Shown: piece after piece, positions 1-64,000 of the stretch
Layout of the letters: the number at the start of each line of letters is the position of its first letter
Numbering within the stretch: the stretch's first letter is position 1
NCBI RefSeq assembly: GCF_001570525.1
Contig: NZ_BBXC01000032.1
Coordinates: 1-64,000 of the forward strand
Direction: 5' to 3'
Length of the DNA: 64,000 bases
DNA from: Herbidospora sakaeratensis
GTDB lineage: Bacteria; Actinomycetota; Actinomycetes; Streptosporangiales; Streptosporangiaceae
Notes under the pieces: generated by a model
What the model saw: only the letters and a program-made list of their open reading frames with translations
The model's database searches: none
Told to the model about the DNA's origin: nothing
Position numbers and translations under genes: made by a program

Positions 1-3000
1 GTCGCCGGGCGGGCCGCCACCAGCGCGGCCCGCGCGGAGCCCAGCGCCAGCCCGAACAGCGGCGCGCTCTGCCCCGCGCCTGCCGGCACCAGCCCGGCCC
101 GTCCGGAAGCCGGGTCCTCCTCCCTGGGGCCCCAGGCGAGCGCGACGCCCGGCAGCCCGAGCGTGGCGCGGTGGTGCGCGAGCGCGTCGAGGTAGGCGCC
201 GGTCGCGGCCCGCGCGCCCTGCCCCGTCCCGCCCAGCACCCCGGAGACGTGCGGGGTGAGCAGCGCGAACAGGTCGAGGTCGAGGCCGAGGGTCAGTTCG
301 TGCAGGTTCCAGGCCGCGTCACCGGCGCGGCGCAGCCCGGTGGTGAACTGCTCGGGTGTGTACGACGTGAGCACCGACTCCACATCGGCGTCGGCGACGT
401 GCACGACCCCCGTCAGCGGATGCTCCGCCGGGAGCAGCGCCAGCGCCTCGGCCAGCGACTCCCGGTCGGCCGCCCCGTCGGCGGCGACCAAGACGTCGGC
501 CCCCAGCTCCCGCAACCACCCGGCCAGCTCGGCGTCGCCCCCCACCAGGAGCAGCCGGTCGCGCCCGAGAACGGTGACCAGATGCTCGGCCGCCGCCGCG
601 GCGAGGTCGCCGGACCCCGAGACCAGAACGGTCCCCGCCCGCCGCCGCACCTCCGCCGGGAAGTCGGCCGGAGCGGCGGTGACCAGGCGCGGGACGTGCG
701 CGACCCCCTGCCGCAACGCGACCTGCGGCTCATCGAGCGCGAGGGCGGCGGGCAGCACACGGAGCGACGACTCGTGCCCGTCGAGGTCGATCAGGGAGAT
801 CCTGCCGGGATGCTCCGACTGGGCTGCCCGGACCAGCCCCCAGACGGGCGCGGGCGCGAGGTCCTGCACGTCGCCGGCGGCGACGGTGACGGCGTGCCGG
901 GTGACGATCACGAGCCGGGCGGCCGAGTCGCCGGCCAGCCAGTCGAGCAGGCGGGGCAGCAGGGTGCTCGCCGAGGTGACCGGAAGCAGCACGAACGCGG
1001 CGTCGTCGCCCGTATCGGGCTCGGCGAGACCGGGGATGCCCGGGGCCGCCACCGTGTAGGAGACGGCGGGTTCGGCGGGCAACGGCGTCTCGGGCCAGGT
1101 GAGGGTCAGGAACCGGTCGGGCCGCGCGTCGGCGGGCCGCACCCCGTCGAGCCGCCGCAACCTGACTGACTCGACCGTGGCGACCGGAGCACCGTCGGAG
1201 GTGGTGACGACGAGGGCGAACTCGTGTTCCCCGATGCGGGTGGCGTGCAGCCGGAGCGCGCCGGCTCCCGGCGTGTGCAGGACCGCCCCGCGCCACTCGG
1301 CCGGCACGGCCGCCGTGCCCGCCTCGGCGAGCAGCGGTTGCAGCGCGGCGGTGAGGAGGGCGGGGTGCAGGGCGTGCCGGGGAGAGTCGGCGACGACCGA
1401 GCCACTCACCTCGGCGAAGACCTCGTCGTCGCGACGCCACAGCCGGGTCAGGCCGCCGAAGGAGGCGCCCTGGTCATGCCCGGCAGCGGCCAGAGCCGCG
1501 TGAACCTCCGCCACGTCGACCTCAACCGCACCGGGTGGCGGCCAAGCCGGAGCCGTCGCGCCTGGCGGCGCTGGCGTGTCAGGGACGGTCGGCGGGGCGG
1601 AGACGGGCGGCGCAACCGACGCGGAAAGCGGAACCGGCGCGGTTGTCGCGGTCAATGCGCCGGAGGCGTGGCTGGTCCAGGGCACCTCCTCGGCGTCGCC
1701 GGGGCGTGCGTACAGGGTGAAGGGGCGCTCGCCTCGTTCGTCCGGTGGGCCGACGGTGAGCTGGAGGTCCACGCCGCCCTCGGCGGAAAGGGGCAGGGGT
1801 GGCCCTGCCGCCAGGTCCGCGACCGCCAGGCCGCCGAGGGCGTGCCCTGCCTGGAGGGCCAGGTCGAGGTAGGCGGCCGGGGGCAGCACCGGGGTGCCGT
1901 GGATGGTGTGCTCGGTCAGCCACGGGTGGATGCGGGCGGCGGCCCGTCCGGTCAGCAGGAGGGTGTCGGTCGCGAGGGTGGTCGAGGCGGGCAGCAGGGG
2001 ATGGCGGGTGGCGCGAAGTCCCAGGCTCTCGGGGTCGCCGGGGGCGGCGGCGTCCTCCAGCCAGTAGCGCTCGCGCTGGAAGGCGTAGGTCGGCAGGTCG
2101 GTGACGCCCTGCTCCGGCAGGTGCCAGTCCACGTCGTGACCGCCGGTCTTCAGCGCGGCCAGGTTGAGGTGGAACTGGTGCAGCGTGCCCTTGTCGCGGC
2201 GCAGGGTGCCGGTGACCAGGAGGGCGGGGTCGTCGACGGTGTCCTGGACGGGCGTCGTGAGAACGGGATGGGGGCTCGCCTCGACGAAGGTGGTGTAGCC
2301 GTCGTCGACGAGCCGTTCGAGGGTCTGGTGGAAGTGGACCGGGCGGGCGAGGTTGTCGAACCAGTACTCGGCGGTGAGGTCGGCGACCTCGGTGGTGACG
2401 GTCGAGTAGAGGGGGACGGCGGCGGGTTGCGGCCGGATGCCGTCGAGCAGGGCCAGGAGTTCGTCGCGGAGGCGGTGGACGTGGGGGCTGTGGGAGGCGT
2501 AGTCGACCGGGATCCTGCGGGCGTCGAGGGTGCCCAGCAGGTGGTCGAGTTGGGTGGCGTCGCCGGCGATGACGGTGGCGTTGGGGCTGTTGTGGGCGGC
2601 TATGTGCAGGTCGTCGTAGGGGGCGAGGTGGTCGGCCAGGGCGGCGGCGCTCTGTGCGACGGAGGCCATGCCGCCGGTTCCGGCCAGGGCGAGCAGCGCC
2701 TTCGACCGGAGGGTGACGATCTTGGCGGCGTCGTCGAGGGTGAGCGCCCCCGCGATGTGGGCGGCGGCGATCTCGCCCTGCGAGTGGCCGATGACCGCGT
2801 CCGGGCGCACGCCGTGGTGTTCCCACAGACGCGCCAGGCTGGTCATGACGGCGAACAACGCGGGCTGGATGACGTCCACCCGATCGATGGGCGGGCCGTT
2901 CAGCACGTCGATCAGGTTCCAGCCCGCATGGGCCTCGATCGCCCGCGAGGCGGCCCGCAGGTGCTCGGCGAACACGGGAGAGGTGGCCAGCAGGTCCCGG

Positions 3001-4739
3001 GCCATCCCGTCCCACTGGGACCCCTGACCCGGGAAGACGAAGACCACCTTCCCGCGCGGCGCCGCCACCCCCCTGACCAGGTTCGGGTGCGGGCGGTCCG
3101 TGGCAAGCGCGTCGAGGGTCGCGAACAAGGCGGCCCGGTCGTCCGCGACGGCCACGGCCCGGTGCGGGAGCGCGGCCCGTCCCGTGGCGAGGGTGGGCGC
3201 GATGTGCTCAGGTTCCAGGTCGGGCCGGGCGGCGAGGTGGTCGCGCAACCGCCGTGCCTGCGCCGCCAACGCCTCGGCATTGTGCGCCGACACCAACACC
3301 GGCACCGGGCCGGACGTTCCGGCGGATGTCCGGTCGCCGGGCGGGCTCTCCTCCAGAACGACATGGGCGTTGGTGCCGCTGATCCCGAACGACGACACCG
3401 CCGCGCGGCGGGGACGGTCGCCGGATCTGCCCCACGGCCGCGCCTCGGTCAGCAGGTTCACCGCGCCCGTCGACCAGTCGACGTGCGGGCTGGGCTCGTC
3501 CACGTGCAGCGTCTTCGGCAGCACGCCGTGCCGCATCGCGTGCACCATCTTGATGATGCCGCCGACCCCGGCCGCCGCCTGCGTGTGCCCGATGTTCGAC
3601 TTCAGCGACCCCAGCCAGGCCGGTTCCTCCCGCTCCTGCCCATAGGTCGCGAGCAGCGCCTGCGCCTCGATCGGGTCGCCGAGGCGGGTGCCCGTCCCGT
3701 GCGCCTCGACGGCGTCCACGTCAGCGGGCGACAGGCCCGCGTCGGCGAGGGCCGCGCGGATGACGCGCTGCTGGGCGGGACCGTTCGGGGCCGAGAGCTG
3801 GCCGCTGGTGCCGTCCTGGTTGACCGCGGTGCCGCGCACCACCGCCAGGACCGGGTGGCCGTTGCGGACCGCGTCCGACAACCGCTCGACCAGGAGCAGG
3901 CCGACGCCCTCGCCCCAGCCCGTGCCGTCGGCCGCCGCCGCGAACGCCTTGCAGCGGCCGTCGGGCGACAGGCCGCGCTGGCGGCTGAACTCGACGAACA
4001 GGCCGGGCGTGGCGATCACCGTCGCGCCGCCCGCGAGGGCCAGGTCGCATTCGCCGGCCCGCAGCGCGCGGACCGCCAGGTGCAGCGCCACCAGCGACGA
4101 CGAGCAGGCCGTGTCGATCGTGATGGCGGGACCGACCAGGCCGAGCACGTACGACAGGCGGCCCGAGGCGACCGAGCCCGCGCTGCCGGTGCCGATGTAG
4201 CCCTCCAGCTCCTCGGGCGCCTGCCTGATCCGGCCGCCGTAGTCGGCGTACATGACCCCCGCGAACACGCCCGTCCGGGAGCCGCGCGCCGACTCCGGGT
4301 CGATGCCGGCGCGTTCGAACGCCTCCCAGGCGGTCTCCAGCAGAAGCCGCTGCTGCGGGTCCATGCTGACCGCCTCGCGGGGGCTGATGCCGAAGAAGCT
4401 CGGGTCGAAGTCGGCGGCGTCGTGCAGGAAACCGCCTTCCTTCGTGTACGTCCGCCCGACGCGCGCCGGGTCGGGGTCGTACAACGCGGGGACGTCCCAG
4501 CCCCGGTCGGCGGGGAACGGCGAGATCGCGTCCACGCCCTCGGAGACGAGCCGCCACAGGTCCTCCGGCGAGCGCACGCCGCCCGGGTAGCGGCAGGCCA
4601 TGCCGACGATCGCGATCGGCTCGTGGCGGGCCGACTCGACCTCCGACAACCGCTGCCGGGTCTGCAGCAGGTCGCCGGTGACCCTCTTGAGGTAGTCGCG
4701 CAGCCGGGCCTCGGTGGCGCCGGTCGTCTCGGTGGTCAT
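1..4739 (-). CDS. abyB2: Modular type I PKS, first module KS-AT-DH(dead)-KR(dead); 3' end outside window
   Basis: Next PKS in the assembly line, read to residue about 1579 with no stop. Residues 1-40 form a coiled N-terminal docking helix of the DEBS type ([13 protein letters not shown]), so it should take the chain from the PKS just upstream, whose stop lies 7 nt before this ATG. KS at about 41-460 has catalytic Cys212 in DTACSSS. AT at about 567-890 has GHSQGE and YASH, the methylmalonyl-CoA signature. DH at about 927-1217 keeps HxxxGxxxxP (His944), but the partner Asp is Thr1130 (LLTAALQP) and YGPxF reads QGASF. The KR Rossmann loop is SGSGDLAA, the Tyr position is Arg1510, the Asn position Gly1514, and the Ser position His. 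Both reductive domains therefore look inactive and the module should leave a beta-ketone, as needed for the abyssomicin C7 ketone. The symbol is by analogy with the aby cluster; ACP and later modules are not visible. Confidence 0.93.
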
Positions 4740-4746
4740 CGCGCCA

Positions 4747-7700
4747 TCACCTCTCCTCGTGGTCGGAACCGAGTTGCGTGTCGATGAGCTGGAAGAGTTC
4801 CTCGTCGGTGGCGTCGCGGACGACGTCCACCGGGCCGGGGGCCGGTGTCGTGGGGGCCGGGGCCGGGGCCGGGGGCGTGCCGCCGGGGAGCCGGAGGGCG
4901 AGTTCGCCGTGCAGGTGGGCGGCGAGCGCGGTGGGGGTCGGATGGTCGAACAGGAGCGTGGCGGGCAGCCGCAGCCCGGTCTCCACCGCGAGCCGGTTGC
5001 GCAGCTCGACGGCCGTCAGCGAGTCGAAGCCGAGGTCGAGCAGGCCGCGCTCCGACGGCACGGTCCGCCCCGACGGCAGCCGCAGCACGTCGGCGACCAC
5101 GTCCCGCACCCGCTTCAGCGCGAGCCCCGGCCGGTCGGCGATCGGCGCGCCGGTCAACGTCCTGACCAGCGGCGGAACACCCTCCTCCCGCTTCGCGGCC
5201 GGGGGTCTGGCGGCCACGAGGCGCGGCAGCCGCTCGAACCGGGCCGCGACCACGGCCGGGACGCCGCCCGCGAGCGCGGCGTCGAACAGGGCCAGCGCGT
5301 CGCCGGAGTCGAGCGGGGCGACGCCCGTGCGGGCGATCCTGGCCAGCTCGGCCGCGCCGAGCCCGCCCGCCAGGCCGCCCTCCTGCGCCCACAACCCCCA
5401 GGCGATGGACGTCGCGGGCAGCCCCAACGCGTGCCGGTGCCCCGCGAGGGCGTCGAGATAGGTGTTGGCGGCGGCGTAGTTCGCCTGCCCGGCGTTGCCG
5501 ATGACCCCGGCGACCGAGGAGAACACCACGAACGCGTCGAGCGGCCGGTGCCGGGTGAAATGGTGCAGGAAGTGCGCGGCGTCGGCCTTGGCGGTCAGCA
5601 CGGAGTGCAGCCGTCCGGGCGTGAGGTCGGTGACGGTCGTGTCGTCGAGCACGGCGGCGGCGTGCACGACCGCGCTGAGCGGCCGGTCGGCCGGGACGCC
5701 GTCGAGCAGCCGCCGCAACGCCACGGGGTCGCCGGTGTCGCAGGCCGCCACGACGGGCTCCGCGCCCAGCTCGGTCAGCCGCCGAACCAGATCGGCCGCG
5801 CCCGGGGCGGCCGGGCCGCGCCTGCTGACGAGCAGCAGGTGCCGCACGCCGTACCGGGTGACGAGATGCTCGGCCAGCAGCGCCCCGAGCGCGCCGGTGG
5901 CCCCGGTCAGCAGCACGGTCCCGTAGGCCCGGATCGGCGCGGGGTCCGTGCGCACCGGGACGGGGGCCAGCGCGGGCAGGTAGGCCCCGCCGTTCCGGAG
6001 GGCGACCTGGGGTTCCCGCAGCGCCAGCGCCACCCCGGGGTCGGCCGAGCCGTCGGTGTCGACGAGCACGAACCGGCCGGGATGCTCGGTCTCCGCCGTG
6101 CGCACCAGCCCCCACAACGCCGACTGGGCCAGCCCCGTGACGGGGTCGCCGTCGAGCACCCCGACCGCGTGGTGAGTCAGCACCGCGAGCCGGCCCGGCG
6201 CGTTCTTCTCCAGCCAGGCCTGGACGACCTCCAGCACCGCCGAGGTGACCGGCCCGTAGCCGGTGCCGCGCACGTCGAGCACCACGTCACCGGTCCCGGG
6301 CGCACGCAGGTGGTCGAGCGCCTCCCCGGCCGAGCGCAGCAGCGTGTAATGCGCGGCGGCGGGGCTCGACGTCCGGGTCCAGGCCACGCGGTGCAGCCCG
6401 CCCGACCGTTTCACCTGCACGGCCAGCTCGCCCTCCAGGACGACGCCGCCGTCGGGATTCCACACGAACAGGGCGAACCGGTCGCCGCCCTTCGGGGTCA
6501 GCCGCGCCCGGACGGTCTCGGCCGCCGGTTCGCCGCGCCGCACACCGGTCCACGAGAACGGCAACCGCACGGTGTCGCCGGCCAGCGCGAGCGGATGCAG
6601 GACGGCGTCGAACAGCACGGGATCGAAGCCCACCTCACCCCGGGTGACCTCGGCGAACAGGTCGTCGCCGTGCCGCCAGGCGGCGCGCAGGTTCCGGAAG
6701 GCGGGGCCGTAGCCGTAGCCGAGGGCGGCCAGCCGCTCGTAGGCGCCGTCGACGTCGACCGGCTCGCCGGGCGGCCACGCCTGCGGCGCCGCCGGTTCTC
6801 GCGGGCTGTCCCCGGTGAGGTGGCCGGAGGCGTGGGTGGTCCACGTGCCGCCGGGCGCGTCGTCGCGGGAGTGCACGGTCACGGCCCGCCGCCCGTCGGG
6901 CCCCGGCGCGGCGACCGCGACCTGGACGACGACCGCCCCCTCGACGGGGAGCGGCGCGAGCAGCGTGAGCTCCTCGACGACCGGCGCGCCTGCGCGGTCG
7001 CCCGCGTGCAGGGCCAGGTCGAGCAGGGCCGTGGCCGGGAGCAGGGGCGTGCCCGCGATGGCGTGGTCGGCCAGCCAGGGATGGCTGTGGACGGACAACC
7101 GCCCGGTGAGCACGATTCCATCGCCCGCCAGGTCGACGGCGGAGGTGAGCAGCGGGTGGCCGGGGTCGTCGTGGCCGGCCGGGCGCACGGGCGGCGGGTT
7201 GAGCCAGTAGCGCTCCCGCTGGAAGGGGTAGGTGGGCAGGTCGACGGGGCTCGTGGTGCCGGGTGTTTTCCAGTCGACGTGGACGCCGGTGGTGTGGAGG
7301 GTGGCGAGGAGCCGGGTGAGGTCCTCGGGCTGACCACGGCGGAGGGTGGGGTGGGCGTCGTGGTCGGGGAGGAGGGCGGTGAGGACGGCGTCGGGCCCGA
7401 TTTCGACGAAGGTGTGGATGTCGGTGAGGGTGGTGATGGCGTCGGTGAAGCGGATGGGTTCGCGGACGTGCCTGACCCAGTGATCAGGGTTGTTGAGCCC
7501 GCCGAGTTGTCCGGTCCGGTCGGAGACGATGGGGATGGTCGGCTCGGTGAAGTGCAGCGTGTCGAGGACCTGTCGGAACTGGTCGAGCATGGGTTCCATC
7601 AGGGGTGAGTGGAAGGCGTGGCTGACGGTCAGCCTCTTCACCTTCGCGCCCTGGGCGCGGTGGATGACCTGCTCGACGGCCTCATGAGTGCCGGAGACGA

Positions 7701-10700
7701 CGGTGGCATGCGGGCCGTTGATCGCGGCGAGTGAGATGTGGTCGCTGAGCCCATCCAGGAGCTCCAACGCGGCGGCCTCGCCGATCGAAAGCGCCGCCAT
7801 CGCCCCGCCGGGTGGGAGTTCTTGCATGAGCTGGGCGCGGGCGGTGACGAGTGTGGCGGCGTCGGCCAGGTTGAGGACTCCGGCGATGTGGGCGGCGGCG
7901 ATGGAGCCGACCGAGTGTCCGAGCACGGCGTCGGGCCGCAGTCCGTGGTGTTCCAGCAGCCGGTAGAGAGCGGTTTGCAGCGCGAAGAGGGCGGGCTGGG
8001 TGTAACGGGTCTGGTTGAGCAGTTCGCCGCCGGTGAAGATGATCTCTTTGAGCCCGGGTTCCAGCACGGCGAGCACCTCGTCGAAGGCGGCGGCGAAGAC
8101 CGGTTCGGCCTTGTAGAGCTCACGCCCCATCCCGGGCCGCTGGCTGCCCTGCCCGGTGAATAGGAACGCCGTCTTCGGCTCGGTGGCCTCCCCCGTGACC
8201 AGCGCGGGGTGCCCGTCGCCGTCGGCCAGAGCCGTCAGCGCGGCCAGCACCTGGGCCCGGTCCTCGGTGACGACGGCCGCCCGGTGGGCCAGCGCGGCCC
8301 GGCCGGTGGCGAGCGTGCGGGCGGTCGCGGCGAGGTCGGGCGCGGGATCGGCGGCGAGGTGGTCGTGCAGGAGACGCGCCTGCGCCCGCAGCGCCTCCGG
8401 GCTGTGCGCCGACAGGAGCAGCGGTCCAGGCACCACGTCGGGCGTGACGTCGGGCTCCAGCACCACATGAGGCTTGGTCCCGGCGGGCTGCGGCTCCTCC
8501 AGGACTACATGGGCGTTGGTGTCGGCGGGCTGCGGTCCCTCCAGGGCTACATGGGCGTTGGTGCTGGCGGGCTGCGGCTCCTTCAGGGCTACCTGCGTGT
8601 TGGTGCTGGCGGGCTGCGGTCCCTTCAGGGCTACCTGCGTGTTGGTGCTGGCGGGCTGCGGTCCCTGCAGGGCTACATGGGCGTTGGTGTCGGCGGGCTG
8701 CGGTTCCTCCAGGACCACGTGGGCGTTGGTGCCGCTGATGCCGAACGACGAGACGGCGGCCCGGCGTCGCCGGTTCGGGTCGGGCGACCAGGTGACGGGC
8801 TCGGTGAGCAGCTGGACCGCGCCGCTCTCCCAGTCGACGTGCGGGGTGGGCTCGTCCACGTGCAGGGTGCGGGGGAGCAGGCCGTGCCGCATTGACTGGA
8901 CCATCTTGATGATGCCGCCGACCCCGGCCGCCGCCTGCGTGTGCCCGAGGTTCGACTTCAGCGAGCCCAGCCAGGCGGGCCGGTCCCGGTCCTGCCCGTA
9001 GGTGGCGAGGAGGGCTTGAGCCTCGATGGGGTCGCCGAGGCGGGTGCCGGTGCCGTGGGCCTCGACGGCGTCGACGTCGGCAGCGGTCAGGCCGGCGTTG
9101 GCGAGCGCCTGGCGGATGACCCGTTCCTGCGAGGGGCCGTTGGGTGCGGTCAGGCCGTTGGAGGCGCCGTCCTGGTTGACCGCCGTGCCCCGGACCACGG
9201 CCAGAATCGGGTGGCCGTTGCGGCGCGCCTCGGAGAGGCGTTCGACCAGGAGCAGGCCCGCGCCCTCCGACCAGCCGGTGCCGTCGGCGGCCGCCGCGAA
9301 CGCCTTGCAGCGGCCGTCGGGGGAGAGTCCGCGCTGGCGGCTGAACTCCACGAACGTCGCGGGGCTGGCCATCACCGTCACCCCACCCGCCAAGGCGAGG
9401 TCGCACTCGCCCTGCCGCAACGCCTGGACGGCCAGGTGCAGCGCCACCAGCGAGGAGGAGCAGGCCGTGTCGACGGTGACGGCCGGGCCCTCCAGCCCGA
9501 ACGTGTACGCCACCCGCCCCGACGCCACGCTCCCCGCGCTGCCGCTGACCAGGTATCCCTCGAAACCATCGGGCGCTTGGGCGGCCTGGTGCAGGCGGGC
9601 GCCGTAGTCGTTGTACATGACCCCGGCGAACACGCCCGTGCGCGAGCCGCGCAGCGTGCCGGGGTCGATGCCGGCCCGCTCGAACGTCTCCCACGCCGTC
9701 TCCAGCAACAACCGCTGTTGCGGGTCGATCGCGGCCGCCTCCCGGGGGCTGATGCCGAAGAACCCGGCGTCGAACCCGGCGGCGTCGTACAGGAAACCGC
9801 CGTCACGGGCGTAGCTGGTGCCGGGGGAGGCGGGGTCCGGGTCGTACAGGGACGCGAGATCCCAGCCCCGGTCGGCGGGGAAGGGGCCGACGGCGTCGAC
9901 GCCGTCGGCGACGAGCCGCCACAGGTCCTCCGGCGAGGCCACTCCGCCGGGGTAGCGGCAGGCCATCGCGACGATCGCGATCGGGTCGTCGTCGGCCCGC
10001 GTCACCGGGGCGCCCGCCGCCGGCTGGGGCGTCTCGTCGGCGAGCCGCGAGCCCAGCCAGGTCGCGAGGGCGGCCGGGGTCGGGTGGTCGAAGACCAGGG
10101 TGGTGGGCAGTTTCACGCCGACGGCGGCGCTCAGCCGGTTGCGCAGGTCGACGGCGGCCAGCGAGTCGAAGCCCAGGTCGGTGAAGGCGCGCCCGGCCGC
10201 GACGGGCTCGGCCGACGCGTGCCCGAGCACGGTCGCGGCGGTCTCCCTGACCAGGCCGAGCAGGTCGGTCGCCGCGCGGCGTGGCGCGGGTACCGCCTGC
10301 CGCCGCGGCACGAGCGACCGCAACGGCGGCGGCACCGGCGCGGTCACCGCCTTCGTGTCGAGGCGGGCCGTCACGACCACGGGACGGTCGGCCCATTCGG
10401 TCCGCAAAGCCGCGTCGAACAGGGTCAGCGCGTCGTCGCGGGAGAGCGGCGCGACGCCGGTCCGGGCCAGCCGGGCCAGGTCGGCCGCCGACAGGTGGGA
10501 CGCCATGCCGTCGTCCTGCTCCCACAGGCCCCACGCGAGCGAGGTGGCGGGCAGGCCGAGCGCGTGGCGGTGGGCGGCCAGCGCGTCGAGGTAGGCGTTG
10601 GCGGCGGCGTAGTTGGCTTGCCCGGCCGTGCCGATGGTGCCGGTGATGGACGAGAACAGCACGAACGCGTCGAGATCACGGGTGAGGCGGCTCAGGTGGC

Positions 10701-13700
10701 CGGCCCCGTCGGCCTTGGCCGACAGGACGGCGCGCAGCCGCTCCGGCGTCAGGTCGGCGATCGTCGTGTCGTCGAGCACGGCCGCCGTGTGGATCACGGC
10801 GGTGACCGGCCGGTCGGCGAGCAGCCGGGCCAGCGCGTCGCCGTCGGCGAGGTCGCAGGCGACCAGTTCCGGGACGCCGCCGAGGGTAGCCAGCCGGTCG
10901 AGCAGGTCGCGGGCGCCGGGCGCGTCCGGGCCGCGCCTGCTGACCAGCAGCAGGTTCCTGACCCCGTGCTGGACGACGAGGTGCTCGGCGACGAGCCCGC
11001 CGAGCGACCCGGTCGCGCCGGTGATCAGCACGGTCCCGTCCGGCCGCAGCCGGCTCGCCCCCGCGCCGACGCCGATCCTGGTCAGGCGGGGCACCAGCAC
11101 CCGCCCGTCGCGGAGGGCGAACTGCGGTTCGTCCAGGGCCAGCGCGGCGGCCAGCGCCCGGTCGGAGGCGGCCGTGCCGTCGGTGTCGACCAGCACGAAC
11201 CTGCCCGGGTGCTCGCTCTGCGCGCTGCGCACCAGGCCCCAGGCGGCGGCCTGGCCCGGCTGCTCCACCGGCTCGCCGCCTCGGGTGGCGACCGCGCGGC
11301 TGGTGACGAGGGCCAGCCGGGGCGCGTCGCCGGACAACCGGGCCTGGACCAGCCCGAGCGCCCATTCAGCCGCCTCGGCGGACGGGGCCTGAACGAGGTC
11401 GGTCTCCTCGGAGACGCTCGCCGGGAGCGGGACGGGCCGCCAGGTGAGCTCGTAGGCGGGCGCCGATTTCGCGCCGGCGCGTAGGACCACCGACGCGATC
11501 GAGGCGACCGGGCGGCCCGCTTCGTCCCAGAGCGTCAGCGCCGCGCCGTCCCGGTCGTCCAGGTCGATGCGGACCCGGACCGCCGACGCCCCCGAGGCGT
11601 GCAGCCGCACACCCGACCAGGAGAACGGCAGCCGCAACCCCGCGCCGTCGCCGGTGACGGGCAGCGGGTGCAGCGCCGCGTCGAGCAGCGCGGGATGCAG
11701 CCCGAACCGGGCGTCGCCGGGGAGGTCGAGCACGACCTCGGTGAAGATCGTGCGGCCCGACCGCCAGGCCGCCCGGACGTTCCGGAACGCGGGCCCGTAG
11801 TCGTAGCCGAGGTCGGCGAGGGCGGTGTACCAGGCGGGCACGTCCACCGGCTCGGCCCCGGCGGGCGGCCAGGTCTCCGGCGCGGCGGCCGGGTCGGCGG
11901 CGGTCGTGGTGAGGTGGCCGGAGGCGTGCCGCGTCCACGGCTCGTCGCCGTTCCTGGCGTGCACGGCGAACGCGCGCCGCCCGTCGTCGCCCGCCGGTTC
12001 CACCAGCACCTGGAACCGGGCCGGGAGCGGCAGGGGCGCTTCGAGGGTCAGTTCGTCGACGACCGGGACCCCCGCGTGCGCGCCCGCCTGGAGCGCCGCC
12101 TCGGCGAGGAACGCCCCCGGGAGCGGGGTGCCGCCCGCGACGCGGTGGTCGGCCAGCCACGGGTGCGCGCCCTCCGACAACCGGCCCGCGAGCAGCACGC
12201 CGCCGTCGCCCAGCTCGGTGACCTGCTCGAACAGGCTCTCGGCCGGAGTGGCGTCGAGCCAGTAGCGGGCCCGCTGGAAGGCATAGGTCGGCAGGTCGGC
12301 CGGTGGGCCGCCGCCCTCGACGAGCCGGGCGGGGTCGAGCGGGGTGCCCTTCGTGTACGCCGCCACGATCGCCGCCGACACGGTGTGGGGTTCGGCGTGG
12401 TCGCGGCGCAGCAGCGGGATCCCGTCGCCGGCGAGCGCGCTCAGCACGGCGTCGGGCCCCAGTTCGAGGATCGTGCTGACGTCGTGGTCGCGCAGCACCG
12501 TCACCGCGTCGTGGAACCGGACCGTCCGCCGGATCTGCCCGGCCCAGTACGCCGGGTCGGCGAGCTCCTCCGCCGTCGCGATCCGGCCGGTGACCGTGCT
12601 GACGATCGGCACGGCCGGGGCGCGGTAGGCGAGGGTGGCCGCCACGGCGTGGAACTCGTCCAGGACCGAATCCATGTGCGGCGAGTGGAAGGCGTGGCTG
12701 ACCTTCAGCGGCCGCACCCGGCGGCCCTGTTCGGCGAACCGCGCCGCGACCGCCCGCGCCGCCGGGGCGTCGCCCGCGACGACGACGGCCCGCGCGCCGT
12801 TGACCGAGGCCAGGTCGACGCCCTCGGTGAGATGGGGCCGGATCTCCTCCTCGGTGGCCTCGACGGCGATCATCGCGCCGCCCGCCGGGGCGGCGTGCAT
12901 GAGCCGGGCGCGGGCGGTGACCAGCGTGGCGGCGTCGGCGAGGTCGAGCACCCCGGCGACGTGGGCGGCGGTGACCTCGCCGATGGAGTGCCCGGCGAGC
13001 AGGTCGGGCCGCAGGCCGAGGTGGTCGAGGAACCGGAAGAGGGCGGTCTCCAGGGCGAAGAGCGCGGGCTGGGTGTGCCGGGTCTCGTCGAGCAGCGCGG
13101 AGCCGGTGAAGACGATCTCCTTGAGCCCGGGTTCCAGCACCGCGAGCACGTCGTCGAAGGCGGCGGCGAAGACGGGTTCGGCCTCGTAGAGCTCGCGGCC
13201 CATGCCGGGCCGCTGGCTGCCCTGCCCGGTGAACAGGAACGTGGTGCGCGGCCGGGCCACGGCCTCCCCGCGCGTGACGGCCGGGTGCTCCCCGCCGTCG
13301 GCCAGCACGCCGAGCGCCGCGAGCAGCCCGTCCCGGTCGGTCGCCACGATCCCGGCGCGGTGCGGCAGGTGCGCCCGACCGGTGGCCAGCGCGTGCCCGA
13401 CGGCCCGCGGTTCGAGCTCGGGTCGGCCGGTGAGATGGTCGCGCAGCCGCCTGGCCTGCGCCCGCAGGGCGTCGGGGTGGTGGGCCGACAGCAGGACCGG
13501 CACCGGCCCGGCCGCCCGGTCGTCCGCCGGACTGAGCGTTTGCTCCGGTTCTTCGAGGATGACGTGGGCGTTGGTGCCGCTGATGCCGAACGACGACACG
13601 GCCGCGCGGCGGGGCCGGGCGTCGTGCCGGTCCCACGGCCGGGCGTCGGTGAGCAGGCGGACCGCGCCGCTTTCCCAGTCGACGTGCGGGGTCGGCTCGT

Positions 13701-16700
13701 CGACGTGCAGCGTCTTGGGCAGCACGCCGTGCCGCATGGCGTGGACGATCTTGATGATGCCGCCGACCCCGGCCGCCGCCTGGGTGTGCCCGATGTTCGA
13801 CTTCAGCGAGCCCAGCCAGACGGGCCTCTCGCGGTCGTGTCCGTAGGCGGCGAGGAGGGCCTGGGCCTCGATGGGGTCGCCGAGGCGGGTGCCGGTGCCG
13901 TGCGCCTCGACGGCGTCCACGTCAGCGGGCGACAGGCCGGCGTCGGCGAGGGCCTGGCGGATCACCCGCTCCTGCGAGGGGCCGTTGGGCGCGGTCAGGC
14001 CGTTGGAGGCGCCGTCCTGGTTGACGGCCGTGCCGCGCACCACGGCGAGGATCGGGTGGCCGTGGCGACGGGCGTCCGAAAGCCGTTCGACCAGGAGCAG
14101 GCCCGCGCCCTCGGACCAGCCGGTGCCGTCGGCCGCCGCCGCGAACGCCTTGCAACGCCCGTCGGCCGACAACCCGCGCTGGCGGCTGAACTCCACGAAC
14201 GTCCCGGGTCCGGCCATCACGGTCACGCCGCCCGCCAGCGCCAGGTCGCACTCGCCCCGGCGCAGCGCCTGGACGGCCAGGTGCAGCGCCACCAGCGAGG
14301 AGGAGCAGGCCGTGTCGACCGTGACGGCCGGGCCCTCCAGCCCGAAGGTGTACGCCAGCCGCCCCGACAACACGCTCCCGGTGTTGCCGGTCAGCAGGTA
14401 GCCCTCCAGGTCCTTCGGGGCCCGCGTCAGCCGGGCGGCGTAGTCGTTGTACATGACCCCGGCGAACACGGCGGTGCGCGAGCCGCGGACCGAGTCGGGG
14501 GCGAGGCCGGCCCGTTCGAAGGTCTCCCACGCCGTCTCCAGCAGCAGCCGTTGTTGCGGGTCGATGGCGGCCGCCTCGCGGGGGCTGATGCCGAAGAAGG
14601 CGGGGTCGAAGTCGGCGGCGTCGTACAGGAAACCGCCCTGCCGGGTGTAGGAGGTGCCGATGCGGTCGGGGTCGGGGTCGTACAGGGACGCCAGGTCCCA
14701 GCCCCGGTCGGCGGGGAAGGGCCCGACGGCGTCGACGCCGTCGGCGACCAGCCGCCACAGGTCCTCGGGAGAGGCCACGCCGCCGGGGTAGCGGCAGGCC
14801 ATGCCGACGATGACGACCGGGTCGTCGTCGCGGACCCCCGTCACAGCGGGCGTCACGGCGGGCGACACGGCGGCCGCCGCGCGGGTCGCGGCTCCGGGGA
14901 GCAGGCCGGTCAGGTAGGCGGTGAGCGCGTCGGCCGACGGATGGTCGAAGGTGACCGTGGCGGGCAGCCGCAACCCGGTCACCGTGCCGAGCCGGTTGCG
15001 CAGCTCGACCCCGGTGAGCGAGTCGAAGCCCAGGTCCCGGAACGCGCGGGCCGGGTCGATGCCCGCCGTGCCGGGGTGGCCGAGCACGTCGGCGACCGCC
15101 GTCAGCACCGTCTCGGCGACGGCCCGCGGCCGCTCGTGCGCGGAGAGGGCCGCGACCCGGTCCGTCCACGACCCGGCCGTCCTGCGCCGGACCGGCGGCA
15201 CGAGCCCGCGCAGCGGCGCGGGCAGCGGCCCGGTCGCCGCGCGCCGCCGCAGCGCCGGGGTGTCCACCCCGGCCGGCACGAGCACCGCGTCGTCGCCCGC
15301 CGCGAGCGCGGCGTCGAGCAGCTCCAGCCCGCGCGCCTCCGTCAGCGGCGGCAGCCCCGACCGCGACCAGCGCGACCGCGCCGCCGCGTCGAGCGTGCCG
15401 CCCATGCCGCCCTCCTCCCACAACCCCCAGGCCAGCGACGTCGCGGGCAGCCCGAGCGCGCGGCGGTGCAGGGCGAGGGCGTCGAGATAGGCGTTCGCGG
15501 CGGCGTAGCCCGCTTGTCCGGCCGTGCCGACGACGCCGGAGACCGACGAGAACAACACGAACGCCGCGAGGGGCAGTTCCCTGGTCAGTTCGTGCAGGTG
15601 CGCGGCGGCGTCCGCCTTCGGCCGCAACACCCTGTCGAGCCGTTCCCCGGTCAGCGACTCCAGCGCCCCGTCGTCGAGCACCCCCGCCAGGTGCACCACC
15701 GCACCGATCGGCGCCTTTTCCGGTACGCGGGCCAGCACCGCCGCCAGCGCCTCCCGGTCGGCGACGTCCACGGCGGCGAACTCGGCCCGCGCACCCAGCT
15801 CGGCCAGTTCGCGGGCGAACGCGGCGGCCCCGTCGGCGTCCGGCCCACGCCGGCTGAGCAGCAGCAGCCGCCGCACCCCGTGGCGTTCTACCAGGCGCCG
15901 GACGACGGGCCGCGCCAGCCCGCCCGTGCCGCCGGTCACCACGACGGTCCGGTCGTCGAACACCGTGGCCGCGCCGGTCGGCTCGGCGCGGGCGAGCCGG
16001 GGGACGAGCACCACCCCGTCGCGCACGGCGACCTGCGGCTCGTCCGGGGGGAGGGACACGAGGACCTCGTCCGGGGTGTCCGGCGGGACGTCGGCGACGG
16101 CGAACCGGCCGGGCCGCTCGGTCTGCGCGGTCCGGAGCAGGCCCCACGCGGCGGCCTGCCACGGGTCGCCGACCCGGTCGCCCTCGACGGCGGCGACGGC
16201 CCCGTCCGTCAGGAAGAGCAGCCGGGTGTCCGCGGCCTCCTGCACGGCCCTCAGCACGAACGCCGCCGCGTCGCGTCCGGCCGGGACCCTGATCGTGACG
16301 GCGTCGCCCTCGGCCGGGGCGGCCGGGACGGGCGTCCAGGTGAGGCGGTGCAGGTCGGGGAACGCGGGCCGGGCGGCGGGGATGGGGCGGAGGGTCACGC
16401 CCTCGGCGGTGACGACGGGCCGGCCGCTGTCGTCGGTGGCGTCCAGCCGCCCGTCGCCCGACCAGGTGACCCGCAACGTGCGGGTTTTGGTGGCCGAGAG
16501 CTCGACGCCCGTCCACACGAACGGGACGGGCAGCCCGTCGGCGTGCGGGAGTTCGCGGCCCACGAGCGGGTGCAGCGCGGCGTCGAGCAGCGCCGGGTGC
16601 AGCCCGAACGCGCCGGGGTCGCCGGGCAGGTCCAGTTCGGCGTGGAGGCGGTCGTCGTGCCGCCAGGCCGCCCGCACGCCGTGGAAGTCGGGGCCGTAGG

Positions 16701-19700
16701 CGTAACCGGCGTCGGCCAGGTCGGCGTAGAGCACGTCGGGATCGATCGGTTCCGCGCCCGGGGGCGGCCAGGCGGTGGCCGCCCGGACGGCGGTGCCTTG
16801 GGCGGGGGTCAGCAGGCCGGTGGCGTGGCGACGCCACGGCTCGTCGGAGCGGTCGGGGCGGGCGTGCACGCTCAGCGTGCGGTTGCCCTCTCCGTCGGCC
16901 GGGCCGACGGACAGTTGCAGGGCGACCCCGCCCTTCTCCGGCAGGACCAGCGGCGTGTCGATGGTGAGCTCCTCGATGCGCGGCACGCCGGCGCGGTCGC
17001 CCGCCGTCAGGGCCAGCTCCACCAGCGCCGTCCCCGGCAGCAGGACCGAGCCCGCGATCCGGTGCCCGGCGAGCCACGGATGGTCCTCCAGGGAGACGCG
17101 CCCGGTGAGCAGCAGCCCGTCGTCGTCGGCCCGCTCCAACGACGCCCCGAGGAACGGGTGGCCCGTGGGCGAGAGGCCCAGCAGCTCCGGCCCGGCCTGC
17201 GGCCTGCTCGTCAGCCAGTAGCGCTCCCGCTGGAAGGGGTAGGTGGGCAGGTCGACGGGGCTTGCGGTGCCGGGTGTCTGCCAGTCGACGTGGACGCCGG
17301 TGGTGTGGAGGGTGGCGAGGAGCCGGGTGAGGTTTTCCGGGTGGTCGCGGCGGAGGGTGGGGTGGGCGTCGTGGTCGGGGAGCAGGGCGGTGAGGACGGC
17401 GTCGGGCCCGATTTCGACGAAGGTGTGGATGTCGGTGAGGGTGGTGATGGCGTCGGTGAAGCGGATGGCTTCGCGGACGTGCCTGACCCAGTGATCAGGG
17501 TTGTTGAGCCCGCCGAGTTGTCCGGTCCGGTCGGAGACGACGGGGATGGTCGGCTCGGCGAAGTGCAGCGTGTCGAGGACCTGTCGGAACTGGTCGAGCA
17601 TGGGTTCCATCAGGGGTGAGTGGAAGGCGTGGCTGACGGTCAGCCGCTTGACCTTCGCGCCCTGGGCACGCTGGATGACCTGCTCGACGGCTTCAGCAGT
17701 GCCGGAGACGACGGTGGCGCGTGGCCCGTTGACGGCGGCGAGCGAGACCTGATCGGTGAGCCCTTCGAGCAGCGCGAGGGTCTCGGCCTCGCCGAGCGAA
17801 AGAGCCGCCATCGCCCCGCCGGGTGGGAGCTCCTGCATGAGCCGGGCGCGGGCGGTGACGAGTGTGGCGGCATCGGCCAGGTTGAGCACTCCGGCGACGT
17901 GGGCGGCGGCGATGGAGCCGACCGAGTGCCCGAGCACGGCGTCGGGCCGCAGTCCGTGGTGTTCCAGCAGCCGGTAGAGAGCGGTTTGCAGCGCGAAGAG
18001 GGCGGGCTGGGTGTAACGGGTCTGGTTGAGCAGTTCGCCGCCGGTGAAGATGATCTCTTTGAGCCCGGGTTCCAGCACGGCGAGCACCTCGTCGAAGGCA
18101 GCGGCGAACACGGGGTCGGCCTTGTAGAGCTCACGCCCCATCCCGGGCCGCTGGCTGCCCTGCCCGGTGAACAGGAAGGCGGTCCGTGGCCGCTGCCCCG
18201 CCACACCACGGACCAGTGCCGGGTGGTGCCCGTCGTCGGCCAGGGCCGCGAGCGCGGCCAGCAGTTCGGCCCGGTCCCCGGTCACGACGGCGGCCCGATG
18301 GGCGAGCGCGGCCCGCCCGGTGGCGAGGGTGTGGGCGGCGGCCCGCAGATCGAGGCCGGGCCTCGCGGTGACGTGATCGCGCAGACGACCCGCCTGCGCC
18401 CGCAACGCCTCGGGGCCACGCGCCGACAAGAGCAACGGCCCGAACGTCCCGCCCGGCTCCTCCGCAACCGCATGGGCGTTGGTGGTGGGCGACGTGATGC
18501 CGGGCTGCGACTCCTCCGGAACCGTATGAGTGTTGATGCCGGGCGGCGTGAAGGCGGGTTCCACATGGGCGGTGGTCCCACCACTGCCTGACGACGTGAT
18601 GGGCGGCGCCGCCTCCTCCAGGACCACGTGGGCGTTGGTGCCGCTGATGCCGAACGACGAGACGGCCGCCCTCCGAGGCCGGTCGTCGTGATGGGGCCAC
18701 CCGACGGGTTCGGTGAGAAGCCGGAGGCCGTCGTTCCAGCGCACGTGCGGGGTGGGCGCGTCCACGTGCAGGGTGCGGGGCAGGAGGTCGTGGCGCATCG
18801 CCTCGACCATCTTGATGACCCCGCCGACCCCGGCCGCCGCCTGCGTGTGCCCGATGTTCGACTTCAGCGAGCCCAGCCAGGCGGGCCGCTCCCGGTCCTG
18901 ACCGTAGGTGGCGATCAGCGCCTCGGCCTCGATGGGGTCGCCGAGCCGGGTGCCCGTTCCGTGGGCCTCGACGGCGTCCACGTCGGAGGGGCGCAGGCCG
19001 GCGTCGGCGAGCGCCTGGCGGATGACCCGTTCCTGCGAGGGGCCGTTGGGTGCGGTCAGGCCGTTGGAGGCGCCGTCCTGGTTCACCGCCGAGCCCCGGA
19101 TCACGGCGAGGACCGGATGCCCGTTGCGGCGGGCGTCGGAGAGCCGTTCGACCAGGAGCAGGCCCGCGCCTTCGGACCAGCCGGTGCCGTCGGCCGCCGC
19201 CGCGAACGCCTTGCAGCGGCCGTCGGCCGACAGGCCCTGCTGGCGGCTGAACTCCAGGAACATGCCGGGCGTCGCCATCACGGTCACCCCGCCCGCCAAG
19301 GCGAGGTCGCACTCCCCCTGCCGCAGCGCCTGGACCGCCAGGTGCAGCGCCACCAGCGAGGAGGAGCAGGCCGTGTCGACCGTGACGGCGGGACCCTCCA
19401 GCCCGAACGTGTACGCCACCCGCCCCGACGCCACGCTCACCGTGCTCCCGGTGAGCAGGTACCCGTCGAAGCCCTCGGCCGGTTCGTGCAGACGCGGGCC
19501 GTAGTCCTGCGACGTGCCGCCCACGAACACGGCGGTCCGGGAGCCGCGCAGCGTCCCGGGGTCGATGCCGGCCCGCTCGAACGCCTCCCACGCCGTCTCC
19601 AGCAACAAGCGCTGCTGGGGGTCGATCGCCGTCGCCTCCCGGGGGCTGATGCCGAAGAAGTCCGCGTCGAAGCCGGCGGCGTCGTACAGGAAGCCGCCCT

Positions 19701-22695
19701 GCCGGGCGAAACCCGTACCGGCGGCGTCGAGATCCCAGCCCCGGTCGGCGGGGAACGGGCCGACGGCGTCGACGCCGTCGGCGACCAGCCGCCACAGTTC
19801 CTCGGGGGAGGCGACCCCGCCGGGATAGCGGCACGCCATGCCGACGATGACCACGGGATCCTCAGCGTGCGCGGCGGCCCGTTCAGGCACGACCCGCTCG
19901 GGGGCCCCGGCCAGTTCCGCCCGCAACGACGCGACGACCGCGTGCGGGGTCGGGTGGTTGTAGACGAGCGCCGCCGGCAGGTCCAGGCCCGTCGCCGCGG
20001 CGAGCCGTTCGCGCAGTTCGACGGCGGCCATCGAGTCGAAGCCCAGGTCCTTGAAGGTGCGCTCGCCGTCGACCGCGTCGCCGGTGACGTGCCCCAGCAC
20101 GATGGCGGTCTGCGTGCGCACCAGGTCGAGCAGATCGGGCAGATTAGGCGCGTCGGCCGGTTCGCGGGTGGACGAGGGCGTCTCGTCGAACCAGTGGCGG
20201 GTCCGCTGGAACGGGTACGTCGGCAGCGGCGCCGCCCGCCCGGCCGCGAAGCCGCCCAGGTCGGCCTCGGTTCCCCGCACGTGCGCCGCCGCCAGGGCAC
20301 GCAACAGCGTGGCCTGCTCCGGCCGCCCGCGCCGCAACACCGCGAGACCACCCGGCGCCAGCGCCGACAACACCGCGTCGGGGCCGAGCTCCAGGTACGT
20401 CGTCACGCCGTCGGCGCGCAGAGTCGTGAGGGCGTCGTGGAAACGCACGGCGTGCCGGATGTGCCGGGTCCAGTACCCGGGGTCGGTCAGCTGCTCGTCC
20501 GTCGCGACGCGGCCGGTCACGTTGCTCACGACCGGGATGTCCGGCGGCCGGTAGGTGAGGGTGGCGGCGACGGCGTGGAACTCGTCCAGGACCGGGTCCA
20601 TGTGCGCGGAGTGGAAGGCGTGGCTCACCGTCAGCGCACGGGTCCGCCGTCCTTCGGCGGCGAACAGCCCGGCCACCCGCGTGACCGCGTCGGCGTCGCC
20701 CGACAACACCACGGCTGTGGGGCCGTTGACCGCGCCGAGGTCGACCCCGTCGCCGAGGTGCGGCGTGATCTCCTCCTCGGTCGCCTCGACCGCGACCATG
20801 GCCCCGCCCGAGGGCGCCGACCACATGAGCCGGGCCCGCGCCGCGACCAGCGCCGCCGCGTCGGGCAGCGACAACACCCCGGCGACGTGCGCGGCCGTCA
20901 CCTCGCCGATCGAGTGGCCGGTGACGACGTCGGCCCGCACGCCCCGGTGCGCGAGCAGCCGGAACAGCGCCGTCTCCAGGGCGAACAGGGCGGGCTGGGT
21001 GTGCCGGGTCTCGTCCAGGGAGCCGTCTTCGAGGACGGCGGCCAGGTCGAGGTGCGGCGCGAAGGCGGCGGCCACCTCGTCGAAGGCGGCGGCGAACACC
21101 GGTTCCGCCCGGTAGAGCTCGGCGCCCATGCCCGCGTACTGGCTGCCCTGCCCGGTGAACAGGAACGCCGTCCGGGGCCGCGCGGCCGCCTCCCCGCGCA
21201 CCACCGACGGGTGTTCGCGCCCGTCCGCCACCGCCCGCAGCCCGTCGGCGAGCCCGTCGGCGTCCTCGGCCAGCACCACGGCGCGGCTGGCGAACCGGGT
21301 CCGGGTCGTCGCCAGCGAGTACGCCAGATCGGCCACCGGGCCGCGCGCCGCGTCCGCCAGCCGCCCGGCCTGCGCCCGCAGCGCCGCCGCGTCGCGCCCG
21401 GAGACCACGAACGGCAGCAGCGGCCGATCGGCGGACTCGGCGGGCGGTTCCGGGACGGGCTGTTCCGCCACCACGACGTGGGCGTTGGTGCCGCCCATGC
21501 CGAACGAGCTCACCCCCGCCACCGCGCGCCCCTCCAGCGGCCAGGCCACCGGCTCGGCCGCCACCCGCAGCCCCAGCTCGTCGAGGGCGATGGCCGGGTT
21601 CGGGTCGCGGAAGTTCAGGCTCGCGGGCACCCGCCGGTGCCGCACCGCCAGCACCGCCTTGAGCAGCCCGGTCAGCCCGGCCGCGCCCTCCAGGTGGCCC
21701 ACGTTCGTCTTCACCGACCCCACCAGCAGCGGGCGGGCCGAGCCGAGGGCGGCCCCCAGCGCCGCCGCCTCGATCGGGTCGCCCACGGGCGTGCCGGTGC
21801 CGTGCAGTTCCACGTAGCCGACGTCGGCGGGCGTGGTCCCGGCGCGGGCGTGCGCGGCGCGGATCACCGCCTCCTGGGCGGCCCGGTCGGGCACGGTCAG
21901 CCCGGCCGAGGCGCCGTCGTTGTTGACCGCGCCGCCGAGCAGCACCGCGTGCACGCGGTCGCCGTCGGCCAGCGCGCGGTCCAGCGGCTTGAGCAGCACC
22001 GCCACCCCGCCCTCGCCGCGCACGTAACCGTTGGCGCGGGCGTCGAAGGTGAAGCAGCGGCCGTCGGGGGACAGCGCGCCGAACCCGGCGCTGCGTGCCC
22101 CGCTGTCGGGAGACAGGATCAGGTTGACCCCGCCGACCAGGGCCAGATCGGATTCGCCCCGGCGCAGGCTCTCGCTCGCCAGGTGCACCGCCACCAGCGA
22201 CGACGACTGCGCCGCGTCCACGGTCAGGCTCGGCCCGGTCAGGCCGAGCACGTAGGAGAGCCGGTTGGCCAGCACGCCCCGGTTCAGGCCGGTCATGGCG
22301 TGCCGGCCGGGCCGCGCGCCGCGCAGGTGGTGGAGGGTGGCGTAGTCGTCCCAGAGGGCGGCGGCGAAGACGGCGGTCCGGCTGCCCGCCAGCGAGGCGG
22401 GCACGATTCCGGCCTCCTCCAGGGCCTCCCAGCCCAGTTCGAGCAGGAGCCGCTGCTGCGGGTCCATCGCCGCCGCCTCCTTCGGCGAGATGCCGAAGAA
22501 GGCGGCGTCGAAGCGGTCGACCTCGTCGAGGTAGGCCCCGGGAGCCTCGCCCAGGCCGCGCCCGGCGGGGGCCGCGCCGACCGCGTCACGCCCCTCCGAC
22601 AGCAGCCGCCAGAAGGAGTCGGGGTCCGGCGCGCCCGGCAGCCGGCAGGCCAGGCCGATGACGGCGATGGGGGTGCTGGTGTGGGAGTCGGACAT
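4747..22695 (-). CDS. abyB1: Modular type I PKS: KSQ loading module plus three KS-AT-DH-KR-ACP modules
   Basis: A 5982-residue PKS. Loading module: KS about 8-430 with Gln163 in place of the active Cys (VDAAQSSS, a KSQ decarboxylase), AT about 480-830, ACP with Ser888. Module 1: KS Cys1110, AT 1423-1824, DH 1842-2119, KR to about 2430, ACP 2519-2592. Module 2: KS Cys2797, AT 3069-3479, DH 3491-3746, KR to 4116, ACP 4146-4219. Module 3: KS Cys4412, AT 4753-5164, DH 5186-5442, KR to 5822, ACP 5853-5936. A C-terminal docking segment ([15 protein letters not shown]) ends the protein. All four ATs carry HAFH (malonyl-CoA type). All three DHs keep HxxxGxxxxP and the catalytic Asp. All three KRs keep Ser/Tyr/Asn and the LDD motif of B-type KRs. 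Predicted product is octa-2,4,6-trienoyl-ACP. No strong ribosome site is visible before the ATG. The symbol is by analogy with abyssomicin. Confidence 0.97.
8464..8733 (-). repeat. 42-bp in-frame coding minisatellite in the module 3 KS-AT linker
   Basis: Six 42-bp units, beginning at 8464, 8506, 8548, 8590, 8632 and 8674, plus a partial unit to 8733. In protein they give 14-residue repeats of the type [14 protein letters not shown] with small changes ([28 protein letters not shown]). The unit grew from the conserved end of the KS domain ([10 protein letters not shown]), so the true KS end has been copied in tandem. The reading frame is kept and the region should be a flexible Pro/Ala-rich linker of about 90 residues. 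Confidence 0.95.
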
Positions 22696-22793
22696 ACAAC
22701 GCAGCTTGGCCGGAACGGCTAAGGATGGCCTTGAGGCGATCTAAAGCCATCTTCTTCTCCGTTACGGCTCCGCCCGGCCGGCACCGCCCGCCG
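22696..22793 (-). promoter_or_regulatory. Leader region of the large PKS with a CTTTAG motif
   Basis: These 98 bp separate the hydrolase stop from the PKS ATG and are the largest non-coding gap in the 33.6-to-1 kb block. On the minus strand CTTTAG lies at 22746-22741, 46 nt before the ATG, inside an imperfect inverted repeat (ATGGCCTT at 22723 onward against AAAGCCAT at 22743 onward). The same hexamer recurs before other units in the cluster. A promoter or activator site is inferred; no clear -10 box is assigned. Confidence 0.4.
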
Positions 22794-23654
22794 TCACGGC
22801 CAGAGCCCCCGCTTGAGCGCCGCCAGGTGCTCGATCGCGATCCGTTGTTGCTCCGACGGCAGGTCGGGCCCGCCGAAGGCGTGGTAGAACCCCGGGAAGT
22901 TGTGCAGCTCGACGGGCACCCCGGCCTGGGCCAGCCGCAGCCCGTACAGGATGCCCTCGTCGCGCAGCGGGTCGAGGCCCGCCGTGGAGATGTAGGCGGG
23001 CGGCAGGCCCGCCAGGTCCTCCGCCCGCGCCGGCGCCGAATACGCCGACGCCGCCGCGCCGCCCAGGTACAGGCGCCAGCTCTCCAGGGCCAGCCCCCGG
23101 TTCCAGATGGGCGCGTCGGTCAGGGTGCGCATCGACGCCGTCTCCAGGCGGTCGTCGAGCGCCGGGGTGGCCAGGTGCTGGAACACCAGCGGCGGCCCGC
23201 CACGGTCGCGGGCCAGCAGCGCCACCCCCGTGGCCAGCGCCGCGCCGGAGCTCGCCCCGGCCACGCCGAGCCGGTCGGCGTCCACCCCGAGCGCCTTCGC
23301 CTCGGCGGCCAGCCATTCGAGCGCCGCGTAGGAGTCCTCCAGCCCGGCCGGATAGGGATGCTCGGGCGCGAGCCGGTAGCCGACCGCGACCACGACGGCG
23401 GAGGCGTAGGCCGCCGCCTGCGCCGCCGCCTGGTGGACGTGGTCGACGTTCCCCAGCACGAACCCGCCGCCGTGCAGCCACAACGTGGCGGGCAGCGGCC
23501 CGGTCAGGCCGCGCGGGCGGTAGACCCGCACGTGCACCGGCGCGGTGGGCTCGGTCACGTCGACGGAGTCGAACTCCGGCAGCGCGGCCAGCGGCCGCGG
23601 TCGGGTTCCGGCGCGGTCGGCGACGGCGTCGGCGAGGGTTCCGCTGATCGGCAT
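22794..23654 (-). CDS. Alpha/beta hydrolase, HSL/acetyl-esterase family
   Basis: A 286-residue alpha/beta hydrolase of the hormone-sensitive-lipase group. It shows the oxyanion motif LHGGGF, the nucleophile elbow GASSGAAL, the acid in DPLRDEG and the catalytic His in YHAFGG. Members usually hydrolyse small carboxylic esters. The ATG at 23654 is preferred over longer versions because GGAGG lies 7 nt upstream and it sits 2 nt after the ferredoxin stop, implying translational coupling. It is the last gene of the transporter-P450 run and directly precedes the PKS leader. I recall no counterpart with a set role in abyssomicin assembly. With the O-acyltransferase in the same operon, deacylation of a tailored product is a reasonable but unproven guess. 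It lacks the alpha/beta-type thioesterase GHSMG motif, so it is not a duplicate type II TE. Confidence 0.9.
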   Translation of the reverse strand: MPISGTLADAVADRAGTRPRPLAALPEFDSVDVTEPTAPVHVRVYRPRGLTGPLPATLWLHGGGFVLGNVDHVHQAAAQAAAYASAVVVAVGYRLAPEHPYPAGLEDSYAALEWLAAEAKALGVDADRLGVAGASSGAALATGVALLARDRGGPPLVFQHLATPALDDRLETASMRTLTDAPIWNRGLALESWRLYLGGAAASAYSAPARAEDLAGLPPAYISTAGLDPLRDEGILYGLRLAQAGVPVELHNFPGFYHAFGGPDLPSEQQRIAIEHLAALKRGLWP

Positions 23655-23656
23655 GG

Positions 23657-23848
23657 TCACGCCTCCAGTGACAGGGCCTGAGACGGGCAGAGGTCGAGGA
23701 TGTCCCGGAAGCGCTGCTCGTCCCCTTCCGGCACCTCCGGATCGAGCACTTCGACCAGCCCGAGCTCGGACTGGTCGAAGCGGTCGGGCGCGGACAGCAC
23801 GCACTGTCCCGCGCCCAGGCAGCGTCCTTGGTCGGCGCTGATACGCAT
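23657..23848 (-). CDS. abyW: Small ferredoxin, [3Fe-4S] type, P450 redox partner
   Basis: A 63-residue ferredoxin. Cluster ligands are in GRCLGAGQC near the N-terminus and CPSQAL near the C-terminus; the second Cys position of a canonical CxxCxxC is Gly-Ala, typical of the [3Fe-4S] or variant ferredoxins beside actinomycete P450s. It should carry electrons from a ferredoxin reductase, not seen here, to the P450 encoded 16 nt upstream. The ATG at 23848 has AGGAGT at good spacing; a longer frame starting inside the P450 stop region has no better site. The P450-ferredoxin pair matches AbyV/AbyW of the abyssomicin cluster, from which the symbol is taken. Confidence 0.9.
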   Translation of the reverse strand: MRISADQGRCLGAGQCVLSAPDRFDQSELGLVEVLDPEVPEGDEQRFRDILDLCPSQALSLEA

Positions 23849-23864
23849 GTGCGACTCCTGTTGT

Positions 23865-25046
23865 TCACCAGGTGACGGGCAGTTCCCAGACACCCTGGAC
23901 GCCGCCGGCCTCCTTGATCGGCAGGTCGGCGAGGTCCCTGGCCAGCCGCAGGCCGGGCAGCCTGCGGAAGAGCGTGCCGAGCGCGATCTCCATCTCGGCG
24001 CGCGCCAGGTTCTGGCCGATGCACTGGTGCACGCCGTGCCCGAACGACACGTGGTGCCGCGCGCCCCGGTCGACCGCGAACGCGGCGGGGGACGGGAACG
24101 CCTCGCCGTCGCGGTTGGCGGTGGCGATGACGACCACGATCCCGTCGCCCGCCCGCACGCGATGACCCGCCAGGTCGGCGTCGGCGGTGGCGAACCGGGC
24201 GATGCCGTCGGCGATGGCCATGTAGCGCAGCAGCTCCTCGACCGCCGTCGGCAGCAGCCGCGCGTCCGACCGCAACGCGGTCAGCTGGTCGGGGTGCTCC
24301 AGCAGGGTGACGACGCCGAGCGCGATGGCGCTCGCGGTGGTCTCGTGACCGGCCACGAGCAGCAGCAGCGCGATGTCGACCAGCTCGGCCCGGGTCAGCC
24401 CGCCCGTCTCGACCTGCTCGGCGATCAGCGTGTCGAGCAGCCCGTCGCCCGGCTCCCGCTGCTTGCGCTGGATCAGCTCGTCGAGATAGCCCTTGAGCTG
24501 CGCGAACGCGTCGGCGCTCTCCTCCAGGGTGGTGCTGCCGGTGACCACCCGCCGCGACTGGTGCTCGAAGAAGGCGTGGTCGGCGTAGGGCACCCCGAGC
24601 AGCTCGCAGATGACGATCGACGGAACCGGCAGCGCGAAGTCGGGCACCAGATCGGCGACCGGGCCCTTGGCCTCGATCTCGTCGATGAGCCCGTCGACCA
24701 GCGCCTGGATGCGCGGCCGCAGCGCGTTGGTCTTCTTCACGGTGAAGCTCGACAGCAGCATGCGCCGCTGCACGGTGTGCTCCGGCGGGTCCATGCCGAT
24801 GAAGTTGCGCACCTTGCGCGCCGACTCGAACCGGGGCGCCAGCGCCGGGTAGTGCGGGTGCACCCGGTCGGAGGAGTAGGTGACCGGGTCGAGCAGCACC
24901 TGCCGCGCCTCGGCGTGCCCGGTCACCGCCCACACCTCCCGCCCGTTGTAGAGCCGTACCTTGGACACCGGGGCGTAGTCGGCGTATCCGGAGGCGGGCT
25001 GGAAGGGGCAACCACGGGCCTGCGGGTATTCCGGCAGAACGGTCAT
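23865..25046 (-). CDS. abyV: Cytochrome P450, AbyV-like
   Basis: A 393-residue soluble bacterial P450. The I-helix oxygen motif is AGHETT at 232-237, the K-helix ExxR is EELLR at 270-274, and the heme ligand is Cys342 in FGHGVHQCIG. In abyssomicin biosynthesis AbyV epoxidises the cyclohexene formed by the cyclase, setting up ether-bridge closure. This enzyme is in the same place: it shares an operon with a ferredoxin and lies in a cluster with the tetronate cassette. The ATG at 25046 overlaps the acyltransferase stop by 4 nt (ATGA), which fixes the start; frames running further upstream are read-through of the acyltransferase region. The family is certain. Regiochemistry and the exact orthology to AbyV rather than AbyX are inferred. 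Confidence 0.92.
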   Translation of the reverse strand: MTVLPEYPQARGCPFQPASGYADYAPVSKVRLYNGREVWAVTGHAEARQVLLDPVTYSSDRVHPHYPALAPRFESARKVRNFIGMDPPEHTVQRRMLLSSFTVKKTNALRPRIQALVDGLIDEIEAKGPVADLVPDFALPVPSIVICELLGVPYADHAFFEHQSRRVVTGSTTLEESADAFAQLKGYLDELIQRKQREPGDGLLDTLIAEQVETGGLTRAELVDIALLLLVAGHETTASAIALGVVTLLEHPDQLTALRSDARLLPTAVEELLRYMAIADGIARFATADADLAGHRVRAGDGIVVVIATANRDGEAFPSPAAFAVDRGARHHVSFGHGVHQCIGQNLARAEMEIALGTLFRRLPGLRLARDLADLPIKEAGGVQGVWELPVTW

Positions 25047-26181
25047 TCGGCCGCCTCCTGGAGGGGCTTCGGCGAAGGGGACAGCGGGGCCCGGTCGCTC
25101 CGGGACACGCTGAACCGCTTCACGGCCGGGGTCTCCACGAACGTGAACAGCGCCCAGGCCAGCACCAGCGCGACCGCGAGCGCCAGCACGAGCAGCCCCG
25201 CCCCCGCCAGCGGTGTCAGGTCGCGGTCGGCGACGAGGTAGCGGTGCAGGTAGGTGACGGTCAGCCCGTGCACCATGTAGAAGGCGAACGACCACTCCCC
25301 GAGCCGCACCAGCGTGCGCCCCCGGAACGGCGACCGGGTCAGATGGAGGTCCGCCTGCGCGGCCGCCACCACCAGCGGCGTCAGCCAGATGGCCGCGGTG
25401 CCCGCGATGCCCCACAGGTAGGGCACGTTCGCCTGCACGACGTAGCCGCCCACCGCGATGAGCAGCGCGGGCGCCAGCCCGAGCCGGGGCCACGACCCCT
25501 CCAGCGCCAGCCGCGCCGCGACCACGCCGAGCACGAACTCGGCCGCCCGGACCGGCGGGAAGAAGTACACGAACCAGATCTGCTCGAACGACAACGTCCC
25601 GTCGGAGATGAACGGCAGCGGCTGCCCGCCGATCAGGTACACCGACACCAGCGGCGCCAGCAGCGTCACCGCCACGAGCGCGCCCGCCGTGATCCACAAC
25701 GCCCGCGTCGAGAAGCGGTTCAGCAGCCGCAGGATCCACGGGAAGGTGAGGTAGAAGAACAACTCGCACGACAACGACCAGCTCACCGAGTTCATCGTGT
25801 TCGGCACGGTGAGGTCGGGGATCCACGCCTGGAGCAGGAACAGGTTGGCCAGGGTGCCGGTGGTGGTGAACGCCTGCGCGGTCAGCAGCATCAGCACCCC
25901 GGCCACGGCGAACGTGACGAGGTGGTTGGGGAAGATCTTCACCACCCGCCGCCGCCACACCTTCGGCGGCGTGTCGCCGGGCCGGGCCGACCAGGTCAGC
26001 ACGAACCCGCTGAGCACGAAGAAGAAGGTGACGCCGTAGAAGCCGGCGCTCTCGAAGACGGGGGTGTCGACGAACTTGGTCTGCCAGGTGGTGTGGAAGG
26101 CGAACACGAGCAGCGCCGCGAAGAAGCGCAGCCCGGTCAGCGACGGGAGCCGTGCGCCGCGGGTCTGTTCTGGTGAGCTGG

Positions 26182-26185
<4 letters not shown>
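25043..26185 (-). CDS. Membrane O-acyltransferase, acyltransferase-3 family
   Basis: A 380-residue integral membrane protein of the acyltransferase-3 (OafA/MdmB-like) family. It begins with the family signature [17 protein letters not shown], including the conserved Arg and His, and has about ten hydrophobic segments, e.g. [18 protein letters not shown] and [28 protein letters not shown] in the middle is also typical. Macrolide clusters use such enzymes to acylate hydroxyls with acetyl- or propionyl-CoA. Here it sits between the ABC ATPase and the P450, overlapping both by 4 nt, so it is co-translated with tailoring and transport genes. Known abyssomicins are not usually O-acylated, so this gene suggests a modified product or a masked intermediate. 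The acyl donor and acceptor cannot be read from sequence. Confidence 0.92.
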
Positions 26186-27782
<1,597 letters not shown>

Positions 27783-27786
<4 letters not shown>

Positions 27787-28589
27787 GAGGCGTACCGTCC
27801 CTCGGATCGGTTCTGGGCGTGGCGACCGGCGACGGTCACCGCGATGACGGTCAGGACCAGCAGCAGCCCCGGGAACAGCGCCGCCCACCAGGCCAGATGG
27901 AGGAAGCCCTGGCTCTCGGTGAGCATCGCCCCCCACTCGGGCGTCGGCGGCTGCGCGCCCAGGCCCAGGTAGCTCAGCGCCGCGCCCGTGGAGATCGACA
28001 CGCCGAGCGTGACGGTCGCCAGCACCAGCAGCGGCCCGAACGTGTTGGGCAGCACGTGCCGCAGCACCACCAGCGGCCGGGGCACGCCCAGCCCGATCGC
28101 CGCCTCGACGTAGCCCGACCGGCGCACCACGAGCGCCTGCGCGCGCACGACCCGCGCGAAGCCGGGCGCGATGCCCACGGCCACCGCGAGCGTCGCGCCG
28201 ACCACGCCCTTGCCGGTGATCAGCACCACGAGCAGGGCCAGCAGCAGGCCGGGCAGCGCCAGCAGGGCGTCGGCGACCCGCATCAGCACCGCGTCGCCGA
28301 ACCGGCCCGACAGCGCCGCGAGCAGGCCCCACACCACGGCGATGAGGAGCCCGCCGACCGTGGCCGCCGCGCCGATGGCCAGCGAGTGGCGGGCGCCGTG
28401 CACGACCCGGGTGAAGACGTCGCGCCCGAGCTGGTCGGTGCCGAACAGATGGACGGAGTCGGGCGGCAGGAAGGTGGCGACCGGATCGGTCGCGGTCGGG
28501 TCGCCCCCGGCCAGCAGCCCCGGGAAGAGGGCCGCCACGAGGAGCAGCACCAGGAACGCCCCGGCGGCCACGATCCCCACGTGCCTCAT
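27783..28589 (-). CDS. ABC transporter permease, DppC/OppC type
   Basis: A 268-residue membrane permease with an N-terminal anchor helix ([19 protein letters not shown]), the OppC-type extracellular motif [15 protein letters not shown], and the EAA loop near [21 protein letters not shown] that contacts the ATPase. About six membrane spans are visible. It pairs with the DppB-type permease whose stop overlaps its ATG (ATGA), and its own stop overlaps the ATPase start, so the whole system is translationally coupled. Confidence 0.95.
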
Positions 28590-29524
28590 ATCGCCTGCAC
28601 CCCCGTCTTCCTGCGCAGCCGCGGGTCGACGACGGCGTACAGGACGTCGACCAGCACGCTGACCGCCACGAACACCACCGCCGACAGCGCCACCACGCCC
28701 TGCACCACCGGCAGGTCGCGGTCGCCGACCGCCTGGAGGGTGACGCGCCCGATGCCGGGCCGGGCGAACACGTTCTCCACGATCACCGCGCCGCCCAGCA
28801 GGGTGCCGGTGAACCAGCCCGCCATGGTCAGCGCGGGCAGCGCCGAATGGCGCAGGGCGTGCCGGTAGCGCACCGCCGTCTCGGGCACGCCGCGCGCCCG
28901 CGCGGTCACCGCGAACGGCTGGTCGAGCGCGGCCAGCAGGCCCTCGCGCATCACCTGGGTCAGCACGGCCGCGATCGGCAGCGCCAGCGTGATCGTGGGC
29001 AGCACCAGCGACGCCACGCCGCCGGTCTCCGACACCGGCAACCAGCCGAGCCGGAACGAGAAGATCGTCAGCAGCATGATGCCGAGCCAGAACGACGGCG
29101 TCGACACCACCACCAGCTCCACCGCCGCCGCCACCCGGCGCGGCCAGTTCCGCCGCCCCGAGGTGGCCACCGCCACCAGCACCGCCAGGAGCGGCGCCAG
29201 CGCGGTGGCCGCCAGCGCGAGCTGCACGGTCGGCCAGAGCTGGTCGGCCAGCACCGTCGCCACCGGCTGCTGGAGCTGGTAGGAGTCGCCGAACCGGAAC
29301 GTCGCCAGCCGGGCGACGTAGTTCAGGTACTGCACCACGAGCGGCTGGTCGAGGCCGTACTCCGCGCGGATCCGCTCGTGCTGCTCCTCGGAGACCAGCG
29401 CGTCGGAGCCGACGACGGCGTAGACCGGGTCGCCCGGGATCAGCTGCAGCACCAGGAAGGCGCAGGTGGCCGCGGCCCACACCACGAGGGCCGCGCTCAC
29501 CAGCCGGGCCAGCGCACCCCTCAC
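28586..29524 (-). CDS. ABC transporter permease, DppB/OppB type
   Basis: A 312-residue permease with an N-terminal helix ([20 protein letters not shown]), the OppB motif [11 protein letters not shown], a periplasmic stretch with [15 protein letters not shown], and the EAA loop ([14 protein letters not shown]). I start it at GTG 29524, which overlaps the stop of the binding-protein gene as GTGA, following the coupling pattern of the operon. A longer reading frame continues upstream into the binding-protein gene but that part is only its shadow. Confidence 0.93.
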
Positions 29525-31152
29525 GGGGCCTCGACCCAGGCGCCGTAGAACTCGGGGTGCGCCGAGATGCTCAGCCGCAGGTCGCGCACCTTCTTGCTGG
29601 CGCCGAGGTTCTGCGTGTCGACGTAGGTCGGCACCACCACCGCGTTCTCGATCGCCCACTTCTGCGCCTTGGCGTACTCGGCGGCGCGCTGGGCGGGCTC
29701 CTGGGCGGTCTGCGCGGCCGTCAGCCACGTGTCGACCTCGGGGTCGGTGACCTGGGCGAAGTTGTGGCCGCTGTTCTTGGACGTCTGGTCGGAGAAGAAG
29801 AAGTGGCTCAGGATGTCGCCGTCGCCGCGCGCCCACGACAACTCGACCACGTCGTAGCGGCCCTCGTCGAGCCGGCCGCCGATCTCGATCGCGTCGGTCG
29901 AGGCGAGCAGCTCCAGGTAGATGCCCGACTTCTTCAGGTCGCCCTGCACCGCCTGCGAGAACGTGCTCGCCTCGCCGTAGATCGGGGCGACCACGGTGAG
30001 CCGCTTGCCGTCCTTGGTGCGGTAGCCCTCGGCGTCGCGGCCGGTCCAGCCGGCCTCGTCGAGCAGCTTGGCCGACAACGCCGGGTCGGGCGGCCAGGTG
30101 TTCTCCAGCGTGGCGTCGTAGCTGGCCGGGGTGGTGGGCGAGAGCGGGCTCCAGGCCCGCTGGTAGAGGCCCTGGAACACCGACTTCACGAGCGTGTCGA
30201 TGTCGATGGCCCGCTGGAAGGCCTGCCGCACCCGCACGTCGGAGAACAACGCGCCCTTGGTGTTCAGGTAGAAGGCGTTGACCGCCCCGGGCACCTGCTT
30301 GTCGAGCACCTGGAGCTTCGGGTCGGCTTTGAGCAGCCCGAGCTGGTTGGCCGGGATCGCGCTGGCGGTGTCGACCTGGCCGGAGGTCAGCGCCCCGATC
30401 CTGGTGGCCGCCTCGGAGATGAACCGGACCTTGAGGGTCTCGAGCCGCGCGGGGCCGGTGTGCCCGGCGCTCCTGGGCGCCCAGTTGTAGGCGGCGTTCC
30501 TCGTGTACGTCCGCTCCTGCCCGCGCACGTAGGCGCCCGACGTGAACGGGCCGGAGCCGACCGAGCCGTCACCGGCGGCGCACAGCTTGTCCGACCCGGC
30601 CTTCAGCGTCGCGGGGGAGGCGATGCCCAGCGCCGTGGTGCTGGCCGCCTGGAGGAACGGCACGTAGGGCCGGGTGAACTCGACCTTCACCTGGTGGGGG
30701 CCGACCACCGTCACGCCCTTGTACGGCCCGAGCAGCCCGGCCGCGTACTGGGAGTTGGTCTCCTTGGCGGTGATGTGGTCGAAGTTGGCCTTGACCGCCT
30801 CGGCGTCGAGCTTGGCGCCGTCGTGGAAGACGACGTCCTCGCGCAGCGTGAAGGTGTAGGTCTTGCTGTCGGGGCTGATCTCCCACTTGGTGGCCAGCCA
30901 CGGCTCCAGCGCGCCGTCGGGCGTCTGGTAGACCAGCGAGTCGTAGACCGGGCGCTGGAGGAACGAGGTGACGTCCTGCGCGCTGACGTGCGGGTCCCAG
31001 CAGTCGGGCTCCTCGTTGACCGCGTGCGTGAGGGCGCCGGAGGCGGCCGGCTTGGCCGCCTGGCCGCCGCCGGCCCCACCGGTGTTCTCCGTGCCGCACG
31101 CGGCGAGGGCGATGAGGACGGCGGCCGCCAGTACGGCACGTGATGGAGGCAT
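29521..31152 (-). CDS. Lipoprotein substrate-binding protein, Opp/Dpp (SBP family 5) type
   Basis: A 543-residue extracellular solute-binding lipoprotein. Residues 1-19 form a signal with lipobox LAAC and acylated Cys19, followed by a Gly/Ala-rich linker. Family-5 features include WDPHVSAQDV, YDSLVY, LREDVVFHDG, DVRVRQAFQRAID and the C-terminal VVPTYVDTQNLG. It should capture a ligand outside the membrane for the permeases downstream. TGGAG lies about 6 nt before the ATG at 31152. It is unusual that a product cluster holds a binding-protein-dependent, normally importing, system; possible roles are re-uptake, sensing or precursor uptake. The substrate is unknown. Confidence 0.95.
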   Translation of the reverse strand: MPPSRAVLAAAVLIALAACGTENTGGAGGGQAAKPAASGALTHAVNEEPDCWDPHVSAQDVTSFLQRPVYDSLVYQTPDGALEPWLATKWEISPDSKTYTFTLREDVVFHDGAKLDAEAVKANFDHITAKETNSQYAAGLLGPYKGVTVVGPHQVKVEFTRPYVPFLQAASTTALGIASPATLKAGSDKLCAAGDGSVGSGPFTSGAYVRGQERTYTRNAAYNWAPRSAGHTGPARLETLKVRFISEAATRIGALTSGQVDTASAIPANQLGLLKADPKLQVLDKQVPGAVNAFYLNTKGALFSDVRVRQAFQRAIDIDTLVKSVFQGLYQRAWSPLSPTTPASYDATLENTWPPDPALSAKLLDEAGWTGRDAEGYRTKDGKRLTVVAPIYGEASTFSQAVQGDLKKSGIYLELLASTDAIEIGGRLDEGRYDVVELSWARGDGDILSHFFFSDQTSKNSGHNFAQVTDPEVDTWLTAAQTAQEPAQRAAEYAKAQKWAIENAVVVPTYVDTQNLGASKKVRDLRLSISAHPEFYGAWVEAP

Positions 31153-31162
31153 GGGAACTCCA

Positions 31163-31193
31163 GATACGTTCGATTGCGATCGTTCGAACTATC
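31163..31193. promoter_or_regulatory. Candidate operator upstream of the binding-protein gene
   Basis: GATACGTTCGA (31163-31173) faces TCGAACTATC (31184-31193), an inverted repeat with one inserted base. CGTTCGA also occurs as a direct repeat at 31167 and 31181, 14 bp apart. The element sits 11-41 nt before the ATG and next to the CTTTAG motif at 31209-31204. Binding by one of the cluster regulators is inferred only from symmetry and place. Confidence 0.35.
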
Positions 31194-31203
31194 GGGAGTG
31201 CCG

Positions 31204-32211
31204 CTAAAGCGGGGCTGAAACCACGATCTCGGCCGCCTCGGCCAGCAGCCGGAACGAGCGCAGCCGGTCGTCCTGCGACGGCACCACGGTCAGCGCCATC
31301 AGCTCGTCGGCGCCGGTCTCCCCGATCAGCCGGTCGAGCTTGCCGGCCACCGTCTCGACGCTGCCGATGAGCTGCGGCTCGACGATGGCCCGCACGAACT
31401 CCCGCTCGGCCGGCGACCACCGGTGCGCGGCCGCCCGCGCCCCGGCCGGGAACACGTCGAAGTGCGGCGAGGTGCGCATCAGGACCTTGCCGAGCAGGTA
31501 GGACGAGGCCGCCGTGAGGGCCTCGTCGTCGGTCGGGGCCACCGTGACCAGCGCCGCGATCAGGGCGCGCGGCCGGTCGAGGTCGGCCGAGGGCCGGAAC
31601 GCGTCGCGGTAGGCGGCCAGCGCCTGCGCCGTGTCGCGCGGGTTGATCTGGTGCGCGTACGCGTACGGCAGCCCCAGCGACCCGGCGAGCGCGCCGCTGC
31701 CGGGGCTCGACCCGAGCACCCACACGTCGGGCCGCGCGTCGGCGGCCGGCACGGCGACGATGCCGGTCGACCGGTCGGCCGGCGCGAAGTAGCCGCGCAG
31801 CTCGCCGATCTCCCCGGCGAAGTCGGCCGCGCCCTCGGGCGAGCGGCGCAGCGCCCTGGCGGTGCGCGGGTCGGTGCCGGGGGCCCGGCCGAGCCCGAGG
31901 TCGATCCGGCCGGGGTAGAGCGCCTCCAGCGTGCCGAACTGCTCGGCCACCACGAGCGGGGCGTGGTTGGGCAGCAGCACCCCGCCCGACCCGACCCGCA
32001 GGGTCGTGGTCGCCGCCGCCAGCCGCCCGGCCAGCACGGCCGGGGCGGAGGTGGCCAGGCTCGTGGTGTTGTGGTGCTCGGCCACCCAGTAGCGCAGGTA
32101 GCCCAGCTCCTCGGCCTTCGGGGCGAAGGCGACGGTGTCGGACAGCGCCTGGGTGGCCGATCCGCCCTCGAAGACCGGGACGACGTCGAGAACCGATAAG
32201 GGCAGGGTCAT
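31204..32211 (-). CDS. abyE: Luciferase-like (LLM) flavin-dependent monooxygenase
   Basis: A 335-residue protein of the bacterial-luciferase superfamily, in the MsnO8/alkanal group: LSVLDVVPV at the start, [56 protein letters not shown] split over conserved strands, and a C-terminal [14 protein letters not shown]. It should use reduced FMN and oxygen. Abyssomicin clusters encode such a monooxygenase (AbyE), and the symbol follows that. The start overlaps the MFS stop (ATGA). Codon 5 is TTA (32199-32197), rare in this DNA and translated by the bldA tRNA in streptomycetes, so its expression may be tied to development. Stop is TAG, inside a CTTTAG motif. Confidence 0.88.
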
Positions 32212-33638
32212 GACAGGGCTCCTTCGGAGGGGGCCGGTTCGGCGACGGGCCCGGCGGGGGCCGCCTCGGGCTTGCCGGGGAGCAGCAGCCCGGCCACGAA
32301 GACCACCGCCGCGGCGGCCACCGGCCACCAGAAGGCGTCGGCGAAGGTCGCGGGGGTGGGCGCGGTGTGCGCGCCGCCGCCCTGGAGGATGAGCGCGACG
32401 ACGGCGATGCCGAGCGAGGCGCCGATCTGGTTGAGGATGAAGACCGCGCCGGTAGCCCCGGCCACCGCGTCGCCGGGCACCGTGCGGTAGACCGAGCCCA
32501 TCGTCGGCGCGCCGACCAGGCCGAGGCCGAACCCGGCGGCGAGCTGGGCCGCGGTCAGCAGCAGCTGCGAGGTGCCCGCGTCGGAGCCGGTGAACACCAG
32601 CGCGCCCAGCCCGATGAGCAGCGCGCCGACCGGCACCAGCCGCCGCGCGCCGAGCTTGTCGGCCAGGTTGCCGGCGACCGGCATGCCGACGAGCGTGCCC
32701 AGCCCGAGCGGGGCCAGCAGCAGGCCCGAGGCCAGCACCGACTCGCCGCGCACCTCCTGGTAGTAGAGCGGCAGCAGGAACAGCAGCGAGAACAGGCCGC
32801 CGCCGATGAGGAACATGGTGGTCACGCTGGCGCTGAAGCCCTTGCTGCGGAACAGCCGCAGGTCGAGCAGCGGCGTGCCGCGGGTGCGCAGCGCGTGCAC
32901 GACGTAGGCCGCGAACAGCGCCAGGCCGACGACCAGGCCGATCACCACCGATGTGCTGCCGAAGCCCTCGGCCCCGGCCCGCGACAACGCGAAGACGAGC
33001 GCGGCGAACCCGGGCGAGAGGGTGAACACGCCGATCCAGTCGAGCGGCGCGTCGGCCCCGGGCGGGTCGGCCGGCAGCACGACGACGGCCAGCACGATCG
33101 CGGCCAGCGCGAAGGGGATGTTGACCAGGAACATCCACTGCCAGCTGAGGTTGTCGAGGATCAGGCCGCCGACGATCGGGCCGACGACCGGGCCGAGCGT
33201 GATCGGGATCGAGATGAGCCCCATGACGCGGGCGATGCGGGCCGGACCGGCCGCGCCCGCGACGACGGTCATCATGATCGGGTCGACCATGCCGCCGCCG
33301 AGGCCCTGCAGGATCCGGAACGCGATGAGGCTCTCGGCGTTCCAGGCGAAGGCGGAGAGGGTCGACCCGGCCAGGAACACGGTCAGGCCGAGCAGCCACA
33401 TGCGCTTGGCGCCGAAGCGCACGGTCGCCCACCCGGCCAGCGGGATGGCCAGCGCGACCGCGAGCAGGTAGCCGGTGGTCACCCACTCGATCGTGGCCAG
33501 GGTCGCCTCGAACTCGGCGGTCAGCGTGCTGATCCCGACGTTGACGATCGTCGCGTCGAGGTAGGACATCATCCCGCCGAGCACCATCACGCCTATCAGC
33601 GTGAGCAGCGCGCGGTCGAGCCGGACCGTGCCTGACAT
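32208..33638 (-). CDS. abyD: MFS drug exporter, DHA2 (14-TM) family
   Basis: A 476-residue transporter with about 14 membrane spans. The DHA2 signatures are [13 protein letters not shown] in TM1, [16 protein letters not shown] between TM2 and TM3, [14 protein letters not shown], and motif C as [13 protein letters not shown]. It probably exports the finished antibiotic and gives self-resistance; abyssomicin clusters contain such a gene (AbyD). The ATG at 33638 has AAAGGAG 6 nt upstream; a longer version starting within the divergent TetR gene is rejected. It is divergent from the TetR gene across 79 bp with a palindromic operator, the standard repressor-exporter layout, and its stop overlaps the monooxygenase start. 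Confidence 0.95.
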
Positions 33639-33668
33639 GACAACTCCTTTGAACCGGGGAGACAGTGA

Positions 33669-33690
33669 AAATGAACTGGTGAGTTCAATT
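33669..33690. promoter_or_regulatory. Probable TetR operator between exporter and repressor genes
   Basis: AAATGAACT and AGTTCAATT flank GGTG; the inner six bases of each arm match perfectly and 8 of 9 match overall. It lies centrally in the 79-bp divergent gap. Size and position fit a TetR dimer site controlling both the exporter and the repressor itself. Confidence 0.6.
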
Positions 33691-33717
33691 ACCTGCCTGG
33701 GACGGTAGCATGGCGAA

Positions 33718-34371
33718 ATGAGCGTTGGCGACACCGAGAAATCGACCTCCGACCGAGGGCGGCTGGACAAACGCCGGGCCATCGTGGAGGCCGCGCTACG
33801 GGTGTTCGCCCGCGTCGGCTACGCGCAGGCGAGCCTCGACCTGATCGCCGCCGAGGCGGGGGTGGCCAAGCCGACCATCTACAACCACCTCGGTTCGAAG
33901 GAGAACCTGTTCCGCCACGTCATGACCGAGACCGCGGCGCGGGCCAACGGCAAGACGATGGAGGTCCTGGAGTCGTTCCCGGGCGAGGCCGACGGGCTGC
34001 GCCCCGGCCTCGAAGACGTCGCGGGCAAGCTGGTGGCCTGCTACACCGACGAGCAGTCGCAGGCCGTCCGCCGCCTCCTCTACGCCGAGGCGGTGCGCTT
34101 CCCCGACCTGTTCGACCAGGTCAGGGCGAGCGGCCCCGACCAGTTCATCGAGGCGCTGGCAGGGCGGCTGGCCCGGCTGGCCAACGCCGGCCACCTGCGC
34201 ATCGAAGACCCGGTCAGGGCGGCCAACCAGTTCATCGCCCTGGTCTACGAGGAGCTCCCGACGCTCAGCACGTTCGGCTCCCGGCCCCTCGACCAGAAGG
34301 ACGCCGAGAAGGTCGCCGTCGCGGGGGTCGACACCTTCCTCCGGGCGTTCGGCTCCTCGGGCGGGTCATGA
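33718..34371 (+). CDS. abyC: TetR-family repressor
   Basis: A 217-residue TetR protein. The helix-turn-helix spans about 19-65: AALRVFARVGYAQASLDLIA then AGVAKPTIYNHLGSKENLF. The C-terminal ligand domain resembles the TetR_C_7/AefR-like group (YAEAVRFPDLFDQV). It should repress the divergent exporter and itself through the palindrome at 33669-33690 and release DNA on binding the product or an intermediate. Abyssomicin clusters have a TetR gene beside the exporter (AbyC). The ribosome site before the ATG is weak. Its end overlaps the convergent hydrolase gene by 6 nt. Confidence 0.92.
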   Translation: MSVGDTEKSTSDRGRLDKRRAIVEAALRVFARVGYAQASLDLIAAEAGVAKPTIYNHLGSKENLFRHVMTETAARANGKTMEVLESFPGEADGLRPGLEDVAGKLVACYTDEQSQAVRRLLYAEAVRFPDLFDQVRASGPDQFIEALAGRLARLANAGHLRIEDPVRAANQFIALVYEELPTLSTFGSRPLDQKDAEKVAVAGVDTFLRAFGSSGGS

Positions 34372-35409
34372 GGCGTACCGGAGCTTCGAGAACTCCTTCG
34401 TGAGGGCCACCCGCTGGGGCCCGAAGCCGCCGTGGATGCGCAGCACCGACAGCAGCGTCCAGAGCCGGGTCTGCGCGAACGACGACGGCGCGCCGTGCAC
34501 GTCGTCGTGCTCCAGCACCCGCACCCCGCGCACGCGTTCGCGCAGCAGGGCGGCGTCGGCGGGCGGGATGATCTCGTCGCGCAGGCTCGTCACGTGGGCG
34601 ACCGGGATCCGCAGCGCCGACAGCTCCTCCGGGGTCAGCGCCCAGTCGCGGATCAGCGGGTAGACCTTGTCGCGGTCGGCCCCGGTGAGGTGGGCCAGCG
34701 TGTCGGTGGTGACCCCGGGCACGTTCGCCTGCCAGGTCTCGTCGACGAAGAAGTGGCGCAGCGGCGCGCCCGCGCCCACGACGCCCCTGATCCGGTCGTC
34801 GTGCAGGGCGGCGCGCAGCGCCAGGTGGCCGCTGAAGCTGAGCGCCAGCAGGTAGCTCCTGGCGGTGTCGGCGCGGCCCTCGACCGCGTCGAGCAGGGCG
34901 GGGAAGAACCGCCAGGCGTCGGCGTCGTAGGGCACCGGGTTCTCGCCGACCCGCGGCATCTCGGTGACGATCCCGGCGAAGCCGAGCGCGTCGAGTTGCG
35001 GCAGCACCGCCGCCCACTGCTCCTTGACCGAGATGATTCCGCCGGTCAGCACCAGCAGCGGCCGGGGCTCGGGGGCGTCCAGGCCGACCGTCCAGCCGGG
35101 GGCCGGGCCCTCCAGCGGCCGGATGTCCGGGAAGCCGGCCCGCCAGCGGTCGAAGACGGCCCGGCTGCGCGCGGCGGCCTCCTGCCGCGCCGGGCCGTCG
35201 GCGTAGGGGAAGCGGGCCATGATGTAGTGGGCGTTGGCTTCCAGCAGGCGGTCGTCGGCGGCCAGCCGGTCGCCCTCGGCGCTCCACTCGCGCACCCACG
35301 CGTCGTCGTCGTGGACGCGGCCCAGGATCGCGGCCGAGTGCTCGGGCGGCAGGCCCTGCGAGCGGGCGTGCGCGACGACGTAGTTCTTCAGCTCGTCCAG
35401 GTCGGTCAT
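34366..35409 (-). CDS. abyA5: Alpha/beta hydrolase-fold eliminating enzyme of tetronate biosynthesis (AbyA5-like)
   Basis: A 347-residue alpha/beta hydrolase. The nucleophile elbow reads LSFSGHLAL, with acid in TSLRDEIIPP and His in HDDVHGAP; an N-terminal helical part (about 1-100) precedes the fold, as in the FrsA-like branch. In agglomerin and abyssomicin pathways this protein removes acetate from the O-acetylated tetronate to create the exocyclic double bond used as dienophile by the cyclase. It is the last gene of the tetronate cassette and its ATG overlaps the acyltransferase stop (ATGA). The assignment rests on the five-gene context as much as on sequence. Confidence 0.9.
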   Translation of the reverse strand: MTDLDELKNYVVAHARSQGLPPEHSAAILGRVHDDDAWVREWSAEGDRLAADDRLLEANAHYIMARFPYADGPARQEAAARSRAVFDRWRAGFPDIRPLEGPAPGWTVGLDAPEPRPLLVLTGGIISVKEQWAAVLPQLDALGFAGIVTEMPRVGENPVPYDADAWRFFPALLDAVEGRADTARSYLLALSFSGHLALRAALHDDRIRGVVGAGAPLRHFFVDETWQANVPGVTTDTLAHLTGADRDKVYPLIRDWALTPEELSALRIPVAHVTSLRDEIIPPADAALLRERVRGVRVLEHDDVHGAPSSFAQTRLWTLLSVLRIHGGFGPQRVALTKEFSKLRYAS

Positions 35410-36140
35410 AGGTTCTCCAGGGCCTCTTTCACCTCGGTCAGCACGTCGGCGGCCTCGGCGCCGTCGATCACCCGGTGGTCGAACGCGAGGCTCAGCCGCA
35501 TCACGGGCGCGACGGCGGGCGTCCCGTCGCGCACCACGACCCGGTCGGTGATCCGGCCGACGCCGAACGTGGTGGTGGTGCCGCCGACCGAGTGGAAGGA
35601 GTCGACCGCCCGGTGGCCGAGCGAGGTCACCGCGAACGTGCCGGTCAGGTGGGGCCGCAGGCTCAGCGACGCGGCCGCTTTGCGGAATCTCCGCCGGCCG
35701 AGGGCCCACGGCGCGGCGTGCAGCCGCCGCACCCCCTCGAAGTCCTTCAGCTTCTCCGGGTCGCCGTGCCGCACCCGCGTCAGATGGGCGTGGACGTCGG
35801 CGAGGGCGGCCTCCTGGAGATTCGGCACGACCGTGCCGAGCACCACCCGCCGCCCGTTGAGCGTGCGGTCGAGGGTCACCTTGCCGCTGACGAACGGATA
35901 GCGGGCCACCCTCGGCCGGAACCGTCCCTGGATCGCCGCGTTGGCCTCCGGGTGCTTGGCCAGCACCCGCCCGGCGGCGTGCAGGACGTAGGCGGTGATC
36001 GCGTGGCCGTGGACGGCGCGGTGCGCCAGCACGGCGGTCATGTCGACCTCGGTGTCGAGGAAGACCGGTGAGAAGTCGCGGATGACCTCCAGGAAGAACA
36101 GCGTGTGCCGCCGCTCCCGATGGGGCGGGACGCCGGTCAT
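35406..36140 (-). CDS. abyA4: E2-type acyltransferase acetylating the tetronate (AbyA4-like)
   Basis: A 244-residue stand-alone catalytic domain of the 2-oxoacid dehydrogenase acyltransferase (E2) family. The catalytic motif is FDHRVIDGAEA near the C-terminus; GTFAVTSLG and the preceding strands match the CAT-like fold. No lipoyl or subunit-binding domain is present, as is usual in tetronate clusters, where the enzyme moves acetyl from acetyl-CoA to the hydroxymethyl of the tetronate. The product is the substrate for the adjacent eliminating enzyme. Both ends overlap neighbours by 4 nt. Confidence 0.92.
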   Translation of the reverse strand: MTGVPPHRERRHTLFFLEVIRDFSPVFLDTEVDMTAVLAHRAVHGHAITAYVLHAAGRVLAKHPEANAAIQGRFRPRVARYPFVSGKVTLDRTLNGRRVVLGTVVPNLQEAALADVHAHLTRVRHGDPEKLKDFEGVRRLHAAPWALGRRRFRKAAASLSLRPHLTGTFAVTSLGHRAVDSFHSVGGTTTTFGVGRITDRVVVRDGTPAVAPVMRLSLAFDHRVIDGAEAADVLTEVKEALENL

Positions 36141-36364
36141 GACGTGGTCGCCAGTTCGTAGACCGCCACCAGGCTGGGGGCCTCCAGCACCCGGGCGAAC
36201 GGCACCGGCCGGCCCGTCCGGCGTTCCAGCAGCGTGCAGAGCGTGAGCAGGTGCACCGAGTCCCACGCGTCGACCGTGTCGAGCGACCGGCCGAGGTCGT
36301 CCTCGGTGACCGGGAGGGCCAGCTCGTCGCGCAGCAGCGCGACGTACTCCTCGACGGAAATCAT
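36137..36364 (-). CDS. abyA3: Discrete acyl carrier protein for the glyceryl unit (AbyA3-like)
   Basis: A 75-residue ACP. The phosphopantetheine Ser is in the motif DAWDSVHLLTL about half-way along, after an acidic first helix. It should carry the D-1,3-bisphosphoglycerate-derived glyceryl unit loaded by the FkbH-like enzyme encoded just upstream, then deliver it to the KASIII-like condensing enzyme. Start and stop overlap neighbours by 4 nt (ATGA). Confidence 0.93.
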   Translation of the reverse strand: MISVEEYVALLRDELALPVTEDDLGRSLDTVDAWDSVHLLTLCTLLERRTGRPVPFARVLEAPSLVAVYELATTS

Positions 36365-38214
36365 GGGTGTCGTCCTCCGAAGTCGGCGCTGAGGCGGATG
36401 TGCGGCACCGGCTCCGGCGGCCGGGTCAGGTCGTGCCGGAACTCGGCCCCCGCCTCGTCGGCGTGCACGGTCGCGAACCCGGCCTCCGGATAGAAACCGG
36501 CCACCCTGCCGTTCTTGGCGGTCCGCCGGTAGGCGGCCCGCACCTCGCGGGCGGCCGAGGCGCGGGCGTGTTCCAGCACCGCGCCCAGCACCGCCTGTTC
36601 GATGCCGCGCGCGAACACCCGGCAGCTCAGCAGGAAGTTCTCCACCCGCAGCACCGCGCCGTCGCGGCGCAGCAGCACCGCGCCCACCAGGCCGTGCTCG
36701 CCGAACCGGTCGGCCGAGGCGATGGCGAGCACGCGGGCGTCCGGGTCGTCGGCCAGGTCGCGCACCTCGGCGGGGGAGAGCCGCCGGGTGGTCAGGTTGA
36801 ACTGGTTGGTGCGCAGCGTGATCTGGGAGACCCGGTCGAGCTGGGCGGGGTCGGCGGGCGCGAGCCGCACCTCGGTGCCGAGTTCGGCCAGGTAGCCGTC
36901 GAGGGAGTCGAAGCCCTCCAGGAAGCCGCGCCGGGCGTCCTCCTCGCGGTAGCGGGCCGGGCGGGCCCGGTCTTCGGAGGTGAGCCGGGGCACGTCGAAC
37001 CAGCCGTCCCGCAGCAGCGCCGCGACGTGCAGCGCCGGTTCGGCGGTGAGGTCGACCACGGCGACGCCGGGCAGTTCGCGCCGCACGAGGCCGCGTTCGA
37101 AGGGGCTGTCGTCGGCGAACACGAAGCTGTCGACGGCCAGGTTGAGGTCGGCGGCGAGCTCGGCGAGGTTGTCGTGCTTGGGCCGCCAGTTGGCCCGCAC
37201 CTGCACGAAGTCGCCGTCGCGCAAGGTCATGCCGGGGTGGTCGCGCAGCACCCCGGCCACCGGCTCGGGGTCGTTCTTGCTGACCGCCGCCACCAGCACG
37301 CCCTGCGAGCCGAGTTGCCGGACCACCCGCTGGAACCGGGTGAACGCCTCGCCCCGGTAGCCCTCGGCCACCTCGATGCCCTCGGGCCCGGCCTCGCCGA
37401 GCACCCCGCCCCAGACGGTCTCGTCGAGGTCGAGCACGAGCACCTTCTTGGCGAGCCCGGCGGCCTGCCGCGCCAGGTGGCCGACCTCCCGCGCGTACGC
37501 CGCGAGCAGGTCGTCGGTCAGGTGGGCCTTGGCGTAGACGCTCTGCCGGGGGTCGCGGGCCCGGATCCCCTCGGCGAGCAGCGGGTCGAGGTCGACGACG
37601 GCCACCTCGGGCCGGTCGAGCCGCAGCAGCCGCGCGTTGGCCTCCCGCCAGGCCGCGCCGAGGGCGGCCCGCTCCCGCCGGTCGAGCAGCTGGGCGGTCA
37701 GCTCGCGGGGCAGCGGGAGCGTGTTGAGCACCAGCGTGGCACCGCGCGCGGTCGCGGCGAACGTCGCGGCGAGCTTCTCGATCAGCGTGACCTTCGCGTC
37801 GAGCACCCGGGCCGCGTCGTCGGCCCGCCAGGGCGGCGGCAACTCGGCGGCGACGATCCCGGGGTCGAGCACGGCCAGCGCGAACGCCGGGCCGCCGGCC
37901 TTCCCGAGCGTGGTGTAGAGCTCGCTCGCGGGGTCGGCCAGGTCGCGCACCCAGGCGTCGAAGTCGGCGAGCGCGACCCCGGCCAGCAGGCCGTGCCGGG
38001 CCAGTTCCACCGCCAGCGCCGGGCGCAGCGCGGCCAGGGTGCCGTGGCCGGTGACGTACAGGGAGACCACGGGCGTGGCCGGATGGGCGGCGAGCACCTC
38101 GGCGGGGTCGAGCCGGGCCAGGAACCTCCCGGCGCGCGGCAGCGCGTCGTCGGGCAGCTCCGCCAGCAGCCCCCGCACCGACGGCCATTCGGCGGCGGGC
38201 GGCAGCTCCGTCAC
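36361..38214 (-). CDS. abyA2: FkbH-like glyceryl-S-ACP synthase (HAD phosphatase plus GNAT-like domain)
   Basis: A 617-residue FkbH-family protein. An N-terminal part of about 240 residues precedes the HAD domain (VLVLDLDETVWGGVLGE near 250), whose Asp pair performs the phosphatase chemistry; SKNDPEPV and ADDSPFERG are further HAD motifs. The C-terminal 180 residues resemble an acetyltransferase fold (TLRTNQFNLTTRRL). The enzyme takes 1,3-bisphosphoglycerate, removes phosphate and loads glyceryl onto the discrete ACP. I start it at GTG 38214 because it overlaps the KASIII stop as GTGA, matching the cassette pattern. This gene is a hallmark of spirotetronate and related glyceryl-derived polyketides. 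Confidence 0.95.
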   Translation of the reverse strand: MTELPPAAEWPSVRGLLAELPDDALPRAGRFLARLDPAEVLAAHPATPVVSLYVTGHGTLAALRPALAVELARHGLLAGVALADFDAWVRDLADPASELYTTLGKAGGPAFALAVLDPGIVAAELPPPWRADDAARVLDAKVTLIEKLAATFAATARGATLVLNTLPLPRELTAQLLDRRERAALGAAWREANARLLRLDRPEVAVVDLDPLLAEGIRARDPRQSVYAKAHLTDDLLAAYAREVGHLARQAAGLAKKVLVLDLDETVWGGVLGEAGPEGIEVAEGYRGEAFTRFQRVVRQLGSQGVLVAAVSKNDPEPVAGVLRDHPGMTLRDGDFVQVRANWRPKHDNLAELAADLNLAVDSFVFADDSPFERGLVRRELPGVAVVDLTAEPALHVAALLRDGWFDVPRLTSEDRARPARYREEDARRGFLEGFDSLDGYLAELGTEVRLAPADPAQLDRVSQITLRTNQFNLTTRRLSPAEVRDLADDPDARVLAIASADRFGEHGLVGAVLLRRDGAVLRVENFLLSCRVFARGIEQAVLGAVLEHARASAAREVRAAYRRTAKNGRVAGFYPEAGFATVHADEAGAEFRHDLTRPPEPVPHIRLSADFGGRHP

Positions 38215-39233
38215 GACGCGACCCCTTCCAGCGCGAACCCGGCCTTGATCCACTTGCTCGACTCGATCGACACCCCGATCGCCCGATCGCCGGGGGACAA
38301 CGCGGCCAGCGCCCGCTCCAGCTGCAGGAACACGATGGCGTTGCCGCAGTTCCCGGCGTGGTCGACGACGGAGACCTCGCGGGCGGCGGGCAGCGCCAGC
38401 CGGTCGGTGATCAGCCGAGTCATCCGGCCCGACAACTGCGGCGGCAGCACCAGGTCGACGTCGCGGTCGGTCCAGCCGACCGTGCGCAGCAGTTCGAGCA
38501 GCACCTCCTCGGTCATCTCGGGCACGTGCTTCTCGATCGCCTTGTAGTCCTCGGTCGCGGCCGGGCGGTCGTCGTGGCGGTCGGCCGGGCCGAACCACTC
38601 CAGCACCGCGCCGGGCTCCCGGCCCAGGCCGACCAGGCGGGTGAACAACGCCCGCACCCGCGCCGACCCGGGCCGGGCGTCGGCCGACACCACGGCCGCG
38701 CCCGCGGCGTCGCCGAACAGCACGTAGTTGACCAGCTCGGCCGGGGCCGCCCTGGTCAGGTCGCGGGTCACGTCGTAGAAGCGGGCGATGACGTCGCCGC
38801 CGAGCACCAGCACCGTGCGGGTCTCCCCGGCCAGCAGCAGCTGCCGGGCCACGTCGAGCACCTGGACGGCCCCCGAGCAGCCCGACTGCAGCTGGAAGGT
38901 GCGCACCTGGTCGATGCCTAGCCGGTCGGCCACCACGTTCACGGTGGCCGGCATCAGCCGGTCGGGGGTCGCGGTGCCCAGCACGACCGCGTCCACCTCG
39001 CCCGCCGTCACGCCCGCCGCCGCCAGGGCGCGGGCCCCGGCGTCGGCGGCCAGGTCGGCCAGGGTCGTGGTGACCTTGCCCGACTCCAGGTCGAGCGCGA
39101 GGTGGCGGGCGTCCGTGCCGATGAACGCCGCCACCCACTGCTCCCACAACGCGTCCATGCCGAAGCGGCGGGCCAGCGCGGCGTTGTCGACGGGCGGGCC
39201 GGGCAGCGCCGAGGCGGCCGAGAGGATGTGCAT
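38211..39233 (-). CDS. abyA1: KASIII-like condensing enzyme for tetronate formation (AbyA1-like)
   Basis: A 340-residue FabH-fold protein. The nucleophile Cys is in LQSGCSGAVQVLD, the Asn region reads DHAGNCGNA, and FGDAAGAAVV is the family glycine loop. The place where FabH has PHQ reads LPPQLSG, so the usual catalytic His is not there. In tetronate pathways this enzyme joins glyceryl-ACP to the PKS-bound beta-ketoacyl chain and helps form the C-C and C-O bonds of the ring, rather than starting fatty acids. It follows the cyclase gene by 4 nt and leads the FkbH-ACP-acyltransferase-hydrolase run. Confidence 0.93.
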   Translation of the reverse strand: MHILSAASALPGPPVDNAALARRFGMDALWEQWVAAFIGTDARHLALDLESGKVTTTLADLAADAGARALAAAGVTAGEVDAVVLGTATPDRLMPATVNVVADRLGIDQVRTFQLQSGCSGAVQVLDVARQLLLAGETRTVLVLGGDVIARFYDVTRDLTRAAPAELVNYVLFGDAAGAAVVSADARPGSARVRALFTRLVGLGREPGAVLEWFGPADRHDDRPAATEDYKAIEKHVPEMTEEVLLELLRTVGWTDRDVDLVLPPQLSGRMTRLITDRLALPAAREVSVVDHAGNCGNAIVFLQLERALAALSPGDRAIGVSIESSKWIKAGFALEGVAS

Positions 39234-39237
39234 CGGC

Positions 39238-39642
39238 TCAGCCGGCGAGCAGGATGCGCGCCTCTGCCGAGGCCCGCACGCCGGTCATGCGCCAGGTGCG
39301 GAACCCGGTGAGGCCCTCGTACCGGCCGCCGGTGCCGGTGGCCGGGTAGTAGACCCACTCGCTGGTCCGCACGTCGTTGAAGTCGGCCCAGCCCTCGGCG
39401 TGGATGGTGCCGTCGGTCAGCGTGATGTCCTCGGTGTAGTAGGTCATCAGGCCGCCGTCGCCGGGGCGCACGTACTCGATGCGGAACGAGCCGTGGGAGG
39501 TGCCCAGGAGGGTGCCGTCCTCGTCGTAGATCTCGTCGTCGAACGTGCCGGTCTGCCCGATCTGCGGGTCGGCGACCGTGACGTCGTCGACCACCTTCAC
39601 CACGATCTCCTTGGGCGCGCGGATCACGATCTGCTCGGCCAT
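39238..39642 (-). CDS. abyU: AbyU-like spirotetronate cyclase ([4+2] cyclase, allene-oxide-cyclase-like barrel)
   Basis: A 134-residue beta-barrel protein closely matching the abyssomicin cyclase AbyU as I remember it, e.g. EIVVKVVDDV, GSFRIEYVRP, EGWADFNDVRTSEWV, and FRTWRMTGVR near the end. AbyU folds the linear tetronate triene and joins the terminal diene to the exocyclic methylene, giving the spiro-cyclohexene. The barrel interior Tyr/Trp residues occur in MTYYTEDITL and TWRM. The start is ATG 39642, with AGAGGA upstream; a longer frame into the RHS stop lacks support. No signal peptide. It lies 17 nt after the RHS gene and 4 nt before the KASIII gene. This is the strongest single marker for an abyssomicin-type product. 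Confidence 0.95.
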   Translation of the reverse strand: MAEQIVIRAPKEIVVKVVDDVTVADPQIGQTGTFDDEIYDEDGTLLGTSHGSFRIEYVRPGDGGLMTYYTEDITLTDGTIHAEGWADFNDVRTSEWVYYPATGTGGRYEGLTGFRTWRMTGVRASAEARILLAG

Positions 39643-39659
39643 GATGAGGTCCTCTCTCG

Positions 39660-42170
39660 TCAGTCCAGGGAAAAACGGGCCGGGGGTTCGCCCGCGATCA
39701 GGGGGATGCGGTCGCCCGCGCACTCCGGCAGCGGAGGCTCCGGCGGGCCCGGGAAGAAGCGCTCGACCGGGTGACCGGCCAGCACGGCCCAGAAGTCGTG
39801 CCGGGCCGGGGTTCCGGTGTTGACGGGGTCGTTGTCGCGGAAGGTGTAGGGCGCGTAGGCGCGGCGGCGCGGGTCGGGCTGGGTGAAACGGCCCCAGTAG
39901 CCGTTGTAGAGGTGGTCGTCGAGCACGTGCGCGCTGCGCAGCAGCTGGTAGGCGCCCAGGAACCGCAGCGGGTTCAGGGCGGCGGCCGGGCCCTCGGCGG
40001 TGACCGCGCCGTGGGGGGTGTAGCGGTAGCGGGCGGTGATCTCGCCGTCGGGGCCGACCAGGGCCAGCACCGAGCCGCGGTGGTCGGTCACGATCCAGTG
40101 GTGCTGCCCGCCGGGGGCCGTCAGGGCGATCGGCGTGCCATCGGGAAGGCGCACCAGGTCGGTGGGCGCGCCGTCGTCGACGACGCGGAGCAGCCCGAGC
40201 TCCGACCAGGTCAGCACGTGGGTGACGGTCCGGCCGTCGACGGTGGTCTCGGTGATGCGACGGGGGGTGCGCTGGTCGAGGCCGTCGTAGGAGACGTCCA
40301 CGACCCGGACCCCGCCGAAGACGCCGGTGAGGGTCTGGCGGGTGGGGCTGTAGGCGAACGAGCCGGTCGGGTTCACCTCCTCGACGAAGTCGCCCGCGCC
40401 GTCGTAGGTGAACTCGGTGTCGCCGAAGCGGGTCACCTGCCCGGCCGCGTTCAGCGTGAAGGCCACCTGGCCCAGCCGGACCAGGTTGTTGGCGCGGTCG
40501 TAGGCGTACTCGGTCTCGCCCGCCCTGATCAGGCGGCCGAGGCCGTCGTAGGCGTGGTCGACGGTCTCGCCGTCGAGTTCGGCGGTGCGCAGCAGGCCGC
40601 CCTCGTAGGCGTACCGGGTGGTCAGGCGCGGCCGCCCGTCGGGGCCGCGCACGGTGAGCGCGGTGCGGCGGCCCGACGCGTCGTGCTCGATCTCCTGTAC
40701 GGCCGCCCCCAGGTCGACCCGGACCAGCCGGCCGGCGGCGTCATGGGTGAGCCGGGCGACGTGCCCGGCCGGGGTGGTGACCGTCGCGGGCCGCCCCTGC
40801 TCGTCGTGGGTGTAGGACGTGGTGCCGCCCTCGGTGGTGACGGCGAGCAGGTCGCCGTCGGGGGAGTGTTCGTAGCGCACCTCCTCGTCCGGCTCGCCGT
40901 CGGCGGTGCGGACCGACCGGCTGATCCGGGGACCGCGGCCGGTCTGGGCCCACGTGTGGGCCCGCGACCAGCCGGGGCCGGAGCGGCGGGTGACCCGGCC
41001 CAGGCCGTCGTGGGAGAACGCGGCCAGGACCGTGCCGGTCGCCTCGTCGACGACCTCGGTCAGGCGGCCGGCCGGGTCGTGCCGGTAGCCGACCGTACGG
41101 CCGTCGCCGCCGGTGACGGCGGTGACGCGCGACAGGCCGTCATAGGCGTACCGGACCGGGCCGAGCGGCGCGGGCGGGGTGACCGAGGTCAGGTTCCCGG
41201 CGGCGTCGTAGCCGAAGGAGGTGGTGTGGCCGTTGCCGTCGGTGCAGGTCAGCAGGCGGCCGTGCACCGGGTGGTAGGTGCGGATGTCGAGGGGTTCGTC
41301 CCGGCCGGGCACCAGGGCGCGCACCGGGCGGCCCTGCTCGTCGGCGTCCAGCCGCAGTTCGCGGCCGGCCGGGTCGCGCAGGACGGTGCGCGGCCCGTAC
41401 TCGGCGCGGCTCTCCTCGCCGGTCGGCAGCCGCAGCGTGGTCAGCCGCCCCTCGGGGTCGTATTCGCGGGTGACAGTGTTGCCGAGGGAGTCGGTCTCCT
41501 CGTGCAGGAGGTCGTCGCCGGTCCAGGCCCAGCGGCGGCCGTCGCCGAGCCCGGTCAGCCGGCCCTTCTCGTCGAACTCGTGGGTGCTCACCCGCCCGGC
41601 GGTGTCGGTCACCGTCGTGCGGCCCGGGGAGTAGGCGAAGGCGAGCCGGCCGCCGCCCCAGTCGAGCCCGGTCACCGCCCGGCCCTCATAGGTGAAGGTC
41701 AGCGTGCCGCCGGCCGGGTCCTCGACGGCGGTCAGGCGGTCGTCGTCGTCCCAGCGGAACAGGGTCGCGGCCCCGGCGGCGTCGGTGTGCCGGACGGGGC
41801 GGCCGGCCAGGTCGTACAGGAAGAAGGCGCCCTGCGCCCCGAGCGGGTCGACGATCTTCGTGATCAGGCCGCCGGTGTCGAGGTGCAGGGTGACGACGCG
41901 GCCCTGGTCGTCGATGACGACGGGTTCGCCGGTCCGCCCCCGCGTCGGCGCGGGGTCGAGCCGCCAGCCCGGGCCGAGCCCGGCGTCGTGCCGGGAGTCG
42001 CCCCGGTACTCCCGGACGAGCCGCAGATGGGTGCGGGCGCCGGCGACCACCAGGTCGAGCCGGCGCACGACCGGCGTGCCGTCGCGCAGGTCGACCAGCA
42101 CCTCGGCGGAGTCGCCGAGCGGCACGCGCCGGACGGCGTGGCGGGCGTGGACGTCCCGGAGTGTGGACAC
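39660..42170 (-). CDS. RHS/YD-repeat protein within the tetronate operon
   Basis: About 836 residues, mostly YD repeats such as GRLTEVVDEATG, GLGRVTRRSG and YDGLGRLIRAGETEYAYD, ending in the RHS core motif YNGYWGRFTQPDP. Only about 60 residues follow, so there is no recognisable C-terminal toxin. No signal peptide or membrane segment is visible. RHS proteins form hollow beta-cages; here the gene heads the operon that encodes the cyclase and tetronate enzymes, so a role in or around biosynthesis or export is possible, but its function is unknown. I choose GTG 42170 (GAGGGG 10 nt upstream) because the CTTTAG motif would otherwise sit only 15 nt before the alternative ATG at 42212. I have a weak memory of an Rhs-type gene in other abyssomicin clusters but cannot confirm it. 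Confidence 0.88.
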   Translation of the reverse strand: MSTLRDVHARHAVRRVPLGDSAEVLVDLRDGTPVVRRLDLVVAGARTHLRLVREYRGDSRHDAGLGPGWRLDPAPTRGRTGEPVVIDDQGRVVTLHLDTGGLITKIVDPLGAQGAFFLYDLAGRPVRHTDAAGAATLFRWDDDDRLTAVEDPAGGTLTFTYEGRAVTGLDWGGGRLAFAYSPGRTTVTDTAGRVSTHEFDEKGRLTGLGDGRRWAWTGDDLLHEETDSLGNTVTREYDPEGRLTTLRLPTGEESRAEYGPRTVLRDPAGRELRLDADEQGRPVRALVPGRDEPLDIRTYHPVHGRLLTCTDGNGHTTSFGYDAAGNLTSVTPPAPLGPVRYAYDGLSRVTAVTGGDGRTVGYRHDPAGRLTEVVDEATGTVLAAFSHDGLGRVTRRSGPGWSRAHTWAQTGRGPRISRSVRTADGEPDEEVRYEHSPDGDLLAVTTEGGTTSYTHDEQGRPATVTTPAGHVARLTHDAAGRLVRVDLGAAVQEIEHDASGRRTALTVRGPDGRPRLTTRYAYEGGLLRTAELDGETVDHAYDGLGRLIRAGETEYAYDRANNLVRLGQVAFTLNAAGQVTRFGDTEFTYDGAGDFVEEVNPTGSFAYSPTRQTLTGVFGGVRVVDVSYDGLDQRTPRRITETTVDGRTVTHVLTWSELGLLRVVDDGAPTDLVRLPDGTPIALTAPGGQHHWIVTDHRGSVLALVGPDGEITARYRYTPHGAVTAEGPAAALNPLRFLGAYQLLRSAHVLDDHLYNGYWGRFTQPDPRRRAYAPYTFRDNDPVNTGTPARHDFWAVLAGHPVERFFPGPPEPPLPECAGDRIPLIAGEPPARFSLD

Positions 42171-42446
42171 AGGCTGCTCACCCCTCGAATGGGCCGGATC
42201 GGCGAGCCTCATCTTTGGCCCCGCTTCTAAAGCGCCACTTAACGCCCCCAGAATCCGGTTCGCGGCAGTTTGCCGGAATGTGTCGTGCCCGGTCAGCGGG
42301 CGAACGGGCGTCGTCGCGGCGATTCCGGGCGGTGCCGAAACGTGGATTCTGATGGTGCGTTAATCGGGCTGGCCGCGATGGTTGGTTATGCTATTCCCTA
42401 ATTCCAGTAGGTTTTGTATAGAAAACCTGGGGAGGCTTCCGCGAAG
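42171..42446. promoter_or_regulatory. Divergent promoter region between the RHS-led operon and the LuxR gene
   Basis: About 276 bp relatively AT-rich for this DNA. It carries the CTTTAG motif on the minus strand (42232-42227; TTAAG-N5-CTTTAGA) facing the RHS operon, a short CGGCA/TGCCG inverted repeat near 42262, and a perfect 7-bp-arm palindrome just before the LuxR start. Both directions are probably controlled here. Confidence 0.5.
42409..42428. promoter_or_regulatory. Perfect inverted repeat upstream of the LuxR gene
   Basis: AGGTTTT and AAAACCT flank GTATAG, all seven arm positions pairing. It ends 18 nt before the chosen ATG, so it overlaps the leader or core promoter. Autoregulation by the LuxR dimer is a fair guess; an RNA hairpin is the alternative. 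Confidence 0.5.
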
Positions 42447-45143
42447 ATGACGGTCACCGTTCGTGCTCATGAGATCCGGCGCCCCGCCCTCGTCAGAGAC
42501 CTGGAGTTCGACCGCCTGACCCATCTCGTCCGGGCCGCGCGCGACCGCCACGGCCGGGTCGCCGAACTGACCGGCGACCCCGGCGCGGGCAAGTCGTGGT
42601 TGCTCGGCGGCCTCGCCGGGGAGGCCCGCCGCGACGGCGTCACGGTGCTGGCGGGCCGCTGCTCCGAAGCGGGCGCCGAGCAGCCCTTCCACCCCTTCCT
42701 CCAGGCTCTGGCCACCTGGCGCGGGCCCGGCGGCCGCATCGTGCCCGCCGCCGCCGCGCTGATCGACGTGCTCGGCTGCGCGGGGGAGGCCGAGACCGCC
42801 TCGTTCGCCGGCCGCCACCGGCTCTTCGTCACGGTGCGCCGGGGGCTGGCCGACTGCCTGGCCGCCGCGCCCGGCGACGTGCTGCTGCTGCTCGACGACG
42901 TCCACTGGGCCGACCCGATGTCCGTCGCGCTGCTGGAGATGCTCATCCGGCGGCCCGTCGACGGCCCTCTGACGACCGTCGTCGCGCACCGCCCGCGCCA
43001 GTCGCCGGTCAGGCTGCGCTCGGTGCTCGACCTCGGCGGCGTCGCCTCGGTCGCGCTCGGCCCGCTGAGCCACGGGCAGTCGGCCCTGCTGCTCGACGGC
43101 GTCGACCTCGCCGCGGTCCGGGGCCTGCATGACGACGCGGTGGGCAACCCCCTCTACCTGACGGCGCTGGCCGGCCTCCCGGCCGACGACGGCGGCCCCT
43201 GGACCCGCGGCAGCCTCGGCGCCCGGCTGCTGGCCGAGACCGAGCCGCTGCCGGGGGAGGCCCGGCTGGTGCTCGACGCCGCGGCCGTGCTCGGCGACGT
43301 CGTCGACGTCGTCGCGGTGGCCGCCGTGGCCGTGGTCGACCGCGACGTCGCCTGCCGGGTGCTGACCGAACTCCGGCGGCGCGACCTGATCCGGCCCGTC
43401 CCCGGCAGCCCCGGCACCCTCACCTTCCGCCACCGGCTCGTCCGGCTCGCCCTGTACGCCGCCGTCGACCCCTGCTGGCGGTCGGCGGCGCACGGCAGGG
43501 CCGCCCGGCACCTGTCGGCCACCGGCGCGCCGCCCGCCGAGGTGGCCCGGCACGCCGAACGCTCCGGGATCCTCTCCGCCGACCCCGGGCTGCTGACGGC
43601 CGCCGTCCACGACGCGCTGCGCAACGGCCGTCCGGCGGAGGCCGCCCACTGGGTGAGCTCGGCGCTGCGGGCGCACCGCGCCCACGGCGGCGAACCCGGC
43701 CCCGAGTCGTGGCGGCCGGTCGTCCGGGCGCTGGCGGCCACCGGCGACGCCGCCGGGGTGCGCGAGCTGGCCCGGCAGGTGCTCGGCGGCCCGGCCGGGG
43801 CCCGCTCCGTCGCCTTCCTGTCGTCGGTGACGGCCGCGCTCGGCGACGCGGGCGAGGCCCAGGCGCTCGTGCTGGCCGAACTGACCGCGTGCGGTGACGC
43901 CGACCCGGCCGCCCGCGCGCTGCTCCAGGTGCAGGCGCAACTCGCCAAGGTGCTGGCCGGGCAGGTCCCGGCGCGTGCCGACGTCGAGGCGCTGGCCAGG
44001 AACGCCGCGTACGAGGACGACCTCACCGGGGCGGGCCGGCTGGCCCTGCTCGGCATGTGCAGGGTCATCGGCGGCCACCCCACCGGGGCCGCCGAACCGC
44101 TGCGGGCCGCCGCCCGGCTCCTCGACGGGCGGGAGACGCCGGCCGGCTCCCGCGAGGCCGCGCACCTGCTCGTGCTGGCGTGGGCCGAGGCCCTCATGGG
44201 CTGGTACGACCAGGCCCGCGCGCACGCCGAACGCGCCCTGTCGGGGGCCCGCGAACGCGGCGAGGCCCACCTGATGGCCCCGCTGCTCGGCACCCTGGGC
44301 TACGTCCACTACCACCGGGGCCGCCCGGCCGACGCGCACGCCGTCTCGCTGGAGGCCCGGTCGGTCGCCCACCGCATCGGCCGCGACGACCACGTCGGCC
44401 TGGCCGACGCGCTGATCGCCGCCTCCTGGGCCCGGCTCGGCCGCCCCACCCTGCCGACCGGCCGCGGCGACCACCTCGTCGCGGCCAGGACCCCGATCAA
44501 CGCCCTGCTGTTCGCCGAGGCCGCGCTGACCGGCGGCGAACCCGGCCGCGCGCTGGCCGTGCTGCTCCCGCACGAGCCGGAGCCGGGCGACCTGCCCGAG
44601 CAGGTGCCCGAGCCGGTCCAGGTCTACGCGGCCTGGTGCTACGAGCTGCTGGCCGCCGCGACCCTGCGCGCCGACGACGGCCCGCCCGCCCGCGTCGCCC
44701 GCTGGGCCGAGGCCGCCGCCGACGCCGCGCTCGCCGTCGGCCTGCCGGAAGCGGCCGGATACGCCCTGCTCGCCAAGGGCCACGCGCTCGCGCACGCCCG
44801 CCGGTGGGAACCGGCCGCCCGCTGCTACGAGGACGCGCTGGCCCTCCTCGGCGACGGCCCGCCGGGCGGCGCGCGGGCCCGGGACCTCGCGCGCGCGGCC
44901 GTCCACCAGGCGTCCCCCGGCCCGCAGGCCGGGCTGAACGAGCTCACCTCACGGGAGCGGGAGGTCGCCGACCTGGCGGGCGAGGGGCTGAAGACCAAGG
45001 ACATCGCCGAACGGCTGCGCATCAGCCCCCGCACGGTCGACGTCCACCTCAACCGCATCTACGCCAAGCTCGGCGTCGGCTCCCGTGCCGCGCTGGTGCG
45101 CCTGCTCAGCGTGTCGGAACCGGCCGGACCAGGTCCGCGATGA
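42447..45143 (+). CDS. LAL-type LuxR transcriptional regulator
   Basis: An 898-residue large ATP-binding LuxR regulator. Walker A is GDPGAGKSW at about 43-51, Walker B is LLLLDDVHW at about 147-155, followed by a long TPR-like helical part. The C-terminal LuxR helix-turn-helix (about 833-888) begins LTSREREVADLAGEGLKTKD and includes ISPRTVDVHLNRIYAKLGV. LAL proteins are usual pathway activators in macrolide clusters; abyssomicin clusters also have one. I use ATG 42447 with GGGGAGG upstream, not the TTG at 42414 inside the palindrome. It is divergent from the RHS-led operon, which is a likely target. Its 3' end overlaps the convergent thioesterase gene by 38 nt. Confidence 0.93.
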   Translation: MTVTVRAHEIRRPALVRDLEFDRLTHLVRAARDRHGRVAELTGDPGAGKSWLLGGLAGEARRDGVTVLAGRCSEAGAEQPFHPFLQALATWRGPGGRIVPAAAALIDVLGCAGEAETASFAGRHRLFVTVRRGLADCLAAAPGDVLLLLDDVHWADPMSVALLEMLIRRPVDGPLTTVVAHRPRQSPVRLRSVLDLGGVASVALGPLSHGQSALLLDGVDLAAVRGLHDDAVGNPLYLTALAGLPADDGGPWTRGSLGARLLAETEPLPGEARLVLDAAAVLGDVVDVVAVAAVAVVDRDVACRVLTELRRRDLIRPVPGSPGTLTFRHRLVRLALYAAVDPCWRSAAHGRAARHLSATGAPPAEVARHAERSGILSADPGLLTAAVHDALRNGRPAEAAHWVSSALRAHRAHGGEPGPESWRPVVRALAATGDAAGVRELARQVLGGPAGARSVAFLSSVTAALGDAGEAQALVLAELTACGDADPAARALLQVQAQLAKVLAGQVPARADVEALARNAAYEDDLTGAGRLALLGMCRVIGGHPTGAAEPLRAAARLLDGRETPAGSREAAHLLVLAWAEALMGWYDQARAHAERALSGARERGEAHLMAPLLGTLGYVHYHRGRPADAHAVSLEARSVAHRIGRDDHVGLADALIAASWARLGRPTLPTGRGDHLVAARTPINALLFAEAALTGGEPGRALAVLLPHEPEPGDLPEQVPEPVQVYAAWCYELLAAATLRADDGPPARVARWAEAAADAALAVGLPEAAGYALLAKGHALAHARRWEPAARCYEDALALLGDGPPGGARARDLARAAVHQASPGPQAGLNELTSREREVADLAGEGLKTKDIAERLRISPRTVDVHLNRIYAKLGVGSRAALVRLLSVSEPAGPGPR

Positions 45144-45861
45144 GGCGGGCCTTGCCCGGCGCGTCGTCGGCGACGAAGAAGTGCCCGCCGGGGAAGACCC
45201 GCAGGTCGAACCCGCCGGTCGTGTGGCGCCGCCAGGCCGCCACGTCGGCGACGGGGGCCTCCTCGTCGTGCTCGCCGGCGAAGGCCGTCACGGGGCAGGA
45301 GACCGGCGCGCCCGGCGTGTCGCGGTAGCCCGCCAGGGCCCGGTGGTCGGCGCGCAGCGCGGGCAGCACCAGCTCCAGCACGTCGGGGTCGGTGAGCCGG
45401 TCGGCGTCGGTGCCGCCCAGCGCCCGCACCCGGGCGACGAGCGCGGCGTCGTCCAGCGGCTCGGGGGAGGGCCGCCACCGCGAGGGCGCGCGGCGGCCCG
45501 ACAGGATCAGCCGGGCGGGCGCGCCGCTCCTCCCCTCCAGCCGGACGGCCACCTCGTAGGCGAGGGAGGCCCCCATGCTGTGCCCGAGGAACACGCGGGG
45601 CCGGGCCGCCGGCCGGCCGAGCACCCCGGCCAGGCGGTCGGCCAGGTCGTGCAGGTCGGTCGCCGCCGGTTCGCGGTGGCGGTCCTGCCGGCCCGGGTAC
45701 TGCACGGCCAGCGTCTCGACGCCGGGGGCCATCAGGGCCGAGAGCGGATACCAGTAGGCCGCCGCGCCGCCCGCGTGCGGGAAGCAGACCAGTTCGGCCG
45801 GGGCCGACGGGGCGGCGTGGTAGCGGCGCAACCAGACGTCGGCGGTCGACTGGCCGGTCAA
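45106..45861 (-). CDS. abyT: Type II thioesterase
   Basis: A 251-residue external thioesterase of the RifR/TEII type. Motifs are LVCFPHAGGAA near the N-terminus, nucleophile GHSMGASLA, acid in FAGEHDEEAP and His in GGHFF. Its role is to remove stalled acyl groups from the PKS ACPs. I start it at TTG 45861, which overlaps the SARP stop as TTGA, the same coupling seen as ATGA or GTGA elsewhere in this cluster; no ATG or GTG in frame lies nearby. Abyssomicin clusters include a TEII (AbyT). Confidence 0.9.
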   Translation of the reverse strand: MTGQSTADVWLRRYHAAPSAPAELVCFPHAGGAAAYWYPLSALMAPGVETLAVQYPGRQDRHREPAATDLHDLADRLAGVLGRPAARPRVFLGHSMGASLAYEVAVRLEGRSGAPARLILSGRRAPSRWRPSPEPLDDAALVARVRALGGTDADRLTDPDVLELVLPALRADHRALAGYRDTPGAPVSCPVTAFAGEHDEEAPVADVAAWRRHTTGGFDLRVFPGGHFFVADDAPGKARLIADLVRPVPTR

Positions 45862-46631
45862 CTGGCCGCACGCAGGTCGAGCAGGGCGTCGGAGGTCAGG
45901 ATCGCGTGGTGCAGCCGCCGCAGCGCCGGGCAGGGCTGCACCCCGAGCTCGGCCTGCAGCACCTGCTGCGCGGTGCGGTAGACCTGCAGCGCGTCGGCCT
46001 GCCGCTCCGACCGGTAGAGGGCCAGCATGAGCTGCCGGTAGAACGACTCCCGGAGCGGGTGCTGGGTGATCAGCCCGTTCAGCGGCCCGATCACCTCGCG
46101 GTGCCGTCCGAGCGCCGTGCGCGCCTCGATCGAGAGCTCCAGGCAGTCGAGCCGCTCCTCCTCCGCCCACGCGGCGAACGCGGCCAGCACGGGCCCGTCG
46201 GGCAGCTGGTCGAGCACCGGGCCGCGCACCAGCCGCAGCGCCTCCTCGAACTGGGCGAGCGCCTCCTCGTACCGCCCGGCCTGCAGGCACATCCGGCCGT
46301 GGGCGACGGCCCGCTGGAAGTCGGCCACGTCGTACTCGGCGTCGCGCAGCCGCAGCACGTAGCCCGACGAGCGGGTGACGATCGTCTCCCCGTCGCCGTG
46401 CCCGGCGGCGGCCAGGAACTTGCGCAGCTGCGAGATGTAGACGTGCAGCGCCGCCGAGGCCCGCTGGGGCGGCGACTCCCCCCACAACTCGGTGATGAGC
46501 TGCTCCTTGGTGGTGACCCACTCCGCCCTGACGAGCAGGATGGCCAGGGTCGTCTCCATCTTCGGAGCGCTGAGGAAATGGGACTCCCGGCCGTCGGACA
46601 CACGGAGCGGCCCAAGCAGTTCGTAACGCAT
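45858..46631 (-). CDS. SARP-family pathway activator
   Basis: A 257-residue SARP: an OmpR-like winged helix (about 1-90, with LLGPLRVSDG and YISQLRKFL) followed by a bacterial transcriptional activation domain (about 95-250, with ALYRSERQADALQVYRT). Short SARPs of this size typically activate one biosynthetic cluster by binding direct heptamer repeats. It is co-translated with the type II thioesterase. AGAGG precedes the ATG at 46631. An upstream pair of direct repeats (46703-46731) is a candidate control site. An AbyI/AbyR-like role is likely, but I cannot say which. Confidence 0.93.
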   Translation of the reverse strand: MRYELLGPLRVSDGRESHFLSAPKMETTLAILLVRAEWVTTKEQLITELWGESPPQRASAALHVYISQLRKFLAAAGHGDGETIVTRSSGYVLRLRDAEYDVADFQRAVAHGRMCLQAGRYEEALAQFEEALRLVRGPVLDQLPDGPVLAAFAAWAEEERLDCLELSIEARTALGRHREVIGPLNGLITQHPLRESFYRQLMLALYRSERQADALQVYRTAQQVLQAELGVQPCPALRRLHHAILTSDALLDLRAAS

Positions 46632-46702
46632 CGGCACCTCTGGCGGCAGTGGACTGATGCCTTCCACCCTGTTCGGCCGGGCCGCTCCGCACATCAGCGA
46701 AA

Positions 46703-46731
46703 CTACGTATATCCCCTAAAAACCTACGTAT
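46703..46731. promoter_or_regulatory. Direct repeat pair upstream of the SARP gene
   Basis: CTACGTAT at 46703-46710 recurs at 46724-46731, 21 bp start to start, i.e. on the same helix face. Each copy holds the palindrome TACGTA. CCTAC (46723-46727) also pairs with GTAGG (46735-46739). The 112-bp gap between the F420-type gene and the SARP should hold the SARP promoter. Confidence 0.45.
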
Positions 46732-46743
46732 TTTGTAGGGAAA

Positions 46744-47601
46744 TCAGAACAGGGCGGCGGCCGCGCTCTCCAGCGCCGCCAGGTGCTCGTCGACGGTGCG
46801 CAGGCCCGCGTTCATCGTGTTCACGCTGACGTGGGTCGCGCCGTGCTCCCGCCACCGAGCGGCCGTCTCGGCGAGCGCCTCCTGGTCGGGGGTCCACCGG
46901 AGGCGGCCGTCCATGCCGATGGCGGCCGGGTCGCGGCCCGCCTCGGCGGCGGCCGCTTCGACGGCCGCCTTCGCCTCCGCCAGCTCGGGGCCCGGCGCGA
47001 ACTGCGGGAACCAGCCGTCGGCCAGCCGCCCTGCCCTCCGGTACGCCGGAGCGGACTGCGCGCCGAACCACACCGGGATCGGCCGCTGCACCGGCAGCGG
47101 GGCCAGCCCGGCCCCCGTCACCCGGTCGAACCGCCCGTCGAAGCTGAGCGAACGTTCGGTCCAGAGCCGCCGCATCAGCTCGACCTGCTCCTCGATCCGC
47201 CGCCCCCGGGTCGAGAAGTCCTGGCCGAGGGCCTCGTACTCCACCCGGTTCCAGCCCAGCCCCACCCCGAGCCGGAACCGGCCGCCGGTGAGCAGGTCGA
47301 CCTCGGCCGCCTGCTTGGCCAGCAGCGCGGTCTGCCGCTGCGGCGCGATGATGATCGCGGTCACCATCTCGAGCGAGGTCAGCGCCGCGAGATAGCCGAA
47401 CAGCACCATCGGCTCGTGGAAGGCGGTGTCCACGTCGTAGGGGCCGTCCCATCCCTCGTGGACGTCCGGATCGGCCCCCAGCACGTGGTCGTAGGCCATC
47501 ACGTGGGTGAAGCCCAGCTCCTCGACCCGCTGCCCGTAGGCGCGCACCGCGCCGACGTCGGGGCCGATCTCGGTCTGGGGGAAGACGACGCCGATCCGCA
47601 T
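46744..47601 (-). CDS. F420-type luciferase-like oxidoreductase
   Basis: A 285-residue LLM-class protein, Rv2161c-like group: MRIGVVFPQTEIG, HVMAYDHVLG, TGGRFRLGVGLGWNRVEYEALG split over conserved strands, and PIPVWFGAQSAPAYRRAGRLADGWFP. These features fit the F420-dependent branch rather than the FMN-dependent AbyE type nearer the PKS. AAGGAG lies 7 nt before the ATG at 47601. It is on the same strand as the SARP but separated by 112 bp, and I place the cluster edge here. A role in tailoring is possible but unsupported. Confidence 0.85.
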   Translation of the reverse strand: MRIGVVFPQTEIGPDVGAVRAYGQRVEELGFTHVMAYDHVLGADPDVHEGWDGPYDVDTAFHEPMVLFGYLAALTSLEMVTAIIIAPQRQTALLAKQAAEVDLLTGGRFRLGVGLGWNRVEYEALGQDFSTRGRRIEEQVELMRRLWTERSLSFDGRFDRVTGAGLAPLPVQRPIPVWFGAQSAPAYRRAGRLADGWFPQFAPGPELAEAKAAVEAAAAEAGRDPAAIGMDGRLRWTPDQEALAETAARWREHGATHVSVNTMNAGLRTVDEHLAALESAAAALF

Positions 47602-47649
47602 GTCCGCTCCTTCTGATGGCCTGATACCGATCATCATTCCGCGATCGGC

Positions 47650-48159
47650 TCAGGCCATGCCCGCCAGCTTGTAGAGCACCAGCGACCCCGCCACCGCGAC
47701 GTTGAGGCTGGCGCCGGTCCCGATCATCGGGATCTCCACCACGTCGTCGAGCAGGTCGAGGGCCTCGGGCGGGATGCCGTCGTGTTCGTGCCCGAGGACG
47801 GCGACGGTCGGCTGCCGCGCCATCGGCAGGTCGGCCAGCCTGATCGCGTTCTCGGCCAGTTCGACGCCGAGCACCCGTGCCCCGGCCGCGCGCCGTTCGG
47901 CGAGCCACGGGAACGGCTTCACCCAGTGCACGCAGGCCGGCTGCCGCAGCGTGTCGCCCCGGGCCAGCGCCTCGGGCACCCACGGCAGCCGGGGCACGGC
48001 CAGGCAGGCGCCCACCGCGTCACAGGTGCGGAGAAGAGTGCCCAGGTTGACGCCGTGCAGGGGCCAGAGCGGGGCGGCGTAGAGGTGGCCGAGACATCCC
48101 GGCGAGCGGCGGCGCCTACGGGCGCGGAGATCCTTGGAGGTCCGGATCCGCACGCTCAT
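47650..48159 (-). CDS. SpoU-family RNA 2'-O-methyltransferase
   Basis: A 169-residue SPOUT methyltransferase. Motif 1 is HGVNLGTLLRTCDAVG, motif 2 VAVLGHEHDGIP, motif 3 IPMIGTGASLNVAVAGSLVLY, which together make the trefoil-knot AdoMet site. Targets are tRNA or rRNA ribose; the exact position is unknown. A basic N-terminus (KDLRARRRRR) may contact RNA. It stands alone between the oxidoreductase and the stress protein. A link to antibiotic resistance by rRNA methylation is conceivable, but abyssomicin targets aminodeoxychorismate synthase, so housekeeping is more likely. Confidence 0.88.
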   Translation of the reverse strand: MSVRIRTSKDLRARRRRRSPGCLGHLYAAPLWPLHGVNLGTLLRTCDAVGACLAVPRLPWVPEALARGDTLRQPACVHWVKPFPWLAERRAAGARVLGVELAENAIRLADLPMARQPTVAVLGHEHDGIPPEALDLLDDVVEIPMIGTGASLNVAVAGSLVLYKLAGMA

Positions 48160-48258
48160 GGCATCGTGGTGTGCTCATCCATGTGAAGGGCGCTTCATCG
48201 GCACGCCCGGGCCATCGAAGAAGATCGAGGAAGGTCGAATCCGAATCGTACCGAACCG

Positions 48259-49086
48259 TCAGCGCCCGCGCACGACGGCGATCGGGCAGGGCGCGACGTG
48301 CAGCAGGGCCTGGCTGACCGATCCCAGCACCATGCCGGCCAGCGGGCCGCGCCCGCGCGATCCGACCACCAGGAGCCCGGCCCGGTCGGCGGCGTGGCGC
48401 AGGACGTCGACCGGGCTGCCCTCCACGACCTCCGTCCGCACCCGGACGTCCGGGAAGACCTCCCGGCGGCCCGCCAGGGCCTCGGCCAGGGACCGTTCGC
48501 CCGCCTCCGGCCCGCCCAGGGGGTCGCGCCAGTTCCACGCCGTGACGGCGCGCAGGTCCGCGTCGCGGAGGGCGGCCTCGCGGAAGGCGAAGTCGAGCAC
48601 CGCGGTCTGCGCCGCCGACCCGTCGACGCCGACGACGACCTCCGGCCGGGGATCGGCCGCCGAGGCCCGCACCACGACCACGTCACAGTGCGCGTGCCCG
48701 GCCACGCCCAGGGCGACCGACCCGATCAGGAGGCCGCGCAGCGACCCCATGCCCGAGTCGCCGACGACGAGCAGGTCGGCGTCCTCGGAGACGTCGATGA
48801 GCTCCCGCCGGGGGTCGCCGCCCAGCAGGGAGGTCTCGACGACGACGTCACCGGCCACCCGCCGGGCGGCGCCCGCCGCCTCGGTCAGGGCGGTCTTGCC
48901 GCCGTTGCGCATCCACGCGCCGATGTCGGCGACCGCGCCGGTCGGCCCGTCGTGCAGGCACCACGCCGGGACGACGCTCACGAGCCGGAGCGGCACCCCG
49001 CGCACACCCGCCTCCCGCGCCGCCCACTCCACCGCCAGCACACCGGGACGCAGCCCGTCGACCCCCACGACGATCATGGGGTCCAT
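48259..49086 (-). CDS. Universal stress protein with two USP domains
   Basis: A 275-residue tandem UspA protein. Each half starts with a strand and Asp (VVGVDG, VVVGVDGS) and ends with an ATP-binding loop: GDSGMGSLRGLLIGS and GSRGRGPLAGMVLGSVS. Such proteins respond to hypoxia or growth arrest in actinobacteria and can bind ATP. The ATG at 49086 is used; a second Met three codons in is an alternative. No operon partner is clear. Confidence 0.92.
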   Translation of the reverse strand: MDPMIVVGVDGLRPGVLAVEWAAREAGVRGVPLRLVSVVPAWCLHDGPTGAVADIGAWMRNGGKTALTEAAGAARRVAGDVVVETSLLGGDPRRELIDVSEDADLLVVGDSGMGSLRGLLIGSVALGVAGHAHCDVVVVRASAADPRPEVVVGVDGSAAQTAVLDFAFREAALRDADLRAVTAWNWRDPLGGPEAGERSLAEALAGRREVFPDVRVRTEVVEGSPVDVLRHAADRAGLLVVGSRGRGPLAGMVLGSVSQALLHVAPCPIAVVRGR

Positions 49087-49090
49087 GTGA

Positions 49091-49266
49091 TCACACCGGG
49101 GCGTCGTCCTCGCGCACGCCGCCCGGCACCCGGTGCGTCACCACCACCGCCGCGAGGAACGCCCCGCTGACGACCTGCTGGAACGACGACGACAACCGGG
49201 CCGCGTTGAGCGCCCCGGCGAGCCCCGACACCAGACAGACCGTGATCTTGGTCCGCACGACCGGCC
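49091..49266 (-). pseudogene. Possible C-terminal remnant of a ribose-type ABC permease
   Basis: A minus-strand frame ending at TGA 49093-49091 reads GALNAARLSSSFQQVVSG and then a hydrophobic tail. This resembles the end of RbsC-like permeases (NGLNLLGVSSFWQQVV pattern). No start codon with a ribosome site and no upstream permease body is present, so it is a decayed end piece. The rest of the 277-bp gap from 49087 to 49363 holds only the leader of the YCII gene. Confidence 0.35.
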
Positions 49267-49363
49267 GACAGCACGTGGAGCCTCGCGGCTTCCTGGGTGC
49301 CCATGTAGAAAACTCGTCGGCGGCTCCGACTCGTCATCGGAAGCACACCGAAGGAGAGACGAC

Positions 49364-49720
49364 ATGAAGTTCCTCTTGATCATGCACATGAACCCCCGCC
49401 TCTGGGACGGCCTCACCGAGCAGCGGCGCCAGGAGGTGATGGCCGGCCACGGCGACTTCATGGAGGCCATCACCAAGTCGGGCGAACTGGTCGGCACCGC
49501 AGCGCTGGCCGACCCGTCCGAGAGCGCCGTGGTCAGCGTCCGGGGCGGCATCCCGGTCGTGACCGACGGCCCGTTCCTGGAGACCAAGGAGCTCTTCGGC
49601 GGCTACTACCTGGTCGAGGTCGAGAACCGGGAGCGGGCGCTGGAACTGGCCGCCCTCATCCCGGACGCCCACGTCGACGGCATGGGCATCGAGGTGAGAC
49701 CGGTGGTCTTCGCGCAGTGA
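49364..49720 (+). CDS. YCII/DGPF-domain protein
   Basis: A 118-residue YCII-related protein (YCII/PhnB-like DGPF family): MKFLLIMHMNP, then VVTDGPFLETKELFGGYYLVEV, which holds the DGPF motif. Family members have a dimeric alpha-beta barrel fold and often sit beside ECF sigma factors, but none is seen here. The start has AAGGAG 8 nt upstream. Function is unknown. A strong terminator follows. Confidence 0.9.
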   Translation: MKFLLIMHMNPRLWDGLTEQRRQEVMAGHGDFMEAITKSGELVGTAALADPSESAVVSVRGGIPVVTDGPFLETKELFGGYYLVEVENRERALELAALIPDAHVDGMGIEVRPVVFAQ

Positions 49721-49727
49721 CGCCGAA

Positions 49728-49755
49728 GAGGGCCTCCCCTCCGGGGGAGGCCCTC
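49728..49755. terminator. Strong hairpin between convergent genes
   Basis: A 12-bp perfect stem, GAGGGCCTCCCC against GGGGAGGCCCTC, with loop TCCG. It lies between the YCII stop and the SRPBCC stop, so it can end transcription from both sides. No long T-run follows, as is common in actinomycetes. Confidence 0.8.
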
Positions 49756-49761
49756 GCCCGT

Positions 49762-50181
49762 TCAGGCGTCGAGCGCCCGCCGCAGCGCGTCGAGACCGCC
49801 GCTCAGCACGCGGTGGACGACGGCGACCGCCTCCTCTTCGGTGACCCCCTCCGGGACGAAGGTGCCGGTCCACTCGACGCGGGACTTCTCCGGCTCGCCC
49901 CGCACTTCGAGGACGGCGATGGTGGCGCGGTAGTCCCGCACAGGGAGACGTAGTTCGCCGGCGGAGTAGCCGTAGGTGCGGGCCCGCTCGTCGAAGTGCT
50001 GGAGCCGCTCGACGATGACGACGCCGTCCTTGGTGGTGACCCTGCGGACGCGGCCGCCTTCGAGGAGCTCGCTGCCGGTGATGGACGGCAACCAGTCGGG
50101 CAACGAGCCGAAGCCGCCCATGAGTCCCCAGACGCGGTCGGGGGAGGCGGCGAGGTCGGCGGACGCGGTCGTGCTGGCCAT
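49762..50181 (-). CDS. SRPBCC (polyketide-cyclase/dehydrase-like) protein
   Basis: A 139-residue START-like protein of the polyketide_cyc2 group: STTASADLAASPDRVWGLMG at the start, GSLPDWLPSI, then RVRRVTTKDGVVIVERL and the closing helix around HRVLSGGLDALRRAL. These proteins bind hydrophobic ligands in a deep pocket; the name does not prove cyclase activity. AGGAGA is 7 nt before the ATG. It is divergent from the large regulator gene. Confidence 0.9.
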   Translation of the reverse strand: MASTTASADLAASPDRVWGLMGGFGSLPDWLPSITGSELLEGGRVRRVTTKDGVVIVERLQHFDERARTYGYSAGELRLPVRDYRATIAVLEVRGEPEKSRVEWTGTFVPEGVTEEEAVAVVHRVLSGGLDALRRALDA

Positions 50182-50367
50182 GGTGGTCTCCTGAAGCCGG
50201 GGCGCTGCGGTGGGGTGCACTCCTGTGTGTATCTCCGTTGGGCCCCGGGAGCCAGGCTTCGCGGCGTACACCATCGTGCCTCGGTTCCTTGTTGACAGAA
50301 GAAAAAGATCATGGCAAACCTGGACAGCCTTGATCGACAAGCCCTGGCCCTGGAGTTGTGAAGCCGG

Positions 50368-53300
50368 ATGGAATTCCACGTACTGGGCACGTTGCAGGTC
50401 ATCCGGGACGGCGTCGAGGTCTCCCTGGGAGACGCCCGCAAGCTGCGGCTGACGCTCGCCGTGCTGCTGGCCGGGGCCGGGCGGCCCCATCCGGCCGAGA
50501 CGCTGGTCGAGGCGGTCTGGGGCGACCGGCCGCCGGCGTCGGCGCGGCACAACCTCTACCTGTACGTCCACCGGCTGCGCCGGACCCTGGGCGACGACGT
50601 GGTGACCCGCGGGCCCGGCGGTTACACCCTGCACGCCCCCGCGCTCGACGCCCGCCGCTTCCGCGACCTGACGGCCCAGGGCGAGGCGGCGCTGGAGGCC
50701 GGCGAGGCCGAACTGGCCGCCAAGAGACTGGGCGAGGCCCTGCGGATGTGGCGCGGCGAGGCGTTCGAGGGGTTCGCCGACTGCCCGCCGGTCGCCGAGG
50801 CCGCGGCCGCCCTCGACGAGGCCCGGCTCGCCGCGGCCGAGTCGTGGGCGACCGCCATGTTGCGGGCCGGGCGGCCCGGTGACAGCGTCGCCGAACTCGC
50901 CGAGCTGGTCCGGCGGCACCCCTTCCGCGAGGGGCTGCGCGGCCACCTGATGCTGGCGCTCTACCGGTCCGGACGGCAGGCCGAAGCGCTGGAGGGCTTC
51001 CGCGAGGCCAGAGAGGTGCTCGACCGGGAGCTCGGCGTCGAACCCGGCCCCGACCTGCGGCGGCTGCACGAGGCGATGTTGCGGGGGGACGAGGAGCTGA
51101 TCCCCCTGCGGTCCGACAGCGGTGAGTGCCCGTACAGGGGACTGGCGGCTTTCCAGGCGGCGGACGCCGACTGGTTCTTCGGGCGGGAGGCGCTGCGCGA
51201 CCGGCTGGTCGAGTTGTCCGACCGGCTGCCGCTCGTGGCGGTGTACGGCGCCTCGGGCAGCGGCAAGTCGTCGCTGCTGCGGGCCGGGCTGCTCGGGGCC
51301 CGGCCCGACGGCGTGCTGGTCACGCCGGGGGAGCACCCGCTCGCCCGGGTGCCGGAGGAGACCGGCGCGCTGTTCGTCGTCGACCAGTTCGAGGAGGTCT
51401 TCACGCTCTGCGCCGACGAGGCGGAGCGGCGCGCGTTCGTGGCCCGGCTGCTGGAACCCGGGCGGCGGGTGGTGCTGGGCGTCCGGGCCGACTTCCTGGG
51501 GCGGCTGACCCGCTATCCCGACCTCGTCGCGGCGCTCGCCGGCGAGGCCCAGGTACTGGTGGGGCCGCCGTCGACGGCCGAGTTGCGGGACATCGTCGTC
51601 GGCCCGGCCGCGCGGGCGGGACTGCGGGTGCAGCCCGAGATGCTGGCCGAGATCGTCGCCGCCGCCGTCGCCGAACCGGGCGGGCTGCCGCTCGTCTCGC
51701 ACGCCCTCCTGGAGACCTGGCGGGCCCGCGAGGGCACCCTGCTCAGCCTGGACGCCTACCAGGGCACCGGCGGCGTCGCCGGGGCCATCGCCCAGACCGC
51801 CGAGCAGGTGTACGCCGATCTCGCCCCGGAGGAACGCCAGGTGGCCCGGCGCGTCTTCCTGCGGTTGTCGGCCCTGGGCGAGGGCACCGAGGACACCCGC
51901 CGCCCGGTCGCCTCCACCGAACTGGTCGGCATTGCCGCCGAACCCGTGGTCACCGGCGTGCTGCTGCGGCTGGCCGCCGCCCGGCTGGTGACCCTCGGCG
52001 ACGGCACGGCCGAGGTCGCCCACGAGGCGCTGATCCGGAACTGGCCCCGGCTGCGCGGCTGGCTCACCGACGACCGCGCGGCGCTCCTGGTGCACCGGGG
52101 CGTCACCGAGGCCGCCCGGCTCTGGGACGACCATCGCCGCGACCCCGGCACGCTCTACCGGGGTTCGCGCCTGTCGTCGGCCTTGACCTGGGCCGACGAG
52201 CACCCGGGTGAGCCGAACGCGCTGGAGGCCGCCTTCCTGGCCGCGTCCCGGTCGGCCGAGCAGGACGAGATCGTCGCGGTGCGCCGCCGCAACCGGCTGC
52301 TGAAGCGGCTGGTCGCCGGGATCGCGGCGCTGCTCCTGCTGGCCTTCGTCAGCGGCGGCGTCGCGGTCGGCCAGGGCCGCGAAGCCCAACGACAGCAGCA
52401 CGTCGCGGCCTCCGGCCGGTTGTCGCTGACGGCCCGGTTCCTGCTCGACACCGACCCCGGCCTGGCCGGCCTGCTGGCCGTCGCCGCCCACCGCCTCACC
52501 GCCGACGCCGAGACGGTCGGCGGGGTGCTGAGCGTCGCCGCGGCGGCCCGGCGCAAGGTCGAGATCCGCCCCGGCGGCGCGGGCGTCTACGCGCTGGCGT
52601 TCAGCCCCGACGGCGGCATGATGGCCGCCGCCCGAGTCGACGGCACCGTCGGCGTGTGGGACCGGAACCACCGCAGGATCGCCACCCTCAAAGATCACCT
52701 GACCGACGTGCCGCTGTACGTCAGGAGCGCCGCGTTCAGCGCCGACGGCCGCTACCTCGCCTCGACCGCCCGCGAACCGGTCGTGAAGGGGGCCCGCGGC
52801 TCGGTCGTCGTCTGGGACACCACCACCATGAAGGCCGTCTTCACCCAACGGCTCACCGACCTCACCCCCGCCATGGCCTTCTCCACCGACGGCCGCACGG
52901 TCGCGGCCGGTCACGACGACGGCGCCATAGAGATGTGGACGTTGCCCGCCGGCACCCGCCGTTCGATCGACACGGGCGGGCCGTCCATCGGCTCACTGGC
53001 CTTCGCCGCCGGGAACTCGCTGCTGGTCGCCACCGGACCGGAGCAACCGGTCGTGCTGGACGTGCGCACCGGCCGCCGCCACGCCGAAGTGCCCACGTCG
53101 CGTGTGCACCGGGTGATCGTCTCGGGAGAGACGCTGGTCACCGCCTCCGACACCGGCGGGGCGAAGTTCTGGCGGCTGACCCGCGACGAGGTCACCCCGG
53201 TGTTCGCGCTGCCGACGAGCGGCCCCTACGCGTGGGAGGTGTCCGCCCCCGCCGGCGACCGGGTGGCGGTGGCCGACGAGGACGGCATGATCACCGTCTG

Positions 53301-54411
53301 GGACCTCACCCGCAGGGCGCCCGTGGAGACCTACCTCGACCGCAGCCGCGCCGAGACCAGGGCCCTGGCCCTCAGCGCCGACGGCTCCCGGCTCGCCTCG
53401 GGCGGCATGGGCCCCTCGATCGTGATCCGCGAGCAGGCGGTCCCGCTCTTCGGCGGCCACGACCAGGCCGTCAACGACCTCCAGATCAGCCCCGACGGCA
53501 CGACCGCGGCCTCGGCCGGCAGCGACCGCACCGTCCGGCTCTGGGACCTGACCGGACACCCCCTCGCCATCCTCGACGGCCATCCCGACCAGGTCAGGTC
53601 GATCGCCTACAGCCCCGACGGCCGCGTGCTCGCGGCCGTCGGCCGCGACCACAGCCTCACCCTGTGGGACGTCCCCACCCGGCGGCGGCTGAGCGAGACC
53701 CGCTACGCGGGCGTGGGCGCCACCACCAGCGTGGCGTACGACCCCTCGGGCCGCACCCTGGTGACGACCGCGATCAGCCGGTTCCGCTGGGACGTCACCG
53801 ACCCGGCCGCACCGAAGCAGGCGCCGTTCGACGCCCCGCCCTACCTGTCCACCGTGGTCGCCCACAGCCCCCGCGACCCGCTGCTCGTCTCCGCCGGCCC
53901 GTCGGACCTGCTGCTGCTCTGGAACACCGCCACCGACAAGGAGATCACCCGGGTCCGCCCCGGCCACGGTTCGATCCTGGACGTCGCCTTCAGCCCCGAC
54001 GGCGCGACGATCGCCACCTCGGGCGCCGACCGGACCGTCAAACTGCACGACCCCGCGGGCCGCACCGCCGCCACCCTGACCGGCCACACCGCCCCCGTGC
54101 ACGCCGTCGCCTTCAGCCCCGACGGACGGCTGCTCGCCTCGGCCGGGGAAGACCGCACGATCATCGTGTGGGACCTGGCCAGCCGACGCCCCTATGCCCG
54201 GCTGACCGGCCCCACCCTGCCGATCAAGGCCCTCACCTTCACTCCCGCCGGCGAACTGATCAGCGGCGACGACTCCGGCCGCATCATCCGCTGGCCCCTC
54301 GACCCCGCCGAGGCGGTCACGCGGTTGTGCCAGGCGTCCGGACGCGACCTCACCCCCGCCGAGTGGACCACCTACGCCGCCGGGCTTCCCCGTCAGGTGA
54401 TCTGCGCCTGA
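50368..54411 (+). CDS. AfsR-like regulator: SARP/BTAD, nSTAND ATPase and WD40 repeats
   Basis: A 1347-residue multidomain regulator. An OmpR-like winged helix (1-95) and BTAD (about 97-250) are followed by an nSTAND1 ATPase introduced by CPYRGLAAFQ and WFFGRE, with Walker A GASGSGKSS at 294-302 and Walker B ALFVVDQFEEVF. A hydrophobic segment at about 648-667 (LVAGIAALLLLAFVSGGVAV) could span the membrane, and about a dozen WD40 repeats fill 735-1330 (e.g. FSPDGGMMAAARVDGTVGVWD). This layout links DNA binding, ATP switching and signal sensing. Abyssomicin clusters include an AfsR-like gene, but this one is 4 kb beyond the likely cluster edge, so control of the cluster is unproven. Confidence 0.93.
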   Translation: MEFHVLGTLQVIRDGVEVSLGDARKLRLTLAVLLAGAGRPHPAETLVEAVWGDRPPASARHNLYLYVHRLRRTLGDDVVTRGPGGYTLHAPALDARRFRDLTAQGEAALEAGEAELAAKRLGEALRMWRGEAFEGFADCPPVAEAAAALDEARLAAAESWATAMLRAGRPGDSVAELAELVRRHPFREGLRGHLMLALYRSGRQAEALEGFREAREVLDRELGVEPGPDLRRLHEAMLRGDEELIPLRSDSGECPYRGLAAFQAADADWFFGREALRDRLVELSDRLPLVAVYGASGSGKSSLLRAGLLGARPDGVLVTPGEHPLARVPEETGALFVVDQFEEVFTLCADEAERRAFVARLLEPGRRVVLGVRADFLGRLTRYPDLVAALAGEAQVLVGPPSTAELRDIVVGPAARAGLRVQPEMLAEIVAAAVAEPGGLPLVSHALLETWRAREGTLLSLDAYQGTGGVAGAIAQTAEQVYADLAPEERQVARRVFLRLSALGEGTEDTRRPVASTELVGIAAEPVVTGVLLRLAAARLVTLGDGTAEVAHEALIRNWPRLRGWLTDDRAALLVHRGVTEAARLWDDHRRDPGTLYRGSRLSSALTWADEHPGEPNALEAAFLAASRSAEQDEIVAVRRRNRLLKRLVAGIAALLLLAFVSGGVAVGQGREAQRQQHVAASGRLSLTARFLLDTDPGLAGLLAVAAHRLTADAETVGGVLSVAAAARRKVEIRPGGAGVYALAFSPDGGMMAAARVDGTVGVWDRNHRRIATLKDHLTDVPLYVRSAAFSADGRYLASTAREPVVKGARGSVVVWDTTTMKAVFTQRLTDLTPAMAFSTDGRTVAAGHDDGAIEMWTLPAGTRRSIDTGGPSIGSLAFAAGNSLLVATGPEQPVVLDVRTGRRHAEVPTSRVHRVIVSGETLVTASDTGGAKFWRLTRDEVTPVFALPTSGPYAWEVSAPAGDRVAVADEDGMITVWDLTRRAPVETYLDRSRAETRALALSADGSRLASGGMGPSIVIREQAVPLFGGHDQAVNDLQISPDGTTAASAGSDRTVRLWDLTGHPLAILDGHPDQVRSIAYSPDGRVLAAVGRDHSLTLWDVPTRRRLSETRYAGVGATTSVAYDPSGRTLVTTAISRFRWDVTDPAAPKQAPFDAPPYLSTVVAHSPRDPLLVSAGPSDLLLLWNTATDKEITRVRPGHGSILDVAFSPDGATIATSGADRTVKLHDPAGRTAATLTGHTAPVHAVAFSPDGRLLASAGEDRTIIVWDLASRRPYARLTGPTLPIKALTFTPAGELISGDDSGRIIRWPLDPAEAVTRLCQASGRDLTPAEWTTYAAGLPRQVICA

Positions 54412-54816
54412 TCAGCAGGCGCGCAACCCCGGCGTCCACCCGTTCACGTTGGTGGTGAGCTGACCGAACCGGGTCGGCTCACCGTCCAGGCGCAGCTTGT
54501 AGCTCCCGTACAGGCCGGACACCCGGACGTAACGCGCGTAGCCGTAGGGCACGGAGGAGTGCCAGAAGTACTGTCCGGTGCCGACGTCCTGGAGCTTGAT
54601 GCCCAGGGTCTTGCCCCCGAGCGGCCCCGGGCAGTTCGTGGCGATGACCATGAGATCGTGCGTGCCGGAGTTGGCCGCCACGGTCCCCGTCGTGCACGTG
54701 GTCCAGAACAGCGGGATGGAACAACTCGAACTGGCGGCCGTCGCGGGAGGCGCGCCTCCGAGCACGAGGGCCGAGACCGCTCCCGAGACGAGGGCCAGCT
54801 TGCGGATCTTTCGCAT
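54412..54816 (-). CDS. Small secreted protein of unknown function
   Basis: A 134-residue protein with a Sec signal: MRKIRKLALVSGAVSALVLGG then an AxA cleavage site near ATAASS. The mature part of about 105 residues has four Cys (SSSC, TTC, NCPG, RAC-end), suggesting two disulfides, and is rich in Gly, Thr and Tyr. I do not recognise the family. It is convergent with the large regulator, the two stops being adjacent. Confidence 0.8.
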   Translation of the reverse strand: MRKIRKLALVSGAVSALVLGGAPPATAASSSCSIPLFWTTCTTGTVAANSGTHDLMVIATNCPGPLGGKTLGIKLQDVGTGQYFWHSSVPYGYARYVRVSGLYGSYKLRLDGEPTRFGQLTTNVNGWTPGLRAC

Positions 54817-54901
54817 TCCGCTCCTTCACGTCGATGGACCTGACGGGCAGAACGCTGGCCCATGGGGTTATACGCGAGCTATATCGGCTGGTCGGCACAG
54901 G

Positions 54902-55954
54902 TCACTCGGCGACGGAGACGTACAGCCCCGCCCGGCGGTCGTGAGCTTCGGACAGGTCGATCTCGACCCCGGGCAGGGCGGCGCGAAGGCGTTCGCCCAT
55001 GGGCTCGGAGACGAAGTGGTGATGCAGGTCGAGCCGGCGTAGGTGAGTGAGAGGCTGGCCGGCCAGCAGGGCCTCGACCCCGTCGTCGGTCAGCCTGCCC
55101 ATGGCCAGGCTGAGCTCCTCCAACCGGGAGACGACCGGCGCGGCGGCGAGGGCGGCGGCCACCCGGTCCTGGATCTCGCTGTCGCACAGGCCCAGCCGGC
55201 GCAGCGCGGGCAACCCCGTGCCCGTGAGGATGCCGTCGAGGTCGTTGACCGTGGCGCCGCCGCCGTAGGCGGCCGTGCCGAGCCACAACTCCAGGTGCTC
55301 CAGCGCCGGCAACTCGCTCTCTCCGATCGCCCGCACGACCCCCTCGGGCAGCCCCCCGGTCTCGAACCGCAGGACCCTGAGCGACGCGTGGCGGACGGGC
55401 TTCAGCTCAAGCCCCTCACCACCCCGGACGTCCAGCCGCTCCAGCAGCGGAAACGCCTCCAGGACCGGAGTGACGTCACCCTGCGCGATCCAGGAGATCT
55501 GGTAGTCGGGATCGGTGCAGCCGAGGAACAACGACCGTAACCGGGGCAACCGGTGGGCGTTGGCCGCGAGCACCGCGGGCGCGTGGCGAGCACTGATCCC
55601 CGGGGCCACGATGGCCTGGATCCGCGACCCGTCGGCGACGGCGAGCAACTCCTCCAGCCCCGCGGCGTATCCGGCCTCATCGGCCTCGTCGTACATTCCA
55701 CAGCCGTGCAGCGGCCAGGCCACCAGCGCGGGATCGACTTTGACCCGCCCCTTGAGCAGCCGATATCCGGCGACGGGAAGCCCGGCGAAGGTCTCCCGGT
55801 GGGCGCCCATCCGGTCGACGTCGTAGAACCCGGACTCAGGCACGAACGTCTCGCCGCAGTCACGCGGATCGGCCGCTCTTCTGGGATATTGCGCGTCGAG
55901 ATATCGGTCGTACTCACGGTCGTCGGCGTATATCTCGTTGCCTTCGAAGATCAT
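54902..55954 (-). CDS. STM4015-like leucine-rich-repeat protein
   Basis: A 350-residue cytoplasmic protein with LRR-like units (LPRLRSLFLGC, FPLLERLDVRG, LPALEHLELWLG, LPALRRLGLCDS, VSRLEELSLAMG, LTHLRRLDLHHH), after an N-terminal part with FAGLPVAGYRLL. This matches STM4015-family proteins of actinomycetes, whose function is unknown. The 55 bp upstream separate it from a divergent lipoprotein gene. Confidence 0.8.
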   Translation of the reverse strand: MIFEGNEIYADDREYDRYLDAQYPRRAADPRDCGETFVPESGFYDVDRMGAHRETFAGLPVAGYRLLKGRVKVDPALVAWPLHGCGMYDEADEAGYAAGLEELLAVADGSRIQAIVAPGISARHAPAVLAANAHRLPRLRSLFLGCTDPDYQISWIAQGDVTPVLEAFPLLERLDVRGGEGLELKPVRHASLRVLRFETGGLPEGVVRAIGESELPALEHLELWLGTAAYGGGATVNDLDGILTGTGLPALRRLGLCDSEIQDRVAAALAAAPVVSRLEELSLAMGRLTDDGVEALLAGQPLTHLRRLDLHHHFVSEPMGERLRAALPGVEIDLSEAHDRRAGLYVSVAE

Positions 55955-56009
55955 CCGTCATCCTTACTAGGGATGGCCGACAATTCAGGCGGCGGGCACA
56001 ATCTGACCG

Positions 56010-56351
56010 GTGAGAAGACTGGCGGTCTGCGCCGCCCTGATGACGCTGGTGGCCTGCGGCCCCAGCCATGAGGAACTCATCCTGCGCGCCCCCCCGGAAT
56101 TGGAGCGGGTGGCTCAAACCATCGCCCCCGACGACGCAGGAGAGCGCACGGTCGCGGGGATCGAGTTCCTGGACGTCTACCACCTCCGGGACCGCGTCTA
56201 CTTCGTGACGGGCGAGGCCGCGGCCGGAGTGGACCCCCATGGCTATGTCTGGAGCCCGGAGAGACCACCGGCCCACGAGATCAACGGAGGAGCCGCGTCG
56301 ACCTTCGAACACCTGCGGGGCGCCTGGTACAGGTGGAGCGACAGCTACTGA
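56010..56351 (+). CDS. Small predicted lipoprotein
   Basis: A 113-residue protein starting at GTG 56010. The signal (RRLAVCAALMTLVACG) ends in lipobox LVAC with Cys16 as the acylation site. The mature part is mostly charged, with YHLRDRVYFVTG and a C-terminal AWYRWSDSY. I do not recognise a family. It should be anchored on the outer face of the membrane. Confidence 0.7.
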   Translation: MRRLAVCAALMTLVACGPSHEELILRAPPELERVAQTIAPDDAGERTVAGIEFLDVYHLRDRVYFVTGEAAAGVDPHGYVWSPERPPAHEINGGAASTFEHLRGAWYRWSDSY

Positions 56352-56429
56352 CGTGTCGCACAGGTCGTCGCTCGTGGGACAAGCCTCCGGTCGAGCACGC
56401 AGGAGCGACGTTCCCCGCCGCCGGCGAGT

Positions 56430-57293
56430 TCACTGAGCGGCGCGTCGGGTGGGGAGCGGTCCCAGACAAGCGAGCAGTGTGAGACGCTCCGCCGTCGGGG
56501 TGCCCGCCGCCGGTGAGAACAGGGCGAGGAGCTGGGTGCGTTCCTCGTCGAGGAGCATCTGGCAGTCGAGTTCCAGTAGACCCACCTCGGGATGCCGGAT
56601 CCGCTTGCGTCTGCGGCGCATCACTTCCACCGAATGCAGATTCCACAGGGCCTCGAACTCGGGACTCGCCCGGAGCAGCCGGTTGACCAGGCCCCTGGCC
56701 TGCGCGTCGTCGCGGCGGGCGGCCGCGGCCCGCAGGTCGGCGACCAGGGCCAGGGACTCCTTCGCGTGATCCTGGACCGGATACCCGGCTCGGGCGCCGG
56801 GGTCGGTGAACCACCGGTACACCACCGTGCCCGTGGGCCCGCGCAGCTGGGTGAGATCGCCGAAGACGGCGCGTGCCAGATCGTTCTGGACCAGGGTGAC
56901 ACCGAGGTCGGTCATCACCTGGGCCGGGACGTCGGTAAGGCGGTCCAGCACGCTGAGCAGGCCGGGTGCGACGTGGTCGTCGGAGCGCCTCCGGTCCGGC
57001 GGCGGGTGCCCGGCCAGCCGGAAGAGGTGGTCGCGCTCGTCCAGGGTCAGGCGCAGCGCCCTGGTGATCGCCCGCAGCACGCCCGGCGAGGGCTGCGGCG
57101 CCCGATCCTGCTCCAGACGGGTGTAGTAGTCGGTGGAGATGTCGGCCAGGCGCGCGACCTCCTCACGGCGCAGGCCGGGAGTACGCCGGCGTCCCGTGCC
57201 CGGCAGGCCGACGTCCACGGGGCTGAGCTCCTCCCGGCGTATCCGCAGGAAATCGGCCAATTGTCTGGTGTCCACCCTTCGAGTCTGCGTCAC
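56430..57293 (-). CDS. XRE-type regulator with MmyB-like ligand domain
   Basis: A 287-residue regulator. The N-terminal HTH (about 12-85) contains FLRIRREELSPVDVGLP, GLRREEVARLADISTDYYTRLEQ, the hallmark of this actinomycete family. The C-terminal MmyB-like domain (from about 105) has DLGVTLVQNDLARAVFG and may bind a lipid-like ligand. The GTG at 57293 is taken; GTG 57275 is possible. It is divergent from an SDR gene, a frequent pairing in which the regulator represses the dehydrogenase. Confidence 0.9.
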   Translation of the reverse strand: MTQTRRVDTRQLADFLRIRREELSPVDVGLPGTGRRRTPGLRREEVARLADISTDYYTRLEQDRAPQPSPGVLRAITRALRLTLDERDHLFRLAGHPPPDRRRSDDHVAPGLLSVLDRLTDVPAQVMTDLGVTLVQNDLARAVFGDLTQLRGPTGTVVYRWFTDPGARAGYPVQDHAKESLALVADLRAAAARRDDAQARGLVNRLLRASPEFEALWNLHSVEVMRRRRKRIRHPEVGLLELDCQMLLDEERTQLLALFSPAAGTPTAERLTLLACLGPLPTRRAAQ

Positions 57294-57418
57294 CGCCGGA
57301 CCGGCAGCCAGAGACCGCCGATCCCTGGGTAGAGCGACTCTGCCTAAGAGCTCCGATGGCGGACACGCTGGTCACCGGCCAGGAACCGCCTGGCCGGATG
57401 ACGATGGAGAAGATTCAC

Positions 57419-58267
57419 ATGAGCAAGGCGACGACGTCCCGGACCTGGTTCCTCACCGGGGCCTCGCGCGGTCTGGGCGCACACTGGGCCGAGGCGATCC
57501 TCGCCCGCGGCGACCGGCTCGCGGCGACCGCCCGTGACAAGGCGGCGCTGGCCCCCCTGGCCGAACGCCACGGCGACCGCTTCCTGCCCCTGCAGCTCGA
57601 CGTCCGCGACTCCGCCGCCGTGCGCGCCGCCGTGCGGAGCGCCGAGGAGAGGTTCGGCGGAATCGACGTGCTGGTCAACAACGCGGGCCACATGCTGGTC
57701 GGCGCCGTCGAAGAGGCCGAGGAGGAACAGATCCGGGCTCAGATGGACGTCAACTACCTCGGCGCGTTGTGGGCCACCCGGGCCGTGCTGCCCGGGATGC
57801 GCGAGCGCCGTGCGGGCCGGATCCTGCAGGTCTCCTCACTCGGTGGCCTGATCGCCTACCCGGCGCTCGGCATCTACCAGGCCTCCAAGTGGGCCCTGGA
57901 GGCGATGAGCGAGGCGCTCGCCGCCGAAGTGGCGGCGTACGGCATCCACGTCACCCTGATCGAGCCGGTCGTGTTCCCCACCGATCTGGCGGCGGCCTCC
58001 CCGCAGGTCCGGCAGGACCCGGCATACGCCCACGCCCACCAGGCGCTGTGGGCGGGGGCGGAGGTCAGCGGCTTCACGCCGGGTGACCCCGCCGCGACGG
58101 CCGAGGCCTTCCTCGCGATCGCGGACTCGCCCGAGCCGCCGATCCGGGTCATGTTCGGGACCGGCGGCCTGGAGGCTGTGCGCACCGAATACGCCGGCCG
58201 GCTGGCCGAGCTGGAGCAGTGGGACCACATCGCCCGCCTCGCACAGGGCAAGCCAAACGGATCATGA
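57419..58267 (+). CDS. Classical short-chain dehydrogenase/reductase
   Basis: A 282-residue SDR. Cofactor motif TGASRGLG, NNAG at the fourth strand, catalytic Ser in QVSSLGG and YQASK. The length and the C-terminal part (about 200-280) fit the oxidoreductases found beside MmyB-type regulators. The ATG 57419 has GGAG upstream and is preferred over the start at 57356, which lies in the divergent promoter gap. The substrate is unknown. Confidence 0.9.
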   Translation: MSKATTSRTWFLTGASRGLGAHWAEAILARGDRLAATARDKAALAPLAERHGDRFLPLQLDVRDSAAVRAAVRSAEERFGGIDVLVNNAGHMLVGAVEEAEEEQIRAQMDVNYLGALWATRAVLPGMRERRAGRILQVSSLGGLIAYPALGIYQASKWALEAMSEALAAEVAAYGIHVTLIEPVVFPTDLAAASPQVRQDPAYAHAHQALWAGAEVSGFTPGDPAATAEAFLAIADSPEPPIRVMFGTGGLEAVRTEYAGRLAELEQWDHIARLAQGKPNGS

Positions 58268-58576
58268 GCGGCTGAGACCTGCCGGCGGTGATGATCCGGC
58301 GCAACGGGGCCAGGTGGTCGACCAGTTCGGCGGCCGCGCAGTCGCGCGGTGGCCTCGGCCAGGCGGGCGGTGCCGAAGTCGGTGGCGGTCACGGCTTGAG
58401 GCCCTGCGTCGGCGGCTCGGCCGCCAGAGCGCCGAATAGCCCGGGCCCGGCGTCGAGGGCCTCATTGCCGTGAGGGGCCCCGTACACGGAGCTGCAGGCC
58501 AGGTCTGAGGGGCCGGACGGGCACTTCAACTCAGGGTTGTCGTCGAGGACGAACCTCCCGGTCACCGCACGCGCTG
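58268..58576. other. 309-bp gap with possible decayed coding sequence
   Basis: No complete gene is supported. On the minus strand, a frame ending near 58389 shows coding-like bias and reads GRFVLDDNPELKCPSG without a start codon, and a second frame with TATDFGTARLAEATARL has a start but no recognisable domain. Both may be remnants. Confidence 0.4.
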
Positions 58577-59458
58577 TCACTTGTGGATGCCGCGGACGAA
58601 GTCCGCTACCGCGGCGCCGATCAACTCCGGGCTGTCCTCTTGGACGAAGTGCGCGCCAGGCACTGTCACCTCGGTCTGGTTGGGCCAGGTGCGGCAGAAC
58701 GCGCGCGGACCGCGGATGAGGACCTTGCCAGGGTCGGCATTGACGAACAGTTTGGGGACCGGGGAGGCAGCCAGCCATCGGCCGTACTCCGTGACGATCC
58801 GCACCACGTCGGCGGGCTCGCCCTCGATCGGGAGCTGGCGGGGCCAGCTCAGCGTGGGGCGGCGGTTCTCGCCCGGCTCGAGGTACGGCGCGCGGTAGAC
58901 CGCCATCTCTTCCTCGCCGAGCTCGCGCAGGATCCCCGACGGCAGTACCTCCTCGACGAACGCGTTGCCGGTGAGCACCATGGCCTCGCCGGCGGGCGAG
59001 CGGAGGGCCTGGAAGGTCCGCCGCGCGTCTTCCCGCCGGTCGTTCCAGGTCGCGGGTGCCACGATGGCTTCCATGTAGGCGATGCCGGCGACCCGGTCCT
59101 GGTGCTGGTATGCCCAGTCGAAGCCGAGCGCGGACCCCCAGTCGTGCACGACGAAGACGACGTCGTCGCCGAGATCGAGGTGCTCCCACAGCGCGAACAG
59201 GTACTCCCGGTGCTCCCGGTAGGAGTAGCGGTCGGGGCCGGAGTCGGGCAGCTTGCCGGAGTCGCCCATGCCGACGAGGTCACAGGCGACCAGCCGGCCC
59301 AGTCCTTCGAGGTGCGGCATGACGTTGCGCCACAGGTAGGACGAGGTCGGGTTGCCGTGCTGGAACACGATCGCATCGCCCTGGCCCTCGTCGATGTAGG
59401 CCATCCGGACGCCGTTGATCTCGGTGAACTTCTTCTCCGCGTAGGGACGGGCGTTCAT
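58577..59458 (-). CDS. Haloalkane-dehalogenase-like alpha/beta hydrolase
   Basis: A 293-residue enzyme of the haloalkane dehalogenase group. [13 protein letters not shown] holds the oxyanion/halide Asn, the nucleophile Asp is in [11 protein letters not shown], and the His is in [26 protein letters not shown]-like sequence ([13 protein letters not shown]) is also typical of the LinB/DhaA branch. It should hydrolyse a carbon-halogen bond, though some relatives act on epoxides or esters. GGGGGAGG precedes the ATG at 59458. Confidence 0.88.
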
Positions 59459-59570
59459 CTCCGGCCTCCCCCTGAGGACGAATTCGACGATGCTGTCGTG
59501 GGTCCGGCTGCACCACAGGTCCGTTCCCTGAGGGTCGCGGCACGGGGACCGGACTGCGGCTGCCCCGTGA

Positions 59571-59795
59571 TCAGGCCTCCGTGCCCTTGGCGAGCGCCTG
59601 CACGTCTTCCGCGGTGTAGGGCTTCCCCCCGATTCCCCATTCACCGCCCTTGACCTCGTCGATGAGGACCCAGGTGATCGGGCGCAGGTTCTCGCCCTCG
59701 ATCTTGACCATCGCGTCGGTCAGGTCGCGTACGATCCTCTCCTTCTCCTCGGTGTCGAACGTTCCTTCCAGGACGTCAACCCTGATGAGTGGCAT
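59571..59795 (-). CDS. 4-oxalocrotonate tautomerase-family protein
   Basis: A 74-residue tautomerase. After Met removal Pro1 ([11 protein letters not shown]) is the general base; the rest ([20 protein letters not shown]) fits the small 4-OT fold, which works as a hexamer or trimer. It lies 112 bp upstream of the dehalogenase-like gene on the same strand, so a shared catabolic transcript is possible. The ATG at 59795 has GGAG close upstream; a longer frame is not supported. Confidence 0.88.
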
Positions 59796-60151
59796 CTGCT
59801 CCGACCTCCTCATGTCCATCTGCGACCGGTTACGGATCCCGCGATCCGGCGTGTGGAGGATCCGTGTCAGGGGTGTCGCCGTATGGTAGGCCGCCGAGTC
59901 TCGGGTTCCGTCGACCCTGACTTGCAAAGTGAAAGCTTCCTCTACCTGGGACGTTACGCTTCCGACTGGGTGGATGCAAGCGGCACGCGAACCGCCGCCG
60001 ACGGCTTGCCCGGCCTCGGATCCGCCTTGGCGCCACTTCCGCCCGTCACCGGTCAAGCCGAGCGCCAGGGGGCGAGCGTCCGACCCTTTTTCCGGCTACT
60101 ACGCTGAACTTGTTCACTGCAAGCCAGCGTTGGGTTCGAGAGGAGGCTGAT
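59796..60151. promoter_or_regulatory. Divergent control region of the tautomerase and HxlR genes
   Basis: 356 bp without a gene. CTTGCAAAGTGAA at 59921-59933 is matched in inverted orientation by TTCACTGCAAG at 60113-60123, and a perfect small palindrome TGAAC-TT-GTTCA sits at 60105-60116, just before the HxlR start. These are candidate HxlR operators for autoregulation and control of the divergent catabolic genes. Confidence 0.45.
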
Positions 60152-60649
60152 GTGGCAACAGCGCCACACGTGTCCGTTCCCTGCCCGATCGGCCGGGCCG
60201 CCGGCCTGCTAGGGGATCGATGGACGCTGCTCATCCTGCGGAATGCCAACCTGGGCACGACCCGATTCGACGCGTTCCGCGCGGAGCTCGGCATCGCCGA
60301 CAACATCCTGTCCAACAGGCTCGCCCGGCTGGTCGAGGCCGGCGTGCTCATGCGGGTGCCGTACCGCGACGGGGCCCGCGTCCGGCAGGAGTACCGGCTC
60401 ACGACCGCCGGGGCAGAGGTGCTGCCGGTGCTGCACGCTCTGGCCGTCTGGGGCCAGCAGCACACCGAGCCGGCCGAGCCGACCGGTGCGATGCAGGTGA
60501 TCCACCAGCGGTGCGGCCAGGTCACGACGCCGGGCAGGGTGTGTGACAGCTGTGGCGAGCTCGTCCAGCGTGAAGAGGAGGCGTGGGTACGGCCCTGGAT
60601 CTCCCCCGACCCGATCACCCTGGCCGGCCCGGTCACCACCGGCACCTGA
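60152..60649 (+). CDS. HxlR-family regulator
   Basis: A 165-residue winged-helix protein. CPIGRAAGLLGDRWTLLILRN is the family signature with the redox-type Cys, followed by RFDAFRAELGIADNILSNRLARLVEAGVL split over the recognition helix and wing. A C-terminal extension carries two Cys pairs (QRCG, CDSCGE) and may bind a metal. GTG 60152 is chosen for the GAGGAGG upstream. It is divergent from the tautomerase-dehalogenase pair, its probable target. Confidence 0.9.
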   Translation: MATAPHVSVPCPIGRAAGLLGDRWTLLILRNANLGTTRFDAFRAELGIADNILSNRLARLVEAGVLMRVPYRDGARVRQEYRLTTAGAEVLPVLHALAVWGQQHTEPAEPTGAMQVIHQRCGQVTTPGRVCDSCGELVQREEEAWVRPWISPDPITLAGPVTTGT

Positions 60650-60685
60650 CCTGGGGCGCCCGCCGGAGCAGCAGGCTCCCGGCCG

Positions 60686-62092
60686 TCAGAGGGCGGGGTA
60701 CTGGTCCCGGACCGGGCTCAGCGACTCCAGCAGCGAGCCAAGGTGGAGAATCGTCGACTCCGCGTGCCAGGTGGCCGCCAGCTGCACGCCGATCGGCATG
60801 CCGTCGCTGCTCGTGCCGAACCGCAGGGACAGGGCCGGGAGCCCGGTCAGGTTGAACGGGACGGTCGGCGTCATCACGTGGAAGGCGTCCACCGTCCGGC
60901 CGTCGACGGTGAACTGGGTGAGTCCGTGCGCGTGTGCGGGGATCGGCGTCACCGGGAGCAGCAGGGCGTCGTACCGCTGGAAGAACTCCGCGAAACCGTC
61001 ACGGAGCCGCTCGATGCCCTGCTCAGCCTGGACGTAGTCCCGCACCGAGGTGTCGGGTACGCCGAGCAGGGCGCGGGAGTAGGTGAACATCTGCTCCTCG
61101 TGACCGGCGGTGATCGCCCGGAACGCCGGTTTCATCTCCATGACGTGCTGGCGCATGAAGAGGTCGAGCGGGTTGTCCCGCTCAAGAGCCGGAATGTCCA
61201 CGGCCTCGACCTGGACCCCCGCTCCCCGCAGGGCCTCGGCGGCCTCCCGCACGGTCGCCGCGACCTCCGCATCGATCGGGCCGAGCCCCGAGTCGACCAG
61301 CCAGCCGACGCGGACGGGCCGGTCTGGCGAGGCGCCCAAGCCGGCGTCGAACCCGCGCGGGACGACGGCGAATCCGTCGGCGCCGTCAGGACCGGCCAAC
61401 AGGGAATACACCAGTGCGAGATCGCGGACGGTGCGGGCCATGGGGCCCACATGCCAGTCGCGGCGCGGCTCCCGTGGCCAGACCCCCGTCATCGGGATGC
61501 GCCCGTGGGTCGGTTTGAGGCCCGCGACACCGGTGTCGGCCGCCGGCCCGCGCACCGAGATGGACAGGTCGCTCGCCAGGCCGAGCGGCGACATCCCGGC
61601 CGCCAGCGCCGCCGACTCCCCGCCGCTCGAACCGTCGGCACTGCGGTCGAGGTCCCAGGGGTTGTTCGTGCGGCCCGTCAGCAGGTTGTCGGACTCGATC
61701 CAGTAGGCGAACTCCGGGAGATTGGTCTTCGCCAAGAGGATCGCCCCGGCGCCCTTCACCCGCGCCACACTGGTGGCGTCCGTGTCCGGGACACGCCCCG
61801 CGAAAATCGGCGAACCGCGCTGGGTGAGCACCCCGGCGGTGTCGAAGGAGTCCTTGACTGTGAAGGGCACCCCGTGGAGCGGCCCCACGTCCGCGCCCGC
61901 CGCCAGCTCCGCGTCCGCCACCCGCGCGGCGTCCAGCGCGCCGTCGGCAACGGTGACGACGGCGTTGATCCTCGGATCGGCGACCTCGATCCGGTCCAGG
62001 TGCGCCTGAACCACCTCGACGCAGGAGGCCCGCCTCGTACGGATCAGCTCGGCCAACCCGGTCGCGTCGCAATGATGGAGATCAGCGCTCAT
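60686..62092 (-). CDS. Amidase-signature hydrolase
   Basis: A 468-residue amidase-signature enzyme. Catalytic Lys is in PFTVKDSFD, the cis-Ser lies in [12 protein letters not shown], and the nucleophile Ser is in [11 protein letters not shown], where the usual GGSIR reads [15 protein letters not shown] follows. It hydrolyses amides or transfers amide groups; the substrate is unknown. The ATG at 62092 has GAGAGGG upstream. It is convergent with the HxlR gene, 36 bp apart. Confidence 0.9.
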
Positions 62093-62286
62093 GATGGACC
62101 CTCTCTCAGCCCAGCTCATATCGCCGGACCCGCCGGTGCCTGGCGATCGGGTGGCCGAGCCAAGGACTGCTGCTCCCGCGCACCCTGGCTTGCATCTCCA
62201 AGGTTTCAGCGTAGCGCCGCAGGTAGAAGGGGCCTTTGTGGGAATTTCTGTCGGCGGCCCAATACCAGGAACCGCGTACTCTGCCG

Positions 62287-62427
62287 TACGGCGACGCCGG
62301 CTCCACCCACGGGGCGCGCGACCAGTTCGCCGCGCTGCTGCCCATCCGCGAACGCGTCTCGGGCGTCGAACACCCCCACACGCCGGCCGCTCGGGCCAAC
62401 CTCGCCTACGGGGTGCGTCGCGGCCGG
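62287..62427 (+). pseudogene. TPR fragment of an NB-ARC/TPR-type protein
   Basis: A plus-strand piece reading [20 protein letters not shown] and then [12 protein letters not shown], which is the exact TPR unit type of actinomycete NB-ARC-TPR proteins. Only about one unit remains, with no NB-ARC part and no proper start, so it is a remnant. It lies in the 797-bp gap from 62093 to 62889. Confidence 0.6.
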
Positions 62428-62544
62428 GAGGAGGAGGGCACGGGCAACCCGTCCGGCGAGGCTCACGGACCGCTCACCGCAATTCGGTCATTGGGTGGTG
62501 AATCACCCTGATGATCTTCCTGTGTAATGCGGTTTGAGCTCGCG

Positions 62545-62838
62545 TTATGAGAGTGGTTCGGTGACGACCACCGCACCCGTCTGGGCGGGCGGCTGGAATG
62601 ACGGGCATGCCGTAACTGCGCCCCTTCCGCCGTCGCTGCGGACGCCCCGGGCGGCACGCTGTGGTGGCTGCTGACTGACCTGCCGCCCAAGCACCCACGA
62701 CCCCACCGGCTCGACGTCCTCCACCCGGCCGCCCATCCCGGACACGAGCTCCTCGGGCGTGAGCCCTCGGACGAAAATGAAGCTGAAGGCCTCCGCCAGG
62801 CCGAAGGCGGAGAACCAGGCGTAGTCGCGGGGGCCTGG
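62545..62838 (-). pseudogene. N-terminal fragment of a DUF6461-like protein
   Basis: The minus-strand frame reads DYAWFSAFGLAEAFSFIFVR then GLTPEELVSGMGG, matching the start of DUF6461 proteins. A TGA lies immediately before it in frame (62841-62839) and the end drifts into unrelated sequence, so the gene is broken at both ends. Confidence 0.5.
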
Positions 62839-62889
62839 TCATGCCGCGATCACGGCAGGTTTGTCGGTGATGATCGGTAGCGTCCGCGC

Positions 62890-64000
62890 ATGTCCTCTTG
62901 GCAGCAGTGGATCAACGACGTCCCGGGGCTGCGCGCCCACCTGGCCGGACTCGACGAACCGGAGCGCAAGGCCGTCGCGGCCGAACTGCCCGGATATCTG
63001 ACCGACCGGTGGGAGGTCGCCGCGCAGGCCCGCGCGTTCCGCCTCCTCGGCGCGGCCTGCTTCTCCGGCGCCGCGCAGGTCGCCGCCTGGCTCGATCGCC
63101 GTGAACTGCGCGAGCCCCGGCCGCCGAGGGCCGACGCCGCCGACCTCCTGCTCGTCCTGCAGGACCGGAAGGACGAATGGCGCCGGGATCTCGCCCACCG
63201 CCTGGTCGCCAGGCTGCGGCCGAGCCGGGCCCGAGGCTGGCGGAACGTCCACGGGCAGCCCGGCTGGGACCTGGCCGCGTCCCTGGTCATCGAGACCGGC
63301 ATTGAACCGCCCGAGAACGACGCCTTCGTCACCGGCTGGCTCTGGGATCTCTGCCACCGGCTCTGGACGGGCGAGACGATCGAGGCGATCCGCGACCATC
63401 CCCTGCTCGACGTCATGATCCCCCGCTTGTTCCAGGCCGAGGGCGTCACACCCGCACTGACCCACGACTGGACGTTCAACACCGCCAACCACAACCGCTC
63501 CATCATCAGCGGCCTGGCCGAACTGGCAGCCGAGGGCCGGTTGGAGCGGCAGGTTCTCATCGACGGGTGCATCGCCCGGTTCCTCACCCACGGGCAGGAC
63601 CGCCAGATCGAACCCTTCGTCCACCTGTGGAACACGCTGCGGCCGACGTCCGGCGAGGTGTCGGCGGTCGACCTGGCCCGGGTGCTCCCGGTCGCCGCGG
63701 CCCCGCTGGCGCGGCTGGCCGCCGAGGAGTTACGCCGTCTCGACGACTCCCTCGACCCGGATCTGTTCGCCGAGACGGTCGCAGCGCTGGCGTTCCGGCC
63801 GGAGAAGAAGCACGTCACGACCGCCCTGCAGTGGATCGCCGAGGCGACGCCCGAGCGCGCCGACGGCGCCCTGGCCGCGCTCGCGCCGGTCTTCGGCCAG
63901 GAGACCCCCTCGCTCCGCGATCGTTCCGTACGTCTCGCGCTCAAACTGGCCCCCCACGCCACCCCGGCCACCGTCGGCATGATCCGCGAGGCCGCCGAGG
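62890..64000 (+). CDS. DUF6493-like protein, 3' end outside window
   Basis: 370 residues are visible with no stop by the window end. The region HDWTFNTANHNRSIISGLAE and RPEKKHVTTALQWI are typical of the DUF6493 family, helical-repeat proteins often encoded with SWIM-domain and MoxR/VWA proteins in actinomycetes; partners would lie to the right. Function is unknown. Codon 281 is TTA (63730-63732). The ATG 62890 has a poor ribosome site. Confidence 0.8.
   Translation, partial: MSSWQQWINDVPGLRAHLAGLDEPERKAVAAELPGYLTDRWEVAAQARAFRLLGAACFSGAAQVAAWLDRRELREPRPPRADAADLLLVLQDRKDEWRRDLAHRLVARLRPSRARGWRNVHGQPGWDLAASLVIETGIEPPENDAFVTGWLWDLCHRLWTGETIEAIRDHPLLDVMIPRLFQAEGVTPALTHDWTFNTANHNRSIISGLAELAAEGRLERQVLIDGCIARFLTHGQDRQIEPFVHLWNTLRPTSGEVSAVDLARVLPVAAAPLARLAAEELRRLDDSLDPDLFAETVAALAFRPEKKHVTTALQWIAEATPERADGALAALAPVFGQETPSLRDRSVRLALKLAPHATPATVGMIREAAE

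What the first reader, a model, noticed from the sequence alone, without database searches (positions are those of the whole stretch)
1..46740. Abyssomicin-type spirotetronate cluster
An AbyU-like cyclase, the five-gene glyceryl/tetronate cassette, a KSQ-started malonate-malonate-malonate-methylmalonyl assembly line, P450-ferredoxin pair, Opp-type transporter, MFS/TetR pair, LuxR, SARP and TEII all occur together. Known abyssomicins use five acetates, two propionates and a glyceryl unit; the visible modules account for four acetates (starter plus three) and one propionate in the right order. The cluster continues to the left of position 1, where one more propionate module with full reduction and one acetate module are expected.
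Basis: partly seen in the sequence, partly recalled or inferred. Interest (0 to 1): 0.9.

Follow-up and report, generated by a model that had tools for sequence, protein, structure and literature searches.

The report
Abyssomicin-type antibiotic gene cluster
An actinomycete bacterium of the genus Herbidospora carries what looks like a complete gene set for an abyssomicin-like antibiotic, a kind already known from related bacteria, with two extra genes for an acyl-adding and an ester-cutting enzyme whose role is untested.

Summary
Window 1-46,631 holds most of an abyssomicin cluster with nearly the gene content of the characterised aby cluster. In Herbidospora daliensis the two ends map 38 bases apart inside one open frame. 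The line reads KSQ(mal)/mal/mal/mal/mMal (KR and DH dead)/mMal (fully reducing)/mal, as published for aby. The cyclase shares 98 of 130 aligned residues with AbyU; the window P450 is closest to AbyV. This predicts an atrop-abyssomicin C-type (type I) chain. It is a new member of a known kind: Iglesias et al. 2020 already list Herbidospora among genera with type 1a/1b clusters. Not in the aby table are a membrane acyltransferase (25,043-26,185) and an esterase (22,794-23,654). In 12 clusters compared, the acyltransferase lies between abyF4 and abyV in 12 and the esterase is present in 11 (seven of the 12 were picked after an acyltransferase hit). I read them as an O-acylation/deacylation step; that is inference.

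The parts
3..4739 (-). abyB2 homologue, 5' part (module 5: docking, KS, AT methylmalonyl YASH, dead DH, dead KR); runs off the contig; continues at L009 (G000:C8) 3-6581 with an ACP and module 6 KS-AT(YASH)-DH-ER-KR-ACP
   Evidence: Pfam; motifs; continuation
4747..22695 (-). abyB1 homologue, 5982 aa: KSQ-AT(mal)-ACP, then three KS-AT(mal, HAFH)-DH-KR-ACP modules
22794..23654 (-). alpha/beta hydrolase (Abhydrolase_3, hormone-sensitive-lipase type), not in the aby table
   Evidence: present in 11 of 12 compared clusters; HGG, GxSxG, Asp and His motifs invariant in 13 aligned rows
23657..23848 (-). 4Fe-4S single-cluster ferredoxin
   Evidence: 12 of 12 compared clusters
23865..25046 (-). cytochrome P450, abyV homologue
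   Evidence: best solved match 7QAN, E 8.3e-150, which is AbyV
25043..26185 (-). membrane acyltransferase (Acyl_transf_3), not in the aby table
   Evidence: homologues between F4 and V in 12 of 12 compared clusters
26182..27786 (-). abyF4-like ABC transporter ATPase
27783..28589 (-). abyF3-like permease
28586..29524 (-). abyF2-like permease
29521..31152 (-). abyF1-like solute-binding protein (SBP_bac_5)
31204..32211 (-). abyE-like luciferase-family monooxygenase
32208..33638 (-). abyD-like MFS exporter
33718..34371 (+). abyC-like TetR regulator
34366..35409 (-). abyA5 homologue, alpha/beta hydrolase
35406..36140 (-). abyA4 homologue, 2-oxoacid dehydrogenase acyltransferase-like
36137..36364 (-). 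abyA3 homologue, discrete ACP
   Evidence: 20.6 bits, just under the Pfam cut-off of 20.8; identity rests also on its place
36361..38214 (-). abyA2 homologue, FkbH-domain glyceryl-ACP synthase
   Evidence: no Pfam match; FkbH TIGR01686 287.9 bits
38211..39233 (-). abyA1 homologue, KAS III-like
   Evidence: tree
39238..39642 (-). abyU homologue, spirotetronate [4+2] cyclase
39660..42170 (-). abyK homologue, RHS/YD-repeat protein
   Evidence: abyK described in PMC3625739 (passages)
42447..45143 (+). abyH-like LuxR-family regulator
45106..45861 (-). abyT-like type II thioesterase
45858..46631 (-). abyI-like SARP regulator; last cluster gene on this side
   Evidence: boundary

Best explanation
A complete, probably functional type I abyssomicin cluster of about 57.4 kb (window 46,631 down to 1, a gap of about 38 bases, then C8 1-10,760). 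KSQ decarboxylates malonyl-ACP to the acetate starter; modules 2-4 add three malonates with ketoreduction and dehydration; module 5 adds methylmalonate and leaves the ketone because its KR and DH are dead; module 6 adds methylmalonate and reduces fully; module 7 adds an unreduced malonate. A2/A3 make glyceryl-ACP, A1 releases the chain as a tetronate, A4/A5 acylate and eliminate to the exocyclic alkene, U does the [4+2] cyclisation, K supports production, and P450 V with a ferredoxin epoxidises before the ether bridge forms. D and F1-F4 transport, C, H and I regulate, T edits. Shown here: gene content, order, domain motifs, contig linkage. Inferred from the published aby and abm work: each enzymatic step. 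Inferred without a precedent that I found: the acyltransferase and the esterase add and remove an O-acyl group on an intermediate or on the product.
For: Domain and AT order as published for aby (PMC3625739) and unlike abm, where AT2 and AT5 take propionate (PMC5819245 section 13). Module 5: KR without GxGxxG and with the Lys and Tyr positions changed; DH with Asp to Thr, one of the two changes reported for aby, while its His is kept. Cyclase 98 of 130 aligned residues identical to AbyU; Glu19, Arg122, Tyr76, Met126, Trp124 and Phe41 (named in passages of PMC11268479 and PMC10946715) are kept, as are positions 95 and 106 (recalled); AbyU E 2e-65 against AbmU 2e-16. P450 nearest 7QAN = AbyV. 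Join: C32 base 1 and C8 base 1 map to 56402 and 56441 in H. daliensis, inside one open frame 51349-62940. Deleting abyK cut abyssomicin to about 30% in M. maris (PMC3625739). In Herbidospora G038, which has no PF18678 match, homologues of genes next to both cluster ends lie 4.7 kb apart, one of them inverted.
Against: No compound, transcript or enzyme assay from this strain. Among the genes scanned I found no second SARP like abyR and no flavin reductase like abyZ in the cluster. The module 2 KR has GGTGGLA where GxGxxG is expected. The extra acyltransferase and esterase mean that the end product may not be atrop-abyssomicin C itself. The aby cluster was compared through its published table and PDB chains, not through its DNA record; the abs gene table was not seen. 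The gap of about 38 bases is an estimate from H. daliensis.
Confidence: 0.92

Rival explanations
1. A type II (abm-like) abyssomicin cluster, giving the enantiomeric core.
For: Shares the tetronate cassette, cyclase family, Opp and MFS transporters and a ferredoxin beside a P450, which abm also has.
Against: AT order differs from abm; the cyclase is far closer to AbyU than to AbmU; an RHS gene like abyK is present, while abmK is a PPTase; S. abyssomicinicus (abi) branches outside the 20-row clade.
Confidence: 0.04
2. A larger or different spirotetronate (kijanimicin, chlorothricin or tetronomycin class).
For: Homologues of A1-A5 and shorter YD-repeat proteins occur in such clusters too (PMC3625739, passages).
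Against: Seven modules only, and C8 goes on with non-PKS genes; no sugar-biosynthesis gene among the cluster genes scanned; A. kijaniata A1 57% identical against 67% for S. abyssomicinicus, and in a distant clade.
Confidence: 0.02
3. A decayed, non-producing cluster.
For: No expression data; odd glycine motif in the module 2 KR.
Against: The genes are open and the catalytic motifs inspected are kept outside module 5; the cyclase family is found in 6 of 7 Herbidospora genomes searched, own included.
Confidence: 0.05

Closest known systems
aby cluster, Micromonospora (Verrucosispora) maris AB-18-032 (atrop-abyssomicin C)
   Same: seven modules on three genes with the same AT order, dead KR/DH in module 5, A1-A5, U, K, H, I, T, C, D, E, F1-F4, V
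   Different: auxiliary genes all lie upstream of the PKS genes, with a second P450 downstream (on C8; not compared with the AbyX sequence itself); extra acyltransferase and esterase; no abyR- or abyZ-like gene found among those scanned
Type 1b abyssomicin clusters of Iglesias et al. 2020 (PMC7176366)
   Same: abyU near A1-A5 and beside abyK; conserved blocks upstream of the PKS; an extra P450 downstream; Herbidospora is one of the genera named for types 1a/1b together
   Different: the main text (parts 1-5 of 6, and a word search) does not discuss such an acyltransferase or esterase; the supplement could not be read and the strain is not identified
abm/abi clusters (S. koyangensis, S. abyssomicinicus)
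   Same: tetronate cassette, cyclase family, Opp and MFS transporters
   Different: AT2/AT5 propionate instead of AT5/AT6; AbmU- rather than AbyU-type cyclase in abm; no acyltransferase match in the S. abyssomicinicus genome

Membership tests
type I abyssomicin cluster (aby-like) | AbyU-type cyclase | tested here: met
   98/130 aligned residues identical to AbyU, eight inspected residues kept; activity not tested
type I abyssomicin cluster (aby-like) | abyA1-A5 glyceryl/tetronate cassette | tested here: met
   A3 by a sub-threshold ACP match plus its place
type I abyssomicin cluster (aby-like) | seven modules: mal x4 (KSQ first), mMal, mMal, mal | tested here: met
   with C8 linked by synteny
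type I abyssomicin cluster (aby-like) | inactive KR and DH in module 5; ER in module 6 | tested here: met
type I abyssomicin cluster (aby-like) | AbyV-type epoxidising P450 | tested here: met
   best solved match 7QAN; activity not tested
type I abyssomicin cluster (aby-like) | production of an abyssomicin with a 15R core | not testable with these tools
   needs fermentation, LC-MS and NMR
Iglesias type 1b arrangement | conserved blocks all upstream of the PKS, extra abyV copy downstream | tested here: inconclusive
   Position met (definition in Table 2). The paper calls the downstream P450 a copy of abyV; here it is 53% identical to the window P450 and scores higher with 7DI3 than with AbyV
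type II abyssomicin cluster (abm-like) | AT2 and AT5 methylmalonyl; AbmU-type cyclase | tested here: not met

The most novel reading that the evidence does not exclude
A whole clade of abyssomicin clusters (Herbidospora, Acrocarpospora, Streptomyces, Actinacidiphila and relatives) makes an O-acylated abyssomicin, or passes through an acylated intermediate, using a conserved membrane acyltransferase and a partner esterase that the characterised aby cluster lacks.
Probability: 0.4. Interest if true: 0.45.

Novelty: new member of a known kind. Interest (0 to 1): 0.32.

Why it matters
It gives a type I abyssomicin cluster, linked across a contig break, whose polyketide chain can be predicted module by module, and it points to a conserved two-gene addition that could yield acylated abyssomicins, which I did not find in the papers searched. 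Abyssomicin C inhibits p-aminobenzoate formation in Gram-positive bacteria (abstract of PMC3625739). As a cluster it is ordinary for its kind.

Tried and rejected
Exact overlap of the C32 and C8 ends: none of 10-399 bases, and no shared 20-mer between the last 2,000 and first 3,000 bases; answered through H. daliensis synteny. Resistance by a second target copy: matches to the pabB model (other chorismate-binding enzymes included, none over its cut-off) number 6 in the own genome, 6 in G038 without the cyclase, 6 in G039-G042, 4 in G043 and 5 in G001, so no extra copy goes with the cluster. Acyl group as a simple self-protection mask on the C11 hydroxyl: weakened, because PMC6100094 (passages) says that this hydroxyl is not needed for activity and lists acetyl abyssomicin C among active derivatives. 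A different extender in modules 5/6 of the relatives: an artefact of my pattern (YASHT missed), corrected. The second luciferase-like gene 46744-47601 and the SpoU gene 47650-48159 as members: rejected; the luciferase gene stands beside the cluster in H. daliensis, H. solisilvae and H. yilanensis but was not found in the stretches seen next to it in H. mongoliensis, Acrocarpospora and the other genera, which reach only 1-6 kb beyond abyI (about 16 kb for H. mongoliensis). The MR_MLE, ApbA and FMN_dh genes on C8 as members: rejected, present in G038. Solved relatives of the acyltransferase: none up to E 10.
Full report
Setting. The window is G000:C32:1-64000; C32 is 67,237 bases long, so window position 1 is a contig end. 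G038-G043 are listed as the same genus as the window genome, and G039, G041 and G042 match Herbidospora contigs by length, for example G039 C1 (1,536,888 bases) and NZ_BBXF01000001.1 of H. daliensis. The window is therefore from Herbidospora (Streptosporangiaceae). The species is not told; one search says that records of the own genome may be left out.

Gene content. Genes were called with a codon-usage model and most were scanned against Pfam, ten of them also against NCBIfam. From 46631 down to 1 the order is: SARP (I), TEII (T), LuxR (H, opposite strand), RHS/YD-repeat protein (K), AOC_like cyclase (U), A1-A5, TetR (C, opposite strand), MFS (D), luciferase-like monooxygenase (E), Opp transporter F1-F4, acyltransferase family 3, P450 (V), ferredoxin, Abhydrolase_3 esterase, PKS gene B1, PKS gene B2 (cut by the contig end). 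The acyltransferase and the esterase have no counterpart in the published aby table (PMC3625739, section read). [quoted passage not shown] The table does not list abyU, which PMC7176366 does. The same paper mentions a putative lipase/esterase in a related Frankia alni cluster and suggests an editing role (passage).

The assembly line. B1 has KSQ (Gln for Cys) and four malonyl-type ATs (HAFH); the module 5 AT carries YASH. KR5 lacks the nucleotide-binding motif, and its Lys and Tyr positions are changed; DH5 has Asp changed to Thr but keeps its His. The aby paper reports module 5 inactivation too, by His to Leu and Asp to Thr in DH and Lys to Ile and Tyr to Val in KR. KRs of modules 2, 3, 4 and 6 carry the LDD motif.

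The missing end. C8 begins with an ACP, then KS-AT(YASH)-DH-ER-KR-ACP, then a separate gene docking-KS-AT(HAFH)-ACP, then on the other strand a second P450. C32 and C8 do not overlap. In H. daliensis, where the cluster is on one contig, C32 base 1 maps to 56402 and C8 base 1 to 56441, inside one open frame of 3,864 codons. Two leftover bases, 38 and two more make 42, so the frame would be kept.

Boundaries. In Herbidospora G038, which has no PF18678 match, homologues of the luciferase-like gene 46744-47601 (inverted) and of the MR_MLE-ApbA-FMN_dh genes that follow the second P450 lie 4.7 kb apart. The cluster is thus C32 1-46,631 plus C8 1-10,760, about 57.4 kb. One flank is inverted in G038, so this is not a clean empty site.

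Relatives. PF18678 matches occur in 43 of 341 genomes of the family, own included, and in 6 of 7 Herbidospora. The tree of AbyA1 has 81 rows: 79 of the 80 loci (L114, partial, dropped by my length filter), the own protein and unnamed G219. The own protein pairs with H. daliensis inside a clade of 20 rows (support 100/99) from Herbidospora, Acrocarpospora, G219, Streptomyces, Actinacidiphila and Frankia; Micromonospora wenchangensis is next, S. abyssomicinicus further out, A. kijaniata far away. The M. maris sequence is not in the tree.

The acyltransferase and esterase. Of 14 other stretches laid out, 12 carry the abyssomicin order, and in 12 of 12 the acyltransferase, P450 and ferredoxin stand in the same place; the esterase is in 11 of 12 (not found in S. 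iconiensis). Five of the 12 (G039, G041, G042, G001, G219) had been fetched for their cyclase before the acyltransferase was looked at; the other seven were fetched because one search had found the acyltransferase, so they are not an unbiased sample. Taking the 20-row clade instead, 19 of 20 have a homologue of at least 54% identity in the genome (for H. galbida and H. yilanensis this assumes that they are G040 and G043); Frankia sp. EI5c has none, and in Frankia sp. AiPs1 it is on another contig. Of the 21 named relatives searched, 17 have some match, several of them weaker paralogues, and four have none: Frankia EI5c, S. abyssomicinicus, Parafrankia colletiae and Actinokineospora auranticolor. 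The remaining two stretches were fetched for weaker hits: M. wenchangensis shows the acyltransferase alone in the 7 kb seen, Frankia sp. AiPa1 an acyltransferase-esterase pair beside I, A2 and A3 homologues. The acyltransferase keeps an Arg and a His of its first segment in 15 of 15 aligned rows; the esterase keeps HGG, GxSxG, Asp and His in 13 of 13. That these residues are catalytic is recalled family knowledge. The nearest solved esterases include a lipase (7WOL) and heroin esterase. Together they suggest an O-acyl group put on and taken off. Against a simple masking role stands the statement that the C11 hydroxyl is not needed for activity (PMC6100094, passages). Paper searches: abyssomicin + acyltransferase + acylated gave 4 papers, and spirotetronate + O-acyltransferase + abyssomicin gave 2; from titles and abstract openings none is about such a gene. 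The library lacks most subscription journals.

PKS in relatives. In the 11 other stretches the legible ATs agree with mal-mal-mal-mal-mMal-mMal(-mal): eight show six or seven ATs (seven only in H. daliensis), H. solisilvae shows five, Actinacidiphila four and S. iconiensis three.

Novelty. Iglesias et al. 2020 (PMC7176366, parts 1-5 of 6 read; word search) name Herbidospora among genera with type 1a/1b abyssomicin clusters and count three Herbidospora strains with the cyclase. Whether this strain is one of them could not be checked. The search for Herbidospora with abyssomicin gave 3 papers. The cluster is a new member of a known kind, perhaps already listed.

Noticed in passing
G000 contigs C14:1-74 kb, C28:3-95 kb, C7:258-306 kb: Many further ketosynthase domains in long open frames (up to 7,487 codons), i.e. 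other large polyketide loci in the same genome.
   Followed up: no
window 50368-54411: 1,347-aa protein with a BTAD domain, an nSTAND1 NTPase and WD40 repeats, outside the cluster.
   Followed up: no
G038 C8:464-469 kb (L204): Herbidospora without the cyclase has homologues of genes from both cluster flanks 4.7 kb apart, one inverted.
   Followed up: partly
L191 (Frankia sp. AiPa1, G360 C161), about 4.5-6.4 kb: A divergent esterase-acyltransferase pair beside SARP, A2 and A3 homologues in another tetronate-like locus.
   Followed up: partly
L009 14054-16852: Two neighbouring genes with CBM96 carbohydrate-binding modules just beyond the cluster flank.
   Followed up: no
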